DNA from: Veillonellaceae bacterium
Lineage (GTDB): Bacteria > Bacillota > Negativicutes > JAAYSF01
DNA: 64,000 bases
Direction of reading: 5' to 3'
Assembly (NCBI GenBank): GCA_012523975.1
Contig: JAAYSF010000085.1
Location: 1 to 64,000, forward strand
Every line of letters starts with the position of its first letter. Position 1 is the first letter of the stretch. The translations under genes and the position numbers were made by a program. Under the pieces are notes generated by a model. The model made no database searches. It saw only the letters and a list, made by a program, of their open reading frames with translations, and was not told the origin of the DNA. Shown one piece after another: positions 1-64,000 of this stretch.

Positions 1-1949
1 GAGATATTGAAAATACTGTACGCATAATCAATGAGAGCGTTAATAACGGTGCTTTCGGCCTCAATGAGATCAAAAATGAAATCCGCAACATTGAAAATCA
101 CACTGTGCTGATTACTAATAACATATTCGGACTAAATGAAATTAAAAACGAAGTCCGCAGCATTGAAAATGTCGTTAGTAACATTAATATCAATATTTTT
201 AATCAGAGCAATGTAATCAACCAAATTAACAATTCTGTCAACAGCAATATCTTCGGCCTCAATGAGATTAAGAACGAAATTCGCAATATTGAGAATCACA
301 CTACGCTCATCACTAACAATGTTTTCGGTCTCAACGAAATCAAGAATGAAATCCGCAATATCGAAAATCATACCGTTCTAATTACTAACACAGTCTTTGG
401 CCTTAACGAAATCAAGAATGAAATTCGCGCCATTGAAAACTTTGCCAGCAATGTAAATATCAACATTTTCAATCAAATCAATAATACCGTCAACGAAATT
501 AACAACTCTGTCAACAGCAACATCTTCGGCTTAAATGAAATCAAAAATGAAATTCGCAACATTGAGAACCATACCTCGCTTATCACCAACAACATTTTTG
601 GCCTCAATGAAATTAAGAATGAAGTTAGGAATATTGAAAACCATACAATATTGATAACTAACAATATCTTTGGCCTCAATGAAATCAAGAACGAAGTACG
701 AAACATCGAAAATGTCGTCGGCAATATAAATATTAACGTTTTCAATCAGATTAATAATACAGTTAACCAAATTAACAACTCTGTCAACAGCAACATCTTC
801 GGCTTAAATGAAATTAAGAACGAAATCCGCAACATTGAAAACCATACTACCCTAATCACTAATAACGTCTTTGGACTGAACGAAATTAAAAATGAGATCA
901 GAAACATTGAAAACCACACTACACTCATTACCAACAATATCTTTGGTCTTAACGAGATTAAAAATGAAGTCCGTAATATTGAAAACCTTGTCGGTAACCT
1001 GTCTTTCAATGTTGATACTTCTATCTTCAATCAAATCAACAATACCGTCAACCTGATCAACAATTCTGTCAACAGCAATATCTTTGGCCTCAATGAAATT
1101 AAGAACGAAATCCGTAACATTGAGAATCACACTGTTTTAATTACCAATAGCGAATTCGGCCTTAACGAAATAAAGAGCGAAGTTCGTAATATTGAAAATA
1201 TTGTCAGCAACCTCTCCTTTAACTTTGATACCAATATCTTCAATGAAGTCAACAATACCGTCAATCTTATAAATAACTCCGTCAACAGCGACATCTTCGG
1301 CTTAAACGAAATTAAGAATGAAATCCGCAATATCGAGAATCACACAATACTAATAACCAATAGCGAATTTGGTCTTAACGAAATAAAGAATGAAGTACGC
1401 AATATTGAAAATATTGTCGGCAACCTATCCTTCAATGTCAACACGAGTATTTTCAACCAAATTAACAACACTGTAAACCAGATTAATAACAGTGTAAATA
1501 ACAGCGAATTCGGCCTCTGCGAAATTAAGAATGAAATAAAGATGCTAGTCAATGAAATACCTGGTCAAGTATTCGATTTGACAACCGGAGCAGTCATCCG
1601 CAGTATGGAAGCCAGATGCATGGTGTTTAAGGTTATTAATACTTCGCCAAATGCCGTCAACGTTTCTTGGACAGTTTGGAATTATGGGGTCTGCCCGGCA
1701 AATTGCTTCTTCACTAATTCGTTTAACGTGGCACCGCGCTGCTCAAATGAACAATCCATTGAAATATTCGGACCAGGAGAAATGGATCCGAAACTGAATA
1801 ACTACGAAGTTACCATTTCAGGAATTGTTCCAGGCATCTATGTATTTACCGCATCTTCGGAACCTAATGGAGATCTAGTTTCCGCAAATACGTTTAAAAG
1901 CGGCGACTTCCTCGCCCGGGTGTTTAATACACCTTGCCCCGTCGATTAA
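1..1949 (+). CDS. Asn-rich tandem-repeat stalk protein with C-terminal head (5' end outside window)
   Basis: The frame is open from the first bases of the window, so the gene starts upstream; the first internal GTG at 105 is not a real start. About 15-16 units begin with FGLNEIKNE. Short units are 24 residues; long units of about 43-47 residues add an Asn-rich segment ending INNSVNSN. Ile, Leu and Phe recur at 3-4 residue spacing, which suggests a long coiled coil with Asn in many core-like places. About 28 N-x-S/T sequons (ENHT, INNT, INNS, NLS) fall at fixed points. The last roughly 130 residues (from about 1555) are non-repetitive, contain four Cys and look beta-rich, like a globular head. 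A fibrous surface, spore or appendage protein is my inference; no named family was recognised. It may be modified by the glycosyltransferase encoded next. Confidence 0.85.
   Translation, partial: DIENTVRIINESVNNGAFGLNEIKNEIRNIENHTVLITNNIFGLNEIKNEVRSIENVVSNININIFNQSNVINQINNSVNSNIFGLNEIKNEIRNIENHTTLITNNVFGLNEIKNEIRNIENHTVLITNTVFGLNEIKNEIRAIENFASNVNINIFNQINNTVNEINNSVNSNIFGLNEIKNEIRNIENHTSLITNNIFGLNEIKNEVRNIENHTILITNNIFGLNEIKNEVRNIENVVGNININVFNQINNTVNQINNSVNSNIFGLNEIKNEIRNIENHTTLITNNVFGLNEIKNEIRNIENHTTLITNNIFGLNEIKNEVRNIENLVGNLSFNVDTSIFNQINNTVNLINNSVNSNIFGLNEIKNEIRNIENHTVLITNSEFGLNEIKSEVRNIENIVSNLSFNFDTNIFNEVNNTVNLINNSVNSDIFGLNEIKNEIRNIENHTILITNSEFGLNEIKNEVRNIENIVGNLSFNVNTSIFNQINNTVNQINNSVNNSEFGLCEIKNEIKMLVNEIPGQVFDLTTGAVIRSMEARCMVFKVINTSPNAVNVSWTVWNYGVCPANCFFTNSFNVAPRCSNEQSIEIFGPGEMDPKLNNYEVTISGIVPGIYVFTASSEPNGDLVSANTFKSGDFLARVFNTPCPVD
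3..1545 (+). repeat. Tandem 72-bp coding repeats in short/long order
   Basis: At DNA level the stalk is built from 72-bp units (24 codons) with longer units of about 129-141 bp interspersed. The order is mostly short, short, long in the first half and short, long in the second half. Units differ mainly at synonymous positions and at Ile/Val, so the protein is conserved while the DNA has drifted. Such arrays can change length by recombination. Confidence 0.85.
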
Positions 1950-1995
1950 TCCGCTGTAGTATCGAATGAACCAATCATTTAGAATATAGCGTTTG

Positions 1996-2028
1996 TGTGA
2001 AATGCCCCGTACAGCGGGGCATTTCACA
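1996..2028 (+). terminator. Hairpin terminator after the repeat protein
   Basis: A perfect 14-bp inverted repeat (TGTGAAATGCCCCG / CGGGGCATTTCACA) with a 5-nt loop lies 47 bp after the stop codon. It lacks a strong T run, so termination efficiency is uncertain. Confidence 0.65.
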
Positions 2029-2093
2029 TATCCGCCGCTTTATGAATAATATACCACGAGTGCTATATCCATCTGATGGTAGGAGGCCGAAAA

Positions 2094-4907
2094 ATGTGCG
2101 CAACTGAAAACAATCTAAATTCCCTTGATGAAATTCTCGAGAAGTACAATATAACTGATACCATTGCTGCCGCAGCTGAATGCGGTTGGCCATATGTATG
2201 TCAAGAGTTCAATCGAATCGTAAACGAGGAAAACTTCGCCAGCGAAGAAGAAAAATGTATTTTTATCGATCTCTTTTTTTGCCAAATCATTAAAAGCATC
2301 TCACCTGCAATCGACATCTCACAGTTCTGGGACCTTGTAAAAGAGTGGTTTAATGCCCGCAAGCTCGAAAGCCGCAACGGCCATTTATCGCCCAATGAGA
2401 AAATTGCCCTTATCCATTTTTGCCTTAATCTGCGCCAAAAATTGCGTGAATTTGTAATTCTTGTTCCATTTAGTGAAGTTGAAAAACTCAGCGACGAACA
2501 TCAACGAATGTTACTAGCTATATGGCGTATGCTCTTTTTTGAGCCTTTTGCCGCCATGAATCTCTACTGGAACCCTACCCACCCGGAAGAAGAATTACTG
2601 GAGCAATGCAGGCACAGCGGGTACAAAGGATTGGTTGCCGCCAGTATGTATGATCCCTTTTCGGCCGACGATTTTAATATTGACTCAGAACAGCTGATTA
2701 CCGCCCCCATTCCATTTTGTTATAAGGCAATTATCGTCTACTGGATGGTAAATACACCTTACTTTAACGCTGAAGAAAAACACCGTCAAAAGCTTATGAA
2801 ATATATTCCCAACCTCTGCCGGGCTATTACCCGTCATCCGGAAATTCTCTCTACTATGTTCTTTCTTACCTTTGTCCAGGAAGTCATGACCGGTTTGTGG
2901 CGAGGTTCCTATATCGGCGGCAATAACCTGAACGCTCTTGCCGCATTCGGCGATTTTATCAGCTTCACAATTAACCGGGCGATGCCTCAACCAAAACCTA
3001 AACTTGTCCGCAAGGATTTGAGCAAAGGTGAAAAAATCAGAATCGGCTACATCTCGCGCAACTTTTACAAACAGGCCGTTAGCTGTTATATGATCAATCG
3101 AGTTGTTAATCATAATCCTGATAAATTCGAGATAATTACCTTTGCGCTCGGCGATTATCATGACAATGTCTCAGATATGTTCGAGCAACATAGCGACAAA
3201 TTTATCCGCCTTGAAAACATGACAGACTTTCCCGGCATTATCGGAAAAATTAGGGAGAACGACTTAGATATCCTAATATACACCGATATTGGCATGGACC
3301 CTGTTACTTATATTTTGTCAGGCCTGCAGCTAGCCCCTATTCAGTGCGCCTTGGTTGGGCACGGGACTTCTACCGGTATGCCGACTATTCAATACTACAT
3401 CAGCGGCGACTTCGAAGCACCGAATGCGCAGCAGCATTATCGCGAAAAGCTTATAACACTGCCAAAATCCGGTGCCGCCCAGTACCTGCCTATGACCCCT
3501 GACCCACAGGTAACCCGTGAGGAATTAGGTATACCTGAAGATGCTGTTGTTTTTATCTCGTGTGCTAATGGCATTAAGCACGGTCATCTCCGCGACGAGC
3601 TCTTTGTTGAAATTCTTAAACAGGCTCCGAACGCATGGATAGTCTTAAAGCCCTTTGCGACCCATGCTAGCATTGACCGAGTTTTTACTGAACGCATAAT
3701 CGGCAAGGCCCGCGATGCCGGAGTTAATAATCGCTTACTCATTTTGCCGCCAATCGGCCAGACAAAGCATGTCCTTGGCTTGCTGGCCATTGCCGATATT
3801 CAGTTGGACAGCTATCCTTATGGCGGTTGGACGACAAACATGGAAGCGCTGCACGCCGGGCTCCCCATAGTTACTCAAGAAGGTGAGCTGGCTCGCAGCC
3901 GCTGGGGGGCAGGCTTGCTCCGAGCCCTTAATATCAATGAGGGTATTGCCGCCAATGAGCAGGAATATATCGACTGGGCAGTACGTTTTGCTAATGATGA
4001 GAACTTGCGTAAATGGATAAGCGAGCAAATAACAGCTAAGGTTGAAGACGTCCTATTTAATGGCCCCGCCGCCCAACCTGATTACGAACAGGCCCTTACC
4101 GACATTTATCAGCAGGAATGCAGCCGGGCTGAGCTTGAGGAAACGGCCCGCCGTACATGGAAGTTTTCCGGCGAGTACCATAGAAACACCGATGCTATCA
4201 CTATCGCTACTTCGCTGAGTCTGGAAAATGTCAACATTCAAAAAATCGCTATGCGAACTTGGCAAACTGCCGGGTTCCGCCTTGTTTCTGTTAATCCGCT
4301 CGATTCAATCGCCGCCTTACAGCATCAATTTCCGGATGTCGAATTTATTGCTGCGCCGCGCGACGGACGTCAGCAATACGGTAAACCTTTGGTCTATTTT
4401 GATGATTTACTGTCATATTTCAAAAACCGCGAAATCCCGCTTTGCGGAATTATCAACCCAGACATTTGCCTATTGAATAATAGTTTTTATGACTTTATCA
4501 AAAAAGAGGCACCTGACTCATTTATTTTCGGTTCAAGGGTCGATGTTGATTCACTGTCATCGCCGGAAGGTCAATTTTATAATAGCGGCTTTGATTACTT
4601 TTTCTTTGATCGCGAAATACTCCAGTATTACCCTGAGCAGAACTTCTGCCTTGGCCTCCCATGGCTAGATTATTGGGCTGTAATTGTGCCGCTTATGCGA
4701 AAAGTGCCTGTAAAGCGAGTAACAGCTCCTGTAGTCCTGCACGTAAAACACCCCCAAACCGCTGATGCTATAACCTGGATTAACCTTGGCATGGCTCTAA
4801 GCTCTCATTTTCATCCACCCTTTGACCTATCGCCCGAAACCATGACCCGTTACGCTAATGAGACATTGACGATTATTGATAAATTGTCACAGGAAGTTGC
4901 GCTTTAG
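2094..4907 (+). CDS. GT41-type (SPINDLY/HMW1C-like) glycosyltransferase with extra C-terminal domain
   Basis: The start is ATG 2094, seven bases after AGGAGG at 2081-2086; an in-frame ATG at 2076 would lie upstream of that site. The 937-residue product has an alpha-helical N-terminal part (about 1-300, no obvious TPR motifs). A GT-B core follows (about 305-690) with IRIGYISRNF, ALVGHGTSTGMPTIQYY, VFISCANGIKH, IVLKPF and LDSYPYGGWTTNMEALHAGLPIVT, the pattern of O-GlcNAc transferase/SPINDLY and HMW1C enzymes (GT41). These cytoplasmic enzymes move a sugar from a UDP donor to Ser/Thr or to Asn in N-x-S/T. Residues about 698-937 form a second domain shared with the glycosyltransferase at 22620-24566. 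Because the sequon-rich repeat protein sits directly upstream, I infer it as a substrate. Linkage and sugar are unknown. Confidence 0.8.
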   Translation: MCATENNLNSLDEILEKYNITDTIAAAAECGWPYVCQEFNRIVNEENFASEEEKCIFIDLFFCQIIKSISPAIDISQFWDLVKEWFNARKLESRNGHLSPNEKIALIHFCLNLRQKLREFVILVPFSEVEKLSDEHQRMLLAIWRMLFFEPFAAMNLYWNPTHPEEELLEQCRHSGYKGLVAASMYDPFSADDFNIDSEQLITAPIPFCYKAIIVYWMVNTPYFNAEEKHRQKLMKYIPNLCRAITRHPEILSTMFFLTFVQEVMTGLWRGSYIGGNNLNALAAFGDFISFTINRAMPQPKPKLVRKDLSKGEKIRIGYISRNFYKQAVSCYMINRVVNHNPDKFEIITFALGDYHDNVSDMFEQHSDKFIRLENMTDFPGIIGKIRENDLDILIYTDIGMDPVTYILSGLQLAPIQCALVGHGTSTGMPTIQYYISGDFEAPNAQQHYREKLITLPKSGAAQYLPMTPDPQVTREELGIPEDAVVFISCANGIKHGHLRDELFVEILKQAPNAWIVLKPFATHASIDRVFTERIIGKARDAGVNNRLLILPPIGQTKHVLGLLAIADIQLDSYPYGGWTTNMEALHAGLPIVTQEGELARSRWGAGLLRALNINEGIAANEQEYIDWAVRFANDENLRKWISEQITAKVEDVLFNGPAAQPDYEQALTDIYQQECSRAELEETARRTWKFSGEYHRNTDAITIATSLSLENVNIQKIAMRTWQTAGFRLVSVNPLDSIAALQHQFPDVEFIAAPRDGRQQYGKPLVYFDDLLSYFKNREIPLCGIINPDICLLNNSFYDFIKKEAPDSFIFGSRVDVDSLSSPEGQFYNSGFDYFFFDREILQYYPEQNFCLGLPWLDYWAVIVPLMRKVPVKRVTAPVVLHVKHPQTADAITWINLGMALSSHFHPPFDLSPETMTRYANETLTIIDKLSQEVAL

Positions 4908-5035
4908 TAAACCATATTATGTATTAAATTTGAGAAGTTGCGGTTTAAGTAATTGTTTTAGTAACACATCAAGTTTCATCTTCATAAATTATAATAGAGC
5001 AAACATATCCACTAAACATAAGGAGGAAGATCTTA

Positions 5036-5764
5036 ATGAGTAATACACCCCTACATCACTTCTGTAATAGGGAATTCGTAAAACAGCTTTGTGACCTTCA
5101 GGATAGGAACGTATTGTTATTAATGGTCGACGGTTCAGCAGTATTTGGCCGTATTGCCCGTATTGATGATTGTGTGCTTAGCGTCGTTCCCCCTGTAGGT
5201 GTAACAGCATTAAACTTTGTTCAATTCCGTCCGCCGAATGGAACACTGCCATTACCGCTAATCCTCAGTCAAATATTCATTGATGTATGTGACATTGCCC
5301 ATGCTATCGAAGGCCCGTTTGTTTTCTCGCCGCTGTTCCCGTTACACTTACCAGGCGGAATAGGCCCAAACGGCGTAGATGCGGCAGGAACCCAAATTCC
5401 GCCTGCAGTTCAGTCGATTATCGAGCAAATCACTACCGGTACGGGCGCCCAAGGATTCCGGAGCGAGCCGTCAGCTGCTCTCCCAGGCCGTCAGCAGCAT
5501 GAACTGCTTGAAGAACTTTGCGACTTGGAAGGCCAAAATATTGCTATTACCACACTCGGCGGATGGACGATTGGCGGCCAGTTAGGCGAAGTCGATGATT
5601 GTGTATCCCTTATCAGCACCGGCACCAGTATCTTCCCGCCAATTGTATTCCTCGGTGTCGTCCTTGTCTTCGGCCCTGCCTTCCCGCTTGGGTTTATCGT
5701 TCTGCTAGGCACTTTCAGAGTTTGGAGCAATCTCAAGACTTTAACCCAGGTAATTCTCCCCTAG
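5036..5764 (+). CDS. Two-domain Sm-like small protein, copy 1
   Basis: ATG 5036 follows AAGGAGGAAGATCTTA. The 242-residue protein contains the same motif twice: a helix ending in LCDL, then xNVxLxxxDG-x-xxGxIxxIDDCVLxV (about residues 12-50), and again ELCDLEGQNIAI...GGWTIGGQLGEVDDCVSLI (about 160-195). This strand-turn pattern resembles the Sm1 motif of Sm/LSm barrels, but that is a fold guess, not a family hit. Each half is followed by a hydrophobic, Pro-rich tail. It is a close paralogue of the gene at 7668-8372. Function is unknown. A structural or spore/surface role is possible given the neighbours. Confidence 0.8.
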   Translation: MSNTPLHHFCNREFVKQLCDLQDRNVLLLMVDGSAVFGRIARIDDCVLSVVPPVGVTALNFVQFRPPNGTLPLPLILSQIFIDVCDIAHAIEGPFVFSPLFPLHLPGGIGPNGVDAAGTQIPPAVQSIIEQITTGTGAQGFRSEPSAALPGRQQHELLEELCDLEGQNIAITTLGGWTIGGQLGEVDDCVSLISTGTSIFPPIVFLGVVLVFGPAFPLGFIVLLGTFRVWSNLKTLTQVILP

Positions 5765-5770
5765 CTAACA

Positions 5771-5800
5771 AAAAAACTGTCGGCAAGCCGACAGTTTTTT
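5771..5800. terminator. Bidirectional terminator
   Basis: AAAAAACTGTCGGC / GCCGACAGTTTTTT with a 2-nt loop. It has A/T tracts on both sides and sits between the convergent genes ending at 5764 and 5804, so it can serve both. Confidence 0.9.
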
Positions 5801-5803
5801 CTT

Positions 5804-7453
5804 TTAATCTGCTCTTTTTTCCCATACTTCACAGCCTTGAAATGGATTTGCCGTTCCTAAATATAAAGTTCCCTCAGACGAGACAAATAACGTCCTAATG
5901 CCGTAGTTATAGCGATTGCACAATCCGTTAAGCGATACCGGCACCCAATGCACCCCGTCTCTTGTTTTCCATAAGTCACAGCCTATTCTTCGCGCGCCAA
6001 GAGTATAAAGCAGCTCGGTAATTCCCGGATTGAATACTGAGCTGAGGAAATCGAGGAAAGGTGACAAACTCCCAACCTGCGGCAAAAGCTCGTCAAGCAG
6101 TGCCGGGAAATAGGGAACGTATATCGGAATAAGATCATTCCAGCTCCATGTTCCAAGATACAACTCGCCATTAAAAGCTTGAATCTGCCAGCAATAGCCG
6201 TTGGTTATATCCCCGAATCCGGATGGAAAACCGCTTAAAGCCTGCCCGCGCACACCGGTAATAGGTTGGGTCGGCACAACCGGTTTACCGCCAATAACAA
6301 GTTCCCATCTATCATCTTTGCTTACTCTAATAACGTCAAAGCCCTTAGGCGGCACGATAGGATCGTCCGGATTTATGCTTCTTATCCCGACCTCTATTGC
6401 CGTTCCTATATATATATAATCATTAAACACATCAAGTGACCATGGATGCTCATTACGGGCATCACCGGCACCCTTATCAACTACCAAAACCCAATCATCT
6501 TTTTGTGGTGTGGCCCCATTTGTTCTCCAAAGCTCAAAGCCTGTCGGAAGCGCCGTGCCAACATATAGGTGACCATTAAAGCTTAACAGCACGTCAACAT
6601 TGCCGCGCGGGTTTTTATCTGGATCGCCGTTTAAATCAATTTGAGTCCAGCCGTTATTTTCCGGATCAGTGCTGGAGAACAGCGCTGCTGCGGCAACACC
6701 CATCAGTGGGAGAGCACCCATATACAAAACGCCGTTATGTTCAACCATATACCGGGTTGAGAATCCCTGTACGCTTTGCGGCAAGGTATTCCAAGTTAAA
6801 CCGTCGGTCGACTTTAGAATTATTACGTTAGGACTTAATGGGGTGAGTGCGCCGGCATACAATGCATTGTTATAATTGACCATAAACCGGAAACCTATAT
6901 TCATTGGATCCTGCGGCGCTTTGTATACTCTTTGCCACGACTCAGATCCATCCTTCTTGTAGCGCCATATCTCACCTGCAAAATCCGGGTTCTGCGGTAT
7001 AAGAATTTCAGGTATTGGGATATCGCCAAATATTTGATTGCTTAGGATTGAGTAGGGTATATTCCTGGCAGTACCGACATAAAGATACTCTCCTAATTCA
7101 GCCATCGACCAAGCATAGTTATTTTGCTTAGCGTTATCACGGTTTGCTGAATCAAAACCTCTAACCGGCGTAATTTTCCTGAATCCGCCAATATTAGGAG
7201 CCGGGCTTAAAAGTTGGTTTGCCAACCCCCAGCTCGTTATCGAATTCAAGCTTACAATGTATTCGGGAAATGCCGTGTGAAATCTTGCCGGGTTGCTTAA
7301 TGACGCATTTTCCAGCATTACAATATCATTGTCTACATAACTTACTTTTCCAACTACGAATATCTGATTGTTTAAACCTAGTTCCACTACATTGCCGGTT
7401 TCCCTTTCCAAGTAATCCCTGATATCCTCATAACTGTTCATTCTGTTTTTCAA
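5804..7453 (-). CDS. Beta-propeller-like protein with N-terminal Sm-like segment
   Basis: About 549 residues. The N-terminal roughly 75 residues (YLERETGNVVEL...VGKVSYVDNDIVMLENA) match the pattern of the Sm-like domains encoded on both sides. The rest is a repeat-built propeller: blades carry LYVGT, LYAGAL, LYMGAL, IYIGTA, LYLGTW and LYLGTA, often followed by ELW or EVW. No signal peptide is visible. The start is either TTG 7453, seven bases from a run of seven G, or ATG 7441, which has a weak ribosome site. Ligand and role are unknown. The shared N-terminal segment suggests co-assembly with the flanking Sm-like proteins. Confidence 0.8.
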   Translation of the reverse strand: MKNRMNSYEDIRDYLERETGNVVELGLNNQIFVVGKVSYVDNDIVMLENASLSNPARFHTAFPEYIVSLNSITSWGLANQLLSPAPNIGGFRKITPVRGFDSANRDNAKQNNYAWSMAELGEYLYVGTARNIPYSILSNQIFGDIPIPEILIPQNPDFAGEIWRYKKDGSESWQRVYKAPQDPMNIGFRFMVNYNNALYAGALTPLSPNVIILKSTDGLTWNTLPQSVQGFSTRYMVEHNGVLYMGALPLMGVAAAALFSSTDPENNGWTQIDLNGDPDKNPRGNVDVLLSFNGHLYVGTALPTGFELWRTNGATPQKDDWVLVVDKGAGDARNEHPWSLDVFNDYIYIGTAIEVGIRSINPDDPIVPPKGFDVIRVSKDDRWELVIGGKPVVPTQPITGVRGQALSGFPSGFGDITNGYCWQIQAFNGELYLGTWSWNDLIPIYVPYFPALLDELLPQVGSLSPFLDFLSSVFNPGITELLYTLGARRIGCDLWKTRDGVHWVPVSLNGLCNRYNYGIRTLFVSSEGTLYLGTANPFQGCEVWEKRAD

Positions 7454-7667
7454 AAACCATCCCCCCCAAATGTTAAACTACATAATCTTTCTAATGTATA
7501 CTATTCAGGATGGCCTCAATTTGACTTTATTTCAAAGTTATCTATGAGATTTTTAGTATTGCTTTCCCTTAAAATATTCTAAACAACACTGCTTTTGTAA
7601 CATATTTAGTTAAATTCTCATAGGTTATATAAAGTAATCTAAATCATATGCAAGGAGGTTTAAATCC

Positions 7668-8372
7668 ATGAGTAAAACACCATTACATCACCTGTGTAAT
7701 ATAGAATTTGTAAAACAGTTATGTGATCTTAAAGATAGGAATGTATTGCTTTTAATGGTTGACGGGTCTGCTGTCTTTGGCCGTATTGCCAGGATTGATG
7801 ACTGTGTCCTTAGCGTCGTACCTCCGATAGGCGTAACTTCCTTGAACTTTGTTCAGTTTCGTCCGCCTAACGGAACTCTGCCCCTGCCGTTAATAGTAAG
7901 CCAAATATTTATTGATGTATGCGACATTGCCCATGTTATCGAAGGTCCTTTTATAGTTTCACCGCTATTACCGCTATTGTGCTCAAACGGCGTAACAACA
8001 GATTCCACCGTTCCTCCCGCCGTACAATCAATCGTAGAACAAATTACTACCGGAACCCAAGGTATGAGAAGCGAGGCGTCAGCAGTTGTCCCAGGCCGCC
8101 AGCAGTGTGAGTTACTTGAAGAACTATGTGAATTAGAAGGTCAAAACATTGCTATTACAACACTTGGCGGATGGACCATTGGCGGTCAGCTTGGTGAAAT
8201 TGATGATTGTGTATCAGTAATCAGCACCGGTACCAGTATATTCCCGCCCACTGTTTTCCTCGGCGTAGTTTTAGTCTTCGGACCGGCCTTCCCACTTGGG
8301 TTCATCGTCTTGCTAGAAACTTTTAGAGTATGGAGCAATCTAAGAACCCTAACCCAGGTAATTCTGCCATAA
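7668..8372 (+). CDS. Two-domain Sm-like small protein, copy 2
   Basis: ATG 7668 follows AAGGAGGTTTAAATCC. The 234-residue protein is nearly identical over long stretches to the product of 5036-5764. The middle linker is shorter and there are scattered substitutions such as VIS for LIS. Both internal repeats are kept. The upstream intergenic stretch (7454-7667) must hold divergent promoters for this gene and the propeller gene; I saw no clear -35/-10 pair. This is gene duplication on either side of a functionally linked gene; role unknown. Confidence 0.8.
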   Translation: MSKTPLHHLCNIEFVKQLCDLKDRNVLLLMVDGSAVFGRIARIDDCVLSVVPPIGVTSLNFVQFRPPNGTLPLPLIVSQIFIDVCDIAHVIEGPFIVSPLLPLLCSNGVTTDSTVPPAVQSIVEQITTGTQGMRSEASAVVPGRQQCELLEELCELEGQNIAITTLGGWTIGGQLGEIDDCVSVISTGTSIFPPTVFLGVVLVFGPAFPLGFIVLLETFRVWSNLRTLTQVILP

Positions 8373-8428
8373 CTGCCTATAAACCGTCCGTTAGTGATAG
8401 GGCATGATTTATAAATTCCGGTAGACGA

Positions 8429-8459
8429 AGAAGCGCTGTCGATAGTCGACAGCGCTTCT
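8429..8459. terminator. Bidirectional terminator
   Basis: AGAAGCGCTGTCGA / TCGACAGCGCTTCT with a 3-nt loop, located between convergent genes ending at 8372 and 8474. Confidence 0.8.
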
Positions 8460-8473
8460 ATTAGTTGATAAGT

Positions 8474-8992
8474 CTAATCGGCAGCTTGCTCGTTATCGGG
8501 GAGACAAGCCTCAATCTGCTGGGCCGTCAATATGACTGCTCCTGCATTGACTGTTGTAGTCGCATCATGTTCTCCGTTTAGAGCGGCAACGATAATATTA
8601 GTCGCCCGCAGGGTGTAAGTTACCTTACCAATCTTATCAATTGCCGGTACAGTATCAAAATAAAGAAGGACGGCATTGCGAAAAACAGTGGCTGACGATG
8701 TTTCAGCGCCTTTGCTTTCCCCCCGTATAGCGCTCTGATGAACGTGATATATTACTGAGCCGTCCCGCAGCAGTTCAAAGGTCGTTTCAGCCCAACTGCC
8801 GTCTGCGCTGTCGTTAAATGTGGCGCTCCAATTGACATTAGCATACAGCAGCACGCCGGATGGTTTATGCTTGAGATTAATCTTAGCTTTAGCCAACTCA
8901 ACAGTCTTTCCTGCTGGCAAGGAATTAGAAGGCGGTAAAACAGAACTTCTTTCTTTGTTCATAACTTTACGGACCTTTGTAAACTCAACCAT
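8474..8992 (-). CDS. Single-copy beta-rich surface-type module protein
   Basis: 172 residues, one module: AGKTVELAKAKINL...VNWSATF...TFELLRDGSVIYHV...LLYFDT...TYTLRATN...GAVILTAQQIEA. The same module occurs twice in the upstream gene. The pattern (RDG strand, then a TYTLRA strand near the end) recalls jelly-roll domains in phage or exosporium-type surface proteins, but I cannot name the family. No signal peptide. The ribosome site AGGAGG lies inside the last codons of the upstream gene, 9 bases from ATG, so the two are translationally linked. Confidence 0.75.
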   Translation of the reverse strand: MVEFTKVRKVMNKERSSVLPPSNSLPAGKTVELAKAKINLKHKPSGVLLYANVNWSATFNDSADGSWAETTFELLRDGSVIYHVHQSAIRGESKGAETSSATVFRNAVLLYFDTVPAIDKIGKVTYTLRATNIIVAALNGEHDATTTVNAGAVILTAQQIEACLPDNEQAAD

Positions 8993-8995
8993 CCG

Positions 8996-10147
8996 CTACC
9001 GCCTCCTTTTCATATGCCTATGCTTGCTTTTCTTTTTGACATTATCTCGCTCAATTAGTTGAGCTGCCAAAGTTACCGGCCCGACGCTTGCAGCAATTGA
9101 AACCGACGACCCGTCAGCCATGACAGGGTCGATTATCGTTGTATTGGAAGCCCTTAAAATGTAAGTATTTATGCCCGATTCTATTTCCCCGGCTAGCGGC
9201 ATATCCAGATAACTTAAATCTGCAATTTCAAAGGTTGCCGTCTCGATTGAACCTGTCGCTTCGGCGATGAAAGTCTGTACCGCTGTTTGGGTTGTGCGAT
9301 AAATTATTGTTCCGTTGCGCAATAGTTCAAATGTAACGTTAGCTAAGCCAGACGATATAATCTTGGCCGGCTCCTCATTGCTTGTTACTCTTAGGCACCA
9401 GTTGACTAATGCCGTCAGGAATATGCCCTCTTTATCGTCCGCCCCCACTTCCAGGCAGGCTAATTCAACTGTCTCTCCTTCCGGCAGCGCCGTAACTAAC
9501 GGGATAGTTGCGGGCATTGGCGCACTACTTTGATTAATAAATACCTTTTCGACACCGTTAATTTCCGGCTCATTATTTTCATCTGCCGACTCACTGCGAG
9601 TCCAGGCTTCTGTTTCTTGCGCAATAAGTGTAACTGCCCCCGCTGCAGCTGTAACGACGGGAACCTCGTCACCTGAAAAAACGCCGGTTTGCGTAAATAA
9701 GGCTATATCGGCAGCTCGCAAAGTATAAGTAATTTCCTTGTCCTGACTCAGCAACGAGTTATTATCAAAATATAATAAGGACGCTACTTCGTAGGTTGTG
9801 GTTGTTTGCGTAACAGCAGCAACCCCGAAATCTTTTTGCCGCAGGGTTTGCGTCACCTGGTAGATGACTTCCCCCTCCCTCACTAGCTGAAAAGTTACTT
9901 CAGCAAAGCCGTTTTCATCTAATTCTTCTGAAGGCGGGATAGTAAAAGCAGCACTCCAATTAACTTCCCCCTGTAACAGCACTCCGCCAAAACCGTTTGA
10001 TAAATCTAACTTGACGGTCGCTAAATCTACTGTACCGCCCTCAACTAAAACCGTTGAAAAAGGTATACTTGAGCGCGCATTATGCGCATAAACTACCGTT
10101 TCCCGGATTTCTCCGTAATCCGCCACAGCATTCACCTTCTTTTCCAT
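8996..10147 (-). CDS. Double beta-rich surface-type module protein with basic tail
   Basis: 383 residues holding two copies of the module seen alone in the next gene. Copy A (about residues 27-180) has VNWSAAF, TFQLVREGEVIYQV and TYTLRAAD. Copy B (about 215-365) has VNWCLRV, TFELLRNGTIIYRT and TYILRASN. It ends in a Lys/Arg/His-rich tail (KKKSKHRHMKRRR). No signal peptide or membrane segment. The start is ATG 10147, or GTG 10126 with AAGGTG six bases before it. First gene of a two-gene operon; probably structural (spore or cell surface), which is inference. Confidence 0.75.
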   Translation of the reverse strand: MEKKVNAVADYGEIRETVVYAHNARSSIPFSTVLVEGGTVDLATVKLDLSNGFGGVLLQGEVNWSAAFTIPPSEELDENGFAEVTFQLVREGEVIYQVTQTLRQKDFGVAAVTQTTTTYEVASLLYFDNNSLLSQDKEITYTLRAADIALFTQTGVFSGDEVPVVTAAAGAVTLIAQETEAWTRSESADENNEPEINGVEKVFINQSSAPMPATIPLVTALPEGETVELACLEVGADDKEGIFLTALVNWCLRVTSNEEPAKIISSGLANVTFELLRNGTIIYRTTQTAVQTFIAEATGSIETATFEIADLSYLDMPLAGEIESGINTYILRASNTTIIDPVMADGSSVSIAASVGPVTLAAQLIERDNVKKKSKHRHMKRRR

Positions 10148-10230
10148 TCATCGGGCAGTAGCTCTAGCACTGAACTGCCGTCAGTATAGCACCGAGTTCT
10201 CACCATATATCAAACATTGAGCATCACAGA

Positions 10231-10359
10231 ATTTTATCCGATGACTAATCCGCTTAAGACTCCCGCTTCTAACAGCGGGAGTAAGAGCAGCTAAGTCCCT
10301 GGATAATTTCGACTAGAATTCAGGTGGCGTTAAAACGCCATCTGAATTAAGTCTCCATT
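10231..10359 (+). repeat. Dispersed palindromic repeat, copy R1
   Basis: Lies in the 413-bp gene-free stretch 10148-10560. It contains two hairpins: ACTCCCGCTT...AGCGGGAGT and AATTCAGGTGGCG-TTAAAA-CGCCATCTGAATT, joined by CTAAGTCCCTGGATAATTTCGACTAG-type sequence. Related copies are at 14690-14800, 35523-35575 and, inverted and shortened, 61699-61768. No open reading frame of note. It may be a relic of an IS200/IS605-type end or another MITE-like element (inference). Confidence 0.65.
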
Positions 10360-10494
10360 TATATTCCATTATATGAAAACCAAGTTGCCGCTGCTACTAT
10401 TAGAAACCCGACTTGCGCCGCGCTTTGCGAAAGCACAGTCGCTTGTTGCGCTTATGTCACCAAAATTATATTTAGAAAATCTGGTAGACTAAAT

Positions 10495-10531
10495 AGCTGC
10501 CCCGCCTGCATTATACAGGTCAGAAGCAGCT
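10495..10531 (-). terminator. Possible terminator of the cysteine transporter operon
   Basis: On the minus strand AGCTGC...GCAGCT encloses an inner CCTGTATAATGCAGG stem, 30-66 bp after the stop codon at 10561. Only a weak T-rich tail follows. Confidence 0.4.
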
Positions 10532-10560
10532 TTACCACTAAATTTACGGACTTGCTGTTA

Positions 10561-11421
10561 TTATAGCTTTCCGCCTTCGACTACTATATCTTCCGGATTA
10601 ATCGAATCGCCGTAGGCAGGCTTTAAAGTTGCCTCGTATGCTTTATGCATAAACTTTTCTTTGCCCAAAGCTTCTAATTCTTTATTAATCCAATCCTGAA
10701 GTTCTTTATTGCCTTTTTTAACGGCAGGAGCAATAGTATCAAGGTTGCCTAAGGTTGAAATGCCGACAGTGTAGCCAGGGTTTTCTTTTGCCCAGGCAAA
10801 AAGCAAGGTATTATCGTGGGCTAAAGCAACGCCGCGTTTATCTTTTAGCGCCTCGAAAGCCTCGGTATTATGATCAAATTTTAAAAGTTCAATGTCGGGA
10901 TGATTCTTAGTAAAGTACATTTCAGCCGTAGTACCTTTATTAACAATCAGCTTCTTGCCTTTTAATTGCTCAACCGAAGTAATAGGAGTGCCGTCTGAAG
11001 ATACTATGCCAAGCGCAACCTTCATATACGGGTTGGCATAGTCAACTTTTTGTTTGCGTTCATCGGTAACGGTAAAGTTCGCTAAAATTATATCAACTTT
11101 ATTAGCTTGTAAATACTCAACCCGACTGGCTGCTTCGACCAATACAAACTCTACTTTTGATTCATCGCCTAAAAGATCCTTGGCAAAACGCTTGGCAATA
11201 TAGACATCATAACCTTGGTTTTTGCCATTGGCATCAACATAGCCGAACGGCGGTTTGTCGCCGAATACGCCAATTTTAATGGTGCCGCGTTTCGTAATTT
11301 CTTCAATACTGCTTTTATTTGCTGAATCTGTTTTAGTGCCGGCAGTTGATCCGCAGCCTGCCAACACTCCTGCCATTAATAAAGTACTTAAAACCAGGGC
11401 AATAATTTTTTTAATGTTCAT
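10561..11421 (-). CDS. CjaA-type cysteine-binding lipoprotein of ABC transporter
   Basis: 286 residues. Signal sequence with lipobox LAGC (Cys about residue 23), then a type-II periplasmic binding fold: GTIKIGVFGDKPPFGYVDANG, VEFVLVEAASRVEYLQANKVDIILANFTVTDERK, and DKRGVALAHDNTLLFAW. These segments closely match Campylobacter CjaA, a cysteine-binding protein (from memory of that family). It delivers substrate to the permeases encoded upstream in the same operon. Cysteine is the likely ligand, supported by the leader motif shared with cysK. Ribosome site GGAGAGGAAG precedes ATG. Confidence 0.88.
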   Translation of the reverse strand: MNIKKIIALVLSTLLMAGVLAGCGSTAGTKTDSANKSSIEEITKRGTIKIGVFGDKPPFGYVDANGKNQGYDVYIAKRFAKDLLGDESKVEFVLVEAASRVEYLQANKVDIILANFTVTDERKQKVDYANPYMKVALGIVSSDGTPITSVEQLKGKKLIVNKGTTAEMYFTKNHPDIELLKFDHNTEAFEALKDKRGVALAHDNTLLFAWAKENPGYTVGISTLGNLDTIAPAVKKGNKELQDWINKELEALGKEKFMHKAYEATLKPAYGDSINPEDIVVEGGKL

Positions 11422-11448
11422 GATAGTTCTTCCTCTCCAATTTTAATA

Positions 11449-12207
11449 TTAGTACTGAAATATATTTAAAAATTGCTTGGCGCGCTCTGTTTTAGGATTA
11501 GTAAAAAACTCATCCGGCTTGGCTACTTCGCATATTTTACCGGAATCGATAAAAACAATGCGGTCGGCAACCGCCTTGGCGAAACCCATTTCGTGGGTAA
11601 CAATTAACATTGTCATGCCTTGCTTGGCAAGTCCTAGAATTACGTCCAAAACCTCTCGTACCATTTCGGGATCAAGAGCGGCTGTAACCTCATCAAAAAG
11701 CATAATTTCGGGATTCATACACAAAGCCCTGACAATAGCAATACGTTGTTTTTGTCCCCCGGAAAGCTGACGCGGATAGACGTCCTTTTTATTAAGCAGC
11801 CCTACTCTGTCAAGCAGCTGAGCTGCTTGTTCCAACACCTCCTTTTCTTGGCGCTTTTGTACTTTCACCGGTCCCAAAATGATGTTTTCCATAACTGTCA
11901 TATGCGGAAACAGGTCATAACTTTGGAACACCATGCCTATCTTTTGTCGTATTTCCTGCCAACTGACATCTTTTCCGGTTAAACTTTTTCCGGAAAACTT
12001 AATGTCGCCGCCCTGAACACTTTCCAGACCATTCAAACACCTGAGCAAGGTGCTCTTTCCACATCCCGACGGCCCCAAGACAACAACAGCCTCGCCCTTA
12101 TTTATGCTTAGATTAATGTCATCGAGTACCGGTGCCGCTGAGCCATACATTTTGCGCAACCCCTGTATTTCAAGCAGTGCCTGTTTATTTTCGTTCAGAA
12201 TAACCAC
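11449..12207 (-). CDS. Amino-acid (cysteine) ABC transporter ATP-binding protein
   Basis: About 250 residues with Walker [11 protein letters not shown]-loop [13 protein letters not shown], signature [15 protein letters not shown], Walker [15 protein letters not shown] and H-loop VTHEMGFA: a GlnQ/HisP-type polar amino-acid ATPase. No ATG is available near the ribosome site. AGGAGG (12207-12212) overlaps GTG 12207, and the best-spaced codon is ATT at 12201, so the true start is uncertain and may be non-canonical. It follows the permease gene stop immediately. Confidence 0.9.
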
Positions 12208-12210
12208 CTC

Positions 12211-12888
12211 CTAACTCTCCCACTTAGTTTCCAATTTCTTCGAAAAAGCTGACAGCGGATAACAAATTATAAAATAGAATACAAAAATCAGCCCATATAT
12301 CCAAAAAGATGCGGTAGGTACTTTCAAACTGGACACTTCGATAATCTGCTGCCCAACCTTTACGATATCGATAACTCCAATCATAACGACCAAGGAAGTA
12401 GTTTTCACCATTCTGGTCGACAGATTTATAGCGCCCGGCAGCATCCTGCGGATAGCCTGCGGTATTAGTACGAACCGATACAGCTGCAATAAACTGAGAC
12501 CAAGAGCCTTACCAGATTCCTGCTGGTGTTTTGGCAAAGACTCCAATGCTCCTCTGACGATATCCCCCATCTCGGCAGCCCCCCAGAGACTAAACACAAG
12601 GATAGCCACTATTTCGCCCTCTAGATGAATGTCGAACATATTTGTAATACCAAAATAAACCAGGAATAACCATACGAGAATGGGAATTATTCTAAAGGCT
12701 TCAAGATAAAACCGGCTAAGAAGCCTTATTACCTTTGACTTTGTTGTCATAACCAAACCAAATGCAATGCCCAGAAAAGAACTGATGATTATTGAAACAA
12801 AGGCAATCTGCGCCGTAACTAACAATCCTTTCAGCAGCCGCTCCATATTGCTGCCTTCAGCAAGCACGTTAATTCCCGAACTCAGCAT
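12211..12888 (-). CDS. Amino-acid ABC transporter permease 2
   Basis: 225 residues, about five membrane helices, with the EAA-type loop GALESLPKHQQESGKALGLS typical of His/Glu/Gln-type ABC permeases. Its ATG overlaps the end of the preceding permease gene by 20 bases, with AAGGTG before it. Together with the other permease it likely forms a heterodimeric cysteine importer channel in the inner membrane. Confidence 0.88.
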   Translation of the reverse strand: MLSSGINVLAEGSNMERLLKGLLVTAQIAFVSIIISSFLGIAFGLVMTTKSKVIRLLSRFYLEAFRIIPILVWLFLVYFGITNMFDIHLEGEIVAILVFSLWGAAEMGDIVRGALESLPKHQQESGKALGLSLLQLYRFVLIPQAIRRMLPGAINLSTRMVKTTSLVVMIGVIDIVKVGQQIIEVSSLKVPTASFWIYGLIFVFYFIICYPLSAFSKKLETKWES

Positions 12889-13534
12889 AGCGCACCTTCC
12901 TCTCTAGCCAAGTCAGTAGGACTGATAATGGTAAGATCATGATAAGATAAGCTATTACAAGTATTAATAGCGCTTCAAAGGTTTGATAATACATCCCGAT
13001 TAAATCCTGGGTTACATGCATAAGATCGGCAATCGCAATTGCGCCGACAATTGATGTTTCTTTTAATAAGAAGATACAATTTGCTCCCAAGGATGGTATC
13101 GTTACCGAAAAGGCTTGCGGAAGAATTACATATCTCATTAACTGCATCTTGGAAAGCCCAATGCTCAGTCCTAACTCAATTTGCGATTTACTTACCGATT
13201 CAATTCCGCCCCGGAAAGATTCGGCCATATAGCTTCCGCCTAGAAAGGCCAGACCCACAACAGCACACGTTTGCTCGCTAAGCTTTACGCCGACTTTAGC
13301 GAGACCATAGTATAAAAAGAATAGCTGAATGAGCAGCGGTGTGTTACGTGAAAGTTCTATATATGCTTTCACCAGCCACTTCAGCCCTTTTGTCCGCTGA
13401 TATAAGATAATGCTGCACAACAAGCCGATGAGCAGAGACGCAACTATTCCCCCAAAAGCCAGTTTTAGCGTGAGCCAGGCCGCTTTTTCGTATAATGGTA
13501 AAACGCTTATTATAAAATCCCAGTTAATAGCCAT
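12869..13534 (-). CDS. Amino-acid ABC transporter permease 1
   Basis: 221 residues with about five membrane helices and the EAA loop FRGGIESVSKSQIELGLSIGLS. The N-terminal IELSRNTPLLIQLFFLYYGL is characteristic of polar amino-acid permeases. First gene of the four-gene operon; ATG preceded by GAGAGTGG. Transcription likely starts at the promoter at 13667-13696 and passes the attenuator-like leader. Confidence 0.88.
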   Translation of the reverse strand: MAINWDFIISVLPLYEKAAWLTLKLAFGGIVASLLIGLLCSIILYQRTKGLKWLVKAYIELSRNTPLLIQLFFLYYGLAKVGVKLSEQTCAVVGLAFLGGSYMAESFRGGIESVSKSQIELGLSIGLSKMQLMRYVILPQAFSVTIPSLGANCIFLLKETSIVGAIAIADLMHVTQDLIGMYYQTFEALLILVIAYLIMILPLSVLLTWLERKVRYAEFGN

Positions 13535-13591
13535 CTATTTACCACTCTCTTTAACAAATTCTACAGAATTTAAAATACAATCGAAAACAAC

Positions 13592-13644
13592 AAAAAAGGC
13601 CAAGTTTCAATAAGAAACTTTGGCCTTCAGTTTTTCTGATCAGC
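13592..13644 (-). promoter_or_regulatory. Cysteine-gene leader RNA motif, copy A, with terminator
   Basis: Transcribed minus: GCUGAU, then CAG-AAAAA-CUG (3-bp hairpin), then AAGGCCAAAG, which is also the left arm of a terminator hairpin closed by CUUUGGCC-like pairing and a run of six T. The same layout precedes cysK and follows the O-acetylhomoserine sulfhydrylase gene. It likely controls read-through into the cysteine transporter operon; the sensed signal is unknown. Confidence 0.65.
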
Positions 13645-13666
13645 ACACTTTATGTAACTGTATTAA

Positions 13667-13696
13667 AGAATACAACACTTAGCATAAGAGTGTCAA
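13667..13696 (-). promoter_or_regulatory. Sigma-A promoter of cysteine transporter operon
   Basis: Minus strand TTGACA, 18-bp spacer, TATTCT, placed just upstream of the leader motif. Confidence 0.7.
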
Positions 13697-13707
13697 GCAG
13701 TATTTTC

Positions 13708-14667
13708 TCAGAAGTCTGGCAAACTTGCAAATACTTTTCTTAGCATTTCCTCAACCCCGGCCGGATTGGACTTGGCATTCTCGAGACGTGCGGCATATAG
13801 GTACTGAATAATGTTTTGCGGCTCCTCCGGCCCCGCTTCATGCCAAGGCGACAGTCTTAGATATTTCCAATAGACTTGCTTTCTCTCGTCAGGACACCAG
13901 CGCTGCCACGGTTTACATGATCCTACATAATGGACAATTACCGAGCTTTCTTCGATTGTTCCGTCGCCCTTAGCACAGTCGATTGTTGTATTGAAACAGT
14001 CATTAAGCGGAGCTATCTGTCCCTCCAGCACTACTGCTATGGCATCTTGTTCTAACCATACTATTTTATCTGGATAAGTTATCATGAATTCAATAATCCG
14101 TCTCGGTATATCCTGTTGGCGCCACGCCGGCAAATTTATAAGCATTACACCGGAATTCAAGTATTGACCTTTAGTAAGTCCCAGACGCAATGCCTGATCC
14201 TCAAAGGCATCAGTAAGTTTTGCGGCTGCTGGAGCGTTTCCTATCGGTGTAGACCAGAGAGAGGTAATATCACCGCAGCAGATTAAATCAGCATCTAAAT
14301 ATATTACCTTTTCTAAAAACTGCGGAAGTACGTAAGGAAGCATTAACCGATAGTACCCCGCCTTTGAAATATGCGGCATAGTCTTTAGACTGTCAAACAG
14401 CTTAGGGAAAGTTACTTTAAATAGCTGGAGTGGTTGCTGGTAGATGTCTGAGAGTTTCTTGAGTTTGTCAAAATCAGCCTCAGACATAGTGTCGTACATT
14501 ATATAAAAAGTAAAATTGACCTTAGGATTATTCACAATAATCGACGTAATTGCTACTCCCATATGCTGGACATAATTGGAATCAACCGCAAAAGCAATAT
14601 GTACCTCATCTTGACGCTGCGGCAGTAAATAGTCTAGTCTAACATCAAAACTCAACATCTCGCTCAT
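13708..14667 (-). CDS. Family 8 glycosyltransferase (LPS glucosyl/galactosyltransferase type)
   Basis: 319 residues. GT8 features: IAFAVDSNYVQHMGVAITSI at the nucleotide-sugar binding start, FTFYIMYD, KVIYLDADLICCGDI (the DxD metal site in YLDADL), LNSGVMLINL and HYVGSCKPW near the end. This family adds glucose or galactose from UDP donors to lipopolysaccharide cores or proteins. Start ATG 14667 with GAAGGTGGGAG upstream. It is transcribed opposite to the neighbouring glycosyltransferase run, so it is probably a separate unit. Confidence 0.88.
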   Translation of the reverse strand: MSEMLSFDVRLDYLLPQRQDEVHIAFAVDSNYVQHMGVAITSIIVNNPKVNFTFYIMYDTMSEADFDKLKKLSDIYQQPLQLFKVTFPKLFDSLKTMPHISKAGYYRLMLPYVLPQFLEKVIYLDADLICCGDITSLWSTPIGNAPAAAKLTDAFEDQALRLGLTKGQYLNSGVMLINLPAWRQQDIPRRIIEFMITYPDKIVWLEQDAIAVVLEGQIAPLNDCFNTTIDCAKGDGTIEESSVIVHYVGSCKPWQRWCPDERKQVYWKYLRLSPWHEAGPEEPQNIIQYLYAARLENAKSNPAGVEEMLRKVFASLPDF

Positions 14668-14689
14668 TCTCCCACCTTCTATACCGTAC

Positions 14690-14800
14690 GCTGTAAGACT
14701 CCTTTCTTCTTAGCGGGAGTTGTCAGCGTCTAAATCCCTGAATAAATTTGACTAGCTTCAGGTGGAGTTAAAATCTCCATCTAAAGCTTAGTCAAACTTT
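14690..14800 (+). repeat. Dispersed palindromic repeat, copy R2
   Basis: Same order as R1: TGTAAGACTCC, a hairpin ending AGCGGGAGT, then CTAAATCCCTGAATAAATTTGACTAG-like sequence, then TTCAGGTGGAG-TTAAAA-TCTCCATCT. It lies in the gap 14668-14932 between divergent genes. It is diverged from R1, which indicates an old insertion. Confidence 0.6.
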
Positions 14801-14932
14801 ATCTTGTGACACCTTAGCTTATGATGCATAAACGGCAAATGTTACTCCTCAATGATACGACTAACTATCACCATCAATTATGCTGCTGAATAGGCTAAAG
14901 TAGTGACTGTGAACTAAAGCAGGGGGATTAAA

Positions 14933-15745
14933 ATGGAGAGTGCTGATCAAACAAAGGATCTTATTATGGGCATGGTTATGAATTATGACTGGAATATGAT
15001 AGAACCATTTTTTGTGTCACTTCGAAAATCTGGCTTTAGCGGCGACGTGGTTATCTTCGTTTCAAATACCACTGATAACGTCCAACAAAAAATCCAGGAA
15101 TATGGTGTTACCGTTGTGCCTTTTCAAAGGATTGGCCTCGAGCAAATTATCAGTCCTAATGACTATCGTTATTATCTGTACCTTATGTACTTACAGCAAA
15201 ATAAAGATAAATACAGGTTCGTCTTACTAACCGACGTACGTGACGTAATCTTCCAGGCAGCGCCATTCCCCTGGTATCTTCCAACGGACAAAATATCGGT
15301 TGCCGTTGAATCAAAGCGAAAATCGATTTGGGACGATGTATGCAACACTAGGTGGATATTAGCTAAGTTTGGATCCCATATATTCCAAGCTATCTGCGGC
15401 TTTCCAATTATCTGCTCAGGAACAACGATCGCCCCTGTGGATTTAATGTGCAGTTATCTGGATAAAATGGTTACCTGTATCTTCTTACAGGGCGGTTATT
15501 TTCAATTAATTGACCAAGGCGTTCATAATTATCTTCTATACACAAACCAAGTCACGCCGGCCGCTTTTGCAGATAACAGCGCCGGAATCTTTCTAACGCT
15601 TGCTCTTGAAGACCTAGATCAAATTACGATTAACCCGCAAAACAAGATAGTAACTCAGAATAATCCTGTTGCAGCCATCGTCCATCAATATGACCGACAT
15701 AAAGACCTGATAGAGTTCGTCAATAGTTATTACCGCGAAAAGTAA
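14933..15745 (+). CDS. Putative GT-A fold glycosyltransferase
   Basis: 270 residues; ATG after GGGGGATTAAA. The start GMVMNYDWNMIEPFFVSLRK and the central FVLLTDVRDVIFQ (an acidic DxR-D motif where GT-A enzymes bind metal) with LIDQGVHNYLLY later match the layout of nucleotide-sugar transferases. I cannot assign a CAZy family. First of four plus-strand transferase genes in tight succession (14933-18532), so it is likely in one operon making a surface glycan. Confidence 0.7.
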   Translation: MESADQTKDLIMGMVMNYDWNMIEPFFVSLRKSGFSGDVVIFVSNTTDNVQQKIQEYGVTVVPFQRIGLEQIISPNDYRYYLYLMYLQQNKDKYRFVLLTDVRDVIFQAAPFPWYLPTDKISVAVESKRKSIWDDVCNTRWILAKFGSHIFQAICGFPIICSGTTIAPVDLMCSYLDKMVTCIFLQGGYFQLIDQGVHNYLLYTNQVTPAAFADNSAGIFLTLALEDLDQITINPQNKIVTQNNPVAAIVHQYDRHKDLIEFVNSYYREK

Positions 15746-15766
15746 CTGACAATCGAGGTGATCTGG

Positions 15767-16567
15767 ATGAACGATTATGCCTTTTTTATAATGCACTACA
15801 AAAAGAATGTTGATAGACGCAACTATATCTTTGATAACTTTGTAACTAACGATAAGCTGATTTATTGGATTACTGACTTTGACCGAGAACAAATCTGCCA
15901 TTCGCTAAACAATATCTATCAGTTTAATGAAGATAATTGGTACGAAATACTAAGGCCGCAGCTTGCAATTTTAATTGCTCACCGGTTAGGCATCGACCCG
16001 CAGTATCAAAATACACCCTGGTCCTACTTAATTGAAGGCGCTGAAGAATATGTCAAAAACAGTCAAATACCCAAAGTAATGTGCGACTTTCCCCAATATA
16101 GGCCGCGCAACTTAAGAATATTTGAGATAAGCATCCTTCTTAAGCATCGCGCCGCATATGAAAAAATAGTTGCTAATAATTATAAGTTTGGAATTATTTT
16201 AGAAGATGATTTTATTTTAAAAGACACTTCGATTACGGAATTAGAAACTTTACTCAGCAATACTCCGGCCGACTGGGATTTCATCGATATAGCCGGCGGG
16301 GCGGGGCTTACGCCTCGCGAGCACGATCCTGAAGTCATTCCCGGTTTATTCTCAATTCAGCCACCCCGTACCCGTACGGCCTGCGGCTATCTAATTAGCA
16401 ATAGGTTCTGCCGAGAAATAATTAATCTCAATACCCCGCCTACCGCTCCTTGCGACTGGGAATTAACCTATTTTATGCAACGTTTTCATGCTAAAGCCTT
16501 CTGGCTAATGCCGACGATAATAATCCACGGCTCGGAAACAAAAGCTTATCAGTCAAATAACAATTAA
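15767..16567 (+). CDS. Family 25 (LPS-type) glycosyltransferase
   Basis: ATG 15767 follows GAGGTGATCTGG; the upstream ATC at 15758 is not needed. 266 residues. ISILLKHRAAYEKIVANNYKFGIILEDDFIL is the GT25 signature (EDD metal site), and GYLISNRFCREII with PCDWELTYFMQ fits the C-terminal part. GT25 enzymes add galactose or glucose to lipo-oligosaccharide or to hydroxylysine. Acceptor here unknown; 22 bp after the previous gene. Confidence 0.85.
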   Translation: MNDYAFFIMHYKKNVDRRNYIFDNFVTNDKLIYWITDFDREQICHSLNNIYQFNEDNWYEILRPQLAILIAHRLGIDPQYQNTPWSYLIEGAEEYVKNSQIPKVMCDFPQYRPRNLRIFEISILLKHRAAYEKIVANNYKFGIILEDDFILKDTSITELETLLSNTPADWDFIDIAGGAGLTPREHDPEVIPGLFSIQPPRTRTACGYLISNRFCREIINLNTPPTAPCDWELTYFMQRFHAKAFWLMPTIIIHGSETKAYQSNNN

Positions 16568-16588
16568 CGAGTAGAATGAGGTGTTTCC

Positions 16589-17677
16589 ATGAGCTCAGTC
16601 TTTCTGCAGAACGTAAATCGTACACACTACAAAAGAAACTGCCTGTTAAAATATATCACGCTACCATTTCACAGTCCTCCGCTTTATCATCGCCATCAAA
16701 ATATGTGGCAGGTGCCGGAGATAGCCAGAATAATTGGCCATTACGACTATAATGTGGACGTAATTAATTATGATGACCAGCAAACCAAGCTTGGAAAAAA
16801 GTATGAGTTGCTGATTGATATTTACCCGCAAAACAACAAGGTATATCAAAACAACTTAGCTTCAAACTGCATAAAGGTACTTTACAGCACCGGCGCCGGA
16901 CCTGATTGGCAGAACACACAGCAACGCGCTCGTGTCAGTGCGTTAAATGCCAGACGCCATGCCCGTCTGCGCCCAAAATCAATTGTCCAGCCATTTGGTC
17001 CCGAAATCGCCTCATTTGACGCTATGTTTCTGATTGGCAACGAGTTCACCCGAAGCACCTACGATAATTTACCAATCAATAAAATCTATATGATAAAAAA
17101 TTCCGCCTATCTTTTCCCTGCTTGCGAGCTAAATAAAAAGACACCTAACACCTTCTTGTATATGGCCACCTATCCTCAAGCTTTAAAAGGACTGGACTTA
17201 TTGTTGGAGGTCTTTGGACGCAATCAGAATATCAGTTTAGTAATTGCCGGTCAGTACGAGGCCGAAAAAGATTTCTGCGCTATCTATAGCCGTGAGCTTT
17301 ATCAGTGTCCTAACATTCTGCCGGTAGGGGTAATTGATGTAACTAGCAATTTATTTGAAAAGATTCGTCAGATTGCAAGTTTCTTTGTCCTGCCCTCCTG
17401 TTCTGAAGGCATGTCAGGCAGCGTACTAACCGCCATGTCGGCTGGACTCATTCCAATCGTGAGCCGCGCATGCGGCTTTAGTGATGATGAAGTTTTCCAT
17501 TTTCAAGACTGTAGTATAAATTGTATCAAAGATACCCTTACAGCCTTTGCTAAAAAACCCCTCAATTGGGTGAAAAAAGAATCCTTGCAGGCAGTAGAAA
17601 CTGTCCATTCCCGTTACACACCAAACCACTTTTCTCAATCTTTTTATACCGCCCTGCAGGGTCTATTGGGAGGGTAA
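16589..17677 (+). CDS. GT-B fold glycosyltransferase (family 4 type)
   Basis: 362 residues, ATG after GAGGTGTTTCC. The C-terminal half has FLYMATYPQALKGLDLLLEVF, LVIAGQYE, ILPVGVIDV and FFVLPSCSEGMSGSVLTAMSAGLIPIVS, the donor-binding E-x7-E region of GT4 enzymes. The N-terminal half is atypical. It precedes the GT2 gene by 3 bp and so is co-transcribed with it. Confidence 0.8.
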   Translation: MSSVFLQNVNRTHYKRNCLLKYITLPFHSPPLYHRHQNMWQVPEIARIIGHYDYNVDVINYDDQQTKLGKKYELLIDIYPQNNKVYQNNLASNCIKVLYSTGAGPDWQNTQQRARVSALNARRHARLRPKSIVQPFGPEIASFDAMFLIGNEFTRSTYDNLPINKIYMIKNSAYLFPACELNKKTPNTFLYMATYPQALKGLDLLLEVFGRNQNISLVIAGQYEAEKDFCAIYSRELYQCPNILPVGVIDVTSNLFEKIRQIASFFVLPSCSEGMSGSVLTAMSAGLIPIVSRACGFSDDEVFHFQDCSINCIKDTLTAFAKKPLNWVKKESLQAVETVHSRYTPNHFSQSFYTALQGLLGG

Positions 17678-17680
17678 TGC

Positions 17681-18532
17681 ATGAATAAGCCTATCTCAGT
17701 GATAGTCCATACCCTAAATGAAGAAAATAACATTGGCAACTGCCTAGAAAGCGTTAAGTGGGCAGATGAAATAATCGTAGTAGATATGTACAGTGACGAC
17801 AAAACAGTTGAGATTGCCCGGAAGTATACTGACAAAATCCTAATGCATGAGCGCTGCCGTTATGTCGAACCGGCTCGCCAGTGGGCTGTTGAACAAGCTT
17901 CTCACGAATGGGTGCTTGTTATTGACGCCGACGAGCTTGTCCCAATTAAAACACGCGACTTGCTGCGAACAATTGTCAATAGAGATATGTACGATGTTGT
18001 TATAATTCCGAGGGTTAATTATTTGTTCGGACAATTAATGAAAGGCAGTCGGCGCGGCGCGGACGAAGATCGGCAGTGCCGGTTCTTTAAAAAGAGCTTT
18101 ATAACCTATACACCTAAGATTCACTCTTTCCCCCAAATCCGCCCTGACGCCCAGATTGGCTGGTTGTCCGGGGAAGATCAGGCACTGATTCATTTTAATT
18201 ACGTTGATATTGAACAATTTATTGAGAGATTAAACTGTTATACAACGATAGAGGCCGAAACGGCTCACTTATCCGGAAGAACCTTTAATCTTGAAAACGA
18301 CTTCAGAGAAAGTATGAAACAAATCCAAGACATAGCTATCAGCGAAGAAGGGTTCATGAAAGACGGTATATATGGTCTAGGCGTCGCTGTACTTATGGCA
18401 ATGTATCGCTTTTCGATTGCGCTTAAACTAAAACTGATAGAAGATTATAACAGTATGAGCCCCAGAGATGTTATTCGCAGCAAATATCAAAGTATCGCCG
18501 ACGATATTATCAGCCAATATCACGAAAGCTGA
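17681..18532 (+). CDS. Family 2 glycosyltransferase (WaaE-like)
   Basis: 283 residues. ISVIVHTLNEENNIGNCLESV, EIIVVDMYSDDKTVEIARKY and WVLVIDADELVP are classic GT2; HERCRYVEPARQWA is typical of the WaaE/KdtX subgroup that adds beta-glucose to LPS cores. The C-terminal YDSI-like tail is helical. ATG preceded by GGGAGGGTAATGC. Last of the transferase run. Confidence 0.87.
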   Translation: MNKPISVIVHTLNEENNIGNCLESVKWADEIIVVDMYSDDKTVEIARKYTDKILMHERCRYVEPARQWAVEQASHEWVLVIDADELVPIKTRDLLRTIVNRDMYDVVIIPRVNYLFGQLMKGSRRGADEDRQCRFFKKSFITYTPKIHSFPQIRPDAQIGWLSGEDQALIHFNYVDIEQFIERLNCYTTIEAETAHLSGRTFNLENDFRESMKQIQDIAISEEGFMKDGIYGLGVAVLMAMYRFSIALKLKLIEDYNSMSPRDVIRSKYQSIADDIISQYHES

Positions 18533-18592
18533 ATTCATATGACAAACTAATTACTTGATTATATGAGCTTACCGACAGGAGGCGATTTTTGC

Positions 18593-18898
18593 GTGTTTAG
18601 AGATTGCTGCAATTTTTTTAAAAATATGCTCTATGAGAATGGCGTTCCCAGTTTGACACGGGTTCTTAGCTTGATTGCCTTCGCCGCATTCTTGTTATGT
18701 TCCGCATACCTAATGGTCAAAGGTCAAGTCTGGCCGCACTATGATACCTTCGCATATATCACCGGCGGCGGCGGTACCACGGCACAGCTTTTTAATAAAT
18801 TTGTCAACAGCAAGTACAACTCTCATCTCGGCAATTCACCCGATAAAGCTAATGCGGAAAGGCCCATTGCTGTTAAGAATACTGCTGACACTAAATAG
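18593..18898 (+). CDS. Small membrane protein, unknown
   Basis: Start chosen as GTG 18593 because GGAGG at 18578-18582 lies before it; an in-frame ATG at 18563 would lie upstream of that site. About 101 residues: Cys-rich N-terminus, one clear membrane helix (VLSLIAFAAFLLCSAYLMV) and possibly a weak second segment around the Gly-rich TGGGGTTAQLFNKF, then a polar tail. It loosely recalls phage holin-associated proteins, but no family was recognised. Confidence 0.6.
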   Translation: MFRDCCNFFKNMLYENGVPSLTRVLSLIAFAAFLLCSAYLMVKGQVWPHYDTFAYITGGGGTTAQLFNKFVNSKYNSHLGNSPDKANAERPIAVKNTADTK

Positions 18899-18908
18899 TT
18901 TCAAATTT

Positions 18909-18950
18909 AAACCCCCGATGACGCGGTCTGCGAAAATCGGGGGTTAAGTT
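18909..18950. terminator. Terminator between convergent genes
   Basis: AACCCCCGA / TCGGGGGTT stem with an 18-nt loop between the stop codons at 18898 and 18958. Confidence 0.7.
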
Positions 18951-18957
18951 TAATAAC

Positions 18958-19893
18958 CTAAATCGTATCCTTAAAGTAATTAATTGTTGCCTTTAATCCG
19001 TCATCCAGTGTTATCCGCGGCTGCCAGCCAAGTTTACTCATTGCCAACGTGATATCAGGCTGCCGCTGGCGCGGGTCATCGGCAGGCAGCTTTTGAAATA
19101 TCAATTTTGAATTAGATGCTGTTAAGGCCAAAACTTTTTCAGCCAGTTGTAAGATGGTAAATTCGCTTGGATTACCTAAATTTACCGGTCCGTTAAAACC
19201 TCTTTCGGTTTCCATCATAGCTATCAGACCGTCGACTAGATCATCGATATAGCAGAAAGACCTGGTCTGATTGCCGGTTCCATACACCGTAATATCTTGA
19301 TTTCTCAAAGCTTGCACGATAAAGTTGCTAACTACCCGGCCATCATTTGGGTCCATATTAGGTCCATAGGTATTAAAGATACGGACAACCTTAATATCTA
19401 AGCCAAATTCCCGTTGATAATCGAAACAAAGCGTTTCGGCGCAGCGCTTACTTTCATCATAACAGGCGCGCCTTCCGATTGGATTGACATTTCCCCAGTA
19501 ACTTTCCGGTTGAGGATGGACAAGCGGGTCACCATATACTTCCGAAGTTGATGTATGCAATATTTTGGCCCCATTGGCCTGCGCAAGTTCCAGCATGTTG
19601 TTAAGGCCAAAAACACTGGTTTTCAGGGTATTCAATGGATTTCTCTGATAATGCTCCGGGCTTGCCGGACATGCCAAGTTGTAAATTTGATCTACCGCGA
19701 GGTCTAGTGGTTCTGTAACATCATGTTCGATAAACTCAAAAAACGGGGTATTTAAGAGCTCAGCCACATTCGACTTGAATCCGGTATAAAGATTATCTAA
19801 ACATAGTACCTTATGGCCTTGTTTGACCAGACGTTTACACAGATGACTGCCAATAAAACCGGCTCCGCCTGTTACTAAAATCCGCTTAGACAT
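18958..19893 (-). CDS. UDP-glucuronate decarboxylase (UDP-xylose synthase)
   Basis: 311 residues from ATG 19893 (GGAGGGGC upstream; the track frame opens earlier). Extended SDR: NAD motif [10 protein letters not shown], substrate motifs [10 protein letters not shown] and [11 protein letters not shown] (catalytic Tyr/Lys), [18 protein letters not shown]. This pattern is typical of UXS, which converts UDP-glucuronate to UDP-xylose. The start overlaps the end of the UDP-glucose dehydrogenase gene by 8 bp, so the two consecutive steps are co-expressed and supply a pentose donor for the local transferases. Confidence 0.87.
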
Positions 19894-21220
19894 AATAGCC
19901 CCTCCCAACGCAAAAATACTCAAAGCCTAATTGAGCCATTTGCTCGGGGTCATATTGATTCCGTCCATCAAAAATAAGCGGCCGCCGCATACGGCGCTTC
20001 ATTTCTGCGAAGTCAGGCTGCTTAAATTGCTGCCACTCTGTCACTAACACTATGGCATCAGCACTATCCAAGGCTGCCATCATATTGCCGGCAAAGTCAA
20101 TATGCTCGGCACAGTCCGCGAGCATTTGCCGGGCTTGAGATGCTGCCTCAGGGTCGTAGGCTGAAATAGTTACTCCCATCTCGGTCAGCATTCTAATAAT
20201 CACAACAGACGGCGCTTCCCGCATATCATCAGTCTGCGGTTTGAAGGCCAACCCCCATACAGCAATCTTTTTTCCGGTTAATTCTCCCTTAAAATAGCGA
20301 CAAATCATGTCTGCCAGATAACATTTCTGGCACTCATTAACATTTTCAACGGCACGGGCTATTTCCATTTCAATACCGTATCGCTGTCCGGTGGCAATAA
20401 GTTCTTTAACATCTTTAGGGAAACACGATCCACCATATCCGGCACCTGCATTAAGAAAATGCATACCGATACGACGGTCTGTCCCCATACCCTGCCGGAC
20501 ACTATTGATGTCTGCTCCAACCTTATCGCATAAACGGGCAATCTCGTTAATAAAACTAATCCGTGTTGCCAGCATAGCATTGGCTGCGTATTTGCTTATT
20601 TCAGCCGATTTTTCATCCATTAGCAAAATAGAATCTTTATCTTGAATAAACGGCAGATACAACTGTTTTACACAGTCAGCCGCCGCTTTATTACTTGCGC
20701 CAATGACTACCCGATCCGGCCGCATAAAATCCTCTACTGCGCCGCCTTCCTTTAAAAACTCAGGATTTGAAACAACATCAAACTGAATTTCAACACCCCG
20801 CAAGGCTAATTCATCACTGACAATCAGCCGCACCGCCTGTGCAGTACCGACCGGCACCGTCGACTTATTAACGATAACAATTGGGTTGACGATTAGCTGC
20901 CCGATTTCGCGGGCAGCTGCGTATACCTGCGATAAATCTACCTTACCATCTTTCCCTGTTGGTGTACCGACTGTTATAAACGCAACAGTGGCATCCTCTA
21001 GCGCCCTCTCTAAGCTAGTTGTAAAATACAGCCGCCCTGCCTTAGTATTTTTATCAACAATCTCTGCAAGGCCTGGTTCAAAAATTGGCAATTTGCCTTG
21101 GTTTAGGCTATCAATCTTGGCTTGATCCTTGTCAACACACCAAACAGTATTACCTGTTTCAGCCAGGCATGCACCTGTTACCAAACCGACATAACCCGTT
21201 CCTGCAACAGCGATTTTCAA
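19886..21220 (-). CDS. ugd: UDP-glucose 6-dehydrogenase
   Basis: Start TTG 21220 with GGTGGTG just upstream; residues before it in the open frame are unlikely. 444 residues: [17 protein letters not shown] Rossmann motif, [33 protein letters not shown], and the catalytic Cys in [12 protein letters not shown]. It oxidises UDP-glucose to UDP-glucuronate with two NAD. It feeds the decarboxylase encoded directly downstream. Confidence 0.93.
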
Positions 21221-21401
21221 GGTCACCACCCCTATCTGGCTCATGCTAAATCATTATCATCATTTTCATGCTATTCACCAGATAGTTAAAGGGTTACAGT
21301 ACTTGTACACAGGCCTTTTTAAAAATTAAAACTCAGCTGTAACATAAGTCTGCGACAATTCATATATTACACTAAAAGTTTGCAAAAGGAGGGTAATTAG
21401 A

Positions 21402-21629
21402 GTGGTCGATGACCGAAAGTCTGGTTGCTGTGACTGTTGTAACGACATTCGCGATATTGTTGCCTGCGTTTGCAGCCTTGATAAAGAATTTGAATGCGTC
21501 GAAGAAGCGTTAGGTCATTGTGATAACCAAACTAAAGCTAAGGTGCTTACTTGTGTAATTCTGCGCGAAATTAAAGAGCTTGATCACAAGCTCAATCGCA
21601 TTATACGCCATTTAAAATGCCCGCAGTAA
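21402..21629 (+). CDS. Small Cys-rich protein, unknown
   Basis: 75 residues from GTG 21402 with AGGAGGGTAATTAGA before it. Cys cluster near the start (GCCDCC, then ACVCS, FEC), more Cys at positions about 50 and 73, and a helical charged C-terminus. Good ribosome site and a terminator after it support a real gene. No family recognised; metal binding or a disulfide-rich spore protein are both possible. Confidence 0.65.
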   Translation: MVDDRKSGCCDCCNDIRDIVACVCSLDKEFECVEEALGHCDNQTKAKVLTCVILREIKELDHKLNRIIRHLKCPQ

Positions 21630-21650
21630 ATTAATTAGACTTCAATAGAA

Positions 21651-21693
21651 AATAAGCCCCACAGCGTGTACTCCTTCTACTGCGGGGCTTATT
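21651..21693 (+). terminator. Terminator of the small Cys-rich gene
   Basis: AATAAGCCCC-ACAG / CTG-CGGGGCTTATT with a T-rich end. Confidence 0.75.
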
Positions 21694-21722
21694 AGTATGC
21701 TAAAAATCTATAGAGGTGAATT

Positions 21723-22601
21723 ATGGCCGATTTTACCTTAACAACGCCGGTAGCATTTTTTATTTTTAACCGTCCTGATACAACTGCTCAAGTTTTTGAA
21801 CAGATACGTCAGGCTAAACCGCAGAAGCTATTAGTCGTTGCCGACGGCCCCCGAACAACACACGCTGCGGATATCGACAAATGCGCCGCGACCAGGTCAA
21901 TCATCGATACAATTGACTGGGACTGTCAAGTATTAACTAATTACTCCGACATAAATCTGGGCTGTAAGGTTCGTATGTCTTCAGGTCTTGATTGGGTCTT
22001 CAATACAGTCGATCAAGCCATTATCCTTGAACACGACACCTTACCCCACCCGTCCTTCTTCCGCTTTTGTCAGGAACTGCTGACACAATATCACGACGAT
22101 AACCGAGTCATGAACATCTCGGGCTGTAATTTTCAATTCGGCAACCAACGAACCAATTACAGTTATTATTTCTCACGTTGTGTACATTGCTGGGGCTGGG
22201 CATCTTGGCGTCGAGCTTGGCAATATTATGACATCACTATGTCGCTGTGGCCCGAGGTTTCTCAAGGTGATTTACTTCAATCGCTATTAGTTCATGACCA
22301 GGCGCTGGCCTACTGGCACAAAGTGTTCGATGTCACCTATCACGGCTATATCAACACTTGGGACTATCAATGGGTTTTTAACTGTTGGAGTCAAAATGGG
22401 CTTTGTATATTACCTAATATCAACTTAATTTCAAACATTGGCTTTAATGCTGAAGGAACACACACAACCAACACTTCGTCCCGGGTTGCCAATTTGCCGA
22501 CTGGGCAAATGGATTTTCCGCTCCGGCACCCACCTATTATGCTGCCGGACGTCGAGGCCGATAAATTTACACAGCAGCTCTATAATTCCGGAGAGATGTA
22601 A
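21723..22601 (+). CDS. GT2/GT-A glycosyltransferase
   Basis: 292 residues; ATG after TAGAGGTGAATT. PVAFFIFNRPDTTAQVFEQI, LLVVADGPR, IILEHDTLPHPSFFRFCQEL and HCWGWASWRRAWQYYD follow a pattern common in bacterial GT2-like sugar transferases (often labelled hemolytic-protein HlpA-like). The EHD acidic motif probably binds the metal-nucleotide. It is 18 bp before the next glycosyltransferase and belongs to a three-gene operon ending in gmd. Confidence 0.82.
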   Translation: MADFTLTTPVAFFIFNRPDTTAQVFEQIRQAKPQKLLVVADGPRTTHAADIDKCAATRSIIDTIDWDCQVLTNYSDINLGCKVRMSSGLDWVFNTVDQAIILEHDTLPHPSFFRFCQELLTQYHDDNRVMNISGCNFQFGNQRTNYSYYFSRCVHCWGWASWRRAWQYYDITMSLWPEVSQGDLLQSLLVHDQALAYWHKVFDVTYHGYINTWDYQWVFNCWSQNGLCILPNINLISNIGFNAEGTHTTNTSSRVANLPTGQMDFPLRHPPIMLPDVEADKFTQQLYNSGEM

Positions 22602-22619
22602 AATGACGGAGGATTTATA

Positions 22620-24566
22620 ATGATTAGGGATTTGCGCGTTGGTATCCCAATTGTCGGCAGTAAAGGCTGGCTAGGCGGCGTTTCACATATGGAGCTCCAC
22701 GTTAAAGCCGTCACTGCGCTGCCTAAAGATGAGCGCCCGCAGCTCTTTCTTGTTATTACTGACGACTCGTTTGAAAGTTACCAATTTTACCGTTCTTGGG
22801 TCACTTTGTTTGATAGCGTGATCTATATAGGATCTGACTGTGAAAAGGTTTCAGCTATAACAGAGTTGCCGGTTATCCACTGTAAAAGCTGGGATGAGCT
22901 TTTTACCATAATTGACTTCTTTTTTCCGGTTAGTTTTAATGTCCTTCCAAATCACTGTGCGGCTTCATGGATCCACGATTTCCAGCATAAACACCTGCCA
23001 GATTTTTTCCCTGCTCATGACATTGCCTTGCGCGACGATCTTTGTCAGCGTATTGCCGATCAAGCTAAACTGGTTTTCTGCAGCAGCCGCGCGGTCGAAA
23101 GTGATTTTAAACGGTTTTATCCTGATTCCAAGGCTTTGACGTATGTATTGGCGCTGCGCATAAAGCCCGAACCTGAATGGTATGAAGGTGATCCAATTGC
23201 AGTCCAAAATAAGTATGGCTTACCGGATGAGTTTGTACTTTGCTCAAATCAATTTTGGGTACATAAGAATCACCGTCTGTTGTTCGCGGCTATTGCCCAA
23301 CTGCGTCAAACAGGTCAAGATGTTCATCTGGCCTGTACAGGTTTGCCGAATGATTTCCGCTGCCCGGACTATATGGACCAACTTAAAGCATATATCGAAG
23401 AACTGGGGATTGCTGACCTTATCCACATTTTAGGGCAAATTCCGCGCCAGGATCAGATTCAGCTTATCCGCCGCTCACTGTTTGTTGTGCAGCCCTCACT
23501 GTTCGAGGGGCTTAGTCTTATCGTGCAGGAATGCCGGGCCTTAGGGAAAACAATCGTCTTGTCGGATCTGGATGTTCATATAGAACACGAATATGGAGTT
23601 TACTTTAAGCGAGCAGATAGCAAAGACCTTGCCGCTAAAATGCGTCAACTTGTTTATCACGCTAAACCGGGCCCAGATACTATGCGGGAAATCGAGGCCA
23701 GGCTGCAAGCTGAAGGGCTGACAATCGGGTATGGAAAATCTTTCTGTAAAATGGTCGAGCAAGCCCAAGCATTATTCAACACTAACAGACCGCCTTCGAC
23801 TGACTCACCAGTTCTTATTGCCACATCACTTGCACTATCGGCTGATATGTCCAGTCAACGGCATGCTATCGATAGTTGGCTGCAAGCAGGGTTTGCCGTA
23901 GTCTCATTAAACAGGCCCGAAGATATTTCGGCACTTAAGCGTGAGTTTCCCGATATTAGCTTTGCTGTTTTAAGCCATAACGGTGGCAACAATTATAACG
24001 CGCGACAAGTTTATCTAAATGATTTGCTAAATTACCTACGACAGAGCAATACCGCAGTTTGCGGCATAGTAGAGCCTGATATTTGCCTTTATGGAAGTAA
24101 TTTAGTGGCCGCCATTGCTAAAGAAGCTGTTAACTGCCTGATATATCAAGAAAAAACTAGCATCGAAGGTCTTCGCTGCTTTGAGGGAACGGCCTTTCCC
24201 GGACCAGGCTGTATCTTTTTCGACCGTCAAATTTTGGCTTGCTATCCGAATGAGACGTTTAGTCTAGACCAGCCCTGGTGGGATTACTGGGCCATTCTTA
24301 TTCCGCTTATCAATAAAATCCCGATTAAACATGTGACAACACCATTTGCTTACCACGTCACTCATAGTCAGCATTATGATATTGATATTATGATATCACT
24401 CGGCAGCATTCTGGCTAAATATGCCCCGCCCCCCTTTGAACTGTCTGGCCAGACTTTAGCAAAATACCAGACAATTATTGCCCAAATCATCAGCAACCAC
24501 TCGCTTGACGTTGCCATCTATAATCTTAACGTCAACGATATAGCTTACCGCGAGGTGAAGGCATGA
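22620..24566 (+). CDS. GT4 glycosyltransferase fused to the C-terminal domain shared with the GT41-type enzyme
   Basis: 648 residues; ATG after GGAGGATTTATA. Residues about 1-390 are a GT-B enzyme: [49 protein letters not shown], and [21 protein letters not shown] (GT4 E-x7-E). Residues about 397-648 begin [20 protein letters not shown] and contain [27 protein letters not shown] and [12 protein letters not shown]. The GT41-type protein at 2094-4907 has the same domain (IATSLSLENVNIQ, GIINPDICL, WLDYWAVIVPLM). The domain may be a second sugar-binding or transferase unit; unknown. Confidence 0.85.
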
Positions 24567-25648
24567 AAAAAGCATTAATTACCGGAATAACCGGGCAGGA
24601 TGGTGCCTATCTGGCTGAATTCTTACTTAATAAAGGGTATGAAGTGCACGGTATAAAACGACGTTCATCGCTGTTCAACACCCAGCGAATTGATCATCTT
24701 TACCGGGATACCCACGAAGAAAATGTACGTTTTATTCTGCACTACGGCGATTTAACTGATTGTGCTAATCTTATCCGCATAATGCAAGAAGTACAGCCTG
24801 ATGAGGTTTATAATTTAGCTGCTCAAAGCCATGTTAAAGTATCTTTTGAAACCCCCGAGTATACTGCTAATAGTGATGCGGTTGGCACTTTACGGCTGCT
24901 TGAGGCTATCCGCATTCTGGATTTAACCGAAAAAACAAAATTCTACCAGGCTTCAACCAGTGAATTATTCGGTAAAGTACAGGAAGTACCGCAACGAGAA
25001 ACTACTCCCTTTTATCCGCGCAGCCCATATGCGGCAGCCAAATTATATTCGTATTGGATAACAGTTAACTACCGCGAGGCCTATAATATATTTGCCTGTA
25101 ACGGCATCCTTTTTAACCACGAATCACCGCTGAGAGGCGAAACCTTTGTCACGCGTAAAATTACCAGAGGCGTCGCCCGCATCAAACTTGGGTTACAGGA
25201 TGTATTCTACCTTGGCAACCTGAACGCAAAACGTGACTGGGGCTATGCCGGTGATTACGTTGAGGCCATGTGGCTAATGCTGCAGCAGGAGCAGCCAGAT
25301 GATTTTGTCATTGCTACTGGGGAAACTCATTCAGTCCGCGAGTTTGTAGAGCTAGCCTTTAAGAATGTCGGGATAAATATCATTTGGCGTGGCACCGGCA
25401 TCGACGAACATGGTGTTGATGAAGCAACAGGCAAAATCGTGGTTAGAGTCGACCCGCGCTACTTCCGTCCTACCGAAGTTGATTTATTGTTGGGAGACGC
25501 TGCCAAAGCCAAAGCAAAACTTGGCTGGCAGCCTAAAGTCACCTTTCCGGAGCTAGTCGCCATGATGGTCAAAGCGGACACCGACCAGGCAAAATGCGAT
25601 TTACTCTGCCAAAGCAATGGATTTCGAGTCCCTCAGTATGAAGAATAA
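24563..25648 (+). CDS. gmd: GDP-mannose 4,6-dehydratase
   Basis: 361 residues; ATGA overlap with the previous gene. [21 protein letters not shown] (NADP motif), [30 protein letters not shown], catalytic [12 protein letters not shown] and [17 protein letters not shown] are diagnostic of GMD. It makes GDP-4-keto-6-deoxymannose, precursor of fucose, rhamnose and perosamine-type donors. No following reductase or aminotransferase is in the window, so the final sugar is unknown. Confidence 0.94.
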
Positions 25649-25654
25649 ACGGAA

Positions 25655-25690
25655 TAACAAAGCTGACCTGTTTGGGAGGTCAGCTTTGTT
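25655..25690. terminator. Bidirectional terminator
   Basis: AACAAAGCTGACCT / AGGTCAGCTTTGTT stem with a 7-nt loop between gmd and the convergent cupin gene; its right arm overlaps the cupin stop. Confidence 0.85.
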
Positions 25691-26102
25691 ACTCTTGCAG
25701 TATTATGGGGTAATCTACGTCTACTTGGTCCCGTTCTTTTTTTAGCACCGGACATTCATCGCAGTAGGCAGCAATCGCAACCCAATTCTCAGTACCGACT
25801 ACTTTGGCAGGATGCGGTGCATCGGTGGGAATCAAAAAACAGGTACCAGGTTCGAGCACATATTCATTATCGCTGATAGTTAGTATCGCCTTACCCTTAA
25901 TAGTATAGACAATCTCATCACCCAAATGAATATGCGGCGTGCCTACTGATCCAGGCGGGACATCCAAGAACGCCATCTTTAAGAAGTTGCTGCAAGTGGT
26001 CCTTGGCGAAAAAAAAACCTGCCGAAAGATTTGGCCAAACTGTTCCTGCTTTAAGATTTCGAGCTTTTTAATCTCGGGAACTTTTTTAATCTCCAATTCC
26101 AA
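25689..26102 (-). CDS. Cupin-domain protein
   Basis: About 135 residues. Cupin motif 1 GTPHIHLGDEIVYTIKGKA and motif 2 PGTCFLIPTDAPHPAKVVG supply His/Glu metal ligands. C-terminal tail has CDECPV. The start is a TTG: 26102 is only two bases from AGGAGG, while TTG 26096 has a spacing of eight and is more likely. Small-molecule binding or isomerase role not inferable. Confidence 0.8.
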   Translation of the reverse strand: MELEIKKVPEIKKLEILKQEQFGQIFRQVFFSPRTTCSNFLKMAFLDVPPGSVGTPHIHLGDEIVYTIKGKAILTISDNEYVLEPGTCFLIPTDAPHPAKVVGTENWVAIAAYCDECPVLKKERDQVDVDYPIILQE

Positions 26103-26198
26103 TACCTCCTATTGGCCTACCGAATTCCTATTAGAAGGTATGAAAAACGGCCTGGTGCTATGCCTCATGCCAGACTGAGCAGACTGGTAAAATATTAC

Positions 26199-27722
26199 TT
26201 AGCAGCAGTTTTTATTGGGAAGCATTACATAAAAAGTAGTCCCTTTGAGGCTGGAATCCACAGTAATCCGTCCATGGTGCCGTTCGACTATGCTATAGCA
26301 TACCGACAGTCCTAGCCCCGTTCCTTGCGGCTTAGTCGTGATAAAAGGCGTACCGAGTTTATCTAAAACAGCGGCATCTATTCCCGACCCTTCATCCTGA
26401 ATAGCTAAAATTACGTCCTGATTGTCTAAGTAGGTCTGAATTGTTAGCTTGCCCCCGCTTTCCATAGCTTCCAGTCCGTTGCGTACCAGGTTTAATATAA
26501 GCTGGCGTATCTCCCTTTCATCTAGGGTTAATCTCGGAATATCGCCTGCCAAATCCAGCTTAATTTCCTTATTATTCATCATAGCATCGGCTTGAATTAT
26601 TGGATATAGAGAATTAATTACGTCATTTAGATTTATACAGGCAGTTTGGATTGTTCTGTTACGCGCCAATGACAAAAATTGCGTAATTATATGATTTATC
26701 CGATCCAACTCTTCAATTACTATCTCAATATAACCGTGATCTCTTTCATTGGTTAGCCTTTTTCCCAGCAGTTGCAGAAACCCCCGCGCCGCCGTCATGG
26801 GATTGCGTATCTCATGAGCCACACTGGCAGCCATCTGACCAACTAAATTAAGGCTTTCCAGCTTAGACAGCTCTTTTTCAAACGCCCGCTGTTCAGTTAT
26901 GTCATTCATCAGCAAAAGGATAAGGTCGCGGCCATTAAAATTAACAACCTCGTTCGACAGCAAAACCTCGCGCCTTTCCCCCCGCTTAGTCAGATAATAG
27001 GTCTCCAAATTAGAAATACCTGCTCGTTCAGCGATAGTTTTTTCTAATACTGCCGGAGCACATTCATAACATAGCTTTAGGTCGCCTATTGTACGACCAA
27101 TCACCTCATATTTTGACCAGCCCGTATTACTTAAGAACTTGTTATTGACATCGATAAACCGTCCATCTTTGTCATGAATGCCCATCATAATCGGGCTTGC
27201 GCTAAACGCCATTGCAAAGCGCTTTTCAGATGCGCGCAGGGCCATTTCGATTTGCTGCCGCTGTAAATTCTCAGCTTTTAGACTATTATTTGCAGCCTCT
27301 AGCTCGCAGGTTCGCTCCTTTACCAACTCTTCCAGCTGATTTTTATAGGTTTGCAGTTCGTCTCTAGCTTTTTGCAATTCGAGATTTTTAATCTTAAGTT
27401 TAGTTATATCATAAAAAAAGACATACAGATTCCCAGCATTGGGAAACATGCGTAACTCAAACCAACTGGCTAACGGTTCATAGTAATACTCAAATTCAGC
27501 TTCTTTATCAGCTTGTACTGCCTGCTTATACATTTGACGCAAATCTTTAACCATAGTTGTAGGAAAAACCTCTGAAAAGCTCTTGCCGATAACTTCTGTT
27601 TTATGCTTAGCCAAAAACGCCAGAGCTTTTTTATTAATATATGTTAAACATAAGTTGCTATCCATAGCATAAAAGCCATCGGAAAGATTTTCAAGAATAC
27701 AGGCTAGCACATCAGGTTTCAT
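26199..27722 (-). CDS. PAS-domain sensor histidine kinase (sporulation-kinase-like)
   Basis: ATG 27722 follows TGGAGGTTCAAC; the frame upstream is not needed. 507 residues, no membrane segment: PAS 1 (about 1-110, ILENLSDGFYAMDSNL), a coiled-coil linker, PAS 2 (about 165-280), then HisKA with VAHEIRNPMTAARGFLQLL (phospho-His) and HATPase with LNLVRNGLEAM, IQDEGSGID and GTGLGLSVCYSIVERHHG. Soluble PAS kinases of this build feed the Spo0A phosphorelay in spore formers; the link here is inference. No response regulator is adjacent. Confidence 0.9.
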   Translation of the reverse strand: MKPDVLACILENLSDGFYAMDSNLCLTYINKKALAFLAKHKTEVIGKSFSEVFPTTMVKDLRQMYKQAVQADKEAEFEYYYEPLASWFELRMFPNAGNLYVFFYDITKLKIKNLELQKARDELQTYKNQLEELVKERTCELEAANNSLKAENLQRQQIEMALRASEKRFAMAFSASPIMMGIHDKDGRFIDVNNKFLSNTGWSKYEVIGRTIGDLKLCYECAPAVLEKTIAERAGISNLETYYLTKRGERREVLLSNEVVNFNGRDLILLLMNDITEQRAFEKELSKLESLNLVGQMAASVAHEIRNPMTAARGFLQLLGKRLTNERDHGYIEIVIEELDRINHIITQFLSLARNRTIQTACINLNDVINSLYPIIQADAMMNNKEIKLDLAGDIPRLTLDEREIRQLILNLVRNGLEAMESGGKLTIQTYLDNQDVILAIQDEGSGIDAAVLDKLGTPFITTKPQGTGLGLSVCYSIVERHHGRITVDSSLKGTTFYVMLPNKNCC

Positions 27723-27796
27723 GTTGAACCTCCATAGTGAGTTAGGTATATATTTTTCCACAAAACAGCTTTTTACCTGCAAGAATTACCCCTTAA

Positions 27797-27826
27797 ATAA
27801 AAAACCAGGCGCCGTAAAGCGCCCAG
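27797..27826 (-). terminator. Terminator after cysK
   Basis: Minus strand TGGGCGC-TTTAC-GGCGCCTGG followed by six T. Confidence 0.75.
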
Positions 27827-27855
27827 TTAACCTGCCAGCAAAGTAATTTATACCC

Positions 27856-28791
27856 CTAAGAATCTTGAAACAAAGCTGTCGACAAATATCTTTCACCGGT
27901 ATCCGGCAAGAGGACGACAATGTTTTTACCCTTATTTTCAGGCCGTTTAGCAAGTTCAGTAGCTGTATGCAAAGCCGCGCCGCTTGATATTCCAATTAAG
28001 AGTCCTTCGTATTTTGCAACCTCTTTGGCCGCAGCAAAGGCTTCTTCGTTTTGGACCTTGGCAATGCTGTCAATGATAGCGGTATTTAGGACGCTAGGTA
28101 CAAAACCAGCGCCAATTCCCTGGATTTTATGCGGCCCAGGCTTTCCACCCGAGATAACAGGAGAGTCAAATGGTTCAACCGCGATAATTTTCACTTCAGG
28201 CTTTCTTGCTTTCAAAACTTCACCAACGCCGGTAATCGTACCGCCAGTACCAACACCGGCAACAAAGATATCAACTTGACCATCAGTATCGCGCCAGATT
28301 TCCTCAGCCGTTGTTTTCTTATGCATTGCCGGGTTTGCAGGGTTCTCAAACTGCTGCGGCATAAAGGAATTGGGATTTTGAGCAACAAGTTCTTCGGCCC
28401 TCTTAATTGCGCCTTTCATGCCTTCTGCACCAGGAGTAAGTACAAGCTCGGCCCCCAAGGCTTTAAGGAGATTACGGCGTTCAACACTCATTGTATCAGG
28501 CATTGTTAGAATAAGTCTATAACCGCGGGCAGCGGCAACAAAGGCCAGGCCAACCCCGGTGTTTCCACTGGTAGGCTCGACAATTAATGTATCCTTGTTG
28601 ATAAGTCCACGTTCTTCGGCATTTTGAATCATAGCATAACCAACCCGGTCTTTTACACTGCCAAGCGGATTAAAATATTCCAGTTTAGCGATAATTTTTG
28701 CCTCAAGCTCTTTGTTTTGTCCATAATTAGACAGTTCCAGCAATGGAGTATTACCGATAAGCTCAGTAAGATTTTTGGCAATTTTGGTCAT
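27856..28791 (-). CDS. cysK: Cysteine synthase A (O-acetylserine sulfhydrylase)
   Basis: 311 residues; ATG after AGGAGGTAAAAAAACA. PLP lysine in [33 protein letters not shown] loop, [13 protein letters not shown] phosphate loop, [11 protein letters not shown] and [13 protein letters not shown]. It makes cysteine from O-acetylserine and sulfide. Preceded by its own promoter and the leader motif shared with the cysteine transporter operon, so probably regulated by the same cysteine-related signal. Confidence 0.95.
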
Positions 28792-28886
28792 TGTTTTTTT
28801 ACCTCCTAAATTTAGTATTAGTATTTTAAAAACCAGACGTAATCATTCGAATCATATTTATACTAAGGCTATTTGTAAATAATTGA

Positions 28887-28950
28887 AAAAAATAAAAGGC
28901 TAAGTTAATCCGAGAACGGATAACTTAGCCTTTGGTTCTTCCAATCAGCT
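28887..28950 (-). promoter_or_regulatory. Cysteine-gene leader RNA motif, copy B, with terminator
   Basis: Transcribed minus: AGCUGAU, UGG-AAGAA-CCA hairpin, AAGGCUAAG, which starts a terminator stem (AAGGCUAAGUUAUCCG... / ...AACUUAGCCUU) with a T-rich tail. Compared with copy A the 3-bp hairpin changed on both sides (CAG/CUG to UGG/CCA), i.e. compensatory change. Confidence 0.65.
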
Positions 28951-28956
28951 AATTAT

Positions 28957-28986
28957 TTTATATCATAATCTTTACAAATATGTCAA
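28957..28986 (-). promoter_or_regulatory. Sigma-A promoter of cysK
   Basis: Minus strand TTGACA, 18-bp spacer, TATAAA, immediately upstream of leader motif copy B. Confidence 0.7.
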
Positions 28987-28996
28987 TAGCTATCTA

Positions 28997-29599
28997 TCAG
29001 TCTTTTAAAATTTCATTCATACTGCCGCTGCGATAGCCGGCTAAATCTAGTGTTACAAAGGTAAAACCAAGTTTTTTAGAAACTGGCTTATCCGCGCGGC
29101 ATTAGCAGGCTTAGCAAGAACTTGAACATCTGGTGACGAAACATCAATTCTGGCAAGATCGCCATAATGCCTGACCCGCATTCATCGACGGCTTTTATCC
29201 CCGGACGATAGTCTGACGTATCGTCAGCATTTGAACCTTCGAGCACCCATTTAAAACTATGTTCTTGAGCCCAGTTTTTTAGGGCTCCAAACCGTTCTTT
29301 TTTACAAAAATAGCATCTATTTGCGGTATTCTTTACAAAATCGTCACAGTTTAGCTCGCTAATATTGAGCAAAATATGCTTTATGCCTATTTCCTGGGCA
29401 ATACTAATTGCTTCCTGCTCCTCATGCTTTGATAAGGTTTCCGAGTAAGCAGTTATTGCCATAGCCCTATCTCCCAGCACCTTATATGCCGCTGCAGCCA
29501 AGCATGTGCTGTCGACACCGCCCGAAAACCCAATGACAGCGCTTTCAAGCTTTCAAGCAAAACTGACAAATTCTTTAATTTTTCTTGGGTTTGTTTCAT
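28997..29599 (-). pseudogene. Decayed larE-like ATP-dependent sulfur transferase gene
   Basis: Start ATG 29599 with AAGGAGAG before it encodes KQTQEKLKNLSVLLESLK. Near 29541-29548 one A is missing, so the PP-loop part (SAVIGFSGGVDSTCLAAAAYKVLGD) is in the next frame. That frame runs to about DYRPGIKAVDE; then the frame changes again to MRVRHYGDLARIDVSS...SQFLKNLGFTFVTLDLAGYRSGSMNEILKD and TGA at 28997. About 65-70 residues normally present between these parts in LarE are missing. One frameshift plus an internal deletion means no functional product. LarE-type proteins donate sulfur, so it fits the sulfur island. Confidence 0.85.
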
Positions 29600-29658
29600 A
29601 AAACTCTCCTTACCAGCCCCGATATGCATACGTTAATTGGCTTGAATGGTCGTCTTAC

Positions 29659-29713
29659 GCCAAGACTCCCCCCTCAACGGGGTTAGTCTTGGCCTTCAGT
29701 TTACTGATCAGCC
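29659..29713 (-). promoter_or_regulatory. Cysteine-gene leader RNA motif, copy C
   Basis: Starts 5 bases after the O-acetylhomoserine sulfhydrylase stop: GGCUGAU, CAG-UAAA-CUG hairpin, AAGGCCAAGAC, then a long stem closed by GUCUUGGC around a C/G-rich arm. No T run follows, so the terminator may be degenerate, consistent with the decayed larE-like gene downstream. Confidence 0.6.
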
Positions 29714-29717
29714 CATC

Positions 29718-31037
<1,320 letters not shown>

Positions 31038-31060
31038 TTATAAACTCTTAATATTCAGTC

Positions 31061-31213
31061 CTAGATAGCAACAAGACGCTGTTCGAACTTAACAACTTTT
31101 CCACCCCGAATAACGATAGTAATTTCATCAACTCTTTCTGTTTCATTCCCTGCAATGCTATGCTGAGGGTCATTACAGTCGCTAAGGTCTTGTTTATCAA
31201 TATCTCTACTCAC
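31061..31213 (-). CDS. YezD-like (DUF2292) small protein
   Basis: GTG 31213 with GAGGTG before it; 50 residues ending DEITIVIRGGKVVKFEQRLVAI. The I-V-I-x-G-G-K-V-V-x-x-E pattern matches the YezD/DUF2292 family; two longer relatives lie at 36766-37115. It sits between metX and the sulfhydrylase gene, so it is probably co-transcribed. Family function is unknown. Small YezD-like genes beside sulfur genes is the pattern here. Confidence 0.65.
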   Translation of the reverse strand: MSRDIDKQDLSDCNDPQHSIAGNETERVDEITIVIRGGKVVKFEQRLVAI

Positions 31214-31237
31214 AACTACACCTCATTTTATTTATAG

Positions 31238-32461
31238 TTACTCGGTAGTGACTAGCCTAGCACCGTAGTATGCCAGACTGCGCGCCTTAAGAAAAGAATG
31301 ATGATGTTTCTCAGTCTTTTTGGAAAAAACACCGTTGCGAATAAACCTACTCAAAATCGGCCGCAATAGATGAAAGTCTATTAAAAAACCATCGTGCCCA
31401 TAAAGACTGTCAATAAGGGTGTATTCTGTTCTAACGCCTAAATTCTTAAGGATTTTGGCTAGCTCTTCCTGCTGATAGGCCGGATATAAAATATCCGAGC
31501 TTACCCCAACCACTAATACTTCTGCCTTAATGCGGGCAAGAGCTGCCCGATAGCTAGGATAGCCATAACCTAGATCGTGAAGGTCAAGTGCATTTAACAA
31601 ACAAAGATATGAGTTAGCGTCAAACCGCTTAACTAAGCTTTGACCTTGATAATCTAAATAGTTTTCTATCTCAAAAGCACCGCTGCGTCTAATACGACCA
31701 AATTTTTTATACATCATCGATTCAGTCTGATAGGTAATCATACCTAGCGCCCGGGCTATGCTTAGACCATTGTCTGGTGCGGCTCCCCCGTAATAATCTC
31801 CTTGCTGCCAATTAGGATCCAGCATAATCGTATCTTTAGCCACCTTGTTAAAAGCAATGGCCTGCGGTGAAGAATAACCGGGAGCGGCTATTACAATAAC
31901 TCTGTCCATATACTTCGGGTAGGTTATAGCCCACTCAAGCGCTTGCATACCACCCATCGAGCCGCCGACAACAGCAAAAATATGCTCTATTTTTAAATAG
32001 TCCAAAAGCCTTTTTTGAACATGAACCATATCACGAATTGTTATATTGGGAAAGCGTGATCCATAAGGCTTGCCGTCGACCGGGCTTGGCGAAGCTGGTC
32101 CGGTTGTACCCTGACACCCGCCCAGCACATTAGTGCAGATTATATAGTATTTATCCGTATCCAATGGCCGACCCGGTCCAATTAACGGTTCCCACCAGCC
32201 TGGTTCATCGTGTTCGTCGTGAGCAGCAGGATGGCTGTCACCAGTTAGCGCATGAGTGACTAAAATGACATTACTGCCGTCCTCCGAAAGTTGACCATAA
32301 GTCTCATAAACAACAAAGACTTCATCTATTGTACCGCCCAGCGTCAACTGTAAAGGATTAGCAGGATTAGCCACTTGAGCAAGTTGCATATATGGCCGCC
32401 TCTTAAACCCGGGGAGATTAGCAGATGCCTCGGTAAAATTATTTTCCTTATTATAAATCAC
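31238..32461 (-). CDS. metX: Homoserine O-acetyltransferase
   Basis: Start GTG 32461 is six bases after GGGGGA; the ATG at 32467 touches the ribosome site. About 407 residues, alpha/beta hydrolase: VFVVYETYGQL, THALTGDSHPA, CTNVLGGCQGTTGPASP, nucleophile Ser in VVGGSMGGMQALEW, and catalytic Asp/His in SSDILYP and YGHDGFLID. It acetylates homoserine, the first committed methionine step. SAM riboswitch lies directly upstream. Confidence 0.94.
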   Translation of the reverse strand: MIYNKENNFTEASANLPGFKRRPYMQLAQVANPANPLQLTLGGTIDEVFVVYETYGQLSEDGSNVILVTHALTGDSHPAAHDEHDEPGWWEPLIGPGRPLDTDKYYIICTNVLGGCQGTTGPASPSPVDGKPYGSRFPNITIRDMVHVQKRLLDYLKIEHIFAVVGGSMGGMQALEWAITYPKYMDRVIVIAAPGYSSPQAIAFNKVAKDTIMLDPNWQQGDYYGGAAPDNGLSIARALGMITYQTESMMYKKFGRIRRSGAFEIENYLDYQGQSLVKRFDANSYLCLLNALDLHDLGYGYPSYRAALARIKAEVLVVGVSSDILYPAYQQEELAKILKNLGVRTEYTLIDSLYGHDGFLIDFHLLRPILSRFIRNGVFSKKTEKHHHSFLKARSLAYYGARLVTTE

Positions 32462-32482
32462 GAGCATTCCCCCAAAACTAAA

Positions 32483-32634
32483 ATGAAAAAGCCCCTCTCA
32501 ACGAGAGGGGCAAAATACACGTTACGTATTCCCTCTCATCTCCCAGGATTTCTCCTGCTGGAATTAGCACCACTGCATTGCTGCCGGTTGCCGGGTGTCA
32601 TCGGGCCAGTCCCTCGACCACTCTGGATAAGAGC
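32483..32634 (-). ncRNA. SAM-I (S-box) riboswitch with terminator
   Basis: Minus strand contains CTCTTATCCAGAG, GAGGGACTGGCCCGATGA, CACCCGGCAACC and the closing GATGAGAG, the conserved S-box core. It is followed by the terminator GCCCCTCTC-GTTG-AGAGGGGC plus T run (32483-32511). It lies 22 bp before metX, so high SAM stops expression of the methionine genes. Confidence 0.95.
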
Positions 32635-32652
32635 AAATATTTAATTGATATG

Positions 32653-32682
32653 ATATTAACACCAATGAGCGATCAATGTCAA
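32653..32682 (-). promoter_or_regulatory. Sigma-A promoter of metX operon
   Basis: Minus strand TTGACA, 18-bp spacer, TAATAT, just upstream of the S-box. Confidence 0.7.
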
Positions 32683-32736
32683 TTTATTTTTTTTATCAAC
32701 AATCGAATTTTATTTTCGCTATTAACCCTCAATGGT

Positions 32737-33078
32737 TTACTGGCTGGTACCATAATAATAGCAAGGACCTTGACTGCCCATCATGCCTTGACCTCTTCCC
32801 ATGCCGGGGCCCATTCCCATTCTCATGCCAGGGCCCATGCCGTTTTTCTCCATGATTTTACGAATAATAGGGGCATCCTGACGAAAATGTTCCTTGAGTT
32901 GATCGCCTTCAGCTGTAGTGATTGTACCATCGTTAACATTAGTTTGAATCATCTGCTCGTGACAGCTTAGCATTCTATTAAACCAATCGTTTTGGTTATT
33001 ATCTACCGCTGCTGCCGTGAAAACAGGTATGGCAACAACCAAAGCCAAGATAGCCGCAATAATTATTTTCTTTTTCAT
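32737..33078 (-). CDS. DUF2680 (YckD-like) exported small protein
   Basis: 113 residues: signal peptide (KKKIIIAAILALVVAIPVFTAAA), then a helical WFNRMLSCHEQMIQTNVNDGTITTAEGDQLKEH segment of the DUF2680 type. A Met/Gly-rich tail (MGPGMRMGMGPGMGRGQG) could bind copper or similar metals. ATG after GGAGGGAATAGC. Function unknown. Confidence 0.75.
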   Translation of the reverse strand: MKKKIIIAAILALVVAIPVFTAAAVDNNQNDWFNRMLSCHEQMIQTNVNDGTITTAEGDQLKEHFRQDAPIIRKIMEKNGMGPGMRMGMGPGMGRGQGMMGSQGPCYYYGTSQ

Positions 33079-33172
33079 GCTATTCCCTCCATCTTGTATT
33101 TATTTGTATTATAACATGCAAATATGAAGATTTTATGAATAAGCATTTAAAAGTAACTTTAAAATGCTTATA

Positions 33173-33207
33173 AAAAATTTGCGGCGCTTAATGCCGCAAA
33201 TTTTTTA
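33173..33207 (-). terminator. Terminator of the CWB2-like gene
   Basis: AAATTTGCGGC / GCCGCAAATTT stem with T run on the minus strand, next to the stop codon at 33210. Confidence 0.8.
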
Positions 33208-33209
33208 TA

Positions 33210-34271
33210 TTAGCAGTTGTCAGGCTGAACATCTATTTTCACGGCCAATTCGAGTTGAACTTGAGCTTCGCGGGAGATTACTTCATAACTGCCAAGTACA
33301 AACCCGTGCATGAACGGCGGCCTTACCGGTATTTTTAGTTGCGGTTTTAAAAACTCAAGGTAGTTTAAAACAACCGATGGAACTTCCTCACATCCTACCG
33401 CCAGCAGCGGCGTATGTTTGCCTTGATGAGCCAAGGCTGTTGCTGCAATAGCAAGTTCCCAGCTTTCGACGTTGCAGAAGGTAAACGCATCGCCTCGCCC
33501 CTTCTTGGCGCGGTTCCACCCCAATCTAGTTACCGGGTCGCGGTACTGCGCAAACTCTACCGCCGTTGCGAAGGGGTCACTGCCGGCAATTCGCCGTACC
33601 GGTGGCCTTACTATCGCGGCTATTTCATTAAGTACTTTATCTGAAACCGCCCTTCGTCCGCCTACAACATAGACATTTTTATCGCTCATATCTCTTAGAA
33701 TTCTGGCCGTAGACGGGGGTAAGCGTTTTGGTTGAACAAGTAAAATTGGTACACCTGAACGAGCGCTGTAATACGGGACAGGCATTCCTTCATAAGGCTG
33801 TTCATCTGATATTATAAACAAGCTATTCGGCCCATCAGGTGATTCAGGAGGACATTGGGCGCGTAACCGGGCAACATTCGAAGCCGTTTCAAAAACATTT
33901 TTGCCGCGCACCTGGAGTACCGCATAGCCCATCTTTTCAATATCTCTCACTACTTTAGGCCGAAATGGTCCAACCGTAATTATCGGCGGTATCTCTTCAG
34001 TGCCCTGGGGATTTATACGGACAATTTCTTCTCTTGTCACCGAGCACAGTTCGTCTGGGGATGTCATTAGCAGCATACCGTTTATGGGGTCATGTATCAG
34101 GCTTGAAGCCATAAAGCCATATTGAAAAACTCTATCCGGAACGAGAATGATAACCCTGGGGCCTAAGGTCGGCGGCGCGGCTGGCCATACCATTCTTGTC
34201 ACTTCTACAGCCATTTCAGCAGCATTGTCATAGGGAATTCGGGTAGTATCCACAGTATTATAATATTCCAA
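33210..34271 (-). CDS. CWB2-like (cell-wall-binding repeat) protein without signal peptide
   Basis: Start TTG 34271 lies eight bases after GGAGG; GTG 34280 overlaps the ribosome site. About 353 residues. VYVVGGRRAVSDKVLNEIAA...RIAGSDPFATAVEFAQY is the core pattern of cell-wall-binding repeat 2, and VIILVPDRV, PPIITVGPF and PILLVQP look like degenerate copies of the same alpha/beta unit. No signal peptide or membrane helix was seen, unlike secreted CWB2 proteins, so a cytoplasmic or spore-internal location is possible. Confidence 0.7.
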   Translation of the reverse strand: MEYYNTVDTTRIPYDNAAEMAVEVTRMVWPAAPPTLGPRVIILVPDRVFQYGFMASSLIHDPINGMLLMTSPDELCSVTREEIVRINPQGTEEIPPIITVGPFRPKVVRDIEKMGYAVLQVRGKNVFETASNVARLRAQCPPESPDGPNSLFIISDEQPYEGMPVPYYSARSGVPILLVQPKRLPPSTARILRDMSDKNVYVVGGRRAVSDKVLNEIAAIVRPPVRRIAGSDPFATAVEFAQYRDPVTRLGWNRAKKGRGDAFTFCNVESWELAIAATALAHQGKHTPLLAVGCEEVPSVVLNYLEFLKPQLKIPVRPPFMHGFVLGSYEVISREAQVQLELAVKIDVQPDNC

Positions 34272-34416
34272 AATTGTCACCTCCTGCTCTAAAAAGTCAT
34301 AATTCTCCTGTAATAGTTTATTCTAGCTAAAGCAAGGTTGTTAACGACTTTTTATCTACAATTACGGGCAACATAACTCTATATAATACTATTGCATCAA
34401 ATATAAGGGGGTTTTT

Positions 34417-35496
34417 ATGAACGAATCTTCGCTGATAATGCAAGTTATCATTGCGGTGATGATTTTAACAGGCTCACTGCTCTTAGGCTTGTTATTCGAG
34501 AAAGTAATACTAACCCGCCTTAAAACCTTAGCTGACAAAACGCGCTGGGAATATGACGAAATCATCGTCGGTGCTCTGCGAGGGCGGATGACACGTTTGT
34601 TTATTATTGTTGGTTTTTATAGCGCCCTCGAAGTTTTGTATCTGCCTGACGAAGTGCTTCATATTCTTAATAGCTTATTGCTGGTCGTTTTTATTCTTTC
34701 GGTAACTTGCGCGACTTCAAATATCGCTGTCGGGTTAGTTAATATTTACGCCAAAAAAGCCAGCGGCGTTTTTTCATCAACATCTATTTTTTCCAACCTT
34801 ACTATCATATCAGTATTTATTATCGGCGCATTAATCACTATGCAGTCTTTGGGTATATCAATAACCCCACTTTTAACAGCACTTGGCGTCGGCGGCTTAG
34901 CGGTTGCTCTAGCGCTTCAAGACACGCTGACAAATTTCTTCGCCGGGCTGCATATACTGGCTGCGGGGCCGATCAAGCCTGGCGACTACGTCAAACTTGA
35001 TTCGGGTGAAGAAGGATATGTTGTCGACATAACTTGGCGCAACACCTCAATTAAAGCGCTTTTAGACAATATGATTATTGTACCAAACTCCAAAATGGCC
35101 TCCTGCAAAATTATCAATTACTCACTACCAGGCAAGGAGGTACTAGTTCAGATACCGATCGGGGTCAGTTACTGCTGTGATTTGGCACAGGTCGAAAAAA
35201 TTACGATCCAGGTGGCACAAGATGTTATGCATAATGTCGCCGGCGGTATCTGCGGCTATCAGCCGGTTATCAGAATTTGCAAATTCGGTGATTTTAGCCT
35301 CCAGTTCAACGTACTGCTGCGAGTCCGCGAATTTGCCGATCAATATATAATTCGCCATGAATTCTTAAAAAGGCTGCACCAGCGTTACCGAGCCGAAGGT
35401 ATTGAAATCCCTTATCCCATCCAGACCATCTATCTTAAAAAAGACGATAACAGAAATGCTATCCATCAAAAAGATGCTAAAAGCGAGCAACACTGA
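34417..35496 (+). CDS. MscS-family mechanosensitive channel
   Basis: 359 residues, ATG after AAGGGGGTTTTT. Three to four N-terminal membrane helices, then the MscS pore helix and beta domain: LGVGGLAVALALQDTLTNFFAGLHILAAGPIKPGDYVKL, WRNTSIKALLDNMIIVPNSKMASCKIINYS. The C-terminal alpha/beta part ends GIEIPYPIQTIYLKK. It releases solutes on osmotic downshock. Confidence 0.92.
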   Translation: MNESSLIMQVIIAVMILTGSLLLGLLFEKVILTRLKTLADKTRWEYDEIIVGALRGRMTRLFIIVGFYSALEVLYLPDEVLHILNSLLLVVFILSVTCATSNIAVGLVNIYAKKASGVFSSTSIFSNLTIISVFIIGALITMQSLGISITPLLTALGVGGLAVALALQDTLTNFFAGLHILAAGPIKPGDYVKLDSGEEGYVVDITWRNTSIKALLDNMIIVPNSKMASCKIINYSLPGKEVLVQIPIGVSYCCDLAQVEKITIQVAQDVMHNVAGGICGYQPVIRICKFGDFSLQFNVLLRVREFADQYIIRHEFLKRLHQRYRAEGIEIPYPIQTIYLKKDDNRNAIHQKDAKSEQH

Positions 35497-35522
35497 AACT
35501 TTCAGCCATTTCTGCTATAATA

Positions 35523-35575
35523 ATGTAAGACTTGCTTCAGGTGGAGGTTTAACTTTGTCTGAGCTTAGCCAAACT
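35523..35575 (+). repeat. Degenerate dispersed repeat, copy R3
   Basis: TGTAAGACTTGCTTCAGGTGGAGG-TTTAACTTTG...GAGCTTAGCCAAAC keeps the TTCAGGTGGAG core and flanks of copy R2 with a central deletion. Between the MscS gene and the next gene. Confidence 0.45.
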
Positions 35576-35618
35576 TGGGGGATGGAATTTATCATATGAA
35601 CAATGAGCAAGCTAACTA

Positions 35619-36290
35619 ATGAATTCAAAACGCATTTGGGAAATTGATTTTTTACGCGGCATAGCAATAATATTGATGGTCGTCTTTCATCTAGTCGTGG
35701 ATTTAAGAGATTTTTATTCAGCCGCGGTCGAATACCTAACCGGTTTCTGGTTTTATGTAGGAAAGCTATCAGCCATATTGTTCATATTCACAGCCGGAAT
35801 AAGCGCAACACTCAGCACAGCTACCCTAAAACATGGCTTGGAAATTTTTCTTTGGGGTATGCTACTTACACTGGTTACCTACTTTTATGATGATCAAACC
35901 TATATTAGATTTGGCATATTACACTTCCTCGGGGTTAGTATTTTTTCATACCGTTTGATAGCGCGAATTCCTTCGCTTTCCCTCAGTATCACTGGTCTGC
36001 TATTATTTGCCAGCGGATGGATGCTGACCCCGCTAAAAACAGACTCACCGTATCTCTTTCCTTTAGGTTTGGTAAGCGCTACTTTTCAGTCTATCGACTA
36101 CTATCCAGTAATTCCTTGGTATGGCATATTCCTAATTGGCGCCGCGATAGGCAAACAACTGTACAGCAATAAGACCAGCCGCTTTTCTAATATCTACTTC
36201 AAACCAATCGTACGACTTGGACAGAATTCACTTATAATTTATTTAATTCATCAGCCAATTCTAATGGCGCTATTATATCTTTGGCATTAA
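35619..36290 (+). CDS. DUF1624 (heparan-alpha-glucosaminide acetyltransferase-like) membrane protein
   Basis: 223 residues, about seven membrane helices. Opens with RIWEIDFLRGIAIILMVVFHLVVDL (catalytic-type RG...H of the family) and has ILFIFTAGISATL, IRFGILHFLGVSIF and QNSLIIYLIHQPIL. These acyltransferase-like proteins are thought to acetylate sugars. Ribosome site weak; the TAATG overlap with a seven-codon reading frame (from 35596) may aid initiation. Confidence 0.8.
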   Translation: MNSKRIWEIDFLRGIAIILMVVFHLVVDLRDFYSAAVEYLTGFWFYVGKLSAILFIFTAGISATLSTATLKHGLEIFLWGMLLTLVTYFYDDQTYIRFGILHFLGVSIFSYRLIARIPSLSLSITGLLLFASGWMLTPLKTDSPYLFPLGLVSATFQSIDYYPVIPWYGIFLIGAAIGKQLYSNKTSRFSNIYFKPIVRLGQNSLIIYLIHQPILMALLYLWH

Positions 36291-36298
36291 GTCAAAAA

Positions 36299-36329
36299 AA
36301 TAAAGAGCCTTTTTACAGGCTCTTTATTA
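36299..36329. terminator. Bidirectional terminator
   Basis: TAAAGAGCC / GGCTCTTTA stem between convergent genes ending at 36290 and 36327. Confidence 0.8.
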
Positions 36330-36533
36330 CTTGCTGTAGCTAACCAAGTATTCTTGGCCGAGCTGGGTGTACCGCTCAAGAACATCAACAACTTTGGCAC
36401 GTTCCGGAAAGCCAGCTTCCGCTAGGTCGCCGGTTCCGATAGTTTCTTTGATGATATTAGTGATTTGGTACCGATAGTAACCTAAATGAGTCAACTTTTT
36501 GCACAGTTGACTAATACGATCTTCAAAACCCAT
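36327..36533 (-). CDS. Conserved-looking small protein, unknown
   Basis: 68 residues, ATG after GGGAGGATAAGAAA. Helical: ISQLCKKLTHLGYYRYQITNIIKETIGTGDLAEAG...VLERYTQLGQEYLVSYSK. No membrane segment, no recognised family. A strong ribosome site supports a real gene. The stretch 36534-36765 upstream shows no further gene. Confidence 0.65.
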   Translation of the reverse strand: MGFEDRISQLCKKLTHLGYYRYQITNIIKETIGTGDLAEAGFPERAKVVDVLERYTQLGQEYLVSYSK

Positions 36534-36765
36534 TTTCTTATCCTCCCTTTTTTCAATAAATAATTGGCATCTGATGACATTACTTGGAACCTGGTTCTCA
36601 GCCGCTAATATCAGAGCATTACCAATTATAGTAGGGAGAGAATAGTGTTATTCCATTTTTTTAGCGAAGGAACTTTACTTGGAATGTAATCATTTAGCAT
36701 TCTAACATAAAACTTATTATTCGTCAATGTTATTAACGGATAATATTTTTCCATTTCGCTTTATA

Positions 36766-36948
36766 CTATATTCCGTCACCGTATTTTCCTTCAACTCCAA
36801 CGAAGCGTTCTTTCTCAGTTCGTTCAATTTGCACAACCTTACCGTTCTTAATAACAATGGCTATCTGGCCATACCGCATCCCTCTGATCGACTCTGCAAT
36901 TTTAGCCCGAATAGCAGACTTGGCTGTTAGATTTTTTTTATCTGTCAT
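36766..36948 (-). CDS. YezD-like (DUF2292) small protein
   Basis: 60 residues from ATG 36948 (GGTGAT upstream). IAESIRGMRYGQIAIVIKNGKVVQIERTEKERF is the YezD/DUF2292 pattern. It starts 11 bases after the stop of the paralogous gene 36960-37115, so the two are translationally coupled. Role unknown. Confidence 0.75.
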   Translation of the reverse strand: MTDKKNLTAKSAIRAKIAESIRGMRYGQIAIVIKNGKVVQIERTEKERFVGVEGKYGDGI

Positions 36949-36959
36949 AAAATCACCAA

Positions 36960-37115
36960 CTAACACAACCTAATTTTTTCTACCCGCTCGATTTGAATTA
37001 CCCGTGAGTCTTGAACAATAAGGGTAACCGAACCAAAGTCAATGCCATCAATGGCCTTTTCGATAATATCTAAAACTTCTTCAGGAATTTCTAAATTAGC
37101 CAAGTCTTTTTTCAT
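36960..37115 (-). CDS. YezD-like small protein (short paralogue)
   Basis: 51 residues from ATG 37115: EVLDIIEKAIDGIDFGSVTLIVQDSRVIQIERVEKIRLC. Same fold pattern as the next gene. Its start overlaps the end of the upstream winged-helix gene by 20 bases. Three genes in tight overlap (37437 to 36766) suggest one functional unit. Confidence 0.72.
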   Translation of the reverse strand: MKKDLANLEIPEEVLDIIEKAIDGIDFGSVTLIVQDSRVIQIERVEKIRLC

Positions 37116-37437
37116 ACTCAATTCCTTCCGGCGTAAGTTTTACGGCCGATATATCTGCTCCGATCGGCATTCTAGCGTCTTCGCCGTATTTGATGATTGC
37201 GCCGGTTATATAACCTTTCTTCATCAACCAATTCACCGCCAAAGCAAAAATTGTATCGCTAAAGTTCATCTTTTCAGCGGTTATCCTAGTCATATCAGGG
37301 TTTTCCTTAATTTCTTCCAAACGCATCTCAATGAGCAGATAGTCGTGGGGACCGCTTATCATAACATCTTTGTATTCGTCGTTTGTATCTTCACAATGAG
37401 TACGAAGCAATTTCAACATTAAATCAGAACGCATCAT
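37096..37437 (-). CDS. YjcQ-like winged-helix protein
   Basis: GAAGGG lies just before four consecutive ATG codons; the third (37437) has the best spacing. About 113 residues. The second half, FSDTIFALAVNWLMKKGYITGAIIKYG...AVKLTPEGIEYEKRL, has the helix-wing and TPEG/TEKG end of YjcQ/MarR-like small winged helices. Possibly a regulator of the YezD-like pair it overlaps; function unproven. Confidence 0.65.
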   Translation of the reverse strand: MMRSDLMLKLLRTHCEDTNDEYKDVMISGPHDYLLIEMRLEEIKENPDMTRITAEKMNFSDTIFALAVNWLMKKGYITGAIIKYGEDARMPIGADISAVKLTPEGIEYEKRLG

Positions 37438-37563
37438 CATCATCCCTTCATATATAACTATCACAATTATATCATTTATTTCGTTGAAACGGAAAACATG
37501 TTAAAATCACACTATACTTAACTTATAGAAGTATATTTACTATTCCGAAGAAAGGGTGATTCC

Positions 37564-38229
37564 ATGCATGGAGTATTTGATATAATCGGCCCGGTAATGA
37601 TCGGCCCTTCCAGCTCTCATACAGCCGGTGCCGCCCGGTTGGGGAAAATGGCCCGGACAATCCTAGGTGAACAGCCCGCCGCAGCAATAATCGAACTTCA
37701 CGGTTCTTTCGCTCAAACTTACCGCGGCCATGGTACTGATAAAGCCCTTGTCGCCGGACTTTTAGGCTATAGCACTGACGATACCCGAATAAAAGAGGCT
37801 TTGACGACAGCACCACAGCGAGGTCTCAATGTAACCTTTAAGACCGTTGATTTAGGCGATAATGCCCATCCAAATACAGCCATCTTTCACCTGACTGGTG
37901 TATTGGGCCGAAAGGTAAAGGTTGTTGGATCGTCAACGGGCGGCGGCAATATTATAATTACTGAAATTGATGGTTATGCGGTAGAGTTGACCGGCGAATA
38001 CTATACCTTAATTTCAATCCATCAAGATAAGCCTGGTGTTATTGCGCTTATCACCCACATGTTGGCGCAAGAAACCGTTAATATCGCCTTCATGCGGGTA
38101 TCGCGCCGCGAAAAAGGCTCCCAGGCATTAGCAATTATAGAAGCCGATCATCCGCTACCGGAACATATTCTAACCGCTGTCAGCTCGATTCCAGCCGTTA
38201 AGCTGGCCCTTTTAATTCCGCCCCTCTAG
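37564..38229 (+). CDS. sdaAB: L-serine dehydratase, beta subunit
   Basis: 221 residues, ATG after AAGGGTGATTCC. FDIIGPVMIGPSSSHTAGAARLG and HGSFAQTYRGHGTDKALVAGLLG are conserved in the beta chain; the last roughly 75 residues form an ACT domain (LISIHQDKPGVIALITHMLA). With the alpha chain encoded 10 bp later it forms the oxygen-labile Fe-S serine dehydratase that gives pyruvate and ammonia. Confidence 0.94.
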   Translation: MHGVFDIIGPVMIGPSSSHTAGAARLGKMARTILGEQPAAAIIELHGSFAQTYRGHGTDKALVAGLLGYSTDDTRIKEALTTAPQRGLNVTFKTVDLGDNAHPNTAIFHLTGVLGRKVKVVGSSTGGGNIIITEIDGYAVELTGEYYTLISIHQDKPGVIALITHMLAQETVNIAFMRVSRREKGSQALAIIEADHPLPEHILTAVSSIPAVKLALLIPPL

Positions 38230-38239
38230 GAGGTATATT

Positions 38240-39136
38240 ATGAGAATCCAATTCACTCGTATTGATGAACTTATTGCAATTGCCAATTCATTACAAAAAC
38301 CAATATCCAGTATTGTTTTAGAATCCGAAGCTCAACGCAGCGATCGACAGCCAAATGACATATGGACTGATATGAAAACCAGCCTGTTAGTTATGCGCGA
38401 CGCTGTTAATGAAGGTCTTGCCCAAACCGATAAATCATTCAGTGGTCTTGTCGGCGGTGACGCCAATCGTCTAATAAACAGAATCAATGCTTCGACATTG
38501 CTGACGGGGGTAACAAGTTCCCGAGCAGCGGCCTATGCGCTAGCCGTCAGCGAGGTTAATGCCGGAATGGGTAAAGTCGTAGCGTGTCCGACCGCTGGTT
38601 CCTGCGGTATCCTACCGGGTGCATTGTTGGCTGCAGGCGAGATATTAAACGCTGATGATGATGACCTGGTTCGCGGGTTATTTACAGCCGCCGGTATCGG
38701 CATAGTTATTGCCGAAAATGCATCAATTGCCGGTGCGATTGGAGGCTGCCAGGCTGAATGCGGCTCAGCTGCGGCGATGGCTGCCGGAGCGATAGCCGAT
38801 ATAGCCGGAGGAACTCCGGAACAAGTAAGCCACGCCCTTGCTTTGGCACTTAAGAACCTATTAGGCTTGGTCTGCGACCCAGTTGCCGGCCTTGTTGAAG
38901 TTCCTTGCGTCAAACGAAATGCCTTTGGCGCAGCTCATGCGCTGCTAGCGGCTGAAATGTCGCTAGCTGGTATTGAGAGTGTTATCCCGGCTGACGAGGT
39001 AATCGGCGCCATGCACCAAATTGGCCTCACTATCCCCCGGTCTTTACGTGAAACATCCGAAGGCGGTCTGGCAAAAACGCCGACGGGATGCAGTATCACG
39101 ACACGCCTGCAAGCCGGCAAACCGGCCGATCTATAG
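38240..39136 (+). CDS. sdaAA: L-serine dehydratase, alpha subunit
   Basis: 298 residues, ATG after AGGAGGTATATT. Fe-S cysteines in CPTAGSCGILPGALLA and CDPVAGLVEVPCVKRNA, plus GGCQAECGSAAAMAAG. The C-terminus SEGGLAKTPTGCSIT is typical. Partner of the beta subunit encoded upstream; both are needed for activity. Confidence 0.95.
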   Translation: MRIQFTRIDELIAIANSLQKPISSIVLESEAQRSDRQPNDIWTDMKTSLLVMRDAVNEGLAQTDKSFSGLVGGDANRLINRINASTLLTGVTSSRAAAYALAVSEVNAGMGKVVACPTAGSCGILPGALLAAGEILNADDDDLVRGLFTAAGIGIVIAENASIAGAIGGCQAECGSAAAMAAGAIADIAGGTPEQVSHALALALKNLLGLVCDPVAGLVEVPCVKRNAFGAAHALLAAEMSLAGIESVIPADEVIGAMHQIGLTIPRSLRETSEGGLAKTPTGCSITTRLQAGKPADL

Positions 39137-39297
39137 CATAGAACCTAATCGCTTTTCTACGCACATGCATTGTATACATCTCGCTAAAATGATATAATTT
39201 TGTCCAAGCAGTGTAAACAACCAGCTTATTTAGGCTGGTTGTTACTTTAGCAAAAAAACTTTGTGCCTAAGTCACTTTAGAATTGAGGTTAAAAGTC

Positions 39298-40029
39298 ATG
39301 CTTACAAAAAAAACGGTAGCAGAATCAAATTATACCTTGGAAAAACTTGATTTTTGGCAAGGGGTCATAAGCAGCGGGCCGATTTTATTAGGAATCATCC
39401 CGTTCGGCATTACTTGCGGGGTAATGGGCCTAACTGCCGGACTGACTCCGCTCGAAACGGTGATGATGTCGTTCCTGGTGTTTGCCGGAGCCAGCCAGTT
39501 TATAGCTATTACTATGCTAGGCGCTGGAATTACTGGTTGGAGCGTAATCGTCTTCACAACTCTGTTGGTAAATTTACGCCACATGTTGATGGGAGCATCT
39601 TTAGCACAGTACATGGTAAAATTGTCTACTTACCGCCAGGCACTGCTGTCATTTCTGCTGACCGATGAGGCATATGCTGTGACTATCAGCCGGATTTATC
39701 AGCAAGGCTACAGTGCGGCCCACCATTTTGGCGTCAGTATAAGTCTGTACCTAACTTGGGCATTATCAACAATTGTCGGCGTTCTAGTAGGTAGTTATAT
39801 TCCTGATCCCCTGGCCTGGGGTCTCGATTTTGCGATGCCAGCAACTTTCCTTGTCCTATTACTTCCGCAGATTACAGACCGAATCAGCTTGGTTGTATGT
39901 ATTGCCGCCGGGCTCATAGCCGTGACCGGTGCTTTATATCTTCCGGGCAAATGGTATATGATTGCAGCTACTTTAGGAGCGGTCTTGATTGGTGGATTGA
40001 TGGAAGGAGCTAAAGCAAATGCGAAGTGA
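39298..40029 (+). CDS. azlC: AzlC-family branched-chain amino acid exporter, large subunit
   Basis: Start ATG 39298 with GAGGTTAAAAGTC before it; TTG 39283 precedes the ribosome site. 243 residues, about seven membrane helices: GPILLGIIPFGITCGVMGLTAGLTPLETVMMSFLVFAGASQFIAI and LLVNLRHMLMGASLAQY, LTDEAYAVT are AzlC hallmarks. With AzlD it exports branched-chain amino acids. Confidence 0.9.
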   Translation: MLTKKTVAESNYTLEKLDFWQGVISSGPILLGIIPFGITCGVMGLTAGLTPLETVMMSFLVFAGASQFIAITMLGAGITGWSVIVFTTLLVNLRHMLMGASLAQYMVKLSTYRQALLSFLLTDEAYAVTISRIYQQGYSAAHHFGVSISLYLTWALSTIVGVLVGSYIPDPLAWGLDFAMPATFLVLLLPQITDRISLVVCIAAGLIAVTGALYLPGKWYMIAATLGAVLIGGLMEGAKANAK

Positions 40030-40339
40030 GATTATTTTTATAATTGCGGGTATGGCCCTGGTAACCTTTGCGACCAGATATAGTTGTGTGGCACTATTTA
40101 GGCAAACTGGAATGCCCGACTGGTTAGAGCGCTGGTTAAAGCACATTCCACCCGCCATTCTAACAGCGTTAATTGTTCCAGCTCTGGTAATGCCTACAGG
40201 CCAAATCGATATATCCCTAAACAATCATTACCTGCTAGCAGGTTTGGTTGCAGCTCTTGCTGCTTATAAGACCCGTAATATTGTTACAACTCTAACGCTT
40301 GGGTTGGGAACGATGCTAGCCTTGCGGTTTTGGGGTTAA
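40019..40339 (+). CDS. azlD: AzlD-family branched-chain amino acid exporter, small subunit
   Basis: 106 residues, start overlapping azlC by 11 bases. Four membrane helices; MALVTFATRYSCVALFRQ and WLKHIPPAILTALIVPALV match AzlD. Works with AzlC. Confidence 0.88.
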   Translation: MRSEIIFIIAGMALVTFATRYSCVALFRQTGMPDWLERWLKHIPPAILTALIVPALVMPTGQIDISLNNHYLLAGLVAALAAYKTRNIVTTLTLGLGTMLALRFWG

Positions 40340-40356
40340 TGAGCGACAAAATTAGA

Positions 40357-40383
40357 AAACCGCCTTTTCGGCGGTTATTTTTT
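40357..40383. terminator. Terminator after azlD, overlapping the Spo0E-like stop
   Basis: AACCGCC / GGCGGTT stem followed by ATTTTTTAG; its right edge reaches the convergent gene end. Confidence 0.8.
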
Positions 40384-40531
40384 AGCTTAATTGCGATCTA
40401 TAGCATTTATTAAGCACTGCGTCAAGCTTTTGACTGATTTTAAGAACTTCCGGATGTGATATCCCTTTTTCTATAGCTGTATCGTGCATCATTTGACGCA
40501 AAAACTCTATTTGGTAAAATAGCTTGTCCAT
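40382..40531 (-). CDS. Spo0E-like aspartyl-phosphate phosphatase
   Basis: 49 residues, too short for most gene callers: MDKLFYQIEFLRQMMHDTAI...LKISQKLDAVLNKCYRSQLS. The two-helix layout and the SQKLD motif match Spo0E-type proteins, which remove phosphate from Spo0A and delay sporulation. AGAAAGGCAGCGG precedes ATG. It supports a spore-forming host. Confidence 0.8.
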   Translation of the reverse strand: MDKLFYQIEFLRQMMHDTAIEKGISHPEVLKISQKLDAVLNKCYRSQLS

Positions 40532-40741
40532 GAATCCGCTGCCTTTCTACTATTTCTTGCATACTTTAACATTATATCTTAAAATTAATTTCTTTTGTAC
40601 TAGATATTGGGAATTTTATAAAACTTTTCAAAATGCTGTCTATATAGATTAGTCGTGATACCTTTAGTGAGCACTTATTTTGCATTAATAACTGTATTCT
40701 CGGCAATAATAACGCTGAATTTAACCTCGGGTGGTATTTAT

Positions 40742-40873
40742 ATGGATACAGTAACCAACAAAAATAAAAACAAATCAACGCAAGCAATTACTAAGGAAAA
40801 GTACGGTCAGTTAACTGACGTTCCCGCCAAGGCCGTTGATAAAGATCAATTAAATCAATCAATGGTACCTTGA
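40742..40873 (+). CDS. Short hydrophilic protein, unknown
   Basis: 43 residues from ATG 40742 with GGGTGG upstream: Lys/Asn/Gln-rich, no hydrophobic stretch (NKNKNKSTQAITKEKYG...AKAVDKDQLNQS). A hairpin (40908-40936) follows, which supports a transcription unit. No family recognised; could be chance. Confidence 0.45.
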   Translation: MDTVTNKNKNKSTQAITKEKYGQLTDVPAKAVDKDQLNQSMVP

Positions 40874-40907
40874 TTCATAATCTGCAAGAAAAATCATGTA
40901 AAAAAAT

Positions 40908-40936
40908 GGACTGCCTGCATTCTCGCAGCGCAGTCC
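40908..40936 (+). terminator. Possible terminator hairpin
   Basis: GGACTGC / GCAGTCC arms with an inner CTGC...GCAG; no strong T run. Between the short gene and the next. Confidence 0.4.
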
Positions 40937-40956
40937 TTAGAATATGGGGGTATATT

Positions 40957-41373
40957 ATGAAGGCTATGTTTCCGCCCAATGCGAAAAGGGTCCAACTAAA
41001 TACCAGTCATATCGTTAACGCCGAAATTCACCGGAAAATGCTGTCGAATGCGGCCAGCTACGCAAATAAAAACCGGGACGAAATATCACTGCGCCTCCAA
41101 GAGCTCGACCATGAATGGGATACCGAGCGAGTGTTGGAGGCTAACGCTGCCGGATTTATTCTAATCAGCATTATACTTGGGTTCCAATTTTATTACGCCT
41201 GGTTTTATGTAGCCGGCATCGTTGCGTTTTTCTTACTCCAACATGCCTTGCAAGGCTGGTGCCCGCCGCTGCCCATTATTCGCAGGCTGGGTATTAGAAC
41301 TGCCAGTGAAATCAACGATGAAAAAATGGCACTAAAAGCCTTACGTGGCGATTTCAACCGCAAAAAGCCCTGA
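40957..41373 (+). CDS. DUF2892-type membrane protein
   Basis: ATG 40957 after GGGGGTATATT; 138 residues. Polar N-terminus (about 1-65) with helices, then two membrane spans (ANAAGFILISIILGF and FYVAGIVAFFLLQHALQGW) and PPLPIIRRLGIRTASEINDEK, the DUF2892 pattern. Function unknown. Confidence 0.7.
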   Translation: MKAMFPPNAKRVQLNTSHIVNAEIHRKMLSNAASYANKNRDEISLRLQELDHEWDTERVLEANAAGFILISIILGFQFYYAWFYVAGIVAFFLLQHALQGWCPPLPIIRRLGIRTASEINDEKMALKALRGDFNRKKP

Positions 41374-41374
41374 A

Positions 41375-41794
41375 CTACTCAATACTAATAATTACAAGAC
41401 CGGTTGTTATAAGCACAGCTCCAATCAATTGATGAACTGAGACTATTTCATTATAAACAAAGTGCCCCAGAATGATAGTCACTAACGGGGCACACGCCAT
41501 AATAACCGAAACTTCATGGATACTGCCGTTTTGAAGGGCATAAAAGTAAGCCATATCCCCTAATATTGCTGCTAAGACGGCCTCTATGGTGATAATAACC
41601 CAGAACGATGCTGGCAAATTATGAAGTTCAGTAAATGCCTTGGAAATAACCATCCAGCCTAATACAAGCGCAGCTGCAATTATCGTTCGTAAAGCGAAAG
41701 CCGTCAGTGGACTGACTGTGTTAAGCGCCGTTTTGCCAAATAAAGGCGCCAACCCTAAGCACAGTACACCGAACAATGCGTAGATAAGAAACAT
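41375..41794 (-). CDS. Single-EamA-domain transporter-like protein
   Basis: 139 residues, five membrane helices, half the size of ordinary ten-helix EamA permeases: LFGVLCLGLAPLFGKTAL, AILGDMAYFYALQNGSIHEVSVIMACAPLVTIILGHF. Single-domain members probably dimerise. ATG after GAGGAGAGTAAGC. Substrate unknown. Confidence 0.8.
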   Translation of the reverse strand: MFLIYALFGVLCLGLAPLFGKTALNTVSPLTAFALRTIIAAALVLGWMVISKAFTELHNLPASFWVIITIEAVLAAILGDMAYFYALQNGSIHEVSVIMACAPLVTIILGHFVYNEIVSVHQLIGAVLITTGLVIISIE

Positions 41795-41883
41795 GCTTAC
41801 TCTCCTCGTTTCGATATATAATCTGGCATAGTAAGCATATTCAAAGCCTCAACAAAAAATGATTGTCAAGATATAGCCCGCTG

Positions 41884-42306
41884 TTAATCTTTAATTACCA
41901 GCACCGGCACCTTAGCATAGGTTACAACCTTCTGAGCAACGCTACCGATTACAAGGCTTTTAAAGCCGCCCATTCCCCTAGTCCCAGTAACAATCAGGTC
42001 GGCGTCATTAGCCTCAGCATACCTGACAATAGCCTCAGCCGGGTTGCCGCGCAGTAAAATGGTATTAATATCTCTGCCATTATTGCGGCCTAGTTTCTTG
42101 ACTTTATCCAATAATGGCTGATAATACTTTTCAGCATCGTACATGAATTCGTTTATTTCACCTGTCGGACTAAAGTCTGGCGGTTTGATTACCGTGACAG
42201 TAGTAATTTGGGCACCCGTCTTTGCCGAAATATCAACGGCCCACTCTAGCGCTTTCTGACTTTGACGCGAGCCATCGTAAGCGACAAGGATACTCTTTAC
42301 GTTCAT
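41884..42306 (-). CDS. Universal stress protein (UspA family)
   Basis: ATG 42306 after AAAGGAGGCAAAGAG. 140 residues; SILVAYDGSRQSQKALEWAVDIS start and the ATP-binding G-x2-G-x9-G motif in GTRGMGGFKSLVIGSVAQ. Likely ATP-binding Usp. Confidence 0.9.
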   Translation of the reverse strand: MNVKSILVAYDGSRQSQKALEWAVDISAKTGAQITTVTVIKPPDFSPTGEINEFMYDAEKYYQPLLDKVKKLGRNNGRDINTILLRGNPAEAIVRYAEANDADLIVTGTRGMGGFKSLVIGSVAQKVVTYAKVPVLVIKD

Positions 42307-42337
42307 CTCTTTGCCTCCTTTTGCCTCCGATTTCAAC

Positions 42338-42368
42338 AAAACTCCTACCCGTAAGTGGTAGGAGTTTT
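42338..42368 (-). terminator. Terminator of the HpcH/HpaI gene
   Basis: AACTCCTACC / GGTAGGAGTT stem; on the minus strand it is followed by TTTTGTT. Confidence 0.7.
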
Positions 42369-42486
42369 ATTATATATTAACTGTAATTTATTACCAGTTA
42401 AATTATACCAAGAGAATTTCACCAAGTCAAATACTGTCTTTAATCGAATTAATGAACATTAGATATTTTCAATTTGAACTGCATTA

Positions 42487-43257
42487 TCAATCTTTCATGG
42501 AAGCAATCGTTGTCCGCACGGCCTGAGCAAACAGCATAGTATCGGAGCCTACCGCGAGGAAGTTGGCCCCTTCCCTTTGCCATAGCTTCGCATCTTTAAC
42601 AGTGGGACTGAAAATCCCTGTGATTTTGCCAGATTGGCTGCCGCGGCGGATAACATCTTTAACCACTTTTTTAAACTCCGGATTGTCGAATTCGCCGGAA
42701 ATCCCCATTGACTGCGATAAATCAGCCGGGCCAACAAAAATTCCATCGACGCCCTCTACCGCTAGAATTTCGTCAACCTTATCCAGCGCAGCAATATCTT
42801 CAATCTGAACAATGACCAATGAATTGCTATTTTGGGCAGCTGTATATTCTTTTAGCGGTGTAAAACCATAATGCGCCGCCCGTACAATGCCCGCCAACCC
42901 CCGCTCGCCTTGTGGACCGTATTTTGCCGCCTTGACGGCTAATGCTGCCTGTTCCGGGGTGTTAACGCGCGGAATGAGCACCCCACCGGCGCCACTGTCA
43001 AGCACTTTAGTTATTAAGGCAGGTTTGTTTTCCATTACACGTACGATGGGGACGATCCCTGTTACCTCAGCCGCCCTTATCAAACCGGCTAAGTTATGAA
43101 TGCCGTTCAACGAGTGTTCAGTATCTATGATGATGAAATCGAAACCGCCATAACCTAGCATTTCGATATTAGCAGTTTCACTTGAAAATAAAAACGTGCC
43201 TACAGCAGCTGCCTTGGTTAACAGCATTTCTTTTAATAGAGTCTTTCCTTTAGTCAT
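42487..43257 (-). CDS. HpcH/HpaI-family aldolase
   Basis: 256 residues, ATG after AAGGCGGTGCGATA. GYGGFDFIIIDTEHSLNGIHNLAGLIRAAE, GAGGVLIPRVNTPEQAALAVKAAKYGPQGERGL (substrate Arg), VIVQIEDIAALDKVDEIL and VDGIFVGPADLSQSMG define the 2-keto-3-deoxy acid aldolase barrel (metal Glu/Asp present). It cleaves 2-keto-3-deoxy sugar acids or related compounds; natural substrate not clear. Confidence 0.9.
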   Translation of the reverse strand: MTKGKTLLKEMLLTKAAAVGTFLFSSETANIEMLGYGGFDFIIIDTEHSLNGIHNLAGLIRAAEVTGIVPIVRVMENKPALITKVLDSGAGGVLIPRVNTPEQAALAVKAAKYGPQGERGLAGIVRAAHYGFTPLKEYTAAQNSNSLVIVQIEDIAALDKVDEILAVEGVDGIFVGPADLSQSMGISGEFDNPEFKKVVKDVIRRGSQSGKITGIFSPTVKDAKLWQREGANFLAVGSDTMLFAQAVRTTIASMKD

Positions 43258-43331
43258 TATCGCACCGCCTTTAAGTTATTTGCTTTAGCATATATATTTG
43301 ACGGCAAGATATAACCTTCCTGTTAAAAATT

Positions 43332-43358
43332 AAAAACCCCACCTTTTAGTGGGGGGTA
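43332..43358 (-). terminator. Terminator after the CorC/HlyC gene
   Basis: ACCCCACC / TGGGGGGT stem with an A-rich plus-strand side (T run on the minus strand). Confidence 0.55.
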
Positions 43359-43359
43359 A

Positions 43360-44688
43360 CTATGCCGATTGTTCTTCAGCGGGCGGGACTCGCGAAATCA
43401 GAACCTTGTCAACTCGGACTCTATCCATGTCAACTACTTCAAATCTAAATTCGTCCCAAACAAAGCTCTCAGACGCAGTTGGTATATGCCCAAGATACGA
43501 GACAACAAAACCGCCAAGCGTATTGAAATGGTCGCGGTCTTCTTCAGGGAGCTCTTCTATATCAAACTTATCTTTAAAATCTTCAATTGATATCAGGCCA
43601 TCAGCCAACCATGTGCCGTCCTGGCGCTCAATAATCTGCGGTTCTTCATCTTCATCATCAACTGACGGCATATCGCCGATAATTTCTTCCATGATATCGT
43701 GGAGAGTTATAAAGCCGACTACACCCCCGAACTCGTCAAGTACGACAGCCTCATGCACACCTGTCTGTTTGAAGAGCTCGAGAACTTTAAATGCTTTCAT
43801 TGACTTAGGAATATAGAGCGGTGATTTAATGCTATTTTCAAAGTCAAGCGGCTCGCCTTCTAGGCAGCGTGACAATAAATCTTTCGTATAAATAATTCCC
43901 TGAAAGTTATCGAGACTCCCGATGGCAACCGGAAATCGGGAATGACCGCTTTCATAGATAATTTGCTGATTATTTTCCAGCGAATCTTCAAGGTCAATCC
44001 AAACCATCCTGGTGCGCGGCGTCATTAAGGAATAAGCCCTTAAGTCGCTTAACCTGAAAACCTTATCAACCATGTCTTGTTCAGCTTTTTCGAAAGCTCC
44101 GGCCTCTGTTCCCTGTTCGAGAAGTATGCGTATTTCGTCCTCGGTAACAGGCGCTTCGGCAGTTTGCTTTATGCCCAAAAAGCGCATTACCATATCAGTT
44201 GAAGAACTTAGAAAATGAACAACCGGCGCAGATATTTTCGAAAATGTATGCATGGGCCCAGCTAAGGTTGCTGCAATAGGTTCAGGATTATTGAGCGCAA
44301 TCCGTTTGGGGACAAGTTCGCCAAAAATTAAAGTTAAATACGTGATTGCCGTAACGACTATTGCTAAGCTTATTGCCTCGCTGTGCGCGGCAATGGCCGG
44401 AATGACTTTTAGCTCTTCCGACAACACTTTTGATAATGTAGCTCCCCCAAATGTTCCTGTGAGAATGCCGATTAACGTAATTCCTACCTGAATAGTCGAT
44501 AGCAGCGGAGTAGGTTCCTCAGCTAGTTCCAAGGCTAGTTTTGAGCCGGCATCTCCTTCTTCCGCTCTCTGTTCCAACCTTGTTTTTCGCGATGAAACAA
44601 CAGCCATCTCAGTCAGTGCAAAAATTCCGTTCGCGACTATTAGAACGAGAATAATCGCAATCTCCATACTCGCAGAAGGCGTATCCAA
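43360..44688 (-). CDS. HlyC/CorC-family transporter (DUF21-CBS-CorC_HlyC)
   Basis: About 442 residues (TTG 44688) or 435 (ATG 44667). DUF21 membrane part (about 1-200: ANGIFALTEMAVVSSRKTRLE), paired CBS domains (MTPRTRMVWIDLEDSLEN...; MKAFKVLELFKQTGVHEAVVLDEFGGVVGFITLHDIMEEIIGD), and the C-terminal FAD-like CorC_HlyC domain. Family members move Mg or Co ions, or help tolerance to them. Confidence 0.9.
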   Translation of the reverse strand: MDTPSASMEIAIILVLIVANGIFALTEMAVVSSRKTRLEQRAEEGDAGSKLALELAEEPTPLLSTIQVGITLIGILTGTFGGATLSKVLSEELKVIPAIAAHSEAISLAIVVTAITYLTLIFGELVPKRIALNNPEPIAATLAGPMHTFSKISAPVVHFLSSSTDMVMRFLGIKQTAEAPVTEDEIRILLEQGTEAGAFEKAEQDMVDKVFRLSDLRAYSLMTPRTRMVWIDLEDSLENNQQIIYESGHSRFPVAIGSLDNFQGIIYTKDLLSRCLEGEPLDFENSIKSPLYIPKSMKAFKVLELFKQTGVHEAVVLDEFGGVVGFITLHDIMEEIIGDMPSVDDEDEEPQIIERQDGTWLADGLISIEDFKDKFDIEELPEEDRDHFNTLGGFVVSYLGHIPTASESFVWDEFRFEVVDMDRVRVDKVLISRVPPAEEQSA

Positions 44689-44760
44689 TGTATATATTCA
44701 CTCTCCTTAAATATCCATGATATTTTAAACTACATTATAACATAAAGTTATGCAATTGTA

Positions 44761-45402
44761 TTATTGTTTTTTTATTGCAGCTTCTTCTACCTCGCGGAAC
44801 AAGGTGTCCTGCGGCATTGATTCTTTTTGAGTATTATGTGTTTCTGAAGTTTCTGCTGAATCTGTATAGGACTTGGACTGCTCCGTTGGGCCAAGTCGAT
44901 TTTGAATATCTTTTAGCATCTTCATAATAGCTTCGATATCGCTTTTAGTAACGGGCTGGGCCGATTCTTTAAGGGTATAGCCGAGCTGGCCGTTTGGTTC
45001 AATTGTGGCATATTCCACCTCTTCAATCTTAGCAACACTGGATTGCCTAAGATGCATTTCCAACTGGTGTACTGTCAGCCGGATTTTTTTCAGATTATCC
45101 AGCTTAATTTTGCCATTCTCAATAACAACAATTGATGTCCCGGAAAATACCCGTTCCAGAAACCGCCAGCGTATCTGCAGAATCTCCAGTATATACAAGG
45201 TGGCAATTACAATGATTACTGCCGCAAATGTTTTTCCCATCTCTCTGCCGACAAGCGGCTCAATAAGAATAGTGCCTACAGCTATCATTACGACAGTCTC
45301 GGCCGCAGTCATTTGGGATAGCGATTTGCGCCCCGCCAATCGCAGAGCCAAGACACCAAAGATATAAGTTATAACCGTTTGCGCAACAAAGTAAATGTCC
45401 AA
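44761..45402 (-). CDS. DUF421 (YetF/YrbG-like) membrane protein
   Basis: 213 residues from TTG 45402 with AAGGAGA nine bases before. Three N-terminal membrane helices (VITYIFGVLALRLAGRKSLSQMTAAETVVMIAVG), then the beta-rich soluble part ending with SVAKIEEVEYATIEPNGQLGYTLK, typical of DUF421. C-terminal 40 residues polar. Linked to spore or cell envelope in some Firmicutes; function here unknown. Confidence 0.85.
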   Translation of the reverse strand: MDIYFVAQTVITYIFGVLALRLAGRKSLSQMTAAETVVMIAVGTILIEPLVGREMGKTFAAVIIVIATLYILEILQIRWRFLERVFSGTSIVVIENGKIKLDNLKKIRLTVHQLEMHLRQSSVAKIEEVEYATIEPNGQLGYTLKESAQPVTKSDIEAIMKMLKDIQNRLGPTEQSKSYTDSAETSETHNTQKESMPQDTLFREVEEAAIKKQ

Positions 45403-45487
45403 CGATAATCTTCTCCTTTTAACAACAAGACTATCGTTATTTTATCCCATTCTGCAGATTTCACTAACTTGGAGGAACTAATTAGAA

Positions 45488-45516
45488 AAGCCACCCCTCA
45501 TAATGAAAGGTGGCTA
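45488..45516 (-). terminator. Terminator after htpX
   Basis: AGCCACC / GGTGGCT stem next to the stop codon at 45526 with a T-rich minus-strand tail. Confidence 0.65.
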
Positions 45517-45525
45517 GCTGAACTG

Positions 45526-46386
45526 CTAACGAATACGTTTTGCTAATTCTTCAAGTTTTGCAACACGCTGGTCGGTTGACGGGTGAGTGCTAAATAGGTT
45601 TGAGGTCCAGCTCCGTACTCCGCTTAACGGATTAACAATAAACATATGCGAAGTGGCCGGGGTAGCTTGCGGCATTACAGCGTGCTTAGCATAGTATTCA
45701 ATCTTTCTCAAGGCGCTTGCTAAGGCCAACGGATTGGCACACATAAGACCGCCTGTTTCATCAGCCTGAAACTCGCGCGAGCGAGAAACGCCCAGTTGGA
45801 TTAAGGTTGCTGCCAGTGGCGCAATCACAATCAAAAAGATAAATTCAACGATTCCGCCGATACCGCCGTCCTCATCATCGCCGCGGCCAAAAATAGCTGC
45901 CCATTGCGCAATATGCGCTATCATTGTTATGATGCCTGCGATAGTCGCAACAATAGTGCTTATCAAGGTATCGCGGTTCTTAATGTGGGAAAGCTCATGA
46001 GCAACTACACCTTCGAGTTCTTCGTAGTTTAGGGCCTGCATAATGCCTGTTGTAACTGCCACAACTCCATTTTCAGGATTACGGCCGGTCGCAAAGGCAT
46101 TTGGAACTTGAGAATCAATTATAAACACTCTAGGCATTGGCATTTTGGCGCGCTGCGCTAAATTAGAAACCATGCGGATCAGGTCAGGAGCCTGACTTGC
46201 AGTAACTTCTCGGCCTCCATACATTTTCAGAACAATTTTGTCACTAAACCAATAACTGCCAAAATTCATGAGCATCGAAATGATAAACATAAAAGTCATT
46301 CCTTGTGTGCCGCCAAACATATTACCGACTGCCAACAGTAATCCTGTTAATCCGGCTAAAAGAAGAGTTGTTTTTAGTGAGTTCAT
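45526..46386 (-). CDS. htpX: HtpX-family membrane zinc protease
   Basis: ATG 46386 follows GGAGGTGCTTT; 286 residues. Two N-terminal membrane helices, zinc motif VAHELSHIKNRD (HExxH), two further helices, and ETGGLMCANPLALASALRKIE with STHPSTDQRVAKLEELA near the end. It degrades misfolded membrane proteins. Preceded by a yybP-ykoY (manganese) riboswitch and a 16-codon reading frame. Confidence 0.92.
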   Translation of the reverse strand: MNSLKTTLLLAGLTGLLLAVGNMFGGTQGMTFMFIISMLMNFGSYWFSDKIVLKMYGGREVTASQAPDLIRMVSNLAQRAKMPMPRVFIIDSQVPNAFATGRNPENGVVAVTTGIMQALNYEELEGVVAHELSHIKNRDTLISTIVATIAGIITMIAHIAQWAAIFGRGDDEDGGIGGIVEFIFLIVIAPLAATLIQLGVSRSREFQADETGGLMCANPLALASALRKIEYYAKHAVMPQATPATSHMFIVNPLSGVRSWTSNLFSTHPSTDQRVAKLEELAKRIR

Positions 46387-46412
46387 AAAGCACCTCCGTA
46401 AATAGTGTTTCA

Positions 46413-46463
46413 TTATAGATAATTATTTAAACGTTTGCAAAATAATGACTTGCTTTCTTGCAC
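46413..46463 (-). CDS. Possible 16-residue leader peptide before htpX
   Basis: GTG 46463 after AGGAGGTGGGCT encodes VQESKSLFCKRLNNYL and ends in TAATG, touching ATG 46413 that is in frame with htpX. The strong ribosome site makes translation plausible; it may influence htpX initiation. Not conserved-checked. Confidence 0.4.
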   Translation of the reverse strand: MQESKSLFCKRLNNYL

Positions 46464-46538
46464 AGCCCACCTCCTGTCGGTATATGCAAGGACAAGCATT
46501 TAATTTGGGCAAAAACTCAGTAGATCACATTATGAAAA

Positions 46539-46665
46539 AGAGACCTCGGTACGAAATATCATACCGAAGGTCTCGCTTATCGGCTATTTACCAACGGCAG
46601 TGCCAGACGCTTACGCATCGATTGTTGACACTGTCCTTGCAAGCTACTCCCCTTCAGAGCAATAT
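46539..46665 (-). ncRNA. yybP-ykoY (manganese) riboswitch with terminator
   Basis: Minus strand: GAAGGGGAGTAGC near the 5' end, GTCAACAATCGATGCG in the middle, and AGCGAGACCTTCGG at the 3' end. These are the conserved blocks of the yybP-ykoY class. GAGACC then pairs in a terminator (GAGACCTTCGGTA...TACCGAGGTCTC-TTTTT). Mn2+ binding should favour read-through to htpX. Confidence 0.85.
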
Positions 46666-46678
46666 TTACTTTGGTTAA

Positions 46679-46708
46679 AGTATAACCTAACTCCAGAATC
46701 AGTGTCAA
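46679..46708 (-). promoter_or_regulatory. Sigma-A promoter of the riboswitch-htpX unit
   Basis: Minus strand TTGACA, 18-bp spacer, TATACT, about 15 bp upstream of the riboswitch. Confidence 0.75.
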
Positions 46709-46727
46709 GCCTTTTCAAACAGGAAAA

Positions 46728-47375
46728 CTACTTTAAAAGCAGCTGCTGCAATTCCTCAACCGATGCGGCAATATAATCTGGCTGAGCTTCTTTAAGCTCT
46801 TCGGCCGGCCCGTAACCATAAGCTACTGAAATTACCTTGAGCCCGTTTTGCCTTGCCCCGATAACATCATGCTTACGGTCGCCAACCATAATGATCTTTT
46901 CTTTATCCACATCGCCGAGCTCGGCTAGTACCGCTTCAATAACCTCGCCTTTCTCAATTCTTGTACCATCGAGATTACTGCCGATAACGGCCTCAAAATA
47001 CTGATATAAATTGAAATGTTCAAGAATTTTCACCGAATAGACAGTCGGCTTTGAGGTAGCCACAACCATTTTCTTGTTCTTGGCTCTTAGTTCCTGCAGC
47101 ATTTCCGGTATACCGTTATATACAGCGTTTTCATACAGACCGACTTTAGAAAATCGTTCGCGATAGTATTCAATTGCCTGGCGGGCATCTTGTTCGCTGA
47201 AATTATAAAATTCCATGAAGGCTTTGATTAACGGCGGGCCAATGAATGGTTCCAACTTATCCAGGTTTTCTTCTTTAATGCCGAATTTAGCCAGTGCGTA
47301 CTGGACTGATGATGTTATTCCAATCTTTGGGTCAGTAAGTGTCCCGTCTAAGTCAAATAAAATTATATCGTACAT
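46728..47375 (-). CDS. HAD-superfamily phosphatase (phosphoglycolate phosphatase-like)
   Basis: 215 residues, ATG after GAGAGGAGTGCAGCA. HAD motifs ILFDLDGTLTDP (nucleophile Asp), VVATSKP, and GDRKHDVIGARQNG; an alpha-helical cap lies between. Similar to PpaX/Gph-type phosphatases. Substrate unproven. Confidence 0.88.
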   Translation of the reverse strand: MYDIILFDLDGTLTDPKIGITSSVQYALAKFGIKEENLDKLEPFIGPPLIKAFMEFYNFSEQDARQAIEYYRERFSKVGLYENAVYNGIPEMLQELRAKNKKMVVATSKPTVYSVKILEHFNLYQYFEAVIGSNLDGTRIEKGEVIEAVLAELGDVDKEKIIMVGDRKHDVIGARQNGLKVISVAYGYGPAEELKEAQPDYIAASVEELQQLLLK

Positions 47376-47397
47376 TGCTGCACTCCTCTCAACTCAG

Positions 47398-47431
47398 AAA
47401 AACCCTCTCACCTGTTAGCTTAGCGAGAGGG
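47398..47431 (-). terminator. Terminator of the DUF134 gene
   Basis: GCCCTCTCGC...GTGAGAGGG stem with TTTTTCT on the minus strand. Confidence 0.7.
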
Positions 47432-47439
47432 CCGGCCTT

Positions 47440-47931
47440 CTAATGCCCGCCGCAGCAGCCGCCGCCGTGACCATGGCCGTGGTGACCGTGACCGCCGCAG
47501 GCATGCTTGGTTCCATCTTCATTAACTTTAATTTTCTTTAAGCTGCCGCATTTAGGACAAGGAATTTCATAGCCATGTTTACCACCCGCGGTACATGGCG
47601 GCACCTCCCAGGTATGGCTGCATTCCTGACACTCAAAAACTCGATTCTTAACCATATAATTTCCTCCCTTAATGATAATTATCTGCCCTTCAACAAGAGC
47701 AGAAGTAACTTTACCTCGGGCAGATTGTAAAATCCGCTGAAACGTGGCGCGTGATACTCCCATCTCTGCTGCGCATTCAACTTGCTCTAAACCTTCGCAA
47801 TCTTTCAACCGCATAGCCTCCAGTTCTTCAACATACAGTTCAACCGAACGGTTTACACTCTGACCTTCCGGAAAAAACCGACTGCAATGAGGCTCTTGCT
47901 CTACTAATCCACAACAACGTTTTCTTGCCAT
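47440..47931 (-). CDS. DUF134 HTH protein fused to a zinc ribbon and His/Gly-rich tail
   Basis: ATG 47931, 163 residues. N-terminal DUF134: MARKRCCGLVEQEPHCSRFFP, then an HTH (LEQVECAAEMGVSRATFQRILQSARGKV) to about residue 90. Then FECQECSHTWEVPPC...IPCPKCG, a four-Cys zinc ribbon. It ends with HGHHGHGHGGGCCGGH, a strong metal-binding tail. A perfect ribosome site, AAGGGAGG, lies seven bases before an in-frame ATG at 47655. The last 71 residues may therefore also be made as a separate small metal-binding protein. Likely a metal- or redox-responsive regulator. Confidence 0.82.
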   Translation of the reverse strand: MARKRCCGLVEQEPHCSRFFPEGQSVNRSVELYVEELEAMRLKDCEGLEQVECAAEMGVSRATFQRILQSARGKVTSALVEGQIIIIKGGNYMVKNRVFECQECSHTWEVPPCTAGGKHGYEIPCPKCGSLKKIKVNEDGTKHACGGHGHHGHGHGGGCCGGH

Positions 47932-48024
47932 AATGACCACGCTCCAATTGAGCATATGCTCAATTATAGTATATACTATCTTCCAGTAAATACAACAGTT
48001 TTTTAAGAAAGTTGAGAGTCTCGG

Positions 48025-48858
48025 TTAATCCATTTCTATAATCTGCCCTGTAAATGCCGGTATAAACCGGGACCCGAAGCGCCGCTGCAGCTCAGCCATA
48101 ATATAAAAACCGGTGCAATGGCTTGCCGCGATGAAATACGGTTGATATTCCTCAAGCTTAGCTAGTGTCTTCTCCTGCTGTTCACTGCCGGCCGGCCCCA
48201 GATGCGTACCGCCAATCCAACCGGCAAATTTCTTTTGCTTCATTATTTTCAACCCATACTCAACAGTGTTAACAAGACCAGAATGACTGCAGCCCGCTAT
48301 TGCAACCAGACCTTTAGCCGACGAATAATAGAGCGCGGTATCGTCATAGATTGGATCTTGGCAGTCGCATTGGCCATCTGCTATCACTAATTTAGGGTCG
48401 CCTGTTTCATAAGGCGTTTCGCGCGGTATTTGGCCGCTAAAGACCAGTTTGGGCGTTATTTCCTGAATCTCCGAACTTAATCTCCATTCGGCGCCGAGAC
48501 TTGTCAGTTCTTCCTTGCTATAAGGTATACCGATATAATGCCGGTTGCCGCCGATTGAAAATCGGCTCTGGAAAATGCTTTGATGCCCATATATCGGCAA
48601 CGGTTTACTTCGATGTTGTAATATTGACTTCAAGCCGCCGGTATGGTCATAGTGGCCGTGGCTGACAATGACAGCGTCTAGCTGATTGGGATCAACATCG
48701 AGCAAGGCCATATTATGCATAACCGCATCTGATTGCCCAGCGTCCAAGAGAATCTTGACAGAATCAACCTCAATCAGCAAGGAGTAGCCATGCTCGCTAC
48801 AGAACGGTTTGGGCGACGAAATTGGCACTGAGTTTTCAATAATGACTGTTGCTTTCAT
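48025..48858 (-). CDS. Metallo-beta-lactamase-fold hydrolase
   Basis: Start ATG 48858 after AAGGAGGCGTTTCATA. 277 residues: IVSHGHYDHTGGL (HxHxDH), AGCSHSGLVNTVEYG, WIGGTHLGP and ASHCTGFYIMAEL. This pattern is that of the MBL group annotated as dihydropteroate/7,8-dihydropterin-methyl-ribofuranosylaminobenzene phosphate synthase-like. Reaction unknown. Confidence 0.88.
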   Translation of the reverse strand: MKATVIIENSVPISSPKPFCSEHGYSLLIEVDSVKILLDAGQSDAVMHNMALLDVDPNQLDAVIVSHGHYDHTGGLKSILQHRSKPLPIYGHQSIFQSRFSIGGNRHYIGIPYSKEELTSLGAEWRLSSEIQEITPKLVFSGQIPRETPYETGDPKLVIADGQCDCQDPIYDDTALYYSSAKGLVAIAGCSHSGLVNTVEYGLKIMKQKKFAGWIGGTHLGPAGSEQQEKTLAKLEEYQPYFIAASHCTGFYIMAELQRRFGSRFIPAFTGQIIEMD

Positions 48859-49018
48859 TATGAAACGCCTCCTTAGGACAGGGACTATTTGTAAAATAAC
48901 ATTCAATCTATTATTGATTCATCTGGTTAAATAAGTCAACACCTCGGAATTTGTAAAGCGTACTTATTTGAGCTTGTGTCAGGAGAATAAGGCTGTCGTA
49001 TAGGCTTATAGTTTAGAT

Positions 49019-49067
49019 AAAATAAAGGGACCAGGCTCGACTTATTTTAAAGCCGCCTGACCCCTTC
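49019..49067 (-). terminator. Terminator of the RND operon
   Basis: AGGGGTCAGGCGGC / GAGCCTGGTCCCTTT stem, imperfect, just after the stop codon at 49070. Confidence 0.65.
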
Positions 49068-49069
49068 AT

Positions 49070-52000
49070 TTAATCGTTAGCTTCCTGTTGCTTTACTTTG
49101 CCTAAAGCCGGAATTTTTACTTCAATCTTAAGTTTTCTTTTTCGTAAATCATCAAGGATTGTATAAACGACAGGTACAACCACCAATGTTAAAATTGTTG
49201 AGGTTACCAAGCCGCCAATAATGGCATGAGCCATCGGAGCTCGGGCTTCTGCACCCGGTCCGATGCCCAGCGCTAGCGGAATCATACCAAAAATCATGGC
49301 CAGCGTCGTCATCATGATAGGCCGCATCCTGACAACTGCCGCTTGGACAAGCGCTTGGTTTCGGTCAACACCTTTTTCAATTTGCTGTTTAGCAAAGTCG
49401 ATAAGCAAGATAGCATTCTTCGTTACCAGACCCATCAGCATAATAATGCCGATCAGCGACATCATGCTAAGTTCGCTTCCGGCAATGAGCAAGCCGACGA
49501 TGGCGCCGATTATCGCTAACGGCAAAGCCAGCATAATAGCGAACGGGTCAATGAAGCTTTCGAACTGGGCCGCCAGTACGAAGAAGATGAATAGAACCGC
49601 CATTACAAGAGCTATGATAATGCCTGTAAAGGCGTCAGCCATCTGCTGAGACTGGCCGGTTGTTACAAACTTATAGCCGTCCGGCAGCTTAACTTCTGCT
49701 AACTTTTTATTTACCTCTTGGTTGAAGTCGCCGAGCGTTTTTCCGTTTAAGTTAGCTGAAATGGTAATTTGTTCCTGACGGTCATAGCGCTTGATTTGAG
49801 TCGGACTGGTAGCGTATGTCGTGTCAGTAACCTGCGAGAGCGGAATCATCAGAGTTTGGCCTGATTTATCGCGATTGGAGCTTGGCACATAAACGTTATT
49901 TAAATCAGTTAATCGTTCGCGATTGCCGGCTGCTAAGACTAGCCGTACATCGTAAGAATCATCATCGTCTTTAAACTGAGTGAAGATTGTGCCGTTAAAC
50001 ATAGTCTGCAGAGTGTTGGCAATACTGGCGGTAGATACACCAAGATCGGAAGCCTTATCTCTGTTTACAATAATCTGCACATCGGGTTTGCCGGATTCAA
50101 AGCTAGAGGAAACATCAATAGCTCCCGGCGTACTTGCAACGATTTGCTCAACTTGCTCAGCTATCCCAGCCAATGTATCAAGGTTATTCCCTTGAATAAC
50201 AATCGATACCGGCTTACCGCTTGATATACCAGACTTCTTGGATACACTTATCTCAGTTCCGGCAAGTCCGCTTAGTTTTTGCCGGAGGTCTGCAATGACA
50301 TCATTATCGCTGACCTTACGCTCGGATTTCGGTGTTAGCTTGGCAAAAATGTTAATACCGTTTACATCGGCAGTGCTGTAAGTCATGCTTACTTCAGGCT
50401 CTGTACGGATTATTTGGGAAATATTATCTGCTATTTCTCCGACTGCCTGCGGGCTCATACCAGGGTCAACGGTTGCCGAAACTGTTATTTCTCCAATATC
50501 CGAATCCGGTACAAAGGTTGAACCTAAGAACGGTACCAACATCAGACTGCCTACAAAAAGCGCAGCGGCTACCGTCATTACTTTCTTACGGTGACCTAAG
50601 ATATACGCTAGGTATTCACCATATCGCTCAGTCCAGTAGTCAAATTTTCCGTTCCACTTTTCCCACATTTTATAAAATTTATTATTAGACTCACCATGAT
50701 CCTCTTTTAGATATCTGGCTGACATCATTGGCGTAAGGGTAAAGGCCACAAATAACGATACCAACACACTGACAGCTACAGTTACACCGAACTGCTTAAA
50801 GAACTGACCTACAATACCGGTCATCATGCCCACCGGCAGGAATACTGCTACTAGCGTCAGAGTCGTAGCCGTGACAGCCAGCGCAATTTCAGCAGTACCT
50901 TCGGCTGCAGCATCGTATTTATTCTTGCCCATTTCCAGATGACGCACAATATTTTCGATAACAACGATGGCATCATCAATCAGCAGGCCAACAGCCAGCG
51001 ATAGACCTAGCAGCGACATGGTGTTAAGGGTAAAACCCATTGCTTTCATCGCTGCGAAAGCCGTAATGATTGAAGTCGGAATCGCAATCGAGGCAATAAC
51101 TGTGCTTCGCCAATTTCCTAAAAATAGGAATACGACTGCTACAGCCAGCAGCCCCCCTACTACTAAGTTAAACAATACGTCATTAATCGACTCTTCAATG
51201 GTTTTGGAATTATCCCGTACCATCGTTACTTCAACACCGGACGGCAGCTCTTTTTTTAACTTTTCCAGTTCTTTTTTGACATTCTTAACAACCTCAACGG
51301 TATTACTGCCAGACTGTTTCATAATGTCTAAACCGATAGCATTTTTATCGTTGAGTTTAGTGATCGAAGTTACATCTTTTGTAGTATCCTCTACGGTGGC
51401 AATATTGTGAACAAACAGCTGTACGCCGTTGCGCTGGGCAACCGGAAGGTTGAGTAGCTGCTCAGGGGTTTCAAGCTTACCGACTGAACGAAGACTGGTC
51501 TCACGTTTACCATCGGTTACTTTACCGCCCGGCGTTTCGATATTTTCACTGCGCAGGCTGTTTAACACCTCAGAGACTGTAAGATTGTAGGCAGCAATTT
51601 TATCACTGTCCATATTTACTTTAATTTCGCGTTCCACTCCGCCGTTAACATTAACAGCCGCAACGCCGCTAATTGCTTTCAGCCGTTCAGCTAAGGTATC
51701 ATTGGCAATAATGGTCAGCTCACGCTGACTAATATCGCCGGTAATAGCAATTGAGGCAATTGGCATTTCTGACGGGTCAAACCGGGTAACAATGGGATCC
51801 TCGGCTTCATCGGGAAGCATGCCCTTCATACGGCCGACTTTATCGCGTACATCTTGGGCAGCTGTCGCTGCAGAAGTCTCCATCGTAAACTGGATAACCG
51901 TTGTTGATACCCCTTCTTTTACGTTTGATGTTATATGCTCTACTCCAGGAACAACGCTGACTGTTTCTTCTACTTTCTCAGTAACTTTAGACTCTACTTG

Positions 52001-52171
52001 TTCCGGCGATGCACCTGGATAAGCAACCGTAATCGCCACGACCGGGATTTCGACGTCCGGATATTCGTCCACATTTAAGGTCATGTAGCTGAATAAGCCT
52101 AAAACGACGAGCGCTAGAATCATCACAGTGGCAAATACCGGGCGTTTTAAGCTAATCTCAGTAAGTTTCAT
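49070..52171 (-). CDS. RND multidrug efflux transporter (HAE1/AcrB type)
   Basis: 1033 residues, ATG after GAGGGGATTTGTC. Twelve membrane helices in the RND pattern with two large porter loops; VAITVAYPGASPEQVESKV and VPGVEHITSNVKEG begin the porter. GLLIDDAIVVIENIVRHLE (TM4 Asp-Asp proton relay) is present. The C-terminal half has GTEISVSKKSGIS and LMGLVTKNAILLIDFAKQQ. It works with the adaptor encoded 12 bp upstream. No outer-membrane channel gene is in the window, so a TolC-like protein must come from elsewhere. Confidence 0.95.
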   Translation of the reverse strand: MKLTEISLKRPVFATVMILALVVLGLFSYMTLNVDEYPDVEIPVVAITVAYPGASPEQVESKVTEKVEETVSVVPGVEHITSNVKEGVSTTVIQFTMETSAATAAQDVRDKVGRMKGMLPDEAEDPIVTRFDPSEMPIASIAITGDISQRELTIIANDTLAERLKAISGVAAVNVNGGVEREIKVNMDSDKIAAYNLTVSEVLNSLRSENIETPGGKVTDGKRETSLRSVGKLETPEQLLNLPVAQRNGVQLFVHNIATVEDTTKDVTSITKLNDKNAIGLDIMKQSGSNTVEVVKNVKKELEKLKKELPSGVEVTMVRDNSKTIEESINDVLFNLVVGGLLAVAVVFLFLGNWRSTVIASIAIPTSIITAFAAMKAMGFTLNTMSLLGLSLAVGLLIDDAIVVIENIVRHLEMGKNKYDAAAEGTAEIALAVTATTLTLVAVFLPVGMMTGIVGQFFKQFGVTVAVSVLVSLFVAFTLTPMMSARYLKEDHGESNNKFYKMWEKWNGKFDYWTERYGEYLAYILGHRKKVMTVAAALFVGSLMLVPFLGSTFVPDSDIGEITVSATVDPGMSPQAVGEIADNISQIIRTEPEVSMTYSTADVNGINIFAKLTPKSERKVSDNDVIADLRQKLSGLAGTEISVSKKSGISSGKPVSIVIQGNNLDTLAGIAEQVEQIVASTPGAIDVSSSFESGKPDVQIIVNRDKASDLGVSTASIANTLQTMFNGTIFTQFKDDDDSYDVRLVLAAGNRERLTDLNNVYVPSSNRDKSGQTLMIPLSQVTDTTYATSPTQIKRYDRQEQITISANLNGKTLGDFNQEVNKKLAEVKLPDGYKFVTTGQSQQMADAFTGIIIALVMAVLFIFFVLAAQFESFIDPFAIMLALPLAIIGAIVGLLIAGSELSMMSLIGIIMLMGLVTKNAILLIDFAKQQIEKGVDRNQALVQAAVVRMRPIMMTTLAMIFGMIPLALGIGPGAEARAPMAHAIIGGLVTSTILTLVVVPVVYTILDDLRKRKLKIEVKIPALGKVKQQEAND

Positions 52172-52183
52172 GACAAATCCCCT

Positions 52184-53275
52184 CTACTCTACAATTCGGA
52201 CAGCTTCACCGTCTTTAAGCTGACTTACATTAGTTACAGCTACCTGAACCCCAGGCTCAATGCCTGCTTTTATCTCGATTGTTTCACCGGTTACTGTGCC
52301 AATTTCAACTTGACGGCGAACAGCTTTGCCATCTTCTATTACAAATACATAATAGAGACCTTGTTTCTGGATAACAGCCGTCTGCGGAACTGTCATAACC
52401 TGCACCGCATCACCTGTTGCCAGCTGAACCTTAGCAAACATACCGGCTTTTAACGCGCCATCAGCATTGTCAATTTTTATCTTTGTCTTAAACATCCGGT
52501 TACCCATACCCGCTTCAGGATTCATACGATCAACAGTACCTTCAAATACTTTACCGGCATACGAATCAACCGTAACTTCGGCTTTTTGACCAACTTTAAC
52601 AAGCGCTAAATCCTTTTGTTCAATATTGACTACAGCATAAACCGCATTAATATCCTGCACAACCATCAGCGCCGCGCCTGGCGAAACAACCTGACCAACA
52701 GTTGCAGTAACATTGGCGACAACACCGTCAACAGGCGCCGTTATGACACCATAGCCATACTGCTGCTGCGCACTGCTATAACTGGAGGACGCACTGGATA
52801 AGTCAGCTTGAGCAATTTTTAGCTTGGCAAGAGCGGTATCAAGCTGCTGTTGTGAAATGGCCCCTTGACCGTATAACTTTTGGTAGCGATTATAATCGGT
52901 AAGCGCTAAATCATAGTTTACCTGCGCTTTGGTTACTGCATCACTTGCCGTACGCACTGAGTTAGCCAACTCAACACTCTCAAGCTTTACCAACGGATCT
53001 CCGGCTTTAACTTGCTGACCCTCAACGACCATTACCTGTTCAATCCGGCCTGATATTTTGGCACTGATATCGGCTGAAGTTTGACCTTCAATATTGCCAT
53101 TAAGCATTAGTTGCGGCACGGTATTTACATACTGGGCAGCACTGACTTTAATATATACAGCGGTGTTACCCGGCTGAGCCTTCTCATTGGAAAAAGCACC
53201 GCTTCTGAAAAAAACAAGCAATCCAATAATCAGCACAATTGGGATTGCCCAATACTTTAACTTGAAACCTTTCAT
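52184..53275 (-). CDS. RND efflux adaptor (membrane fusion protein)
   Basis: 363 residues, ATG after GGGGAGGCAGAGTAA. One N-terminal anchor helix (IPIVLIIGLLVFF), lipoyl halves (ISAKISGRIEQVMVVEGQQVKAGDPLVKLE / APVDGVVANVTATVGQVVSPGAALMVV), a coiled-coil hairpin between them, and beta-barrel/MP domains. No lipobox Cys. It bridges the RND pump to an outer-membrane channel. Confidence 0.93.
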   Translation of the reverse strand: MKGFKLKYWAIPIVLIIGLLVFFRSGAFSNEKAQPGNTAVYIKVSAAQYVNTVPQLMLNGNIEGQTSADISAKISGRIEQVMVVEGQQVKAGDPLVKLESVELANSVRTASDAVTKAQVNYDLALTDYNRYQKLYGQGAISQQQLDTALAKLKIAQADLSSASSSYSSAQQQYGYGVITAPVDGVVANVTATVGQVVSPGAALMVVQDINAVYAVVNIEQKDLALVKVGQKAEVTVDSYAGKVFEGTVDRMNPEAGMGNRMFKTKIKIDNADGALKAGMFAKVQLATGDAVQVMTVPQTAVIQKQGLYYVFVIEDGKAVRRQVEIGTVTGETIEIKAGIEPGVQVAVTNVSQLKDGEAVRIVE

Positions 53276-53326
53276 TTACTCTGCCTCCCCAAATTTTCTT
53301 AAGTCTAGCTGTTTAACTTACTCAAG

Positions 53327-53348
53327 ACATACCTACCAGTCGGTATGT
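53327..53348. promoter_or_regulatory. TetR operator before the RND operon
   Basis: ACATACCTACCAGTCGGTATGT, an imperfect palindrome with CCTACCnnnCGGTATGT. Almost the same sequence is at 53986-54007 before the tetR gene. Confidence 0.75.
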
Positions 53349-53382
53349 TCTGAAAGCAACAATCTCACACTCTCTAAGTATA

Positions 53383-53976
53383 CTATGCCTTAATTAGCAA
53401 CCACAGACTATCCATTACCTTGCTCCGCACATTCGAATCATTTAAGCTGAAACTTAGAGTATTTTGGCCGCTCATGACTGACAAAATAAGTATTGCCAAC
53501 GTCTGAGTCTCAATATCGGTTCTAATCTCGCCATTATCCTGGGCTGACTTAACCTTCTGCTCTATCTCCCGCAGGAGTTTCAGATGATTACGGTCAAGTC
53601 GTTCCTGAAAGCCCGGAAAGCTGTGGATTACCTCAAGGGCAAGGCTGGCGTGATTATCGCGGTAGCAGCCCGGTTCGATATCAAGCAGACGCTCAAGGAA
53701 TATTTCAAATTCCCTGTCAACTATAATAGTGTTTAGGGTAGCTTGCAAACTCCTTGAACTGCCAAATAGCTCGACATACTTTGCTTCAAACCGTTCAAAT
53801 AAATAATGGATCGCTGCTTGCAGTAAGGACTCTTTACTGTCGAAATAATGATAGATACCACCTTTAGTGATACCGGCCGCCTTGGCCACATCGACAAGCG
53901 ATACATTTTTATACCCATTTAACAAAAACAAGCGTAAAGCAGTAATTGTAATATTATCTTTAGTCAAAGCCAACAT
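53383..53976 (-). CDS. TetR-family repressor of the efflux operon
   Basis: 197 residues. HTH: NITITALRLFLLNGYKNVSLVDVAKAAGITKGGIYHYFDSKESLLQAAI (AcrR-type). C-terminal ligand part is helical. ATG 53976 is only two bases from GGAGG; TTG 53973 or 53967 could be the real start. Matching operators in front of this gene and the RND operon point to autoregulation and repression of the pump; the inducer is unknown. Confidence 0.9.
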   Translation of the reverse strand: MLALTKDNITITALRLFLLNGYKNVSLVDVAKAAGITKGGIYHYFDSKESLLQAAIHYLFERFEAKYVELFGSSRSLQATLNTIIVDREFEIFLERLLDIEPGCYRDNHASLALEVIHSFPGFQERLDRNHLKLLREIEQKVKSAQDNGEIRTDIETQTLAILILSVMSGQNTLSFSLNDSNVRSKVMDSLWLLIKA

Positions 53977-53985
53977 CTCCTCCCA

Positions 53986-54007
53986 ACAAACCTACCGGAC
54001 GGTATGT
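53986..54007. promoter_or_regulatory. TetR operator before the tetR gene
   Basis: ACAAACCTACCGGACGGTATGT, sharing CCTACCnnnCGGTATGT with the operator at 53327-53348. Confidence 0.75.
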
Positions 54008-54099
54008 TTTAATTATCACAGAACTTTGCTTTGCTGTCAACGGAAATATCCCGCCCAACACCCTCGTCTGTGGTAAATTAAGCTAAAGGTCCCAGTTTC

Positions 54100-55296
54100 T
54101 TATTCCCTTGCTATTCGTCCAGTAGCGCTGTTTCGATTCTTTGCGGCTAACACTGCACCAAGTATTATCAGCAGAATACCGGTGACAAGGAAAACTGGCC
54201 TAATCCCCAGCCAAGAACTGACTGCACCGCCAATAAGCGGCCCCGTCATTGAACCTAGCTGGTTGGCAGTAGTCATGAGGCCAAATAGCCGTCCCTTAAA
54301 ATTCTCATCAGCATAAGTTACGGCAATAGTGTTGATTGCCGGATACACGCCAACGATAAACAGACCGAACAGACACTGTAGTATGCTGAACTTGTAAATA
54401 TCATCCGCAAAATACTGCAGCGCGTTGAAAAAACCTGCGCACATAAACCCGACAACTAATGTATTATAAAAGCCTCGCCGCTGTCCAAGCTTTCCCCATA
54501 ACGGCGCCGATATCGCCCCGGCAACGCCGGCTAAACTAATAACAATACCCGATGTTAAACCGGCAGTTTCTACTTTTCCGATTAATTCTGCGATGTATAA
54601 AGCAATAAGCGGCTGCAGCGCCATACTGGCGACTTGGACGGAAAACAATAACGCTAGCATCTGGACAATCTTCGAATTACCGAAAGCAATCCTAAAATCA
54701 TCAATTATGCTGCCTTCGCTTGGTGCTGCTTGGTTTTCAGGTTCAACAACCAAGAATTTCACTAATATTGTCCCTAAAAATATCGCTGTTCCAGCGACTA
54801 CAAAAGACATTCTCATTCCAAAGACATGCGAAAGACTGCCACCAATCAGCGGACCGATAATACCGCCGATTAAAATCGCGGTTTGCACAATTCCTAAACT
54901 AAACCCCATTTTATCAATTGGCGCCGACGATGCAACGATCGCCATTGACGCAGGAATAAATCCATTAGCAAAACCCTGCAGAATCCTTACGATTAAGAGT
55001 TCATATGGATTTGTTACAAAAGCGCCGATAAAATATACCACCGCCAAACTAATTCCTGCCCGCAAAACCATCTTGCGTTTCCCGGACTTGTCAGCCCGCC
55101 GCCCCCAATATGGAGCCATTACTGCCGCAACAAAGAATGTCACCGAAAATACCATTCCTGACCACATATGAACATTCTGAGCGCTTACGCCAATCTCAAG
55201 CAAAAATAACGGTAAAAAAGGAATTACCATTGTATAGCTGGATGCCGAAAGCATTGCGCCTAAACACAAAACCCAAAGGTTACGCTGCCAATTCAA
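54100..55296 (-). CDS. MFS multidrug efflux transporter
   Basis: Start TTG 55296 with AGGAGTGG before it, giving MNWQRNLWVLCLGAML; the longer frame upstream is unlikely. About 398 residues, twelve membrane helices, MFS motif A APYWGRRADKSGKRKMVLRAG, and IGPLIGGSLSHVFG. DHA1 drug/H+ antiporter type (NorA/Bmr-like). Independent of the RND operon. Confidence 0.88.
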   Translation of the reverse strand: MNWQRNLWVLCLGAMLSASSYTMVIPFLPLFLLEIGVSAQNVHMWSGMVFSVTFFVAAVMAPYWGRRADKSGKRKMVLRAGISLAVVYFIGAFVTNPYELLIVRILQGFANGFIPASMAIVASSAPIDKMGFSLGIVQTAILIGGIIGPLIGGSLSHVFGMRMSFVVAGTAIFLGTILVKFLVVEPENQAAPSEGSIIDDFRIAFGNSKIVQMLALLFSVQVASMALQPLIALYIAELIGKVETAGLTSGIVISLAGVAGAISAPLWGKLGQRRGFYNTLVVGFMCAGFFNALQYFADDIYKFSILQCLFGLFIVGVYPAINTIAVTYADENFKGRLFGLMTTANQLGSMTGPLIGGAVSSWLGIRPVFLVTGILLIILGAVLAAKNRNSATGRIARE

Positions 55297-55410
55297 ATTA
55301 CCACTCCTAGCAGGCGGCTGACTATCCAAAAGCGGATAGCCAAGTCTCAATCCTCATAATATTAACTTTAGTTTGTAGAATCCCCTGCCTATTCATCAAT
55401 AAATCTCCCA

Positions 55411-55447
55411 AAAGCGGCCGGCCACGTTCCAGAGGACGTGGCCGCTC
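55411..55447 (-). terminator. Terminator after the PrcB-like gene
   Basis: AGCGGCC(ACGT) / ACGTGGCCGCT stem with CTTTTGGG on the minus strand. Confidence 0.65.
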
Positions 55448-55461
55448 GCTTTATATTTTAG

Positions 55462-56467
55462 TTATCGATGTGTAATTGTCAGCTTATTTTTACCTAAGAC
55501 TTTGCCTTTTTGATCAACAAAGGTGATGTCTACGCCGCCCCAGATATCGAATACGCTGCGATCAATCAGAACATAATCGGATGGATAAGTTAACATCATA
55601 GTGACCATTTCATCCGGCCGCGGGCTTTTAGTCCGCACTTGGACGGTCATTTTATTGCCGGCTATCGTTACCTTTTCAATGCCGATTCCGTGACTGCCTG
55701 ACGTACCGCCAAGGTAGGCAAAGAGAGCAACTTTGTTATTAAAATCTACATCTTTAAGTTTTTGTAGCGCCGCCTCCGGGATTCGCTTGTCTTGCTTTAG
55801 CTGCGCCTCATAGTCGACGATTGTCGCAAAAGCCATGTCCTTTGGATAATATTCTTTGAGCCATTTCCAACCGGTAAACTTGTCTGTCTCAAATAGGACC
55901 TTTTCGCTCGGTACCGGCGTCGGGACAGTCACCGGTGGCTTTTTGCCGACTACTTTATAAGTTGTCCAAATAGCATCACCGCCGCCAAACGGACGAACGA
56001 TAATCATAGTGTAAAGTTTGCCGTCATGATTGACTTCAATGTCAATTTGACCGTGGCGGGCTATTGTACTGCTACTGAGCTTTCTAACAACTGTATAAGT
56101 GTCCGTATCATCAAATCCGTAGCTGCGGCCTTCAGTCTTGGCAACCTTGAGCGGATCAAGACGCCATAACTCACGGCCGGCGTCAACATTCTGCTGCCAT
56201 CTTACTACTTTATCGTAGTCTAGCCCTTCCACACCGGGACCGACGTCAATCTTGCCGTTCTTGTTACTGTCAGCCTTTGTCGTTACGCTTACTTCTTTTA
56301 TCGAATTTACCTGCCACACTTTGTTGGTGCCAGGGCCTGTCGGCTCGATCTTACTATCATTAGAGGCAATTGTAACTTCGGCTATCAGTTCACCCTCTAT
56401 TGATAACTCCGGCTAGAATTGTTGCTCCTGCTATTACTGAAACTATTGCTTTATATCTTTTATTCAT
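55462..56467 (-). pseudogene. Secreted PrcB-domain protein with frameshift after the signal peptide
   Basis: ATG 56467 (AAAGGAGAGGAG upstream) encodes the signal peptide KRYKAIVSVIAGATILAG, then hits TGA. A second frame, open from between 56412 and 56393, continues IEGELIAEVTIASNDSKIEP...KVWQVNSIKEV into the 55462-56319 reading frame. One extra base (or two missing) near 56393-56412 separates them; there is no homopolymer there. The C-terminal roughly 120 residues (NNKVALFAYLGGTSGSHGIGIEKV..., MMLTYPSDYVLIDRS) match the PrcB domain of protease-complex regulators. It may be a real inactivating mutation or a sequence error. Confidence 0.75.
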
Positions 56468-56524
56468 GTTGCAATCTCCTCTCCTTTACGCTAAAAAACG
56501 ACTAGGCGTCCAATAGGTAACGGG

Positions 56525-57466
56525 TTATTCCTTGCCACTTTCTTCCGTCTCTTCAGTTTCGACTAATGAATCAGCAATTTCTTGCAATTCTTCTTTAGAA
56601 AGTTCGCCTTCAACAGTAACCTCATATTCATCTTTGGCTGCAGTAATTTTGTTGGCGGACTCTTTAGATGCCTTCATTTCCTTGCCATCCTCCGCAGCTT
56701 CTTCCTTCATGACGGCAACGCTGGCTGCATTATCAGTTTCAGGGGCGCCGCTGCCCTTAGCTTTTTGCGTTATTGTTACCTCTTTATCGTTCTCAAACGC
56801 ATAAACCTGCTTAATAAAACCGGTATCATCATCGACACTAAGTGCCTTGGCATCTTTGCCCGGGATTGCTAAAACCCGAGCTTGTTTCACATCGGTAGAA
56901 CGTGCTGCTGCCACACCGGCCTCCTGTCCTGCAAGGGCAGGTGCTTGTTTAGTGGCTTGCGGATTAGGTTGTTTTTCTGTACGCACTGCAGCCCGATTAG
57001 AAACAATTTCCTGGGACTGCATAGCGCTATTAGGAATATCAGCTTTTTTGCTAATATTCGTCTGCGTACCACCAAGACTGCCTGGTGCAGTATTGGTCTG
57101 CGGCAGGACCTCAGAAATCTGAACTTGCGGCGGCAGCTGCTGTTCGGTTTTATCCGGAACTGCCGGCATAAAGTTAGTCACTGCGACTAGCAGAACAGCG
57201 GCTGCCAAACCGGCAGCACCGGAGTAAAGCCAGCCAAAGCGTGGTTTGGATTGTTTAACTTTAGACTCAGCTTTAAGTTCTCGGGCAATATAATCAATAG
57301 TCTCTGGCGTTGGCTTTGACTGACCGGCTGCCTGTTTTACCATCGAAGCAACATCAGCCAGTTCCTGCAGTTCAGCATCATTGGTCACCAACTGCTCTTT
57401 ATTATTTAAAGCATCGATTAGCATAGATAACTGCTCCGCTTTTATCTCTTCTCTATCGATTGGCAT
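56525..57466 (-). CDS. Anti-sigma factor (single membrane helix)
   Basis: 313 residues. Cytoplasmic N-terminus (about 1-75) with SMLIDALNNKEQLVTNDAELQELADVASMVKQAAG; one membrane helix (LYSGAAGLAAAVLLVAVTNFM); then an extracytoplasmic part rich in Gln/Lys/Ala/Glu. No His-x3-Cys-x2-Cys zinc motif, so it is not a ZAS-type anti-sigma. Its start overlaps the ECF sigma gene by 14 bases. It probably binds the sigma factor and releases it on envelope signal. Confidence 0.8.
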   Translation of the reverse strand: MPIDREEIKAEQLSMLIDALNNKEQLVTNDAELQELADVASMVKQAAGQSKPTPETIDYIARELKAESKVKQSKPRFGWLYSGAAGLAAAVLLVAVTNFMPAVPDKTEQQLPPQVQISEVLPQTNTAPGSLGGTQTNISKKADIPNSAMQSQEIVSNRAAVRTEKQPNPQATKQAPALAGQEAGVAAARSTDVKQARVLAIPGKDAKALSVDDDTGFIKQVYAFENDKEVTITQKAKGSGAPETDNAASVAVMKEEAAEDGKEMKASKESANKITAAKDEYEVTVEGELSKEELQEIADSLVETEETEESGKE

Positions 57467-58034
57467 TTACAGCACCCCCTTCTATAATTCCATGTTCAAT
57501 ACACATTTTTCGCAAATTCTTTAATGCTCGCTGTTGCAGCATTTTGAGCGCTGGTTCAGTCTTGCCCATAATATTAGCAGCTTCTCTAACCGATAACCCA
57601 GCCACAATCCTTAACTCGACCGCCTGACGCTGGTCACTCGGCAGCGAACCTATTAGCTTGGCAATTTCATGCTGCTGTTCGGCGCTTATGGCCGCGTCTT
57701 CCGGTCTATCTGCCGTATCTGAAAACGGTTCCTGATATTCACCAATATCGACCATCTGAGGCGCTCGTCCTTTCTTGCGCCAAAAATCTGTTATAAGATT
57801 AACAGCAATCCGGCCTAAGTACGTTTTAAATGAAGCCCCGGTATCATGGTAGCGTTCTAGAGAGCGAAAAGCGCGCAAAAAGGTGTCTTGGGTCAATTCT
57901 TGAGCATCTTCACTATTGCCGACCTTATAGCAAACCAGCCGGTAAACCGGCTGCCAATACTTTTCAATTAATATATTAAGCGCCTCGCGGTCACCGTTTT
58001 TGGCGTCCAATATCAAGGCTTGATCATTTTTCAC
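57453..58034 (-). CDS. ECF sigma factor (SigW/RpoE group)
   Basis: 193 residues from GTG 58034 with GGTGAG before it. Region 2 DREALNILIEKYWQPVYRLVCYKVGNSEDAQELTQDTFLRAFRSL, region 4 EIAKLIGSLPSDQRQAVELRIVAGLSVREAANIMGKTEPALKMLQQRAL. Controls envelope-stress genes together with the anti-sigma encoded next. No upstream autoregulatory promoter was identified by eye. Confidence 0.93.
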   Translation of the reverse strand: MKNDQALILDAKNGDREALNILIEKYWQPVYRLVCYKVGNSEDAQELTQDTFLRAFRSLERYHDTGASFKTYLGRIAVNLITDFWRKKGRAPQMVDIGEYQEPFSDTADRPEDAAISAEQQHEIAKLIGSLPSDQRQAVELRIVAGLSVREAANIMGKTEPALKMLQQRALKNLRKMCIEHGIIEGGAVNANR

Positions 58035-58177
58035 CGCGGGCTCACCAACTTTCTAAGCTTGTAGCTATTATATTAACGCCTGATATTTATAAAAGGTAAC
58101 GGTCTTTGAAAGATTTTATGTTACCCTATTTTGGCATTTATAATTCACAGTTATAACTAAACTTTCCAAGAAGCTCA

Positions 58178-58217
58178 AAGCAGCGGCTTTCCACTAAGAA
58201 AGTCCCGCTGCTTTTTT
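58178..58217. terminator. Hairpin with T run
   Basis: AGCAGCGGCTTTC / GAAAGTCCCGCTGCT followed by TTTTTT on the plus strand. It lies between the sigma operon and a kinase remnant. Confidence 0.6.
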
Positions 58218-58222
58218 ATAAG

Positions 58223-58320
58223 TTACTCATTAGACACCGGTAGATAAATGTAAAAACTGCTGCCGCTGTCAACCTTGCTGCGAACCTCTACTTTTCCCCC
58301 ATTTGCTAAGGTATTATCTT
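58223..58320 (-). pseudogene. Histidine-kinase C-terminal remnant
   Basis: The frame reads DNTLANGGKVEVRSKVDSGSSFYIYLPVSNE and stops at 58223; GG-K-V-E-V-x-S...G-S-x-F-x-I-x-L-P is the final strand of a HATPase domain. A stop codon lies just upstream and no kinase sequence precedes it, so only about 30 residues survive. It shows that a kinase gene once ended in this 381-bp gene-free stretch (58035-58415). Confidence 0.6.
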
Positions 58321-58415
58321 ATTATAAGTCAAAATTATGTAGAAATTGCGAATTAAAAATGCCCAGCACCTTAGATGCTCGGCATTTTTCTGATATACCT
58401 AAACTCATTTATCGA

Positions 58416-59201
58416 TTATTTGACGAATCGAGCACTCACCGAACCCAGCCGGTCAAAGGTTGCTCTTACAGAATCCCCGGCCTCTACACCACAGGCTGCA
58501 ATTAAAGAGCCTGATATTACTATATCGCCTTTGCGCAGTGTTACACCATAGCTGGAAAGCTTATTGGCCAGCCAGGCAACGGCTGCTGCGGGATGGCCGA
58601 GAACGGCTGCTCCGGCGGCAGTGCTAATAACTTCACCACTTTTTTCAAAAACCAAACCGGTATAACGAAGATCAATATCCGCAACAGGAGTTAGTGCGCC
58701 GCCCAACACCACCTTACCGATGGAAGCAATATCAGCGACAGTATCTTGGATTTTGATTGCACCCGGCTCATAACGACTGTCAATGATCTCCAGACAGGGC
58801 ATAACACCGGCTGTTGCTCTAAGGACGTCCGCCACTGTAACGCCGGGACCTTCTAATGGTCTTTTAAGTATAAAAGCTATTTCGGCCTCTACTTTAGGTG
58901 CCTGACATTCCGACATTTTAATCGGTTCATTTTCAGTAATAACCATATCATCCAGTATGTAGCCATAGTCGGGTTCATACACATTATAAATATGCTGCAT
59001 AGCCTTGCTGGTCAGACCGATTTTAGCCCCTACGACCTCGCGGCCATCGGCCTCGCGCAGTTTCCGTCCCGCAAGCTGAATGGCATAAGCTTCATCGACC
59101 GTAATATCAGGATATTGGATTGTAAGCTGTTTAATAGGGTTACCGGTTTTCTCAGCTTGGTACAGCTCCTCAGCTATTTTATCAATTACACTAAGATCCA
59201 T
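58416..59201 (-). CDS. 2-keto-4-pentenoate hydratase / 2-oxohepta-3-ene-dioate hydratase family (MhpD type)
   Basis: ATG 59201 (AAGGAG upstream, long spacing); about 261 residues. DEAYAIQLAGRKLREADGREVVGAKIGLTSKAMQ, QAPKVEAEIAFILKRPLEGPGV (metal Glu), ATAGVMPCLEIIDSRY, AAVLGHPAAAVAWLANKLSSYG. It hydrates enol-keto acids formed from aromatic ring cleavage or related routes. Not next to other catabolic genes here. Confidence 0.9.
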   Translation of the reverse strand: MDLSVIDKIAEELYQAEKTGNPIKQLTIQYPDITVDEAYAIQLAGRKLREADGREVVGAKIGLTSKAMQHIYNVYEPDYGYILDDMVITENEPIKMSECQAPKVEAEIAFILKRPLEGPGVTVADVLRATAGVMPCLEIIDSRYEPGAIKIQDTVADIASIGKVVLGGALTPVADIDLRYTGLVFEKSGEVISTAAGAAVLGHPAAAVAWLANKLSSYGVTLRKGDIVISGSLIAACGVEAGDSVRATFDRLGSVSARFVK

Positions 59202-59312
59202 ACACAAATCATCTCCTTCTCCCAATAGAAGTTGCGCACCTGGACATTTTTACCACAATTATAATTATATCTCATCTTATAAATTTAAGCTACACGCTGT
59301 CACGGGGACATT

Positions 59313-60242
59313 TTAGTGTATTTCTTGGGAAACTTTATTACGATACTCCTGCACTTCACTAGTTAATTTGTAATCGTTCTTTTGAAGTACTTCAAGATAT
59401 CCGATCATCGCCTTCGAAAAGCTGCCATTATTAGCATCAAATGCAGTCTCTAAATAGGTTTCCTTGGCTTCATGATTCATCTGCTTGGTATCATAACTAA
59501 ATAGCGGCGTGTTGTTCCCGCCATACATAGCAAACACTGCATAGCGTTTAAGCTGACACCGCATATCTTCGATCTTAGCTGAACTGCTGTATTCCTTAAT
59601 AAAGCGTTCCTGGGCTTGGGCGCGCTTGAGTATCTCCTCCCAGCTTATAACGAGCGCGGCATCTTTTATCGGCGTCTTATCTGATTCGACCGCCATTATA
59701 TCGATAAATGCCGCAATATCAGACGTGACATTGGAACGATATTTCTTATAGAAAGAATAGTCAATAACAGGGTAGTACATGCCCTCAGCTGTTTCAATTT
59801 TATAGCCGCTGTTCTTTGTCGCAAGCAGCAAATCTTTTACCTGTTGATTTTGGATACTATTAATATAGCCGTCATCTAAGCCGACTTTGTAACCCTTCAT
59901 CACGACTTTCTGAACAGCTTCATTATCAAACTGCTCTTGCGTTTTATTTAATTTGTCATTTTGGACTTTCTCGAGGCCAATTATCATAGCTGAAGCGTTC
60001 GGCTTCGAAACAACAGTAATATTGCCATCAATGAACTTTATAATCTCCGGAATAGTTACATCGGTTGTCTGTAAAAGCGCATTATAGTTATCCATAACAG
60101 CCTTCTCTTTATTTTGCGCTTCAATCTGCTGCTGAGACTGTTCATTAGGCGGGTTGGGCGGATTATTGGCGCAGCCGCCGAATACAAAAGCCATAGCAAT
60201 AATCAAAGTACCACTTGCAAATTTTTTAATAAGCTTAAACAC
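59313..60242 (-). CDS. Lipoprotein, unknown
   Basis: 309 residues from GTG 60242 with GGAGGTCTAAA before it. Signal peptide KLIKKFASGTLIIAMAFVFGGC with lipobox FGGC (Cys 24), then a Pro/Gln-rich linker (NNPPNPPNEQSQQQ) and a helical soluble part. No known domain recognised. Outer or inner membrane localisation cannot be told. Confidence 0.75.
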   Translation of the reverse strand: MFKLIKKFASGTLIIAMAFVFGGCANNPPNPPNEQSQQQIEAQNKEKAVMDNYNALLQTTDVTIPEIIKFIDGNITVVSKPNASAMIIGLEKVQNDKLNKTQEQFDNEAVQKVVMKGYKVGLDDGYINSIQNQQVKDLLLATKNSGYKIETAEGMYYPVIDYSFYKKYRSNVTSDIAAFIDIMAVESDKTPIKDAALVISWEEILKRAQAQERFIKEYSSSAKIEDMRCQLKRYAVFAMYGGNNTPLFSYDTKQMNHEAKETYLETAFDANNGSFSKAMIGYLEVLQKNDYKLTSEVQEYRNKVSQEIH

Positions 60243-60388
60243 TTTAGACCTCCATATAAAGATTATCTACGCTACATTTAACGTTATTTTCACCGTAAGG
60301 TAACGCCTATATTTAATCTATTTTAAATCCCCTCCTGGACATACTGCCCATTTATCTACTCAATAAATAAACGCTCCCTAAAAACATC

Positions 60389-60417
60389 TTGACGATATCT
60401 AGATTGTCGGTTATGCT
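60389..60417 (+). promoter_or_regulatory. Sigma-A promoter of the DUF2087 regulator unit
   Basis: TTGACG, 17-bp spacer, TATGCT, 41 bp before the start codon. A palindrome ATCTAT-ggaatc-GATAGAT lies just after the -10 box and could be an operator. Confidence 0.65.
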
Positions 60418-60457
60418 ATCTATGGAATCGATAGATAATATACCGAGGTGTTTAGAT

Positions 60458-61222
60458 ATGAGTAATTTAACTGAATTGTTTTGGCAGGCTTCCCTACAGG
60501 AAATCAAACATGGCTATATTTATCAGCAAGATAGCGACGAATTCGTCTGTCTTATCTGCGGCGAAAGTTTTGCGAACGGAGTCATCTACCCCTACAATGA
60601 CAAGCTGTACGAGGCCAAAAAGTATATTACTATGCATATCGCTGAACAGCATGGCTCGACCTTCCAAGTTCTTCTTAACCTCGACAAAAAGCTGACCGGT
60701 TTAACTGATCATCAGAAAACAATTCTTGAGCTGTTCTATCAAGGCCACAGCGACAACGACATAGCAAAAGCAACTAATACAGGCAGCACGTCAACCATTC
60801 GCAACCACCGTTTTTCGCTCAGGGAAAAACAAAAACAAGCCAAAATCTTTTTGGCCATTATGGAATTGCTTGGTGAGCACACGCCTAAGCGACAGGCCTT
60901 CATCGAAATCCCCCGGACCGCTAAGCATGTCGATGACCGCTTCGCGATAACCGAAGAAGAAAACGCCAAAATATTATCAACCTACTTCAAACAAGGTTTG
61001 AATGGCCCCCTCGAATTATTTCCACTTAAGGAGAAAAAACGGGTTGCTATCTTAAGACATTTGTTAAAAAACTTCGAAACTAACAAGAAGTATACCGAAA
61101 AAGAAGTAAACGCCATCTTAAAACCGTTCTATGATGATTATGTTCTGTTGCGCCGACTATTAATTGAATATGGTTTCATGGATCGGACTCGTGACGGTAG
61201 TGCTTACTGGGTTAAAAGCTAG
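60458..61222 (+). CDS. DUF2087 transcription regulator with zinc-finger-like and LuxR-type HTH parts
   Basis: ATG 60458 after GAGGTGTTTAGAT; 254 residues. Residues about 20-65: CLICGESF...ITMHIAEQHG, a Cys-x2-Cys / His-x4-His finger-like element. About 85-135: LTDHQKTILELFYQGHSDNDIAKATNTGSTSTIRNHRFSLREK, a LuxR/GerE-like HTH. C-terminal DUF2087: FPLKEKKRVAILRHLLKNF...RLLIEYGFMDRTRDGSAYW. Likely a DNA-binding regulator; the next gene is a GIY-YIG-like protein in the same unit. Confidence 0.85.
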   Translation: MSNLTELFWQASLQEIKHGYIYQQDSDEFVCLICGESFANGVIYPYNDKLYEAKKYITMHIAEQHGSTFQVLLNLDKKLTGLTDHQKTILELFYQGHSDNDIAKATNTGSTSTIRNHRFSLREKQKQAKIFLAIMELLGEHTPKRQAFIEIPRTAKHVDDRFAITEEENAKILSTYFKQGLNGPLELFPLKEKKRVAILRHLLKNFETNKKYTEKEVNAILKPFYDDYVLLRRLLIEYGFMDRTRDGSAYWVKS

Positions 61223-61249
61223 CCCGAACAAAAAGACTGGAGGCATACA

Positions 61250-61630
61250 ATGGATAGAAAAAAGCAACTTAAGTTAGAATACAAAGAAACGCCGCGCCCA
61301 ATGGGAGTATTTCAAATTAAAAATAACGCTAACGGTAAAATATTTATTGATAGCAGCATGAATTTACCCGGCAGTTTTAATGGACAACGTTTTCAACTAA
61401 ATATGAACGGCCATAGCAATAAGCAATTACAGCAAGACTGGAATACCTATGGCCCCGATGTCTTTACCTTTGAAATACTGGAAAAAATTAACCCGGATAA
61501 AATTGCCAAAGATGATTGGCGCGAGGCCGTTTCTAACCTTAAAGCCAAATGGCTGGATAATCTACAGCCTTATGATGAGAAAGGCTATAATAAGCCAAAA
61601 ATTCAAGATAGCCCTGCTAAAGCAAAATGA
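61250..61630 (+). CDS. GIY-YIG-fold protein, catalytic motif degenerate
   Basis: 126 residues, ATG after GGAGGCATACA. PMGVFQIKNNANGKIFIDSSMNL...GQRFQLNMNGHSNKQLQQDWNTYGPDVFTFEIL aligns with the GIY-YIG group usually paired with DUF2087 regulators. The GIY triad is GVF and YIG is FID, so both motif tyrosines are lost and nuclease activity is doubtful. Probably a partner or sensor of the regulator encoded 27 bp upstream. Confidence 0.8.
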   Translation: MDRKKQLKLEYKETPRPMGVFQIKNNANGKIFIDSSMNLPGSFNGQRFQLNMNGHSNKQLQQDWNTYGPDVFTFEILEKINPDKIAKDDWREAVSNLKAKWLDNLQPYDEKGYNKPKIQDSPAKAK

Positions 61631-61635
61631 AGTGA

Positions 61636-61673
61636 AAAAGAGTTGCAGCATCGTGCTGCAGCTCTTTTTTTCG
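61636..61673 (+). terminator. Strong terminator
   Basis: AAGAGTTGCAGCA / TGCTGCAGCTCTT with eight T. Confidence 0.9.
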
Positions 61674-61698
61674 TCATATATGTAACGACATTTACTTA

Positions 61699-61768
61699 TA
61701 GATGGAGACTTAATTCAGATGGCGTTTTTAACACTACCTGAATTCTAGTCATCGGATAAATCTTACAT
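61699..61768 (-). repeat. Dispersed palindromic repeat, copy R4 (shortened, inverted)
   Basis: Minus strand TTATCCGATGACTAGAATTCAGGTAGTG-TTAAAAA-CGCCATCTGAATTAAGTCTCCAT. It equals the outer parts of R1 (TTATCCGATGACTA and the GAATTCAGG hairpin), without R1's middle roughly 86 bases. Between a GIY-YIG gene and the next gene. Confidence 0.65.
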
Positions 61769-61846
61769 AAATCATTGCTAATTAGCTTCCAAACGCGCCC
61801 TTACTTGCATATTATGTAGAAACAAGGTATGAAAGGAGCAGTGAGA

Positions 61847-62473
61847 ATGTCAAAAAAACCTTACTGGGAGCCATGCGGTCCCTGTGAATGGGATGATGAT
61901 TATGATGACTTCGGACTTGAAAATGACGGGGTACTTACTACCGCTGAGGCAGGGTTAAAGGCCTGTTTCCGTATGCTTTGGGAGCAGCATGTATATTGGA
62001 CGAGGATGACTATTATCAGTATTGTTTTTAATTTACCTGATTTAGAAGCTACGACCAACCGCCTGCTCAGAAATGCTCCAGATTTTGCGAAAATATTCAG
62101 ATCTTTCTACGGTCGGAGAACTGCCGCTGAAATTGAACGTTTGTTTACTGACCACCTCACTATTGCGGCAGCCCTTGTAACAGCCGCCAAAGCAGGCGAT
62201 ACCAGGGCTGCACAAGCTGCGGAAAGACGTTGGTATCAAAACGCCGATGATATTGTCGATTTATTAAACGAAATCAACCCCCATTGGCCGGTTGACGAAA
62301 TGCGCAGAATGTGGCGTGAACACTTGAGGCTTACTAAATCCGAGGCCGTCCAAATGATTAATAGGAATTACACTAAGAGTATCGCGATATTTGATAAAGT
62401 TGAGATTCAGGCACTGATGATGGCTGATGCTTTTTCGAATGGGATTATTCAGCAGTTCCCAGAAAAATTTTAA
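61847..62473 (+). CDS. Conserved protein sometimes labelled acetylglutamate kinase, function unknown
   Basis: ATG 61847 after AAGGAGCAGTGAGA; 208 residues. WEQHVYWTRMTIISIVFNLPDLEATTNRLLRNAPDFAKIFRSFYG, HLTIAAALVTAAKAGD, RRWYQNADDIVDLLNEINPHW, MMADAFSNGIIQQFPEKF: a helical family widespread in spore-forming Firmicutes, to my recollection. It has no amino-acid kinase motifs, so the kinase label would be wrong. No membrane helix or signal peptide is evident. Confidence 0.75.
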   Translation: MSKKPYWEPCGPCEWDDDYDDFGLENDGVLTTAEAGLKACFRMLWEQHVYWTRMTIISIVFNLPDLEATTNRLLRNAPDFAKIFRSFYGRRTAAEIERLFTDHLTIAAALVTAAKAGDTRAAQAAERRWYQNADDIVDLLNEINPHWPVDEMRRMWREHLRLTKSEAVQMINRNYTKSIAIFDKVEIQALMMADAFSNGIIQQFPEKF

Positions 62474-62487
62474 TACCCTTGACTAAT

Positions 62488-62517
62488 AAAAGAGCTGCAA
62501 AATTAATGCAGCTCTTT
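62488..62517. terminator. Bidirectional terminator
   Basis: AAAGAGCTGCA / TGCAGCTCTTT stem between convergent genes. Confidence 0.85.
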
Positions 62518-62524
62518 ACACATA

Positions 62525-63466
62525 CTATCCTTGGACAGCTATTTGAATCTGGTTTCTCCCCTGTTGCTTGGCGTTATATAACGCGTCATCAGCGGCTTCG
62601 ATAAGCTGCTGCGGCGTCGTTTGCGGTGAGGGCACGATATTTGCCACACCGATGCTTACCGTAACGATTGCTGAAACGGGCGACCGGCAATGCGGTATCT
62701 TCAAATTAGAAACCGCTGTTCGAACATTTTCGGCAACCGATATTGCATATTTTAGTTCTGAGCTTGCTAAAACAACCGCAAATTCCTCGCCCCCGTAGCG
62801 AGCCGCCAGCTCAAACGGTCCGCTGACTGATGATTGAATAGCCTTGGCGACTTTTTTCAAGCATTGATCTCCGGTCAAATGACCATAGTTGTCGTTATAT
62901 AGCTTAAAGCAATCAATGTCAACCATAATCAACGCTAGCGGTTGGCCGTTTTTTAACCCCTGCCGCCAAGCGGCATCAAGAAATTCATCAAACCAGCGTC
63001 TATTAGCAATGCCGGTAAGGCCATCAAGCGAAGTTAGCCTGCGCAATTCGGTTTCGCGCGCTTTGCGCTGATCCATTTCACTTTTCATCTTGAGGACCGA
63101 CCTAACCCGCGCCACTAACTCTACCTTTTTTAACGGCTTAGTAATAAAATCGGTAGCACCGGCGGCGAACGCTCGTTCAAGGTTTTCTACTTCCCCGCTG
63201 GCCGTCACCATAATAATTGGTATATCTTTGAACACCTCATCTTGTTTAAGCATAAGACAAGCTTGAATCCCATCCATTTTCGGCATAACTAGGTCCATCA
63301 AAATCAAATCCACTTTATTTTGACTATCTGTTTGCTGATTTGCTAAAATCCTCATTGCGTCGGCCGCTGACTGGGCAAGGATTATGTCAGAATAACCTTT
63401 CTCCTCTAACAACGCCTTAACCAGCAAACGGCTGTCTGTTGAATCATCGACAACCAAGATTGACAT
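62525..63466 (-). CDS. Response regulator with diguanylate cyclase (REC-GGDEF)
   Basis: 313 residues, ATG after AAAGGAGGCGGGGAT. REC about 1-120: VVDDSTDSRLLVKALLE, phospho-Asp in LILMDLVMPKMDG, Lys in FITKPLKKVEL. GGDEF about 150-310 with active-site GGEEF in ARYGGEEFAVVLAS, preceded by DGLTGIANRRWFDEFL. No RxxD inhibitory site at the usual place, so product inhibition may be absent. Makes c-di-GMP on phosphorylation; phosphodonor likely through the Hpt protein encoded upstream. Confidence 0.94.
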   Translation of the reverse strand: MSILVVDDSTDSRLLVKALLEEKGYSDIILAQSAADAMRILANQQTDSQNKVDLILMDLVMPKMDGIQACLMLKQDEVFKDIPIIMVTASGEVENLERAFAAGATDFITKPLKKVELVARVRSVLKMKSEMDQRKARETELRRLTSLDGLTGIANRRWFDEFLDAAWRQGLKNGQPLALIMVDIDCFKLYNDNYGHLTGDQCLKKVAKAIQSSVSGPFELAARYGGEEFAVVLASSELKYAISVAENVRTAVSNLKIPHCRSPVSAIVTVSIGVANIVPSPQTTPQQLIEAADDALYNAKQQGRNQIQIAVQG

Positions 63467-63486
63467 ATCCCCGCCTCCTTTCGACC

Positions 63487-63786
63487 TTATTCGTATGCGA
63501 TTTCAACACTCTCCAAATATGCCTTTAATTCTGAGACTAACTCACTTGCCTTTTGAGAATCATGAGTTTTGGCAGCCTGCTGAATAGCAGTGCCTAAATC
63601 GGTTATTACCGGGAAACCGTAACCGCCCCCTATACCTTTTAAAGTGTGGCCTATAACCGCAATTTTCTCAAAATCGCCCTGCTGTAAAGCAGTAGTAAGC
63701 TGAATAATATCATTGCTTCGATTCGCTAAAAAACCGGGTATCAGGTGAGCTAACTCTTGATCAATAAGGACCCTGTTTGCCGTCAT
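63487..63786 (-). CDS. Histidine phosphotransfer (Hpt) protein
   Basis: 99 residues, ATG after ATGGAGGTAGCTC. AVIGHTLKGIGGGYGFPVITDLG carries the phospho-His (residue 47) of the Hpt four-helix bundle. It lies between a receiver-domain gene and a REC-GGDEF gene, so it probably shuttles phosphate within this cluster. Confidence 0.9.
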   Translation of the reverse strand: MTANRVLIDQELAHLIPGFLANRSNDIIQLTTALQQGDFEKIAVIGHTLKGIGGGYGFPVITDLGTAIQQAAKTHDSQKASELVSELKAYLESVEIAYE

Positions 63787-63805
63787 GAGCTACCTCCATA
63801 ATAAT

Positions 63806-64000
63806 TTACTTTTTTGTATATTCTATGATAGATTTACGTAAAGTGTCCTTCTTAACCGGTTTTGCGATATGGCTGTCACACCCGGCGTCCAAGCATTTTG
63901 CCACGTCACTGCTTAAGGCATAAACTGTTAAAGCTATTATTGGTATATGTTTCATACCCTCTTGCTTTTCTAGTTGCCGAATCTGTCTTACGGCGGTATA
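63806..64000 (-). CDS. Receiver-domain C-terminus, probably hybrid histidine kinase (5' part outside window)
   Basis: About 64 residues: YTAVRQIRQLEKQEGMKHIPIIALTVYALSSDVAKCLDAGCDSHIAKPVKKDTLRKSIIEYTKK, the second half of a receiver domain (switch Thr/Ser in ALTVYA, Lys in AKPVKK). Such a domain followed by a separate Hpt gene is typical of hybrid sensor kinases. The start lies past the window edge. Confidence 0.85.
   Translation of the reverse strand, partial: YTAVRQIRQLEKQEGMKHIPIIALTVYALSSDVAKCLDAGCDSHIAKPVKKDTLRKSIIEYTKK

Follow-up and report, generated by a model that had tools for sequence, protein, structure and literature searches.

A stalk gene beside a GT41-type glycosyltransferase gene: a candidate cassette for a glycosylated spore filament in a Negativicute-like Firmicute

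A stalk gene and a GT41 gene lie together at a contig end

We found a gene for a long repeat protein, hereafter the stalk, directly followed by a gene for a GT41-type glycosyltransferase, and observed that this pairing is conserved in related genomes. Judging from the sequences and predicted folds, we give an even chance to the interpretation that the two genes form a sporulation cassette for an exosporium-type glycosylated filament. The window analysed is the first 64 kb of the 84.6-kb contig C85 from a draft genome of 2.47 Mb. The host is a spore-forming, Negativicute-like Firmicute related to Pelosinus, and the named relatives of the GT41 enzyme come from Pelosinus and from Bacillota/Negativicutes MAGs. 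The main features of the window are the following.

1-127 (no strand): exact 127-bp overlap with the end of contig C18, an assembly k-mer end that joins the two stalk gene parts
3-1949 (+): open reading frame, 3' part of the stalk (filament) gene; the 5' part is on contig C18
2094-4907 (+): GT41 glycosyltransferase gene; the open reading frame opens at 2076, ATG 2094 is the preferred start
2094-3020 (+): N-terminal all-helical domain of GT41, to about residue 315 of the open reading frame; 17 helices, no TPR match
3021-4145 (+): GT-B catalytic core of GT41, residues 316-690
4185-4904 (+): C-terminal GT-A-like domain of GT41, about residues 704-943, no Pfam match
4963-4991 (+): sigma-K-like promoter, AAC...CATAAATTA, upstream of the neighbour gene 5036-5764
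5036-5764 (+): LSM-like neighbour gene with a sigma-K-like promoter, a probable sporulation neighbour
24563-25648 (+): gmd, GDP-mannose 4,6-dehydratase (TIGR01472, 627 bits), first step to GDP-fucose

Because base 1 of the window is the end of contig C85, the reading frame at 3-1949 is open at its 5' side. A length of 127 bp is typical of assembly k-mers. Joining C18 and C85 across this overlap gave a stalk protein of 1,111 aa with 44 N-x-S/T sites. For the GT41 gene, ATG 2094 is probably the true start, since a GGAGG ribosome site lies between it and the upstream start at 2076.

The stalk is built from 24-residue and longer coiled-coil-like units (FGLNEIKNEIRNIEN...). Its N-terminus is Cys-rich with a CC motif (GCCCDPNETAAIIACICDLKRKIECVVDC...) and shows no recognisable hydrophobic signal peptide. 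This agrees with action in the cytoplasm, which had been proposed from the sequence alone. The C-terminal head (~1572-1946) is a predicted beta-sandwich (pLDDT ~80). In the structure model, the helical shaft was of low confidence as a monomer and the head alone was usable. The shaft holds helical FGLNEIKNEI repeats and no collagen Gly-X-Y repeats. Stalk matches to Rad50, MCP and Herpeto_peptide in NCBIfam and Pfam were rejected as coiled-coil or low-complexity noise.

The same genome has another stalk gene (L054, contig C42, 6407-7570, +), which is shorter, encodes a different C-terminal head and has a sigma-K-like promoter upstream. A small Cys-rich open reading frame of ~75 aa in the window (21402-21629, +) matched the N-terminal anchor domain of the stalk only (E 8.7e-10), and weaker anchor-only matches occur in short open reading frames of G001, G064, G054, G038 and G021.

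The GT41 enzyme is neither a typical NGT nor a typical SPINDLY or OGT by sequence

Pfam PF13844 matched the GT-B core with 109 bits (cut-off 25; 2e-31), which assigns the enzyme to GT41. The AlphaFold2 model (pLDDT 87) has 17 helices, followed by the GT-B core, one long helix and, at the C-terminus, a domain of mixed alpha/beta structure. We observed no Pfam match to a TPR array, a feature of SPINDLY (SPY) and OGT, in the GT41 protein. The sequence-only reading, which had described a GT41-type enzyme with a helical N-terminus and no TPRs, is borne out by these results. In the predicted model, a non-TPR all-alpha domain packs on the GT-B core, as in the architecture of N-glycosyltransferases (NGTs).

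Comparison of the whole protein and of its core gave different nearest relatives. Foldseek placed SPY and OGT first by E-value, and by query TM-score ApNGT led the list (0.47, rmsd 6.5; others 0.37-0.41, mostly with rmsd 10-15). The NGT profile alignment spanned the helical domain (positions 104-668), whereas the SPY and OGT alignments did not. A profile of the helical domain alone matched no solved structure, so the likeness to the NGT AAD comes from the joint profile and fold search. Core profile matches were strongest for SPY (6e-45) and OGT (3e-40) and weaker for NGT (6e-17). On the NCBIfam NGT equivalog NF049992, the enzyme scored 50 bits against a cut-off of 1000. A TpsB-linked NGT-like reference protein, from an E. 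coli plasmid record of sheep-farm origin in which its gene lies beside a TpsB gene, scored 587 bits on the NCBIfam NGT model.

In a maximum-likelihood tree of the GT-B core, a phylogeny that the sequence-only reading had suggested, all 19 family members formed one clade (100/99). The core branched apart from the HMW1C enzymes and other NGTs, which sat on a separate long branch, and the family clade was also separate from SPY.

We mapped published active-site residues onto the enzyme after confirming the published numbering on the sequences. Q333, A334, G428-H429, K501, Y582, T586 and T587 were invariant in a 14-row alignment. In NGTs, Arg177 and Asp215 of the AAD read Thr/Ser at +2, and their alanine mutants are inactive (PMC10507012). 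R177 maps to Y229 (Y/F/C/S in relatives) and D215 to T272 (T/E/D/K/A and others), and the dyad is missing in 20/20 aligned relatives; this mapping is of moderate confidence, as it lies on a low-confidence stretch of the profile alignment. The enzyme retains NGT G369-H370 as G428-H429; SPY and OGT have G-Y there. The phosphate-binding Lys common to NGT, OGT and SPY (SPY K665, OGT K842) is the invariant K501.

The fucose-pocket residue Y744 of SPY fits fucose and excludes GlcNAc (PMC9715652). It maps to Y582; XcOGT and TtOGT also have Tyr and NGT has Phe at this position, so the residue is not decisive. SPY H495 and S496 are needed for activity, their mutants being dead or strongly weakened (PMC9715652). 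H495 (H558 in OGT) and S496 align to Q333 and A334, which are conserved in the family and leave the enzyme without the active-site His. Because of this replacement, the enzyme is not expected to be a standard O-fucosyltransferase. It thus fits neither the standard NGT type nor that of SPY/OGT; by the features examined it falls outside the NGT family and shares only its style of architecture.

The C-terminal GT-A-like domain had no match in Pfam or among PDB sequences. We applied the GT-A label for three reasons: the order of the secondary-structure elements, an N-[SP]-D motif that is conserved, and the occurrence of stand-alone copies next to glycosyltransferase genes. Its relatives are stand-alone proteins beside GT41 genes, and the domain also occurs inside a GT4 protein of the window. 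That GT4 protein, with the same C-terminal domain as GT41, is directly followed by gmd (22620-25648, +). We infer that the GT-A-like domain could perform a second transfer step.

Sequons exceed chance but vary among partner stalks

About 28 register-fixed sequons had been noted in the visible part of the stalk, and we counted 29 N-x-S/T (x not P) in the reading frame 3-1949. They take the form ENHT in short units and INNT or INNS in long units, with some NLS. The shaft has 41 sequons; 2,000 residue shuffles gave 22.4 ± 3.9 and at most 37. A permutation of residues within register columns (194 unique units from nine genomes) set 191 observed sequons against 124 expected. The mirror motif S/T-x-N was raised almost as much by the same column permutation (96 vs 67 expected), so part of the sequon signal reflects the block structure of the units. 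The mirror excess came mostly from the two closest genomes; in the remaining genomes the sequon excess was larger (sequons 87 vs 64, mirror 57 vs 51).

We assessed these data against HMW1C-like N-glycosylation in the cytoplasm, in which an AAD-like helical domain would read N-x-S/T in the stalk and the enzyme would place a hexose on Asn. The excess over both residue shuffles and the register-preserving permutation is consistent with such a reader, as are the free variation of x in ENxT and INx[ST], the ApNGT-like architecture, the NGT profile alignment through the helical domain and the retained G-H motif. Other patterns are at odds with it. Asn persists in the INx[ST] slot with A, I or L at +2, and in the ENx slot with V, I or L at +2. 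Partner stalks of orthologous enzymes differ widely in sequon number (G001, 72; G074 pieces, 52; G049, 7; G123 fragment, 5), so the sequon pattern is real but neither constant nor required for the pairing. The missing R177/D215 dyad, the separate clade with its long NGT branch, the closer SPY/OGT core profile and the low NGT equivalog score likewise argue against it. We therefore consider HMW1C-like N-glycosylation unlikely. The earlier claim of an HMW1C-like enzyme holds for the architecture of the whole protein, where ApNGT is the nearest match by query TM-score, but not for N-glucosylation of sequons, given the separate clade, the absent dyad and the sequon-poor stalks. We rejected sequon density as proof of N-glycosylation, since the mirror motif is also raised and some partner stalks are sequon-poor.

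A variant treats the family as a third GT41 type, a non-TPR clade with an AAD-like domain. Its enzymes would read N-x-S/T by residues other than those of HMW1C, N-glycosylate spore filaments in the mother-cell cytoplasm and extend the sugar with their own second domain. From the sequences we regard this as rather improbable. If true, it would mean oligosaccharyltransferase-independent N-glycosylation of a spore-surface protein in Firmicutes.

The stalk and the GT41 subtype occur together

We surveyed stalk and GT41 genes in 61 relatives, and searched for the stalk N-terminus in 301 genomes of the class as well. A full-length GT41-GTA protein is present in 5/61 relatives (G000, which is the genome of the window, G001, where it is cut by the contig end, G002, G038 and G049), and the stalk occurs in the same five. 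Strong stalk N-termini (E < 1e-9) were found in 8/301 class genomes (G000, G001, G002, G049, G064, G074, G103 and G123), all of which have GT41. In G038, the contig starts inside the stalk gene and the 3' end is kept beside GT41. All nine stalk genomes thus carry the GT41 subtype, usually as the next gene.

The sequence-only reading had suggested checking whether the two genes stay adjacent in related genomes; the stalk gene lies directly upstream of GT41 in six of them (G001, G002, G038, G049, G074 and G103). The order in G000 follows from the two overlapping contigs, and in G064 one C11 peptidase gene lies between stalk and GT41. The flank in G123 was unread, both contigs ending near the genes. 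In the core tree, the stalk-linked GT41-GTA enzymes form one subclade (96/96) inside the family clade. Because these enzymes form one subclade and the pairing is conserved, clade and neighbourhood are linked to repeat proteins; the lack of such a link had been named beforehand as grounds for abandoning the pairing. The proposal of a dedicated transferase-substrate pair thus gains from both gene order and clade linkage.

These data bear on the alternative that GT41, although part of the same spore-surface locus, has another protein or a glycan as its substrate, with the sequons a by-product of an Asn-rich coiled coil. A sister clade in the same class (L043-L051) consists of GT4-GT41 fusions whose neighbours are quite different, namely Cys-rich coat-like proteins or type 1 secretion genes; more glycosyltransferases are encoded at 13.7-25.6 kb of the window; and the second stalk of the same genome has no GT41 gene beside it, all of which would suit a different substrate. 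Against this, wherever the flanks could be read the GT41-GTA subtype and the stalk occur together, and the clade of an enzyme agrees with the type of its partner. We consider another substrate quite unlikely, and from the conserved pairing we expect that GT41 probably modifies the stalk.

In several genomes the sister-clade gene adjoins that of a Cys-rich FEIPDF protein; its neighbours in G046 and G009 are type 1 secretion genes, accompanied in G009 by RTX-type proteins. A GT41 gene is frameshifted in G123 (L115, 4449-7146), and a stalk copy in G064 has frame breaks (L100, ~4000-7000); these could be assembly errors in repeats, or decay.

Stalk genes have sigma-K-like promoters

The host genome encodes SpoIVA (403 bits) and sigma-K (sigK, 359 bits, above the curated cut-off). 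We scanned for a sigma-K-like pattern ([AC]AC, 14-18 bases, CATANNNT[AG], within 150 bp upstream). Such a promoter, a consensus match only, lies upstream of 9/10 stalk genes in eight genomes; the sites at stalk genes are CATANNNTA sites. The pattern was present at 12/20 cassette and neighbour genes compared to 0.35 expected from shuffles, and at 0/44 other genes of the window (0.38 expected). It had been relaxed by one base after the sequences were seen; the strict consensus gave 7/20 compared to 0.22 expected. The GT41 gene itself has a sigma-K/E-like promoter in G074 only. A scan of the sister-clade genes gave no promoter signal near their starts.

These data suggest that the stalk is likely a spore-surface filament, going by promoter motif and architecture. 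An ordinary secreted adhesin or phage-type fibre unrelated to spores could share the repeat shaft and beta-sandwich head, whose nearest folds include weak matches to carbohydrate-binding modules, but a signal peptide is not recognisable in the stalk, no phage genes were seen around it and nearly all stalk genes have the sigma-K-like promoter, which makes such a protein very improbable.

The LSM-like gene at 5036-5764 (+) has a paralogue at 7668-8372 (+). Both share the LSM-like start and each has a sigma-K-like promoter, and they are probably further sporulation genes. The flanking genes at 5804-7453 (-) and 8474-10147 (-) encode a beta-propeller-like protein and two similar-looking proteins of no known family.

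Proposed route of modification and sugar donor

In the sporulation-cassette interpretation, the stalk, with its Cys-rich anchoring N-terminus, Asn-rich helical shaft and beta-sandwich head, would be made late in the mother cell. Lacking a recognisable secretion signal, it would be assembled onto the spore surface as an exosporium-type filament. A mother-cell spore-surface filament is the simplest reading, and it would also account for the way a soluble cytoplasmic enzyme could modify a stalk that has no export signal. The soluble GT41 would put the first sugar on many repeats while the stalk is still in the mother-cell cytoplasm, and the fused GT-A-like domain would add a second sugar.

The acceptor would more likely be Ser/Thr than Asn: an O-type link is, on sequence grounds, about evenly poised between right and wrong, while an N-type link seems unlikely. 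The sequon excess over chance counts against this interpretation, as O-linkage would not need it. The donor would more likely be a small hexose, for example GDP-fucose, than UDP-GlcNAc. In G000, fcl on contig C18 (GDP-L-fucose synthase; NF047922, 503 bits, cut-off 500) is ~2.1 kb away from the stalk start, and in G001 a GDP-L-fucose synthase gene (504 bits) lies ~2 kb from the stalk start. gmd is within 3.5 kb of GT41 in G002 and G064. The flanks read in G038, G049, G074 and G103, some of them short, have no GDP-fucose genes, so that such genes are near the cassette in only 4/9 genomes, several contigs being short. These genes are suggestive of a GDP-fucose donor and, together with the SPY-like pocket tyrosine, would favour an O-linked deoxyhexose.

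Comparison with known systems

Most of what is known about spore-surface filaments and their sugars comes from Bacillus and Clostridium. In Clostridioides difficile, the gene for the transferase SgtA is located just upstream of a spore filament gene, and SgtA puts O-GlcNAc on Thr in the repeats of BclA3 (PMC7157674). Among known systems, the cassette would resemble SgtA/BclA3 most in its way of working. Both have a spore-surface repeat filament (predicted here), a dedicated transferase gene next door and many modified sites in the repeats (putative in the cassette). BclA3, however, has GPT collagen repeats where the stalk has a helical shaft, and SgtA is another, metal-dependent enzyme where the cassette has a GT41 with a second, GT-A-like domain (PMC7157674). 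For the new setting in a Firmicute that had been proposed earlier, SgtA/BclA3 is a precedent with another enzyme (PMC7157674).

Like HMW1C/NGT enzymes (ApNGT, AaNGT; PMC10507012, PMC3983070), the cassette enzyme is a soluble GT41 with a non-TPR helical N-domain, the G-H motif and the phosphate-binding Lys, and its gene adjoins that of a large N-x-S/T-rich surface protein. It differs in its separate clade, its lack of the R177/D215 dyad and its extra GT-A-like domain, and its target would probably be a spore filament of a Firmicute, whereas NGT acts on a two-partner-secreted adhesin. With the SPINDLY protein O-fucosyltransferase (PMC9715652) it shares the best core profile match, the pocket tyrosine (Tyr744 = Y582), the catalytic Lys665 (= K501) and GDP-fucose genes close by; it differs in lacking TPRs, in having Q333/A334 for H495/S496 and in its clade.

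The L-BclA and F-BclA tip fibrillae of Bacillus endospore appendages also have a long repeat shaft and a C-terminal beta head (PMC11952670). L-BclA shares the Cys-rich N-terminus and a CC motif in its N-terminal connector, and F-BclA has a putative transferase gene nearby (PMC11952670). The stalk differs in lacking collagen triplets. Its head matched ENA very weakly, and a search for ENA (PF13157), run without a positive control, gave no match in the 61 relatives. Since it lacks collagen repeats, has an enzyme of a different family and gave no ENA match, the cassette would not be a member of the SgtA/BclA3 or Bacillus tip fibrilla systems.

Within the literature covered by our search, no paper described such a stalk-GT41 pair. 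The best reading is that the GT41 clade is a new subfamily and that the locus encodes a sporulation filament with a dedicated GT41. These findings suggest that Negativicutes that form spores arrived at a glycosylated filament of this kind with unrelated components: a helical repeat shaft takes the place of collagen, and GT41 that of SgtA. The enzyme clade combines an NGT-like architecture and an OGT/SPY-like core with active-site residues of its own, and could reveal how the acceptor (Asn or Ser/Thr) and the donor change among GT41 enzymes; a putative natural substrate with many sites is encoded beside it.

A clostripain-type C11 peptidase gene adjoins the stalk gene in G000, G001 and G064 (L039, 2070-3290; L052, 2263-3516; L100, 2482-3696), and the peptidase may process the filament.

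Follow-up and report, generated by a model that had tools for sequence, protein, structure and literature searches.

A short hairpin upstream of sulfur-scavenging genes appears to be a transcription-attenuation switch, putatively bound by the small protein DUF2292 (YezD/OscA) under sulfur starvation. From comparison of sequences, we give this reading a probability of roughly 0.7. That the RNA switches between an antiterminator and a terminator is well supported. It is also rather likely that DUF2292 represents a new family of tiny antitermination proteins that bind RNA, which together with the hairpin would form a global sulfur-starvation regulon in Negativicutes-type bacteria, Bacilli, heliobacteria, Clostridiaceae and some deltaproteobacteria, and which could be chained behind a SAM riboswitch in Bacilli.

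Three copies of the motif in the window

The window (the whole 64,000-nt stretch of DNA analysed) holds the three copies of the motif that the sequence-only reading had proposed, all on the minus strand. The core pattern matches nowhere else in the organism's own genome (2.47 Mb), in which a reversed control pattern had 0 matches. The relevant features are:

10561..13534, minus: operon behind copy 1; two polar-amino-acid/cystine-type ABC permeases, an ATPase and a substrate-binding protein
13592..13627, minus: copy 1 intrinsic terminator; its 5' arm is the hairpin's AAGGCCAAAG; followed by UUUUUU
13620..13644, minus: copy 1 antiterminator hairpin core, GCUGAUCAG-AAAAA-CUGAAGGCCAA; model match 13617-13650
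27856..28791, minus: cysK, cysteine synthase A, behind copy 2; TIGR01139 477.1 bits (cut-off 350.95)
28894..28932, minus: copy 2 intrinsic terminator; AAGGCUAAG common to terminator and hairpin
28925..28949, minus: copy 2 antiterminator hairpin core, GCUGAUUGG-AAGAA-CCAAAGGCUAA; model match 28922-28955
29088..29610, minus: larE-like gene behind copy 3; frame-broken, longest piece 29088-29501
29659..29693, minus: copy 3 strong stem; GGCCAAGACU common to stem and hairpin; no U-run
29689..29712, minus: copy 3 hairpin core, GCUGAUCAG-UAAA-CUGAAGGCCAA; model match 29686-29718; between metY and the larE-like gene
36766..36966, minus: DUF2292 gene B, 66 aa; C-type domain with a GxxGDGI end; PF10055 53.3 bits (cut-off 22)
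36960..37121, minus: DUF2292 gene A, 53 aa; N-type domain; PF10055 60.3 bits (cut-off 22); proposed RNA-binding antiterminator

Structure model R1 matched copies 1, 2 and 3 with E = 6.9e-9, 1.2e-7 and 3.2e-8, respectively, each copy being itself part of the model. On folding, the terminator part of copy 1 reached -16.7 kcal/mol vs -6.8 for the hairpin alone, and the terminator of copy 2 reached -21.5 vs -9.2 kcal/mol. A terminator-like stem had been assigned to all three copies; each does have a strong stem, but that of copy 3 lacks a U-run, which sets it apart from a normal intrinsic terminator; it has probably decayed. In the operon behind copy 1, the first permease and the binding protein were scanned and all whole-protein models fell below their curated cut-offs, so the substrate of this transporter is a prediction only. 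The larE-like piece behind copy 3 scored 120.1 bits against TIGR00268 (cut-off 150), covering model positions 30-145 of 259.

Architecture and covariation

The motif is a hairpin of 33-35 nt, N3-GCU-GA-UYRG-loop-CYRA-A-GGC-N3, in which the lower helix (...GCU/GGC...) has a U.G pair beside a GA/A internal loop and a 4-bp upper helix closes a short loop. The internal loop is near-invariant, and the GA and A are the only three nearly fixed unpaired positions. The 3' strand of the hairpin (AGGC...) doubles as the 5' arm of an intrinsic terminator; as one strand is used by both structures, antiterminator and terminator are mutually exclusive. A terminator is built on the 3' half of the motif in 136/151 distinct matches. 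Within these 136, the C/U of AAGGCYAA pairs with the base 5' of GCUGAU in 103, in agreement with the alternative antiterminator hairpin suggested earlier (in copy 1 this lower pair is a mismatch). The same C/U pairs with the terminator 3' arm in 134/136, a figure that is partly by construction and is inflated by the selection of terminator arms for at least 8 of 10 pairs.

The covariation first noticed in the small hairpin is genuine and general, but the helix, described as 3 bp, is actually 4 bp, lengthened by a U-A pair. The YRG/CYR variants of the 136 terminator-bearing matches were CAG/CUG (108), UAG/CUA (15), UGG/CCA (9), CGG/CCG (2) and UAG/CUG (2), with UGG and CGG under-sampled because the source search pattern admitted YAG/CTR only. 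Two-sided changes came to 48 cells at 6/10 pairs for 86 sequences (16.4 +/- 4.3 cells in shuffles) and to 62 cells at 8/10 pairs for 41 sequences (19.1 +/- 5.4), the latter set taking in the re-paired variant GAAC-UGA-CCAA...UUGG-A-GGUUC; 8/10 two-sided pairs were matched by 43/500 shuffles. The number of pair types was within chance in both sets (428/500 and 298/500 shuffles, respectively). The terminator overlap and the two-sided changes support the description of the element as a covarying leader RNA and an attenuator.

Comparison with known RNA elements

LicT/SacY-type antiterminators bind a RAT hairpin of ~30 nt with internal loop(s), which overlaps the 5' arm of an intrinsic terminator; the bound state lets RNA polymerase pass, and the CAT RNA-binding domain is a dimer of ~55 aa units. 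The present motif is likewise a short internal-loop hairpin overlapping the terminator 5' arm and mutually exclusive with the terminator, and its proposed partner is again a small domain. However, it differs from the RAT in sequence, in belonging to a sulfur regulon and not to sugars, and in its many copies per genome, and DUF2292 has no PTS regulation domains. The SAM-I riboswitch (RF00162) resembles it in that sulfur/methionine genes are governed by termination in related organisms; in contrast, the motif is ~33 nt vs 108 and is missed by the RF00162 model.

None of the 4227 families of Rfam 15 matches the motif at gathering score, and its description as unrecognised is supported. With permissive settings, copies 1-3 drew nothing from Rfam but matches far under threshold, none of them to SAM. 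The sole Rfam match in the window at gathering score is a SAM riboswitch at 32533-32633. The exclusion of an S-box also holds, as RF00162 matches separate SAM elements and not the motif at gathering score, as does that of a T-box, the Rfam model of which matches nowhere in the window at that score. Naville and Gautheret (2010; PMC2965389) noted an unnamed attenuator upstream of a sulfonate ABC transporter operon in bacilli, for which the section concerned gives neither mechanism nor partner. Judged from that description, this could be the same element. Beyond that attenuator, our literature searches on the RNA, the leader and YezD, with limited coverage of subscription journals, returned no earlier description.

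Distribution and downstream genes

Model R1 detected the motif in 75/300 genomes of the window's class at E <= 0.01, and it was found too in Bacilli, Heliobacterium, Clostridiaceae and deltaproteobacterial MAGs. Most of the genes that follow it serve sulfur scavenging: cysK, metY, cysH, SsuD/E, PatB and sulfate, sulfonate and cystine-type transport. Relatives therefore do carry further copies upstream of sulfur genes, the lack of which would have spoken against the sequence-only reading. Its idea that the RNA senses cysteine status keeps the sulfur link but is too narrow, and unproven, since sulfate, sulfonate and cystine-type transport and sulfite reduction all lie in the regulon. A promoter-like pair stood within 60 nt of the motif in 118/139 copies vs 86 shuffled ones, from which we make no claim.

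Several matches were rejected. Four pattern matches in virus contigs, none with a terminator by the rule used for the 136 matches, were attributed to chance, as were those in archaeal, acidobacterial, verrucomicrobial and other records (L045, L130, L143, L145, L152), again without a terminator. Matches in G108, G109 and G202 (L035, L010 and L036) had no terminator and looked coding-like by eye, and G766 was excluded with no terminator behind its match; G712 was counted as motif-bearing, the motif being read on the other strand. In the pattern search of family f12, non-pairing matches were excluded by eye (G068, G146, G190, G194, G230, G236 and single ones in G184 and G282), G030, G051 and G208 were retained with 3/4 upper pairs, and terminators were examined for L171, L186, L220 and L222.

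Co-occurrence of the motif and DUF2292

With the plain pattern, and after removal of G108, G109 and G202, DUF2292 was present in 48/49 motif genomes vs 57/251 others. Using R1 outside family f12 at E <= 0.01, there were 60 genomes with both, 5 with the motif only, 0 with DUF2292 only and 126 with neither. As weak R1 matches, counted by E-value, had been weighed unevenly, we recounted at E <= 1e-4, giving 56, 1, 4 and 130, respectively, or 51, 1, 4 and 130 without seven genomes in which the motif was discovered by looking beside DUF2292. The weak matches comprised four without DUF2292 (G022, G083, G173, G203; E 5e-4 to 6e-3) and four with it (G079, G152, G179, G212; E 2e-4 to 2e-3); scanning with the full model next to the DUF2292 genes in G152 and G179 (L178, L182) revealed no motif. 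As a control for any sulfur gene co-occurring, SsuA (above cut-off) tracked R1 less closely across the first 103 genomes (36/50 motif genomes, 10/53 others) than did DUF2292 (48/50 and 8/53). In Bacilli, DUF2292 was present in 13/13 motif genomes vs 49/121 overall (hypergeometric p = 2.7e-6, or 2.6e-5 with the rejected G766 counted), p-values that overstate independence since the genomes are kin.

There were exceptions in both directions. In 18/105 DUF2292 genomes of the class, the motif was found neither at E <= 0.01 nor with the variant pattern; local inspection of seven of these showed it in two loci (L265, L268) and not in five (L183, L184, L266, L267, L269). Conversely, G273 (L220) has a real motif with no DUF2292 match in the genome, and the deltaproteobacterial MAG G695 has the motif with DUF2292 absent.

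Position of DUF2292 relative to the motif

In 11 Bacilli genomes DUF2292 comes first, then the motif at a distance of 4-131 nt and then the downstream gene; Cytobacillus spongiae likewise has DUF2292 and then the motif ahead of cysH. In four Bacilli loci (L235, L244, L249, L262) this cysH arrangement is itself preceded by a SAM-I riboswitch. Around DUF2292 genes in genomes where our searches had missed the motif, it was present in 9/20 neighbourhoods and absent from 11/20 (reversed control 0/20); in the three-kb DUF2292 loci L163-L170, which include the window's, 6/8 were without it. DUF2292 itself lies downstream of the motif in 7/146 downstream frames, and does so in the Bacilli G721, G737, G748, G752 and G770. 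As it sometimes stands behind a motif copy, the association could partly reflect common regulon membership.

Proposed mechanism and alternatives

Since motif and DUF2292 travel so closely together, DUF2292 is probably the regulator that binds the hairpin. Without help, the more stable terminator would form and transcription would stop. Under sulfur starvation, DUF2292 would bind and hold the internal-loop hairpin, and RNA polymerase could then continue into cysK, metY, cysH and the genes for transport and sulfonate use. The binding unit may be one domain in Bacilli, perhaps as a dimer, and two tandem domains in the window's class (two genes in the window). At the four Bacilli cysH loci, the DUF2292 gene has a SAM riboswitch upstream and the attenuator immediately downstream; a drop in SAM would thus increase DUF2292, and the next gate might open in turn. 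If correct, this would assign a role to a widespread family of tiny proteins of unknown molecular function, identify a regulator of sulfur scavenging across a large share of Gram-positive bacteria, and add a new protein-RNA pair to antitermination. Termination-level control of the bacilli sulfonate and cysH operons, an old question, is now testable.

The sequence-only reading had offered a small riboswitch or a protein-binding attenuator; co-occurrence and co-location with DUF2292 favour the latter and make the former less likely. We regard it as unlikely that the GA/A-loop hairpin binds a metabolite accumulating in sulfur starvation (O-acetylserine, O-acetylhomoserine or a relative) and so holds the antiterminator, with DUF2292 a mere regulon member. 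The anatomy would be the same and the internal loop is near-invariant, but three nearly fixed unpaired positions are few for a natural aptamer. Such a riboswitch would also leave aside that DUF2292 is lacking from 126/126 (E <= 0.01) or 130/134 (E <= 1e-4) motif-negative genomes outside f12, and that in the 11 Bacilli genomes it stands directly before, not behind, the motif. A motif-controlled gene of Heliobacterium (L049/L080) has no recognisable regulator adjoining, but Heliobacterium mobile also carries DUF2292, at a locus where a further copy of the motif precedes a cysK-like gene.

It is quite improbable that the hairpin is recognised by a different protein (a CAT-type, ANTAR-type or NusG-like antiterminator, or DUF2325), with DUF2292 a co-inherited sulfur-starvation effector. 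The architecture does resemble known protein-bound antiterminators, and among the RNA-binding candidates and DUF2325, a small uncharacterised protein recurring in 13/150 motif loci, DUF2292 alone was searched for co-occurrence. Against this, both phyletic pattern and position fit DUF2292, and the further regulators that recur nearby belong, judged by eye, to DNA-binding or two-component types: 5 loci have a GntR-like gene and 4 a LuxR-type response regulator. Hardly credible, finally, is a set of ordinary intrinsic terminators sharing sequence by accident and without regulation. Such terminators are common and copy 3 is decayed, but the upstream strand is conserved, the alternative pairing covaries and the motif precedes sulfur genes in unrelated taxa. 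A terminator descriptor, moreover, gave 162 matches in L043-L162, loci picked for holding the motif, vs 4 in the reversed control; it is imperfect, recovering only copy 2 and a chance match at 58735 in the window and overlooking a clear copy in L249.

The DUF2292 proteins

Both DUF2292 proteins of the window pass the curated cut-off of PF10055. The OscA equivalog NF033785 ('sulfur starvation response protein OscA') is, like the proposed partner, a sulfur-linked PF10055 member; the window proteins score below its 85-bit cut-off (35.6 and 34.1 bits). OscA is a small protein of unknown function, the inactivation of which renders Pseudomonas corrugata chromate-sensitive, and the passage on it mentions no RNA role (PMC2996968). 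Comparison of a structure model (pLDDT 70) turned up no known RNA-binding fold: Foldseek returned no match at E <= 0.001, and the best VIA-align match was to an amino acid ligase (Z 4.0, rmsd 3.0 over 54 residues). The same model has a helix-strand-strand unit, twice, and in many relatives the B-type domain is fused to the A-type domain.

Motif copies in the window

The sequence-only reading had claimed three copies of a leader RNA before cysteine genes. All three were found, on the minus strand, and they are the only matches of the core pattern in the 2.47-Mb assembly to which the window belongs (reversed pattern: no match):

13620-13644, minus strand: core of copy 1, before the polar-amino-acid/cystine-type ABC operon 10561-13534
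28925-28949, minus strand: core of copy 2, before cysK 27856-28791
29689-29712, minus strand: core of copy 3, flanked by metY and a frame-broken larE-like gene

The terminator-like stem proposed for all three is present in each, but copy 3 lacks a U-run, and a full intrinsic terminator is seen for copies 1 and 2 only. The larE-like gene next to copy 3 (29088-29610, minus) is broken by a frame change, and gene and switch seem to be decaying together. None of the copies matched an Rfam family at the gathering score, in agreement with the statement that the element is not an S-box. The sole Rfam match of the window is a SAM-I riboswitch (32533-32633, minus; 87.3 bits), which precedes a homoserine acetyltransferase-like gene (named by eye).

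Structure of the element

Read as RNA, the element has a lower helix (N3-G-C-U / G-G-C-N3, the U pairing with G), an internal loop (GA in the 5' strand, A in the 3' strand), and an upper helix, UYRG/CYRA, closed by a loop. Its 3' half (AAGGCYAA...) doubles as the 5' arm of a terminator in 136/151 distinct matches (those differing in the motif plus 40 nt downstream). The lower-helix pairing therefore competes with the terminator, as the suggestion of an alternative antiterminator hairpin had anticipated. The C or U of AAGGCYAA pairs with the base preceding GCUGAU in 103/136 cases, and with the terminator 3' arm in 134/136, the latter partly by construction.

Among 86 sequences, two-sided changes were seen in 6/10 pairs and 48 cells, compared with 16.4 ± 4.3 cells after shuffling and no more than 11 in slid controls. 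With divergent forms added, this rose to 8/10 pairs, a value also reached by 43/500 shuffles, and 62 cells, compared with 19.1 ± 5.4 after shuffling and no more than 20 in slid controls. In neither test did the number of pair types exceed that of the shuffles (428/500 and 298/500 reached the value), and the three outer lower-helix pairs were unpaired in 19/41, 17/41 and 10/41 sequences. The most telling form is the variant in f12, a family group of our class draw: GAAC-UGA-CCAA-n5-UUGG-A-GGUUC, where other pairs make up the upper helix and most of the lower one, C-U-GA...A-GG is kept and a terminator is again present. In 16 stretches (L171-L186), the true descriptor gave 11 matches and seven altered descriptors gave none.

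Distribution and downstream genes

The motif occurs in 3/3 genomes of the window's family and, by a strict pattern, in 3/398 genomes of the phylum, both counts including the window's own genome. In the class draw (Negativicutes, judging by the loci that bear names), a plain core pattern identified 52/300 genomes, three of these (G108, G109, G202) without a terminator; a covariance model (R1), whose E-values are rough, identified 75 at E <= 0.01 and 63 at E <= 1e-4, with at least 23 matches in a single genome, a count equal to the number of candidates scored for each genome and so perhaps capped. Among the matches listed are records named Sporomusa, Pelosinus, Propionispora, Anaerospora, Heliobacterium, Fontibacillus, Paenibacillus, Clostridium luticellarii and one Clostridiaceae isolate, as well as deltaproteobacterial MAGs (Candidatus Adiutrix and others). 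In Bacilli, the class of a Paenibacillus genome, a second model (R2, its E-values likewise rough) matched 14/121 genomes at E <= 0.05, 13 of which were accepted as genuine after visual inspection of the terminator. The covariance search of relatives proposed beforehand yielded many further copies, mostly before sulfur genes. A common attenuator that Naville and Gautheret saw in bacilli, ahead of a sulfonate ABC operon (PMC2965389), may be a published hint of the element.

Defining the downstream gene as the longest reading frame whose start lies no more than 500 nt behind a match, we found frames for 146/151 matches, in 51 groups whose names rest on 20 representatives, several below curated cut-offs. 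The most frequent were cysK (20), a MetN-like ATPase (9), cystine-type permease and PatB C-S lyase (8 each), DUF2292 and methylcobamide methyltransferase-like proteins (7 each), class-III aminotransferase (6), probably of the taurine-pyruvate type, and nitrogenase-like, SsuA-like, SsuC-like, metY and sulfate-binding groups (5 each); sulfite/nitrite-reductase-like proteins, sulfopropanediol dehydratase, LarE and others were less frequent. Twenty-nine frames were single, some unlike sulfur genes (e.g. at loci L041, L042, L058 and L075). Bacilli copies precede cysH (four loci), sulfate-binding protein, SsuA, SsuD, SsuE, uroporphyrinogen-III methyltransferase and a methionine-biosynthesis PLP enzyme, all ten scanned proteins scoring above a curated cut-off; further genes, among them a MarR-like (G796) and a threonine-synthase-like (G748) one, were named by eye only. 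Copies in f12 precede sulfate-binding protein, CysW, OAH sulfhydrylase and, once (L186), a gene without an assigned name. The bulk of the regulon is sulfur scavenging.

Nitrogenase-component-like proteins behind the motif (L119:3266-4603, L050, L132, L018) perhaps serve reductive sulfur salvage. In Heliobacterium (L049:266-1376, L080:6061-7169), the motif precedes a URO-D-like protein whose sulfur role is not obvious. A DUF2325 protein of 95-98 aa recurs in 13/150 motif loci, in part directly behind the motif (examples: L111:4299-4592; L108:2002-2034; L255:7384).

Co-occurrence with DUF2292

A small DUF2292 (YezD/OscA) gene is a recurrent neighbour (23/150 loci). In hand-picked genomes, DUF2292 was present in 36/37 with the motif (G014 is a motif genome by the class plain-pattern search) versus 3/13 others, and those three proved to have a variant motif, with a terminator in G004 and G013 and by pattern alone (3/4 upper pairs) in G030. 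In the class draw, the plain pattern gave 48/49 motif genomes with DUF2292 versus 57/251 others, the single exception, G142, being 58% complete. With R1 outside f12, counts of both, motif only, DUF2292 only and neither were 60, 5, 0 and 126 at E <= 0.01 (motif only: G142 and, at E 5e-4 to 6e-3, G022, G083, G173 and G203), and 56, 1, 4 and 130 at E <= 1e-4 (motif only: G142; DUF2292 only: G079, G152, G179, G212). G079 is the sole genome of family group f4 with DUF2292 and also the sole one with an R1 match, a weak one. Removing seven genomes whose eight model rows had been found beside DUF2292 genes (G004, G033, G077, G078, G121 and, within f12, G039 and G275) gave 51, 1, 4 and 130 at the stricter threshold. 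In f12 itself (R1 at E <= 0.01 or variant pattern) the counts were 27, 1, 18 and 63; the motif-only genome, G273, has a real, well-formed motif (L220) and no DUF2292 match, its partner being either lost or very diverged. In Bacilli, DUF2292 was present in 13/13 motif genomes versus 49/121 overall. Co-occurrence p-values are descriptive only, because the genomes are related.

In 11 Bacilli genomes the motif starts 4-131 nt behind a DUF2292 match on the same strand; in Cytobacillus spongiae the yezD stop codon is directly followed by the motif and then cysH, a transporter, sat, cysC and sulfite reductase. In four such cysH loci (L235, L244, L249, L262), the DUF2292 gene is itself preceded by a SAM riboswitch. 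The reverse order occurs in G721, G737, G752 and G770, and for two of the four DUF2292 matches of G748. As a test on loci that had not been selected for the motif, we took genomes lacking a motif match and examined 20 stretches of 9-15 kb around their DUF2292 genes (15 Bacilli, 5 f12); the descriptor was found in 9/20 (7/15 and 2/5), versus 0/20 in the reversed sequence, before SsuA-like, SsuE-like, cysH, metY, DUF2325 or URO-D-like genes (some named by eye). Among 3-kb DUF2292 loci, the motif was present in 5/6 (L243-L248) and 2/8 (L163-L170, the window's among them). Co-occurrence is tight and adjacency frequent.

A proposed model for control by DUF2292

The element combines mutually exclusive hairpins and a conserved core, mostly before sulfur genes. 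The terminator would be the default structure; during sulfur starvation, DUF2292 would bind the hairpin with the GA/A loop and allow read-through. We put the probability that DUF2292 is the hairpin binder at roughly 70%. Since the conserved fold is the antiterminator, any binder of the element should switch the genes on. If cysteine itself were the ligand, the effect would go in the wrong direction, whilst a starvation signal would act in the right one, as would a protein; binding of a metabolite to the hairpin is on the whole unlikely. Slightly less probable still is a protein other than DUF2292, for which DUF2325 is a candidate.

The DUF2292 proteins

Among the papers listed that name YezD or DUF2292, none concerned the protein's function, judging by title. 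OscA is described as a small, functionally uncharacterised protein forming one unit with sbp, the mutant being chromate-sensitive (PMC2996968). With one fused protein as query, no solved structure was similar in sequence, and none was convincingly alike in fold to the AlphaFold2 model of a fused protein (mean pLDDT 70, pTM 0.59), which predicts helix-strand-strand twice. The window carries two adjacent single-domain DUF2292 genes (36766-36966 and 36960-37121), and both domains are fused in many relatives.
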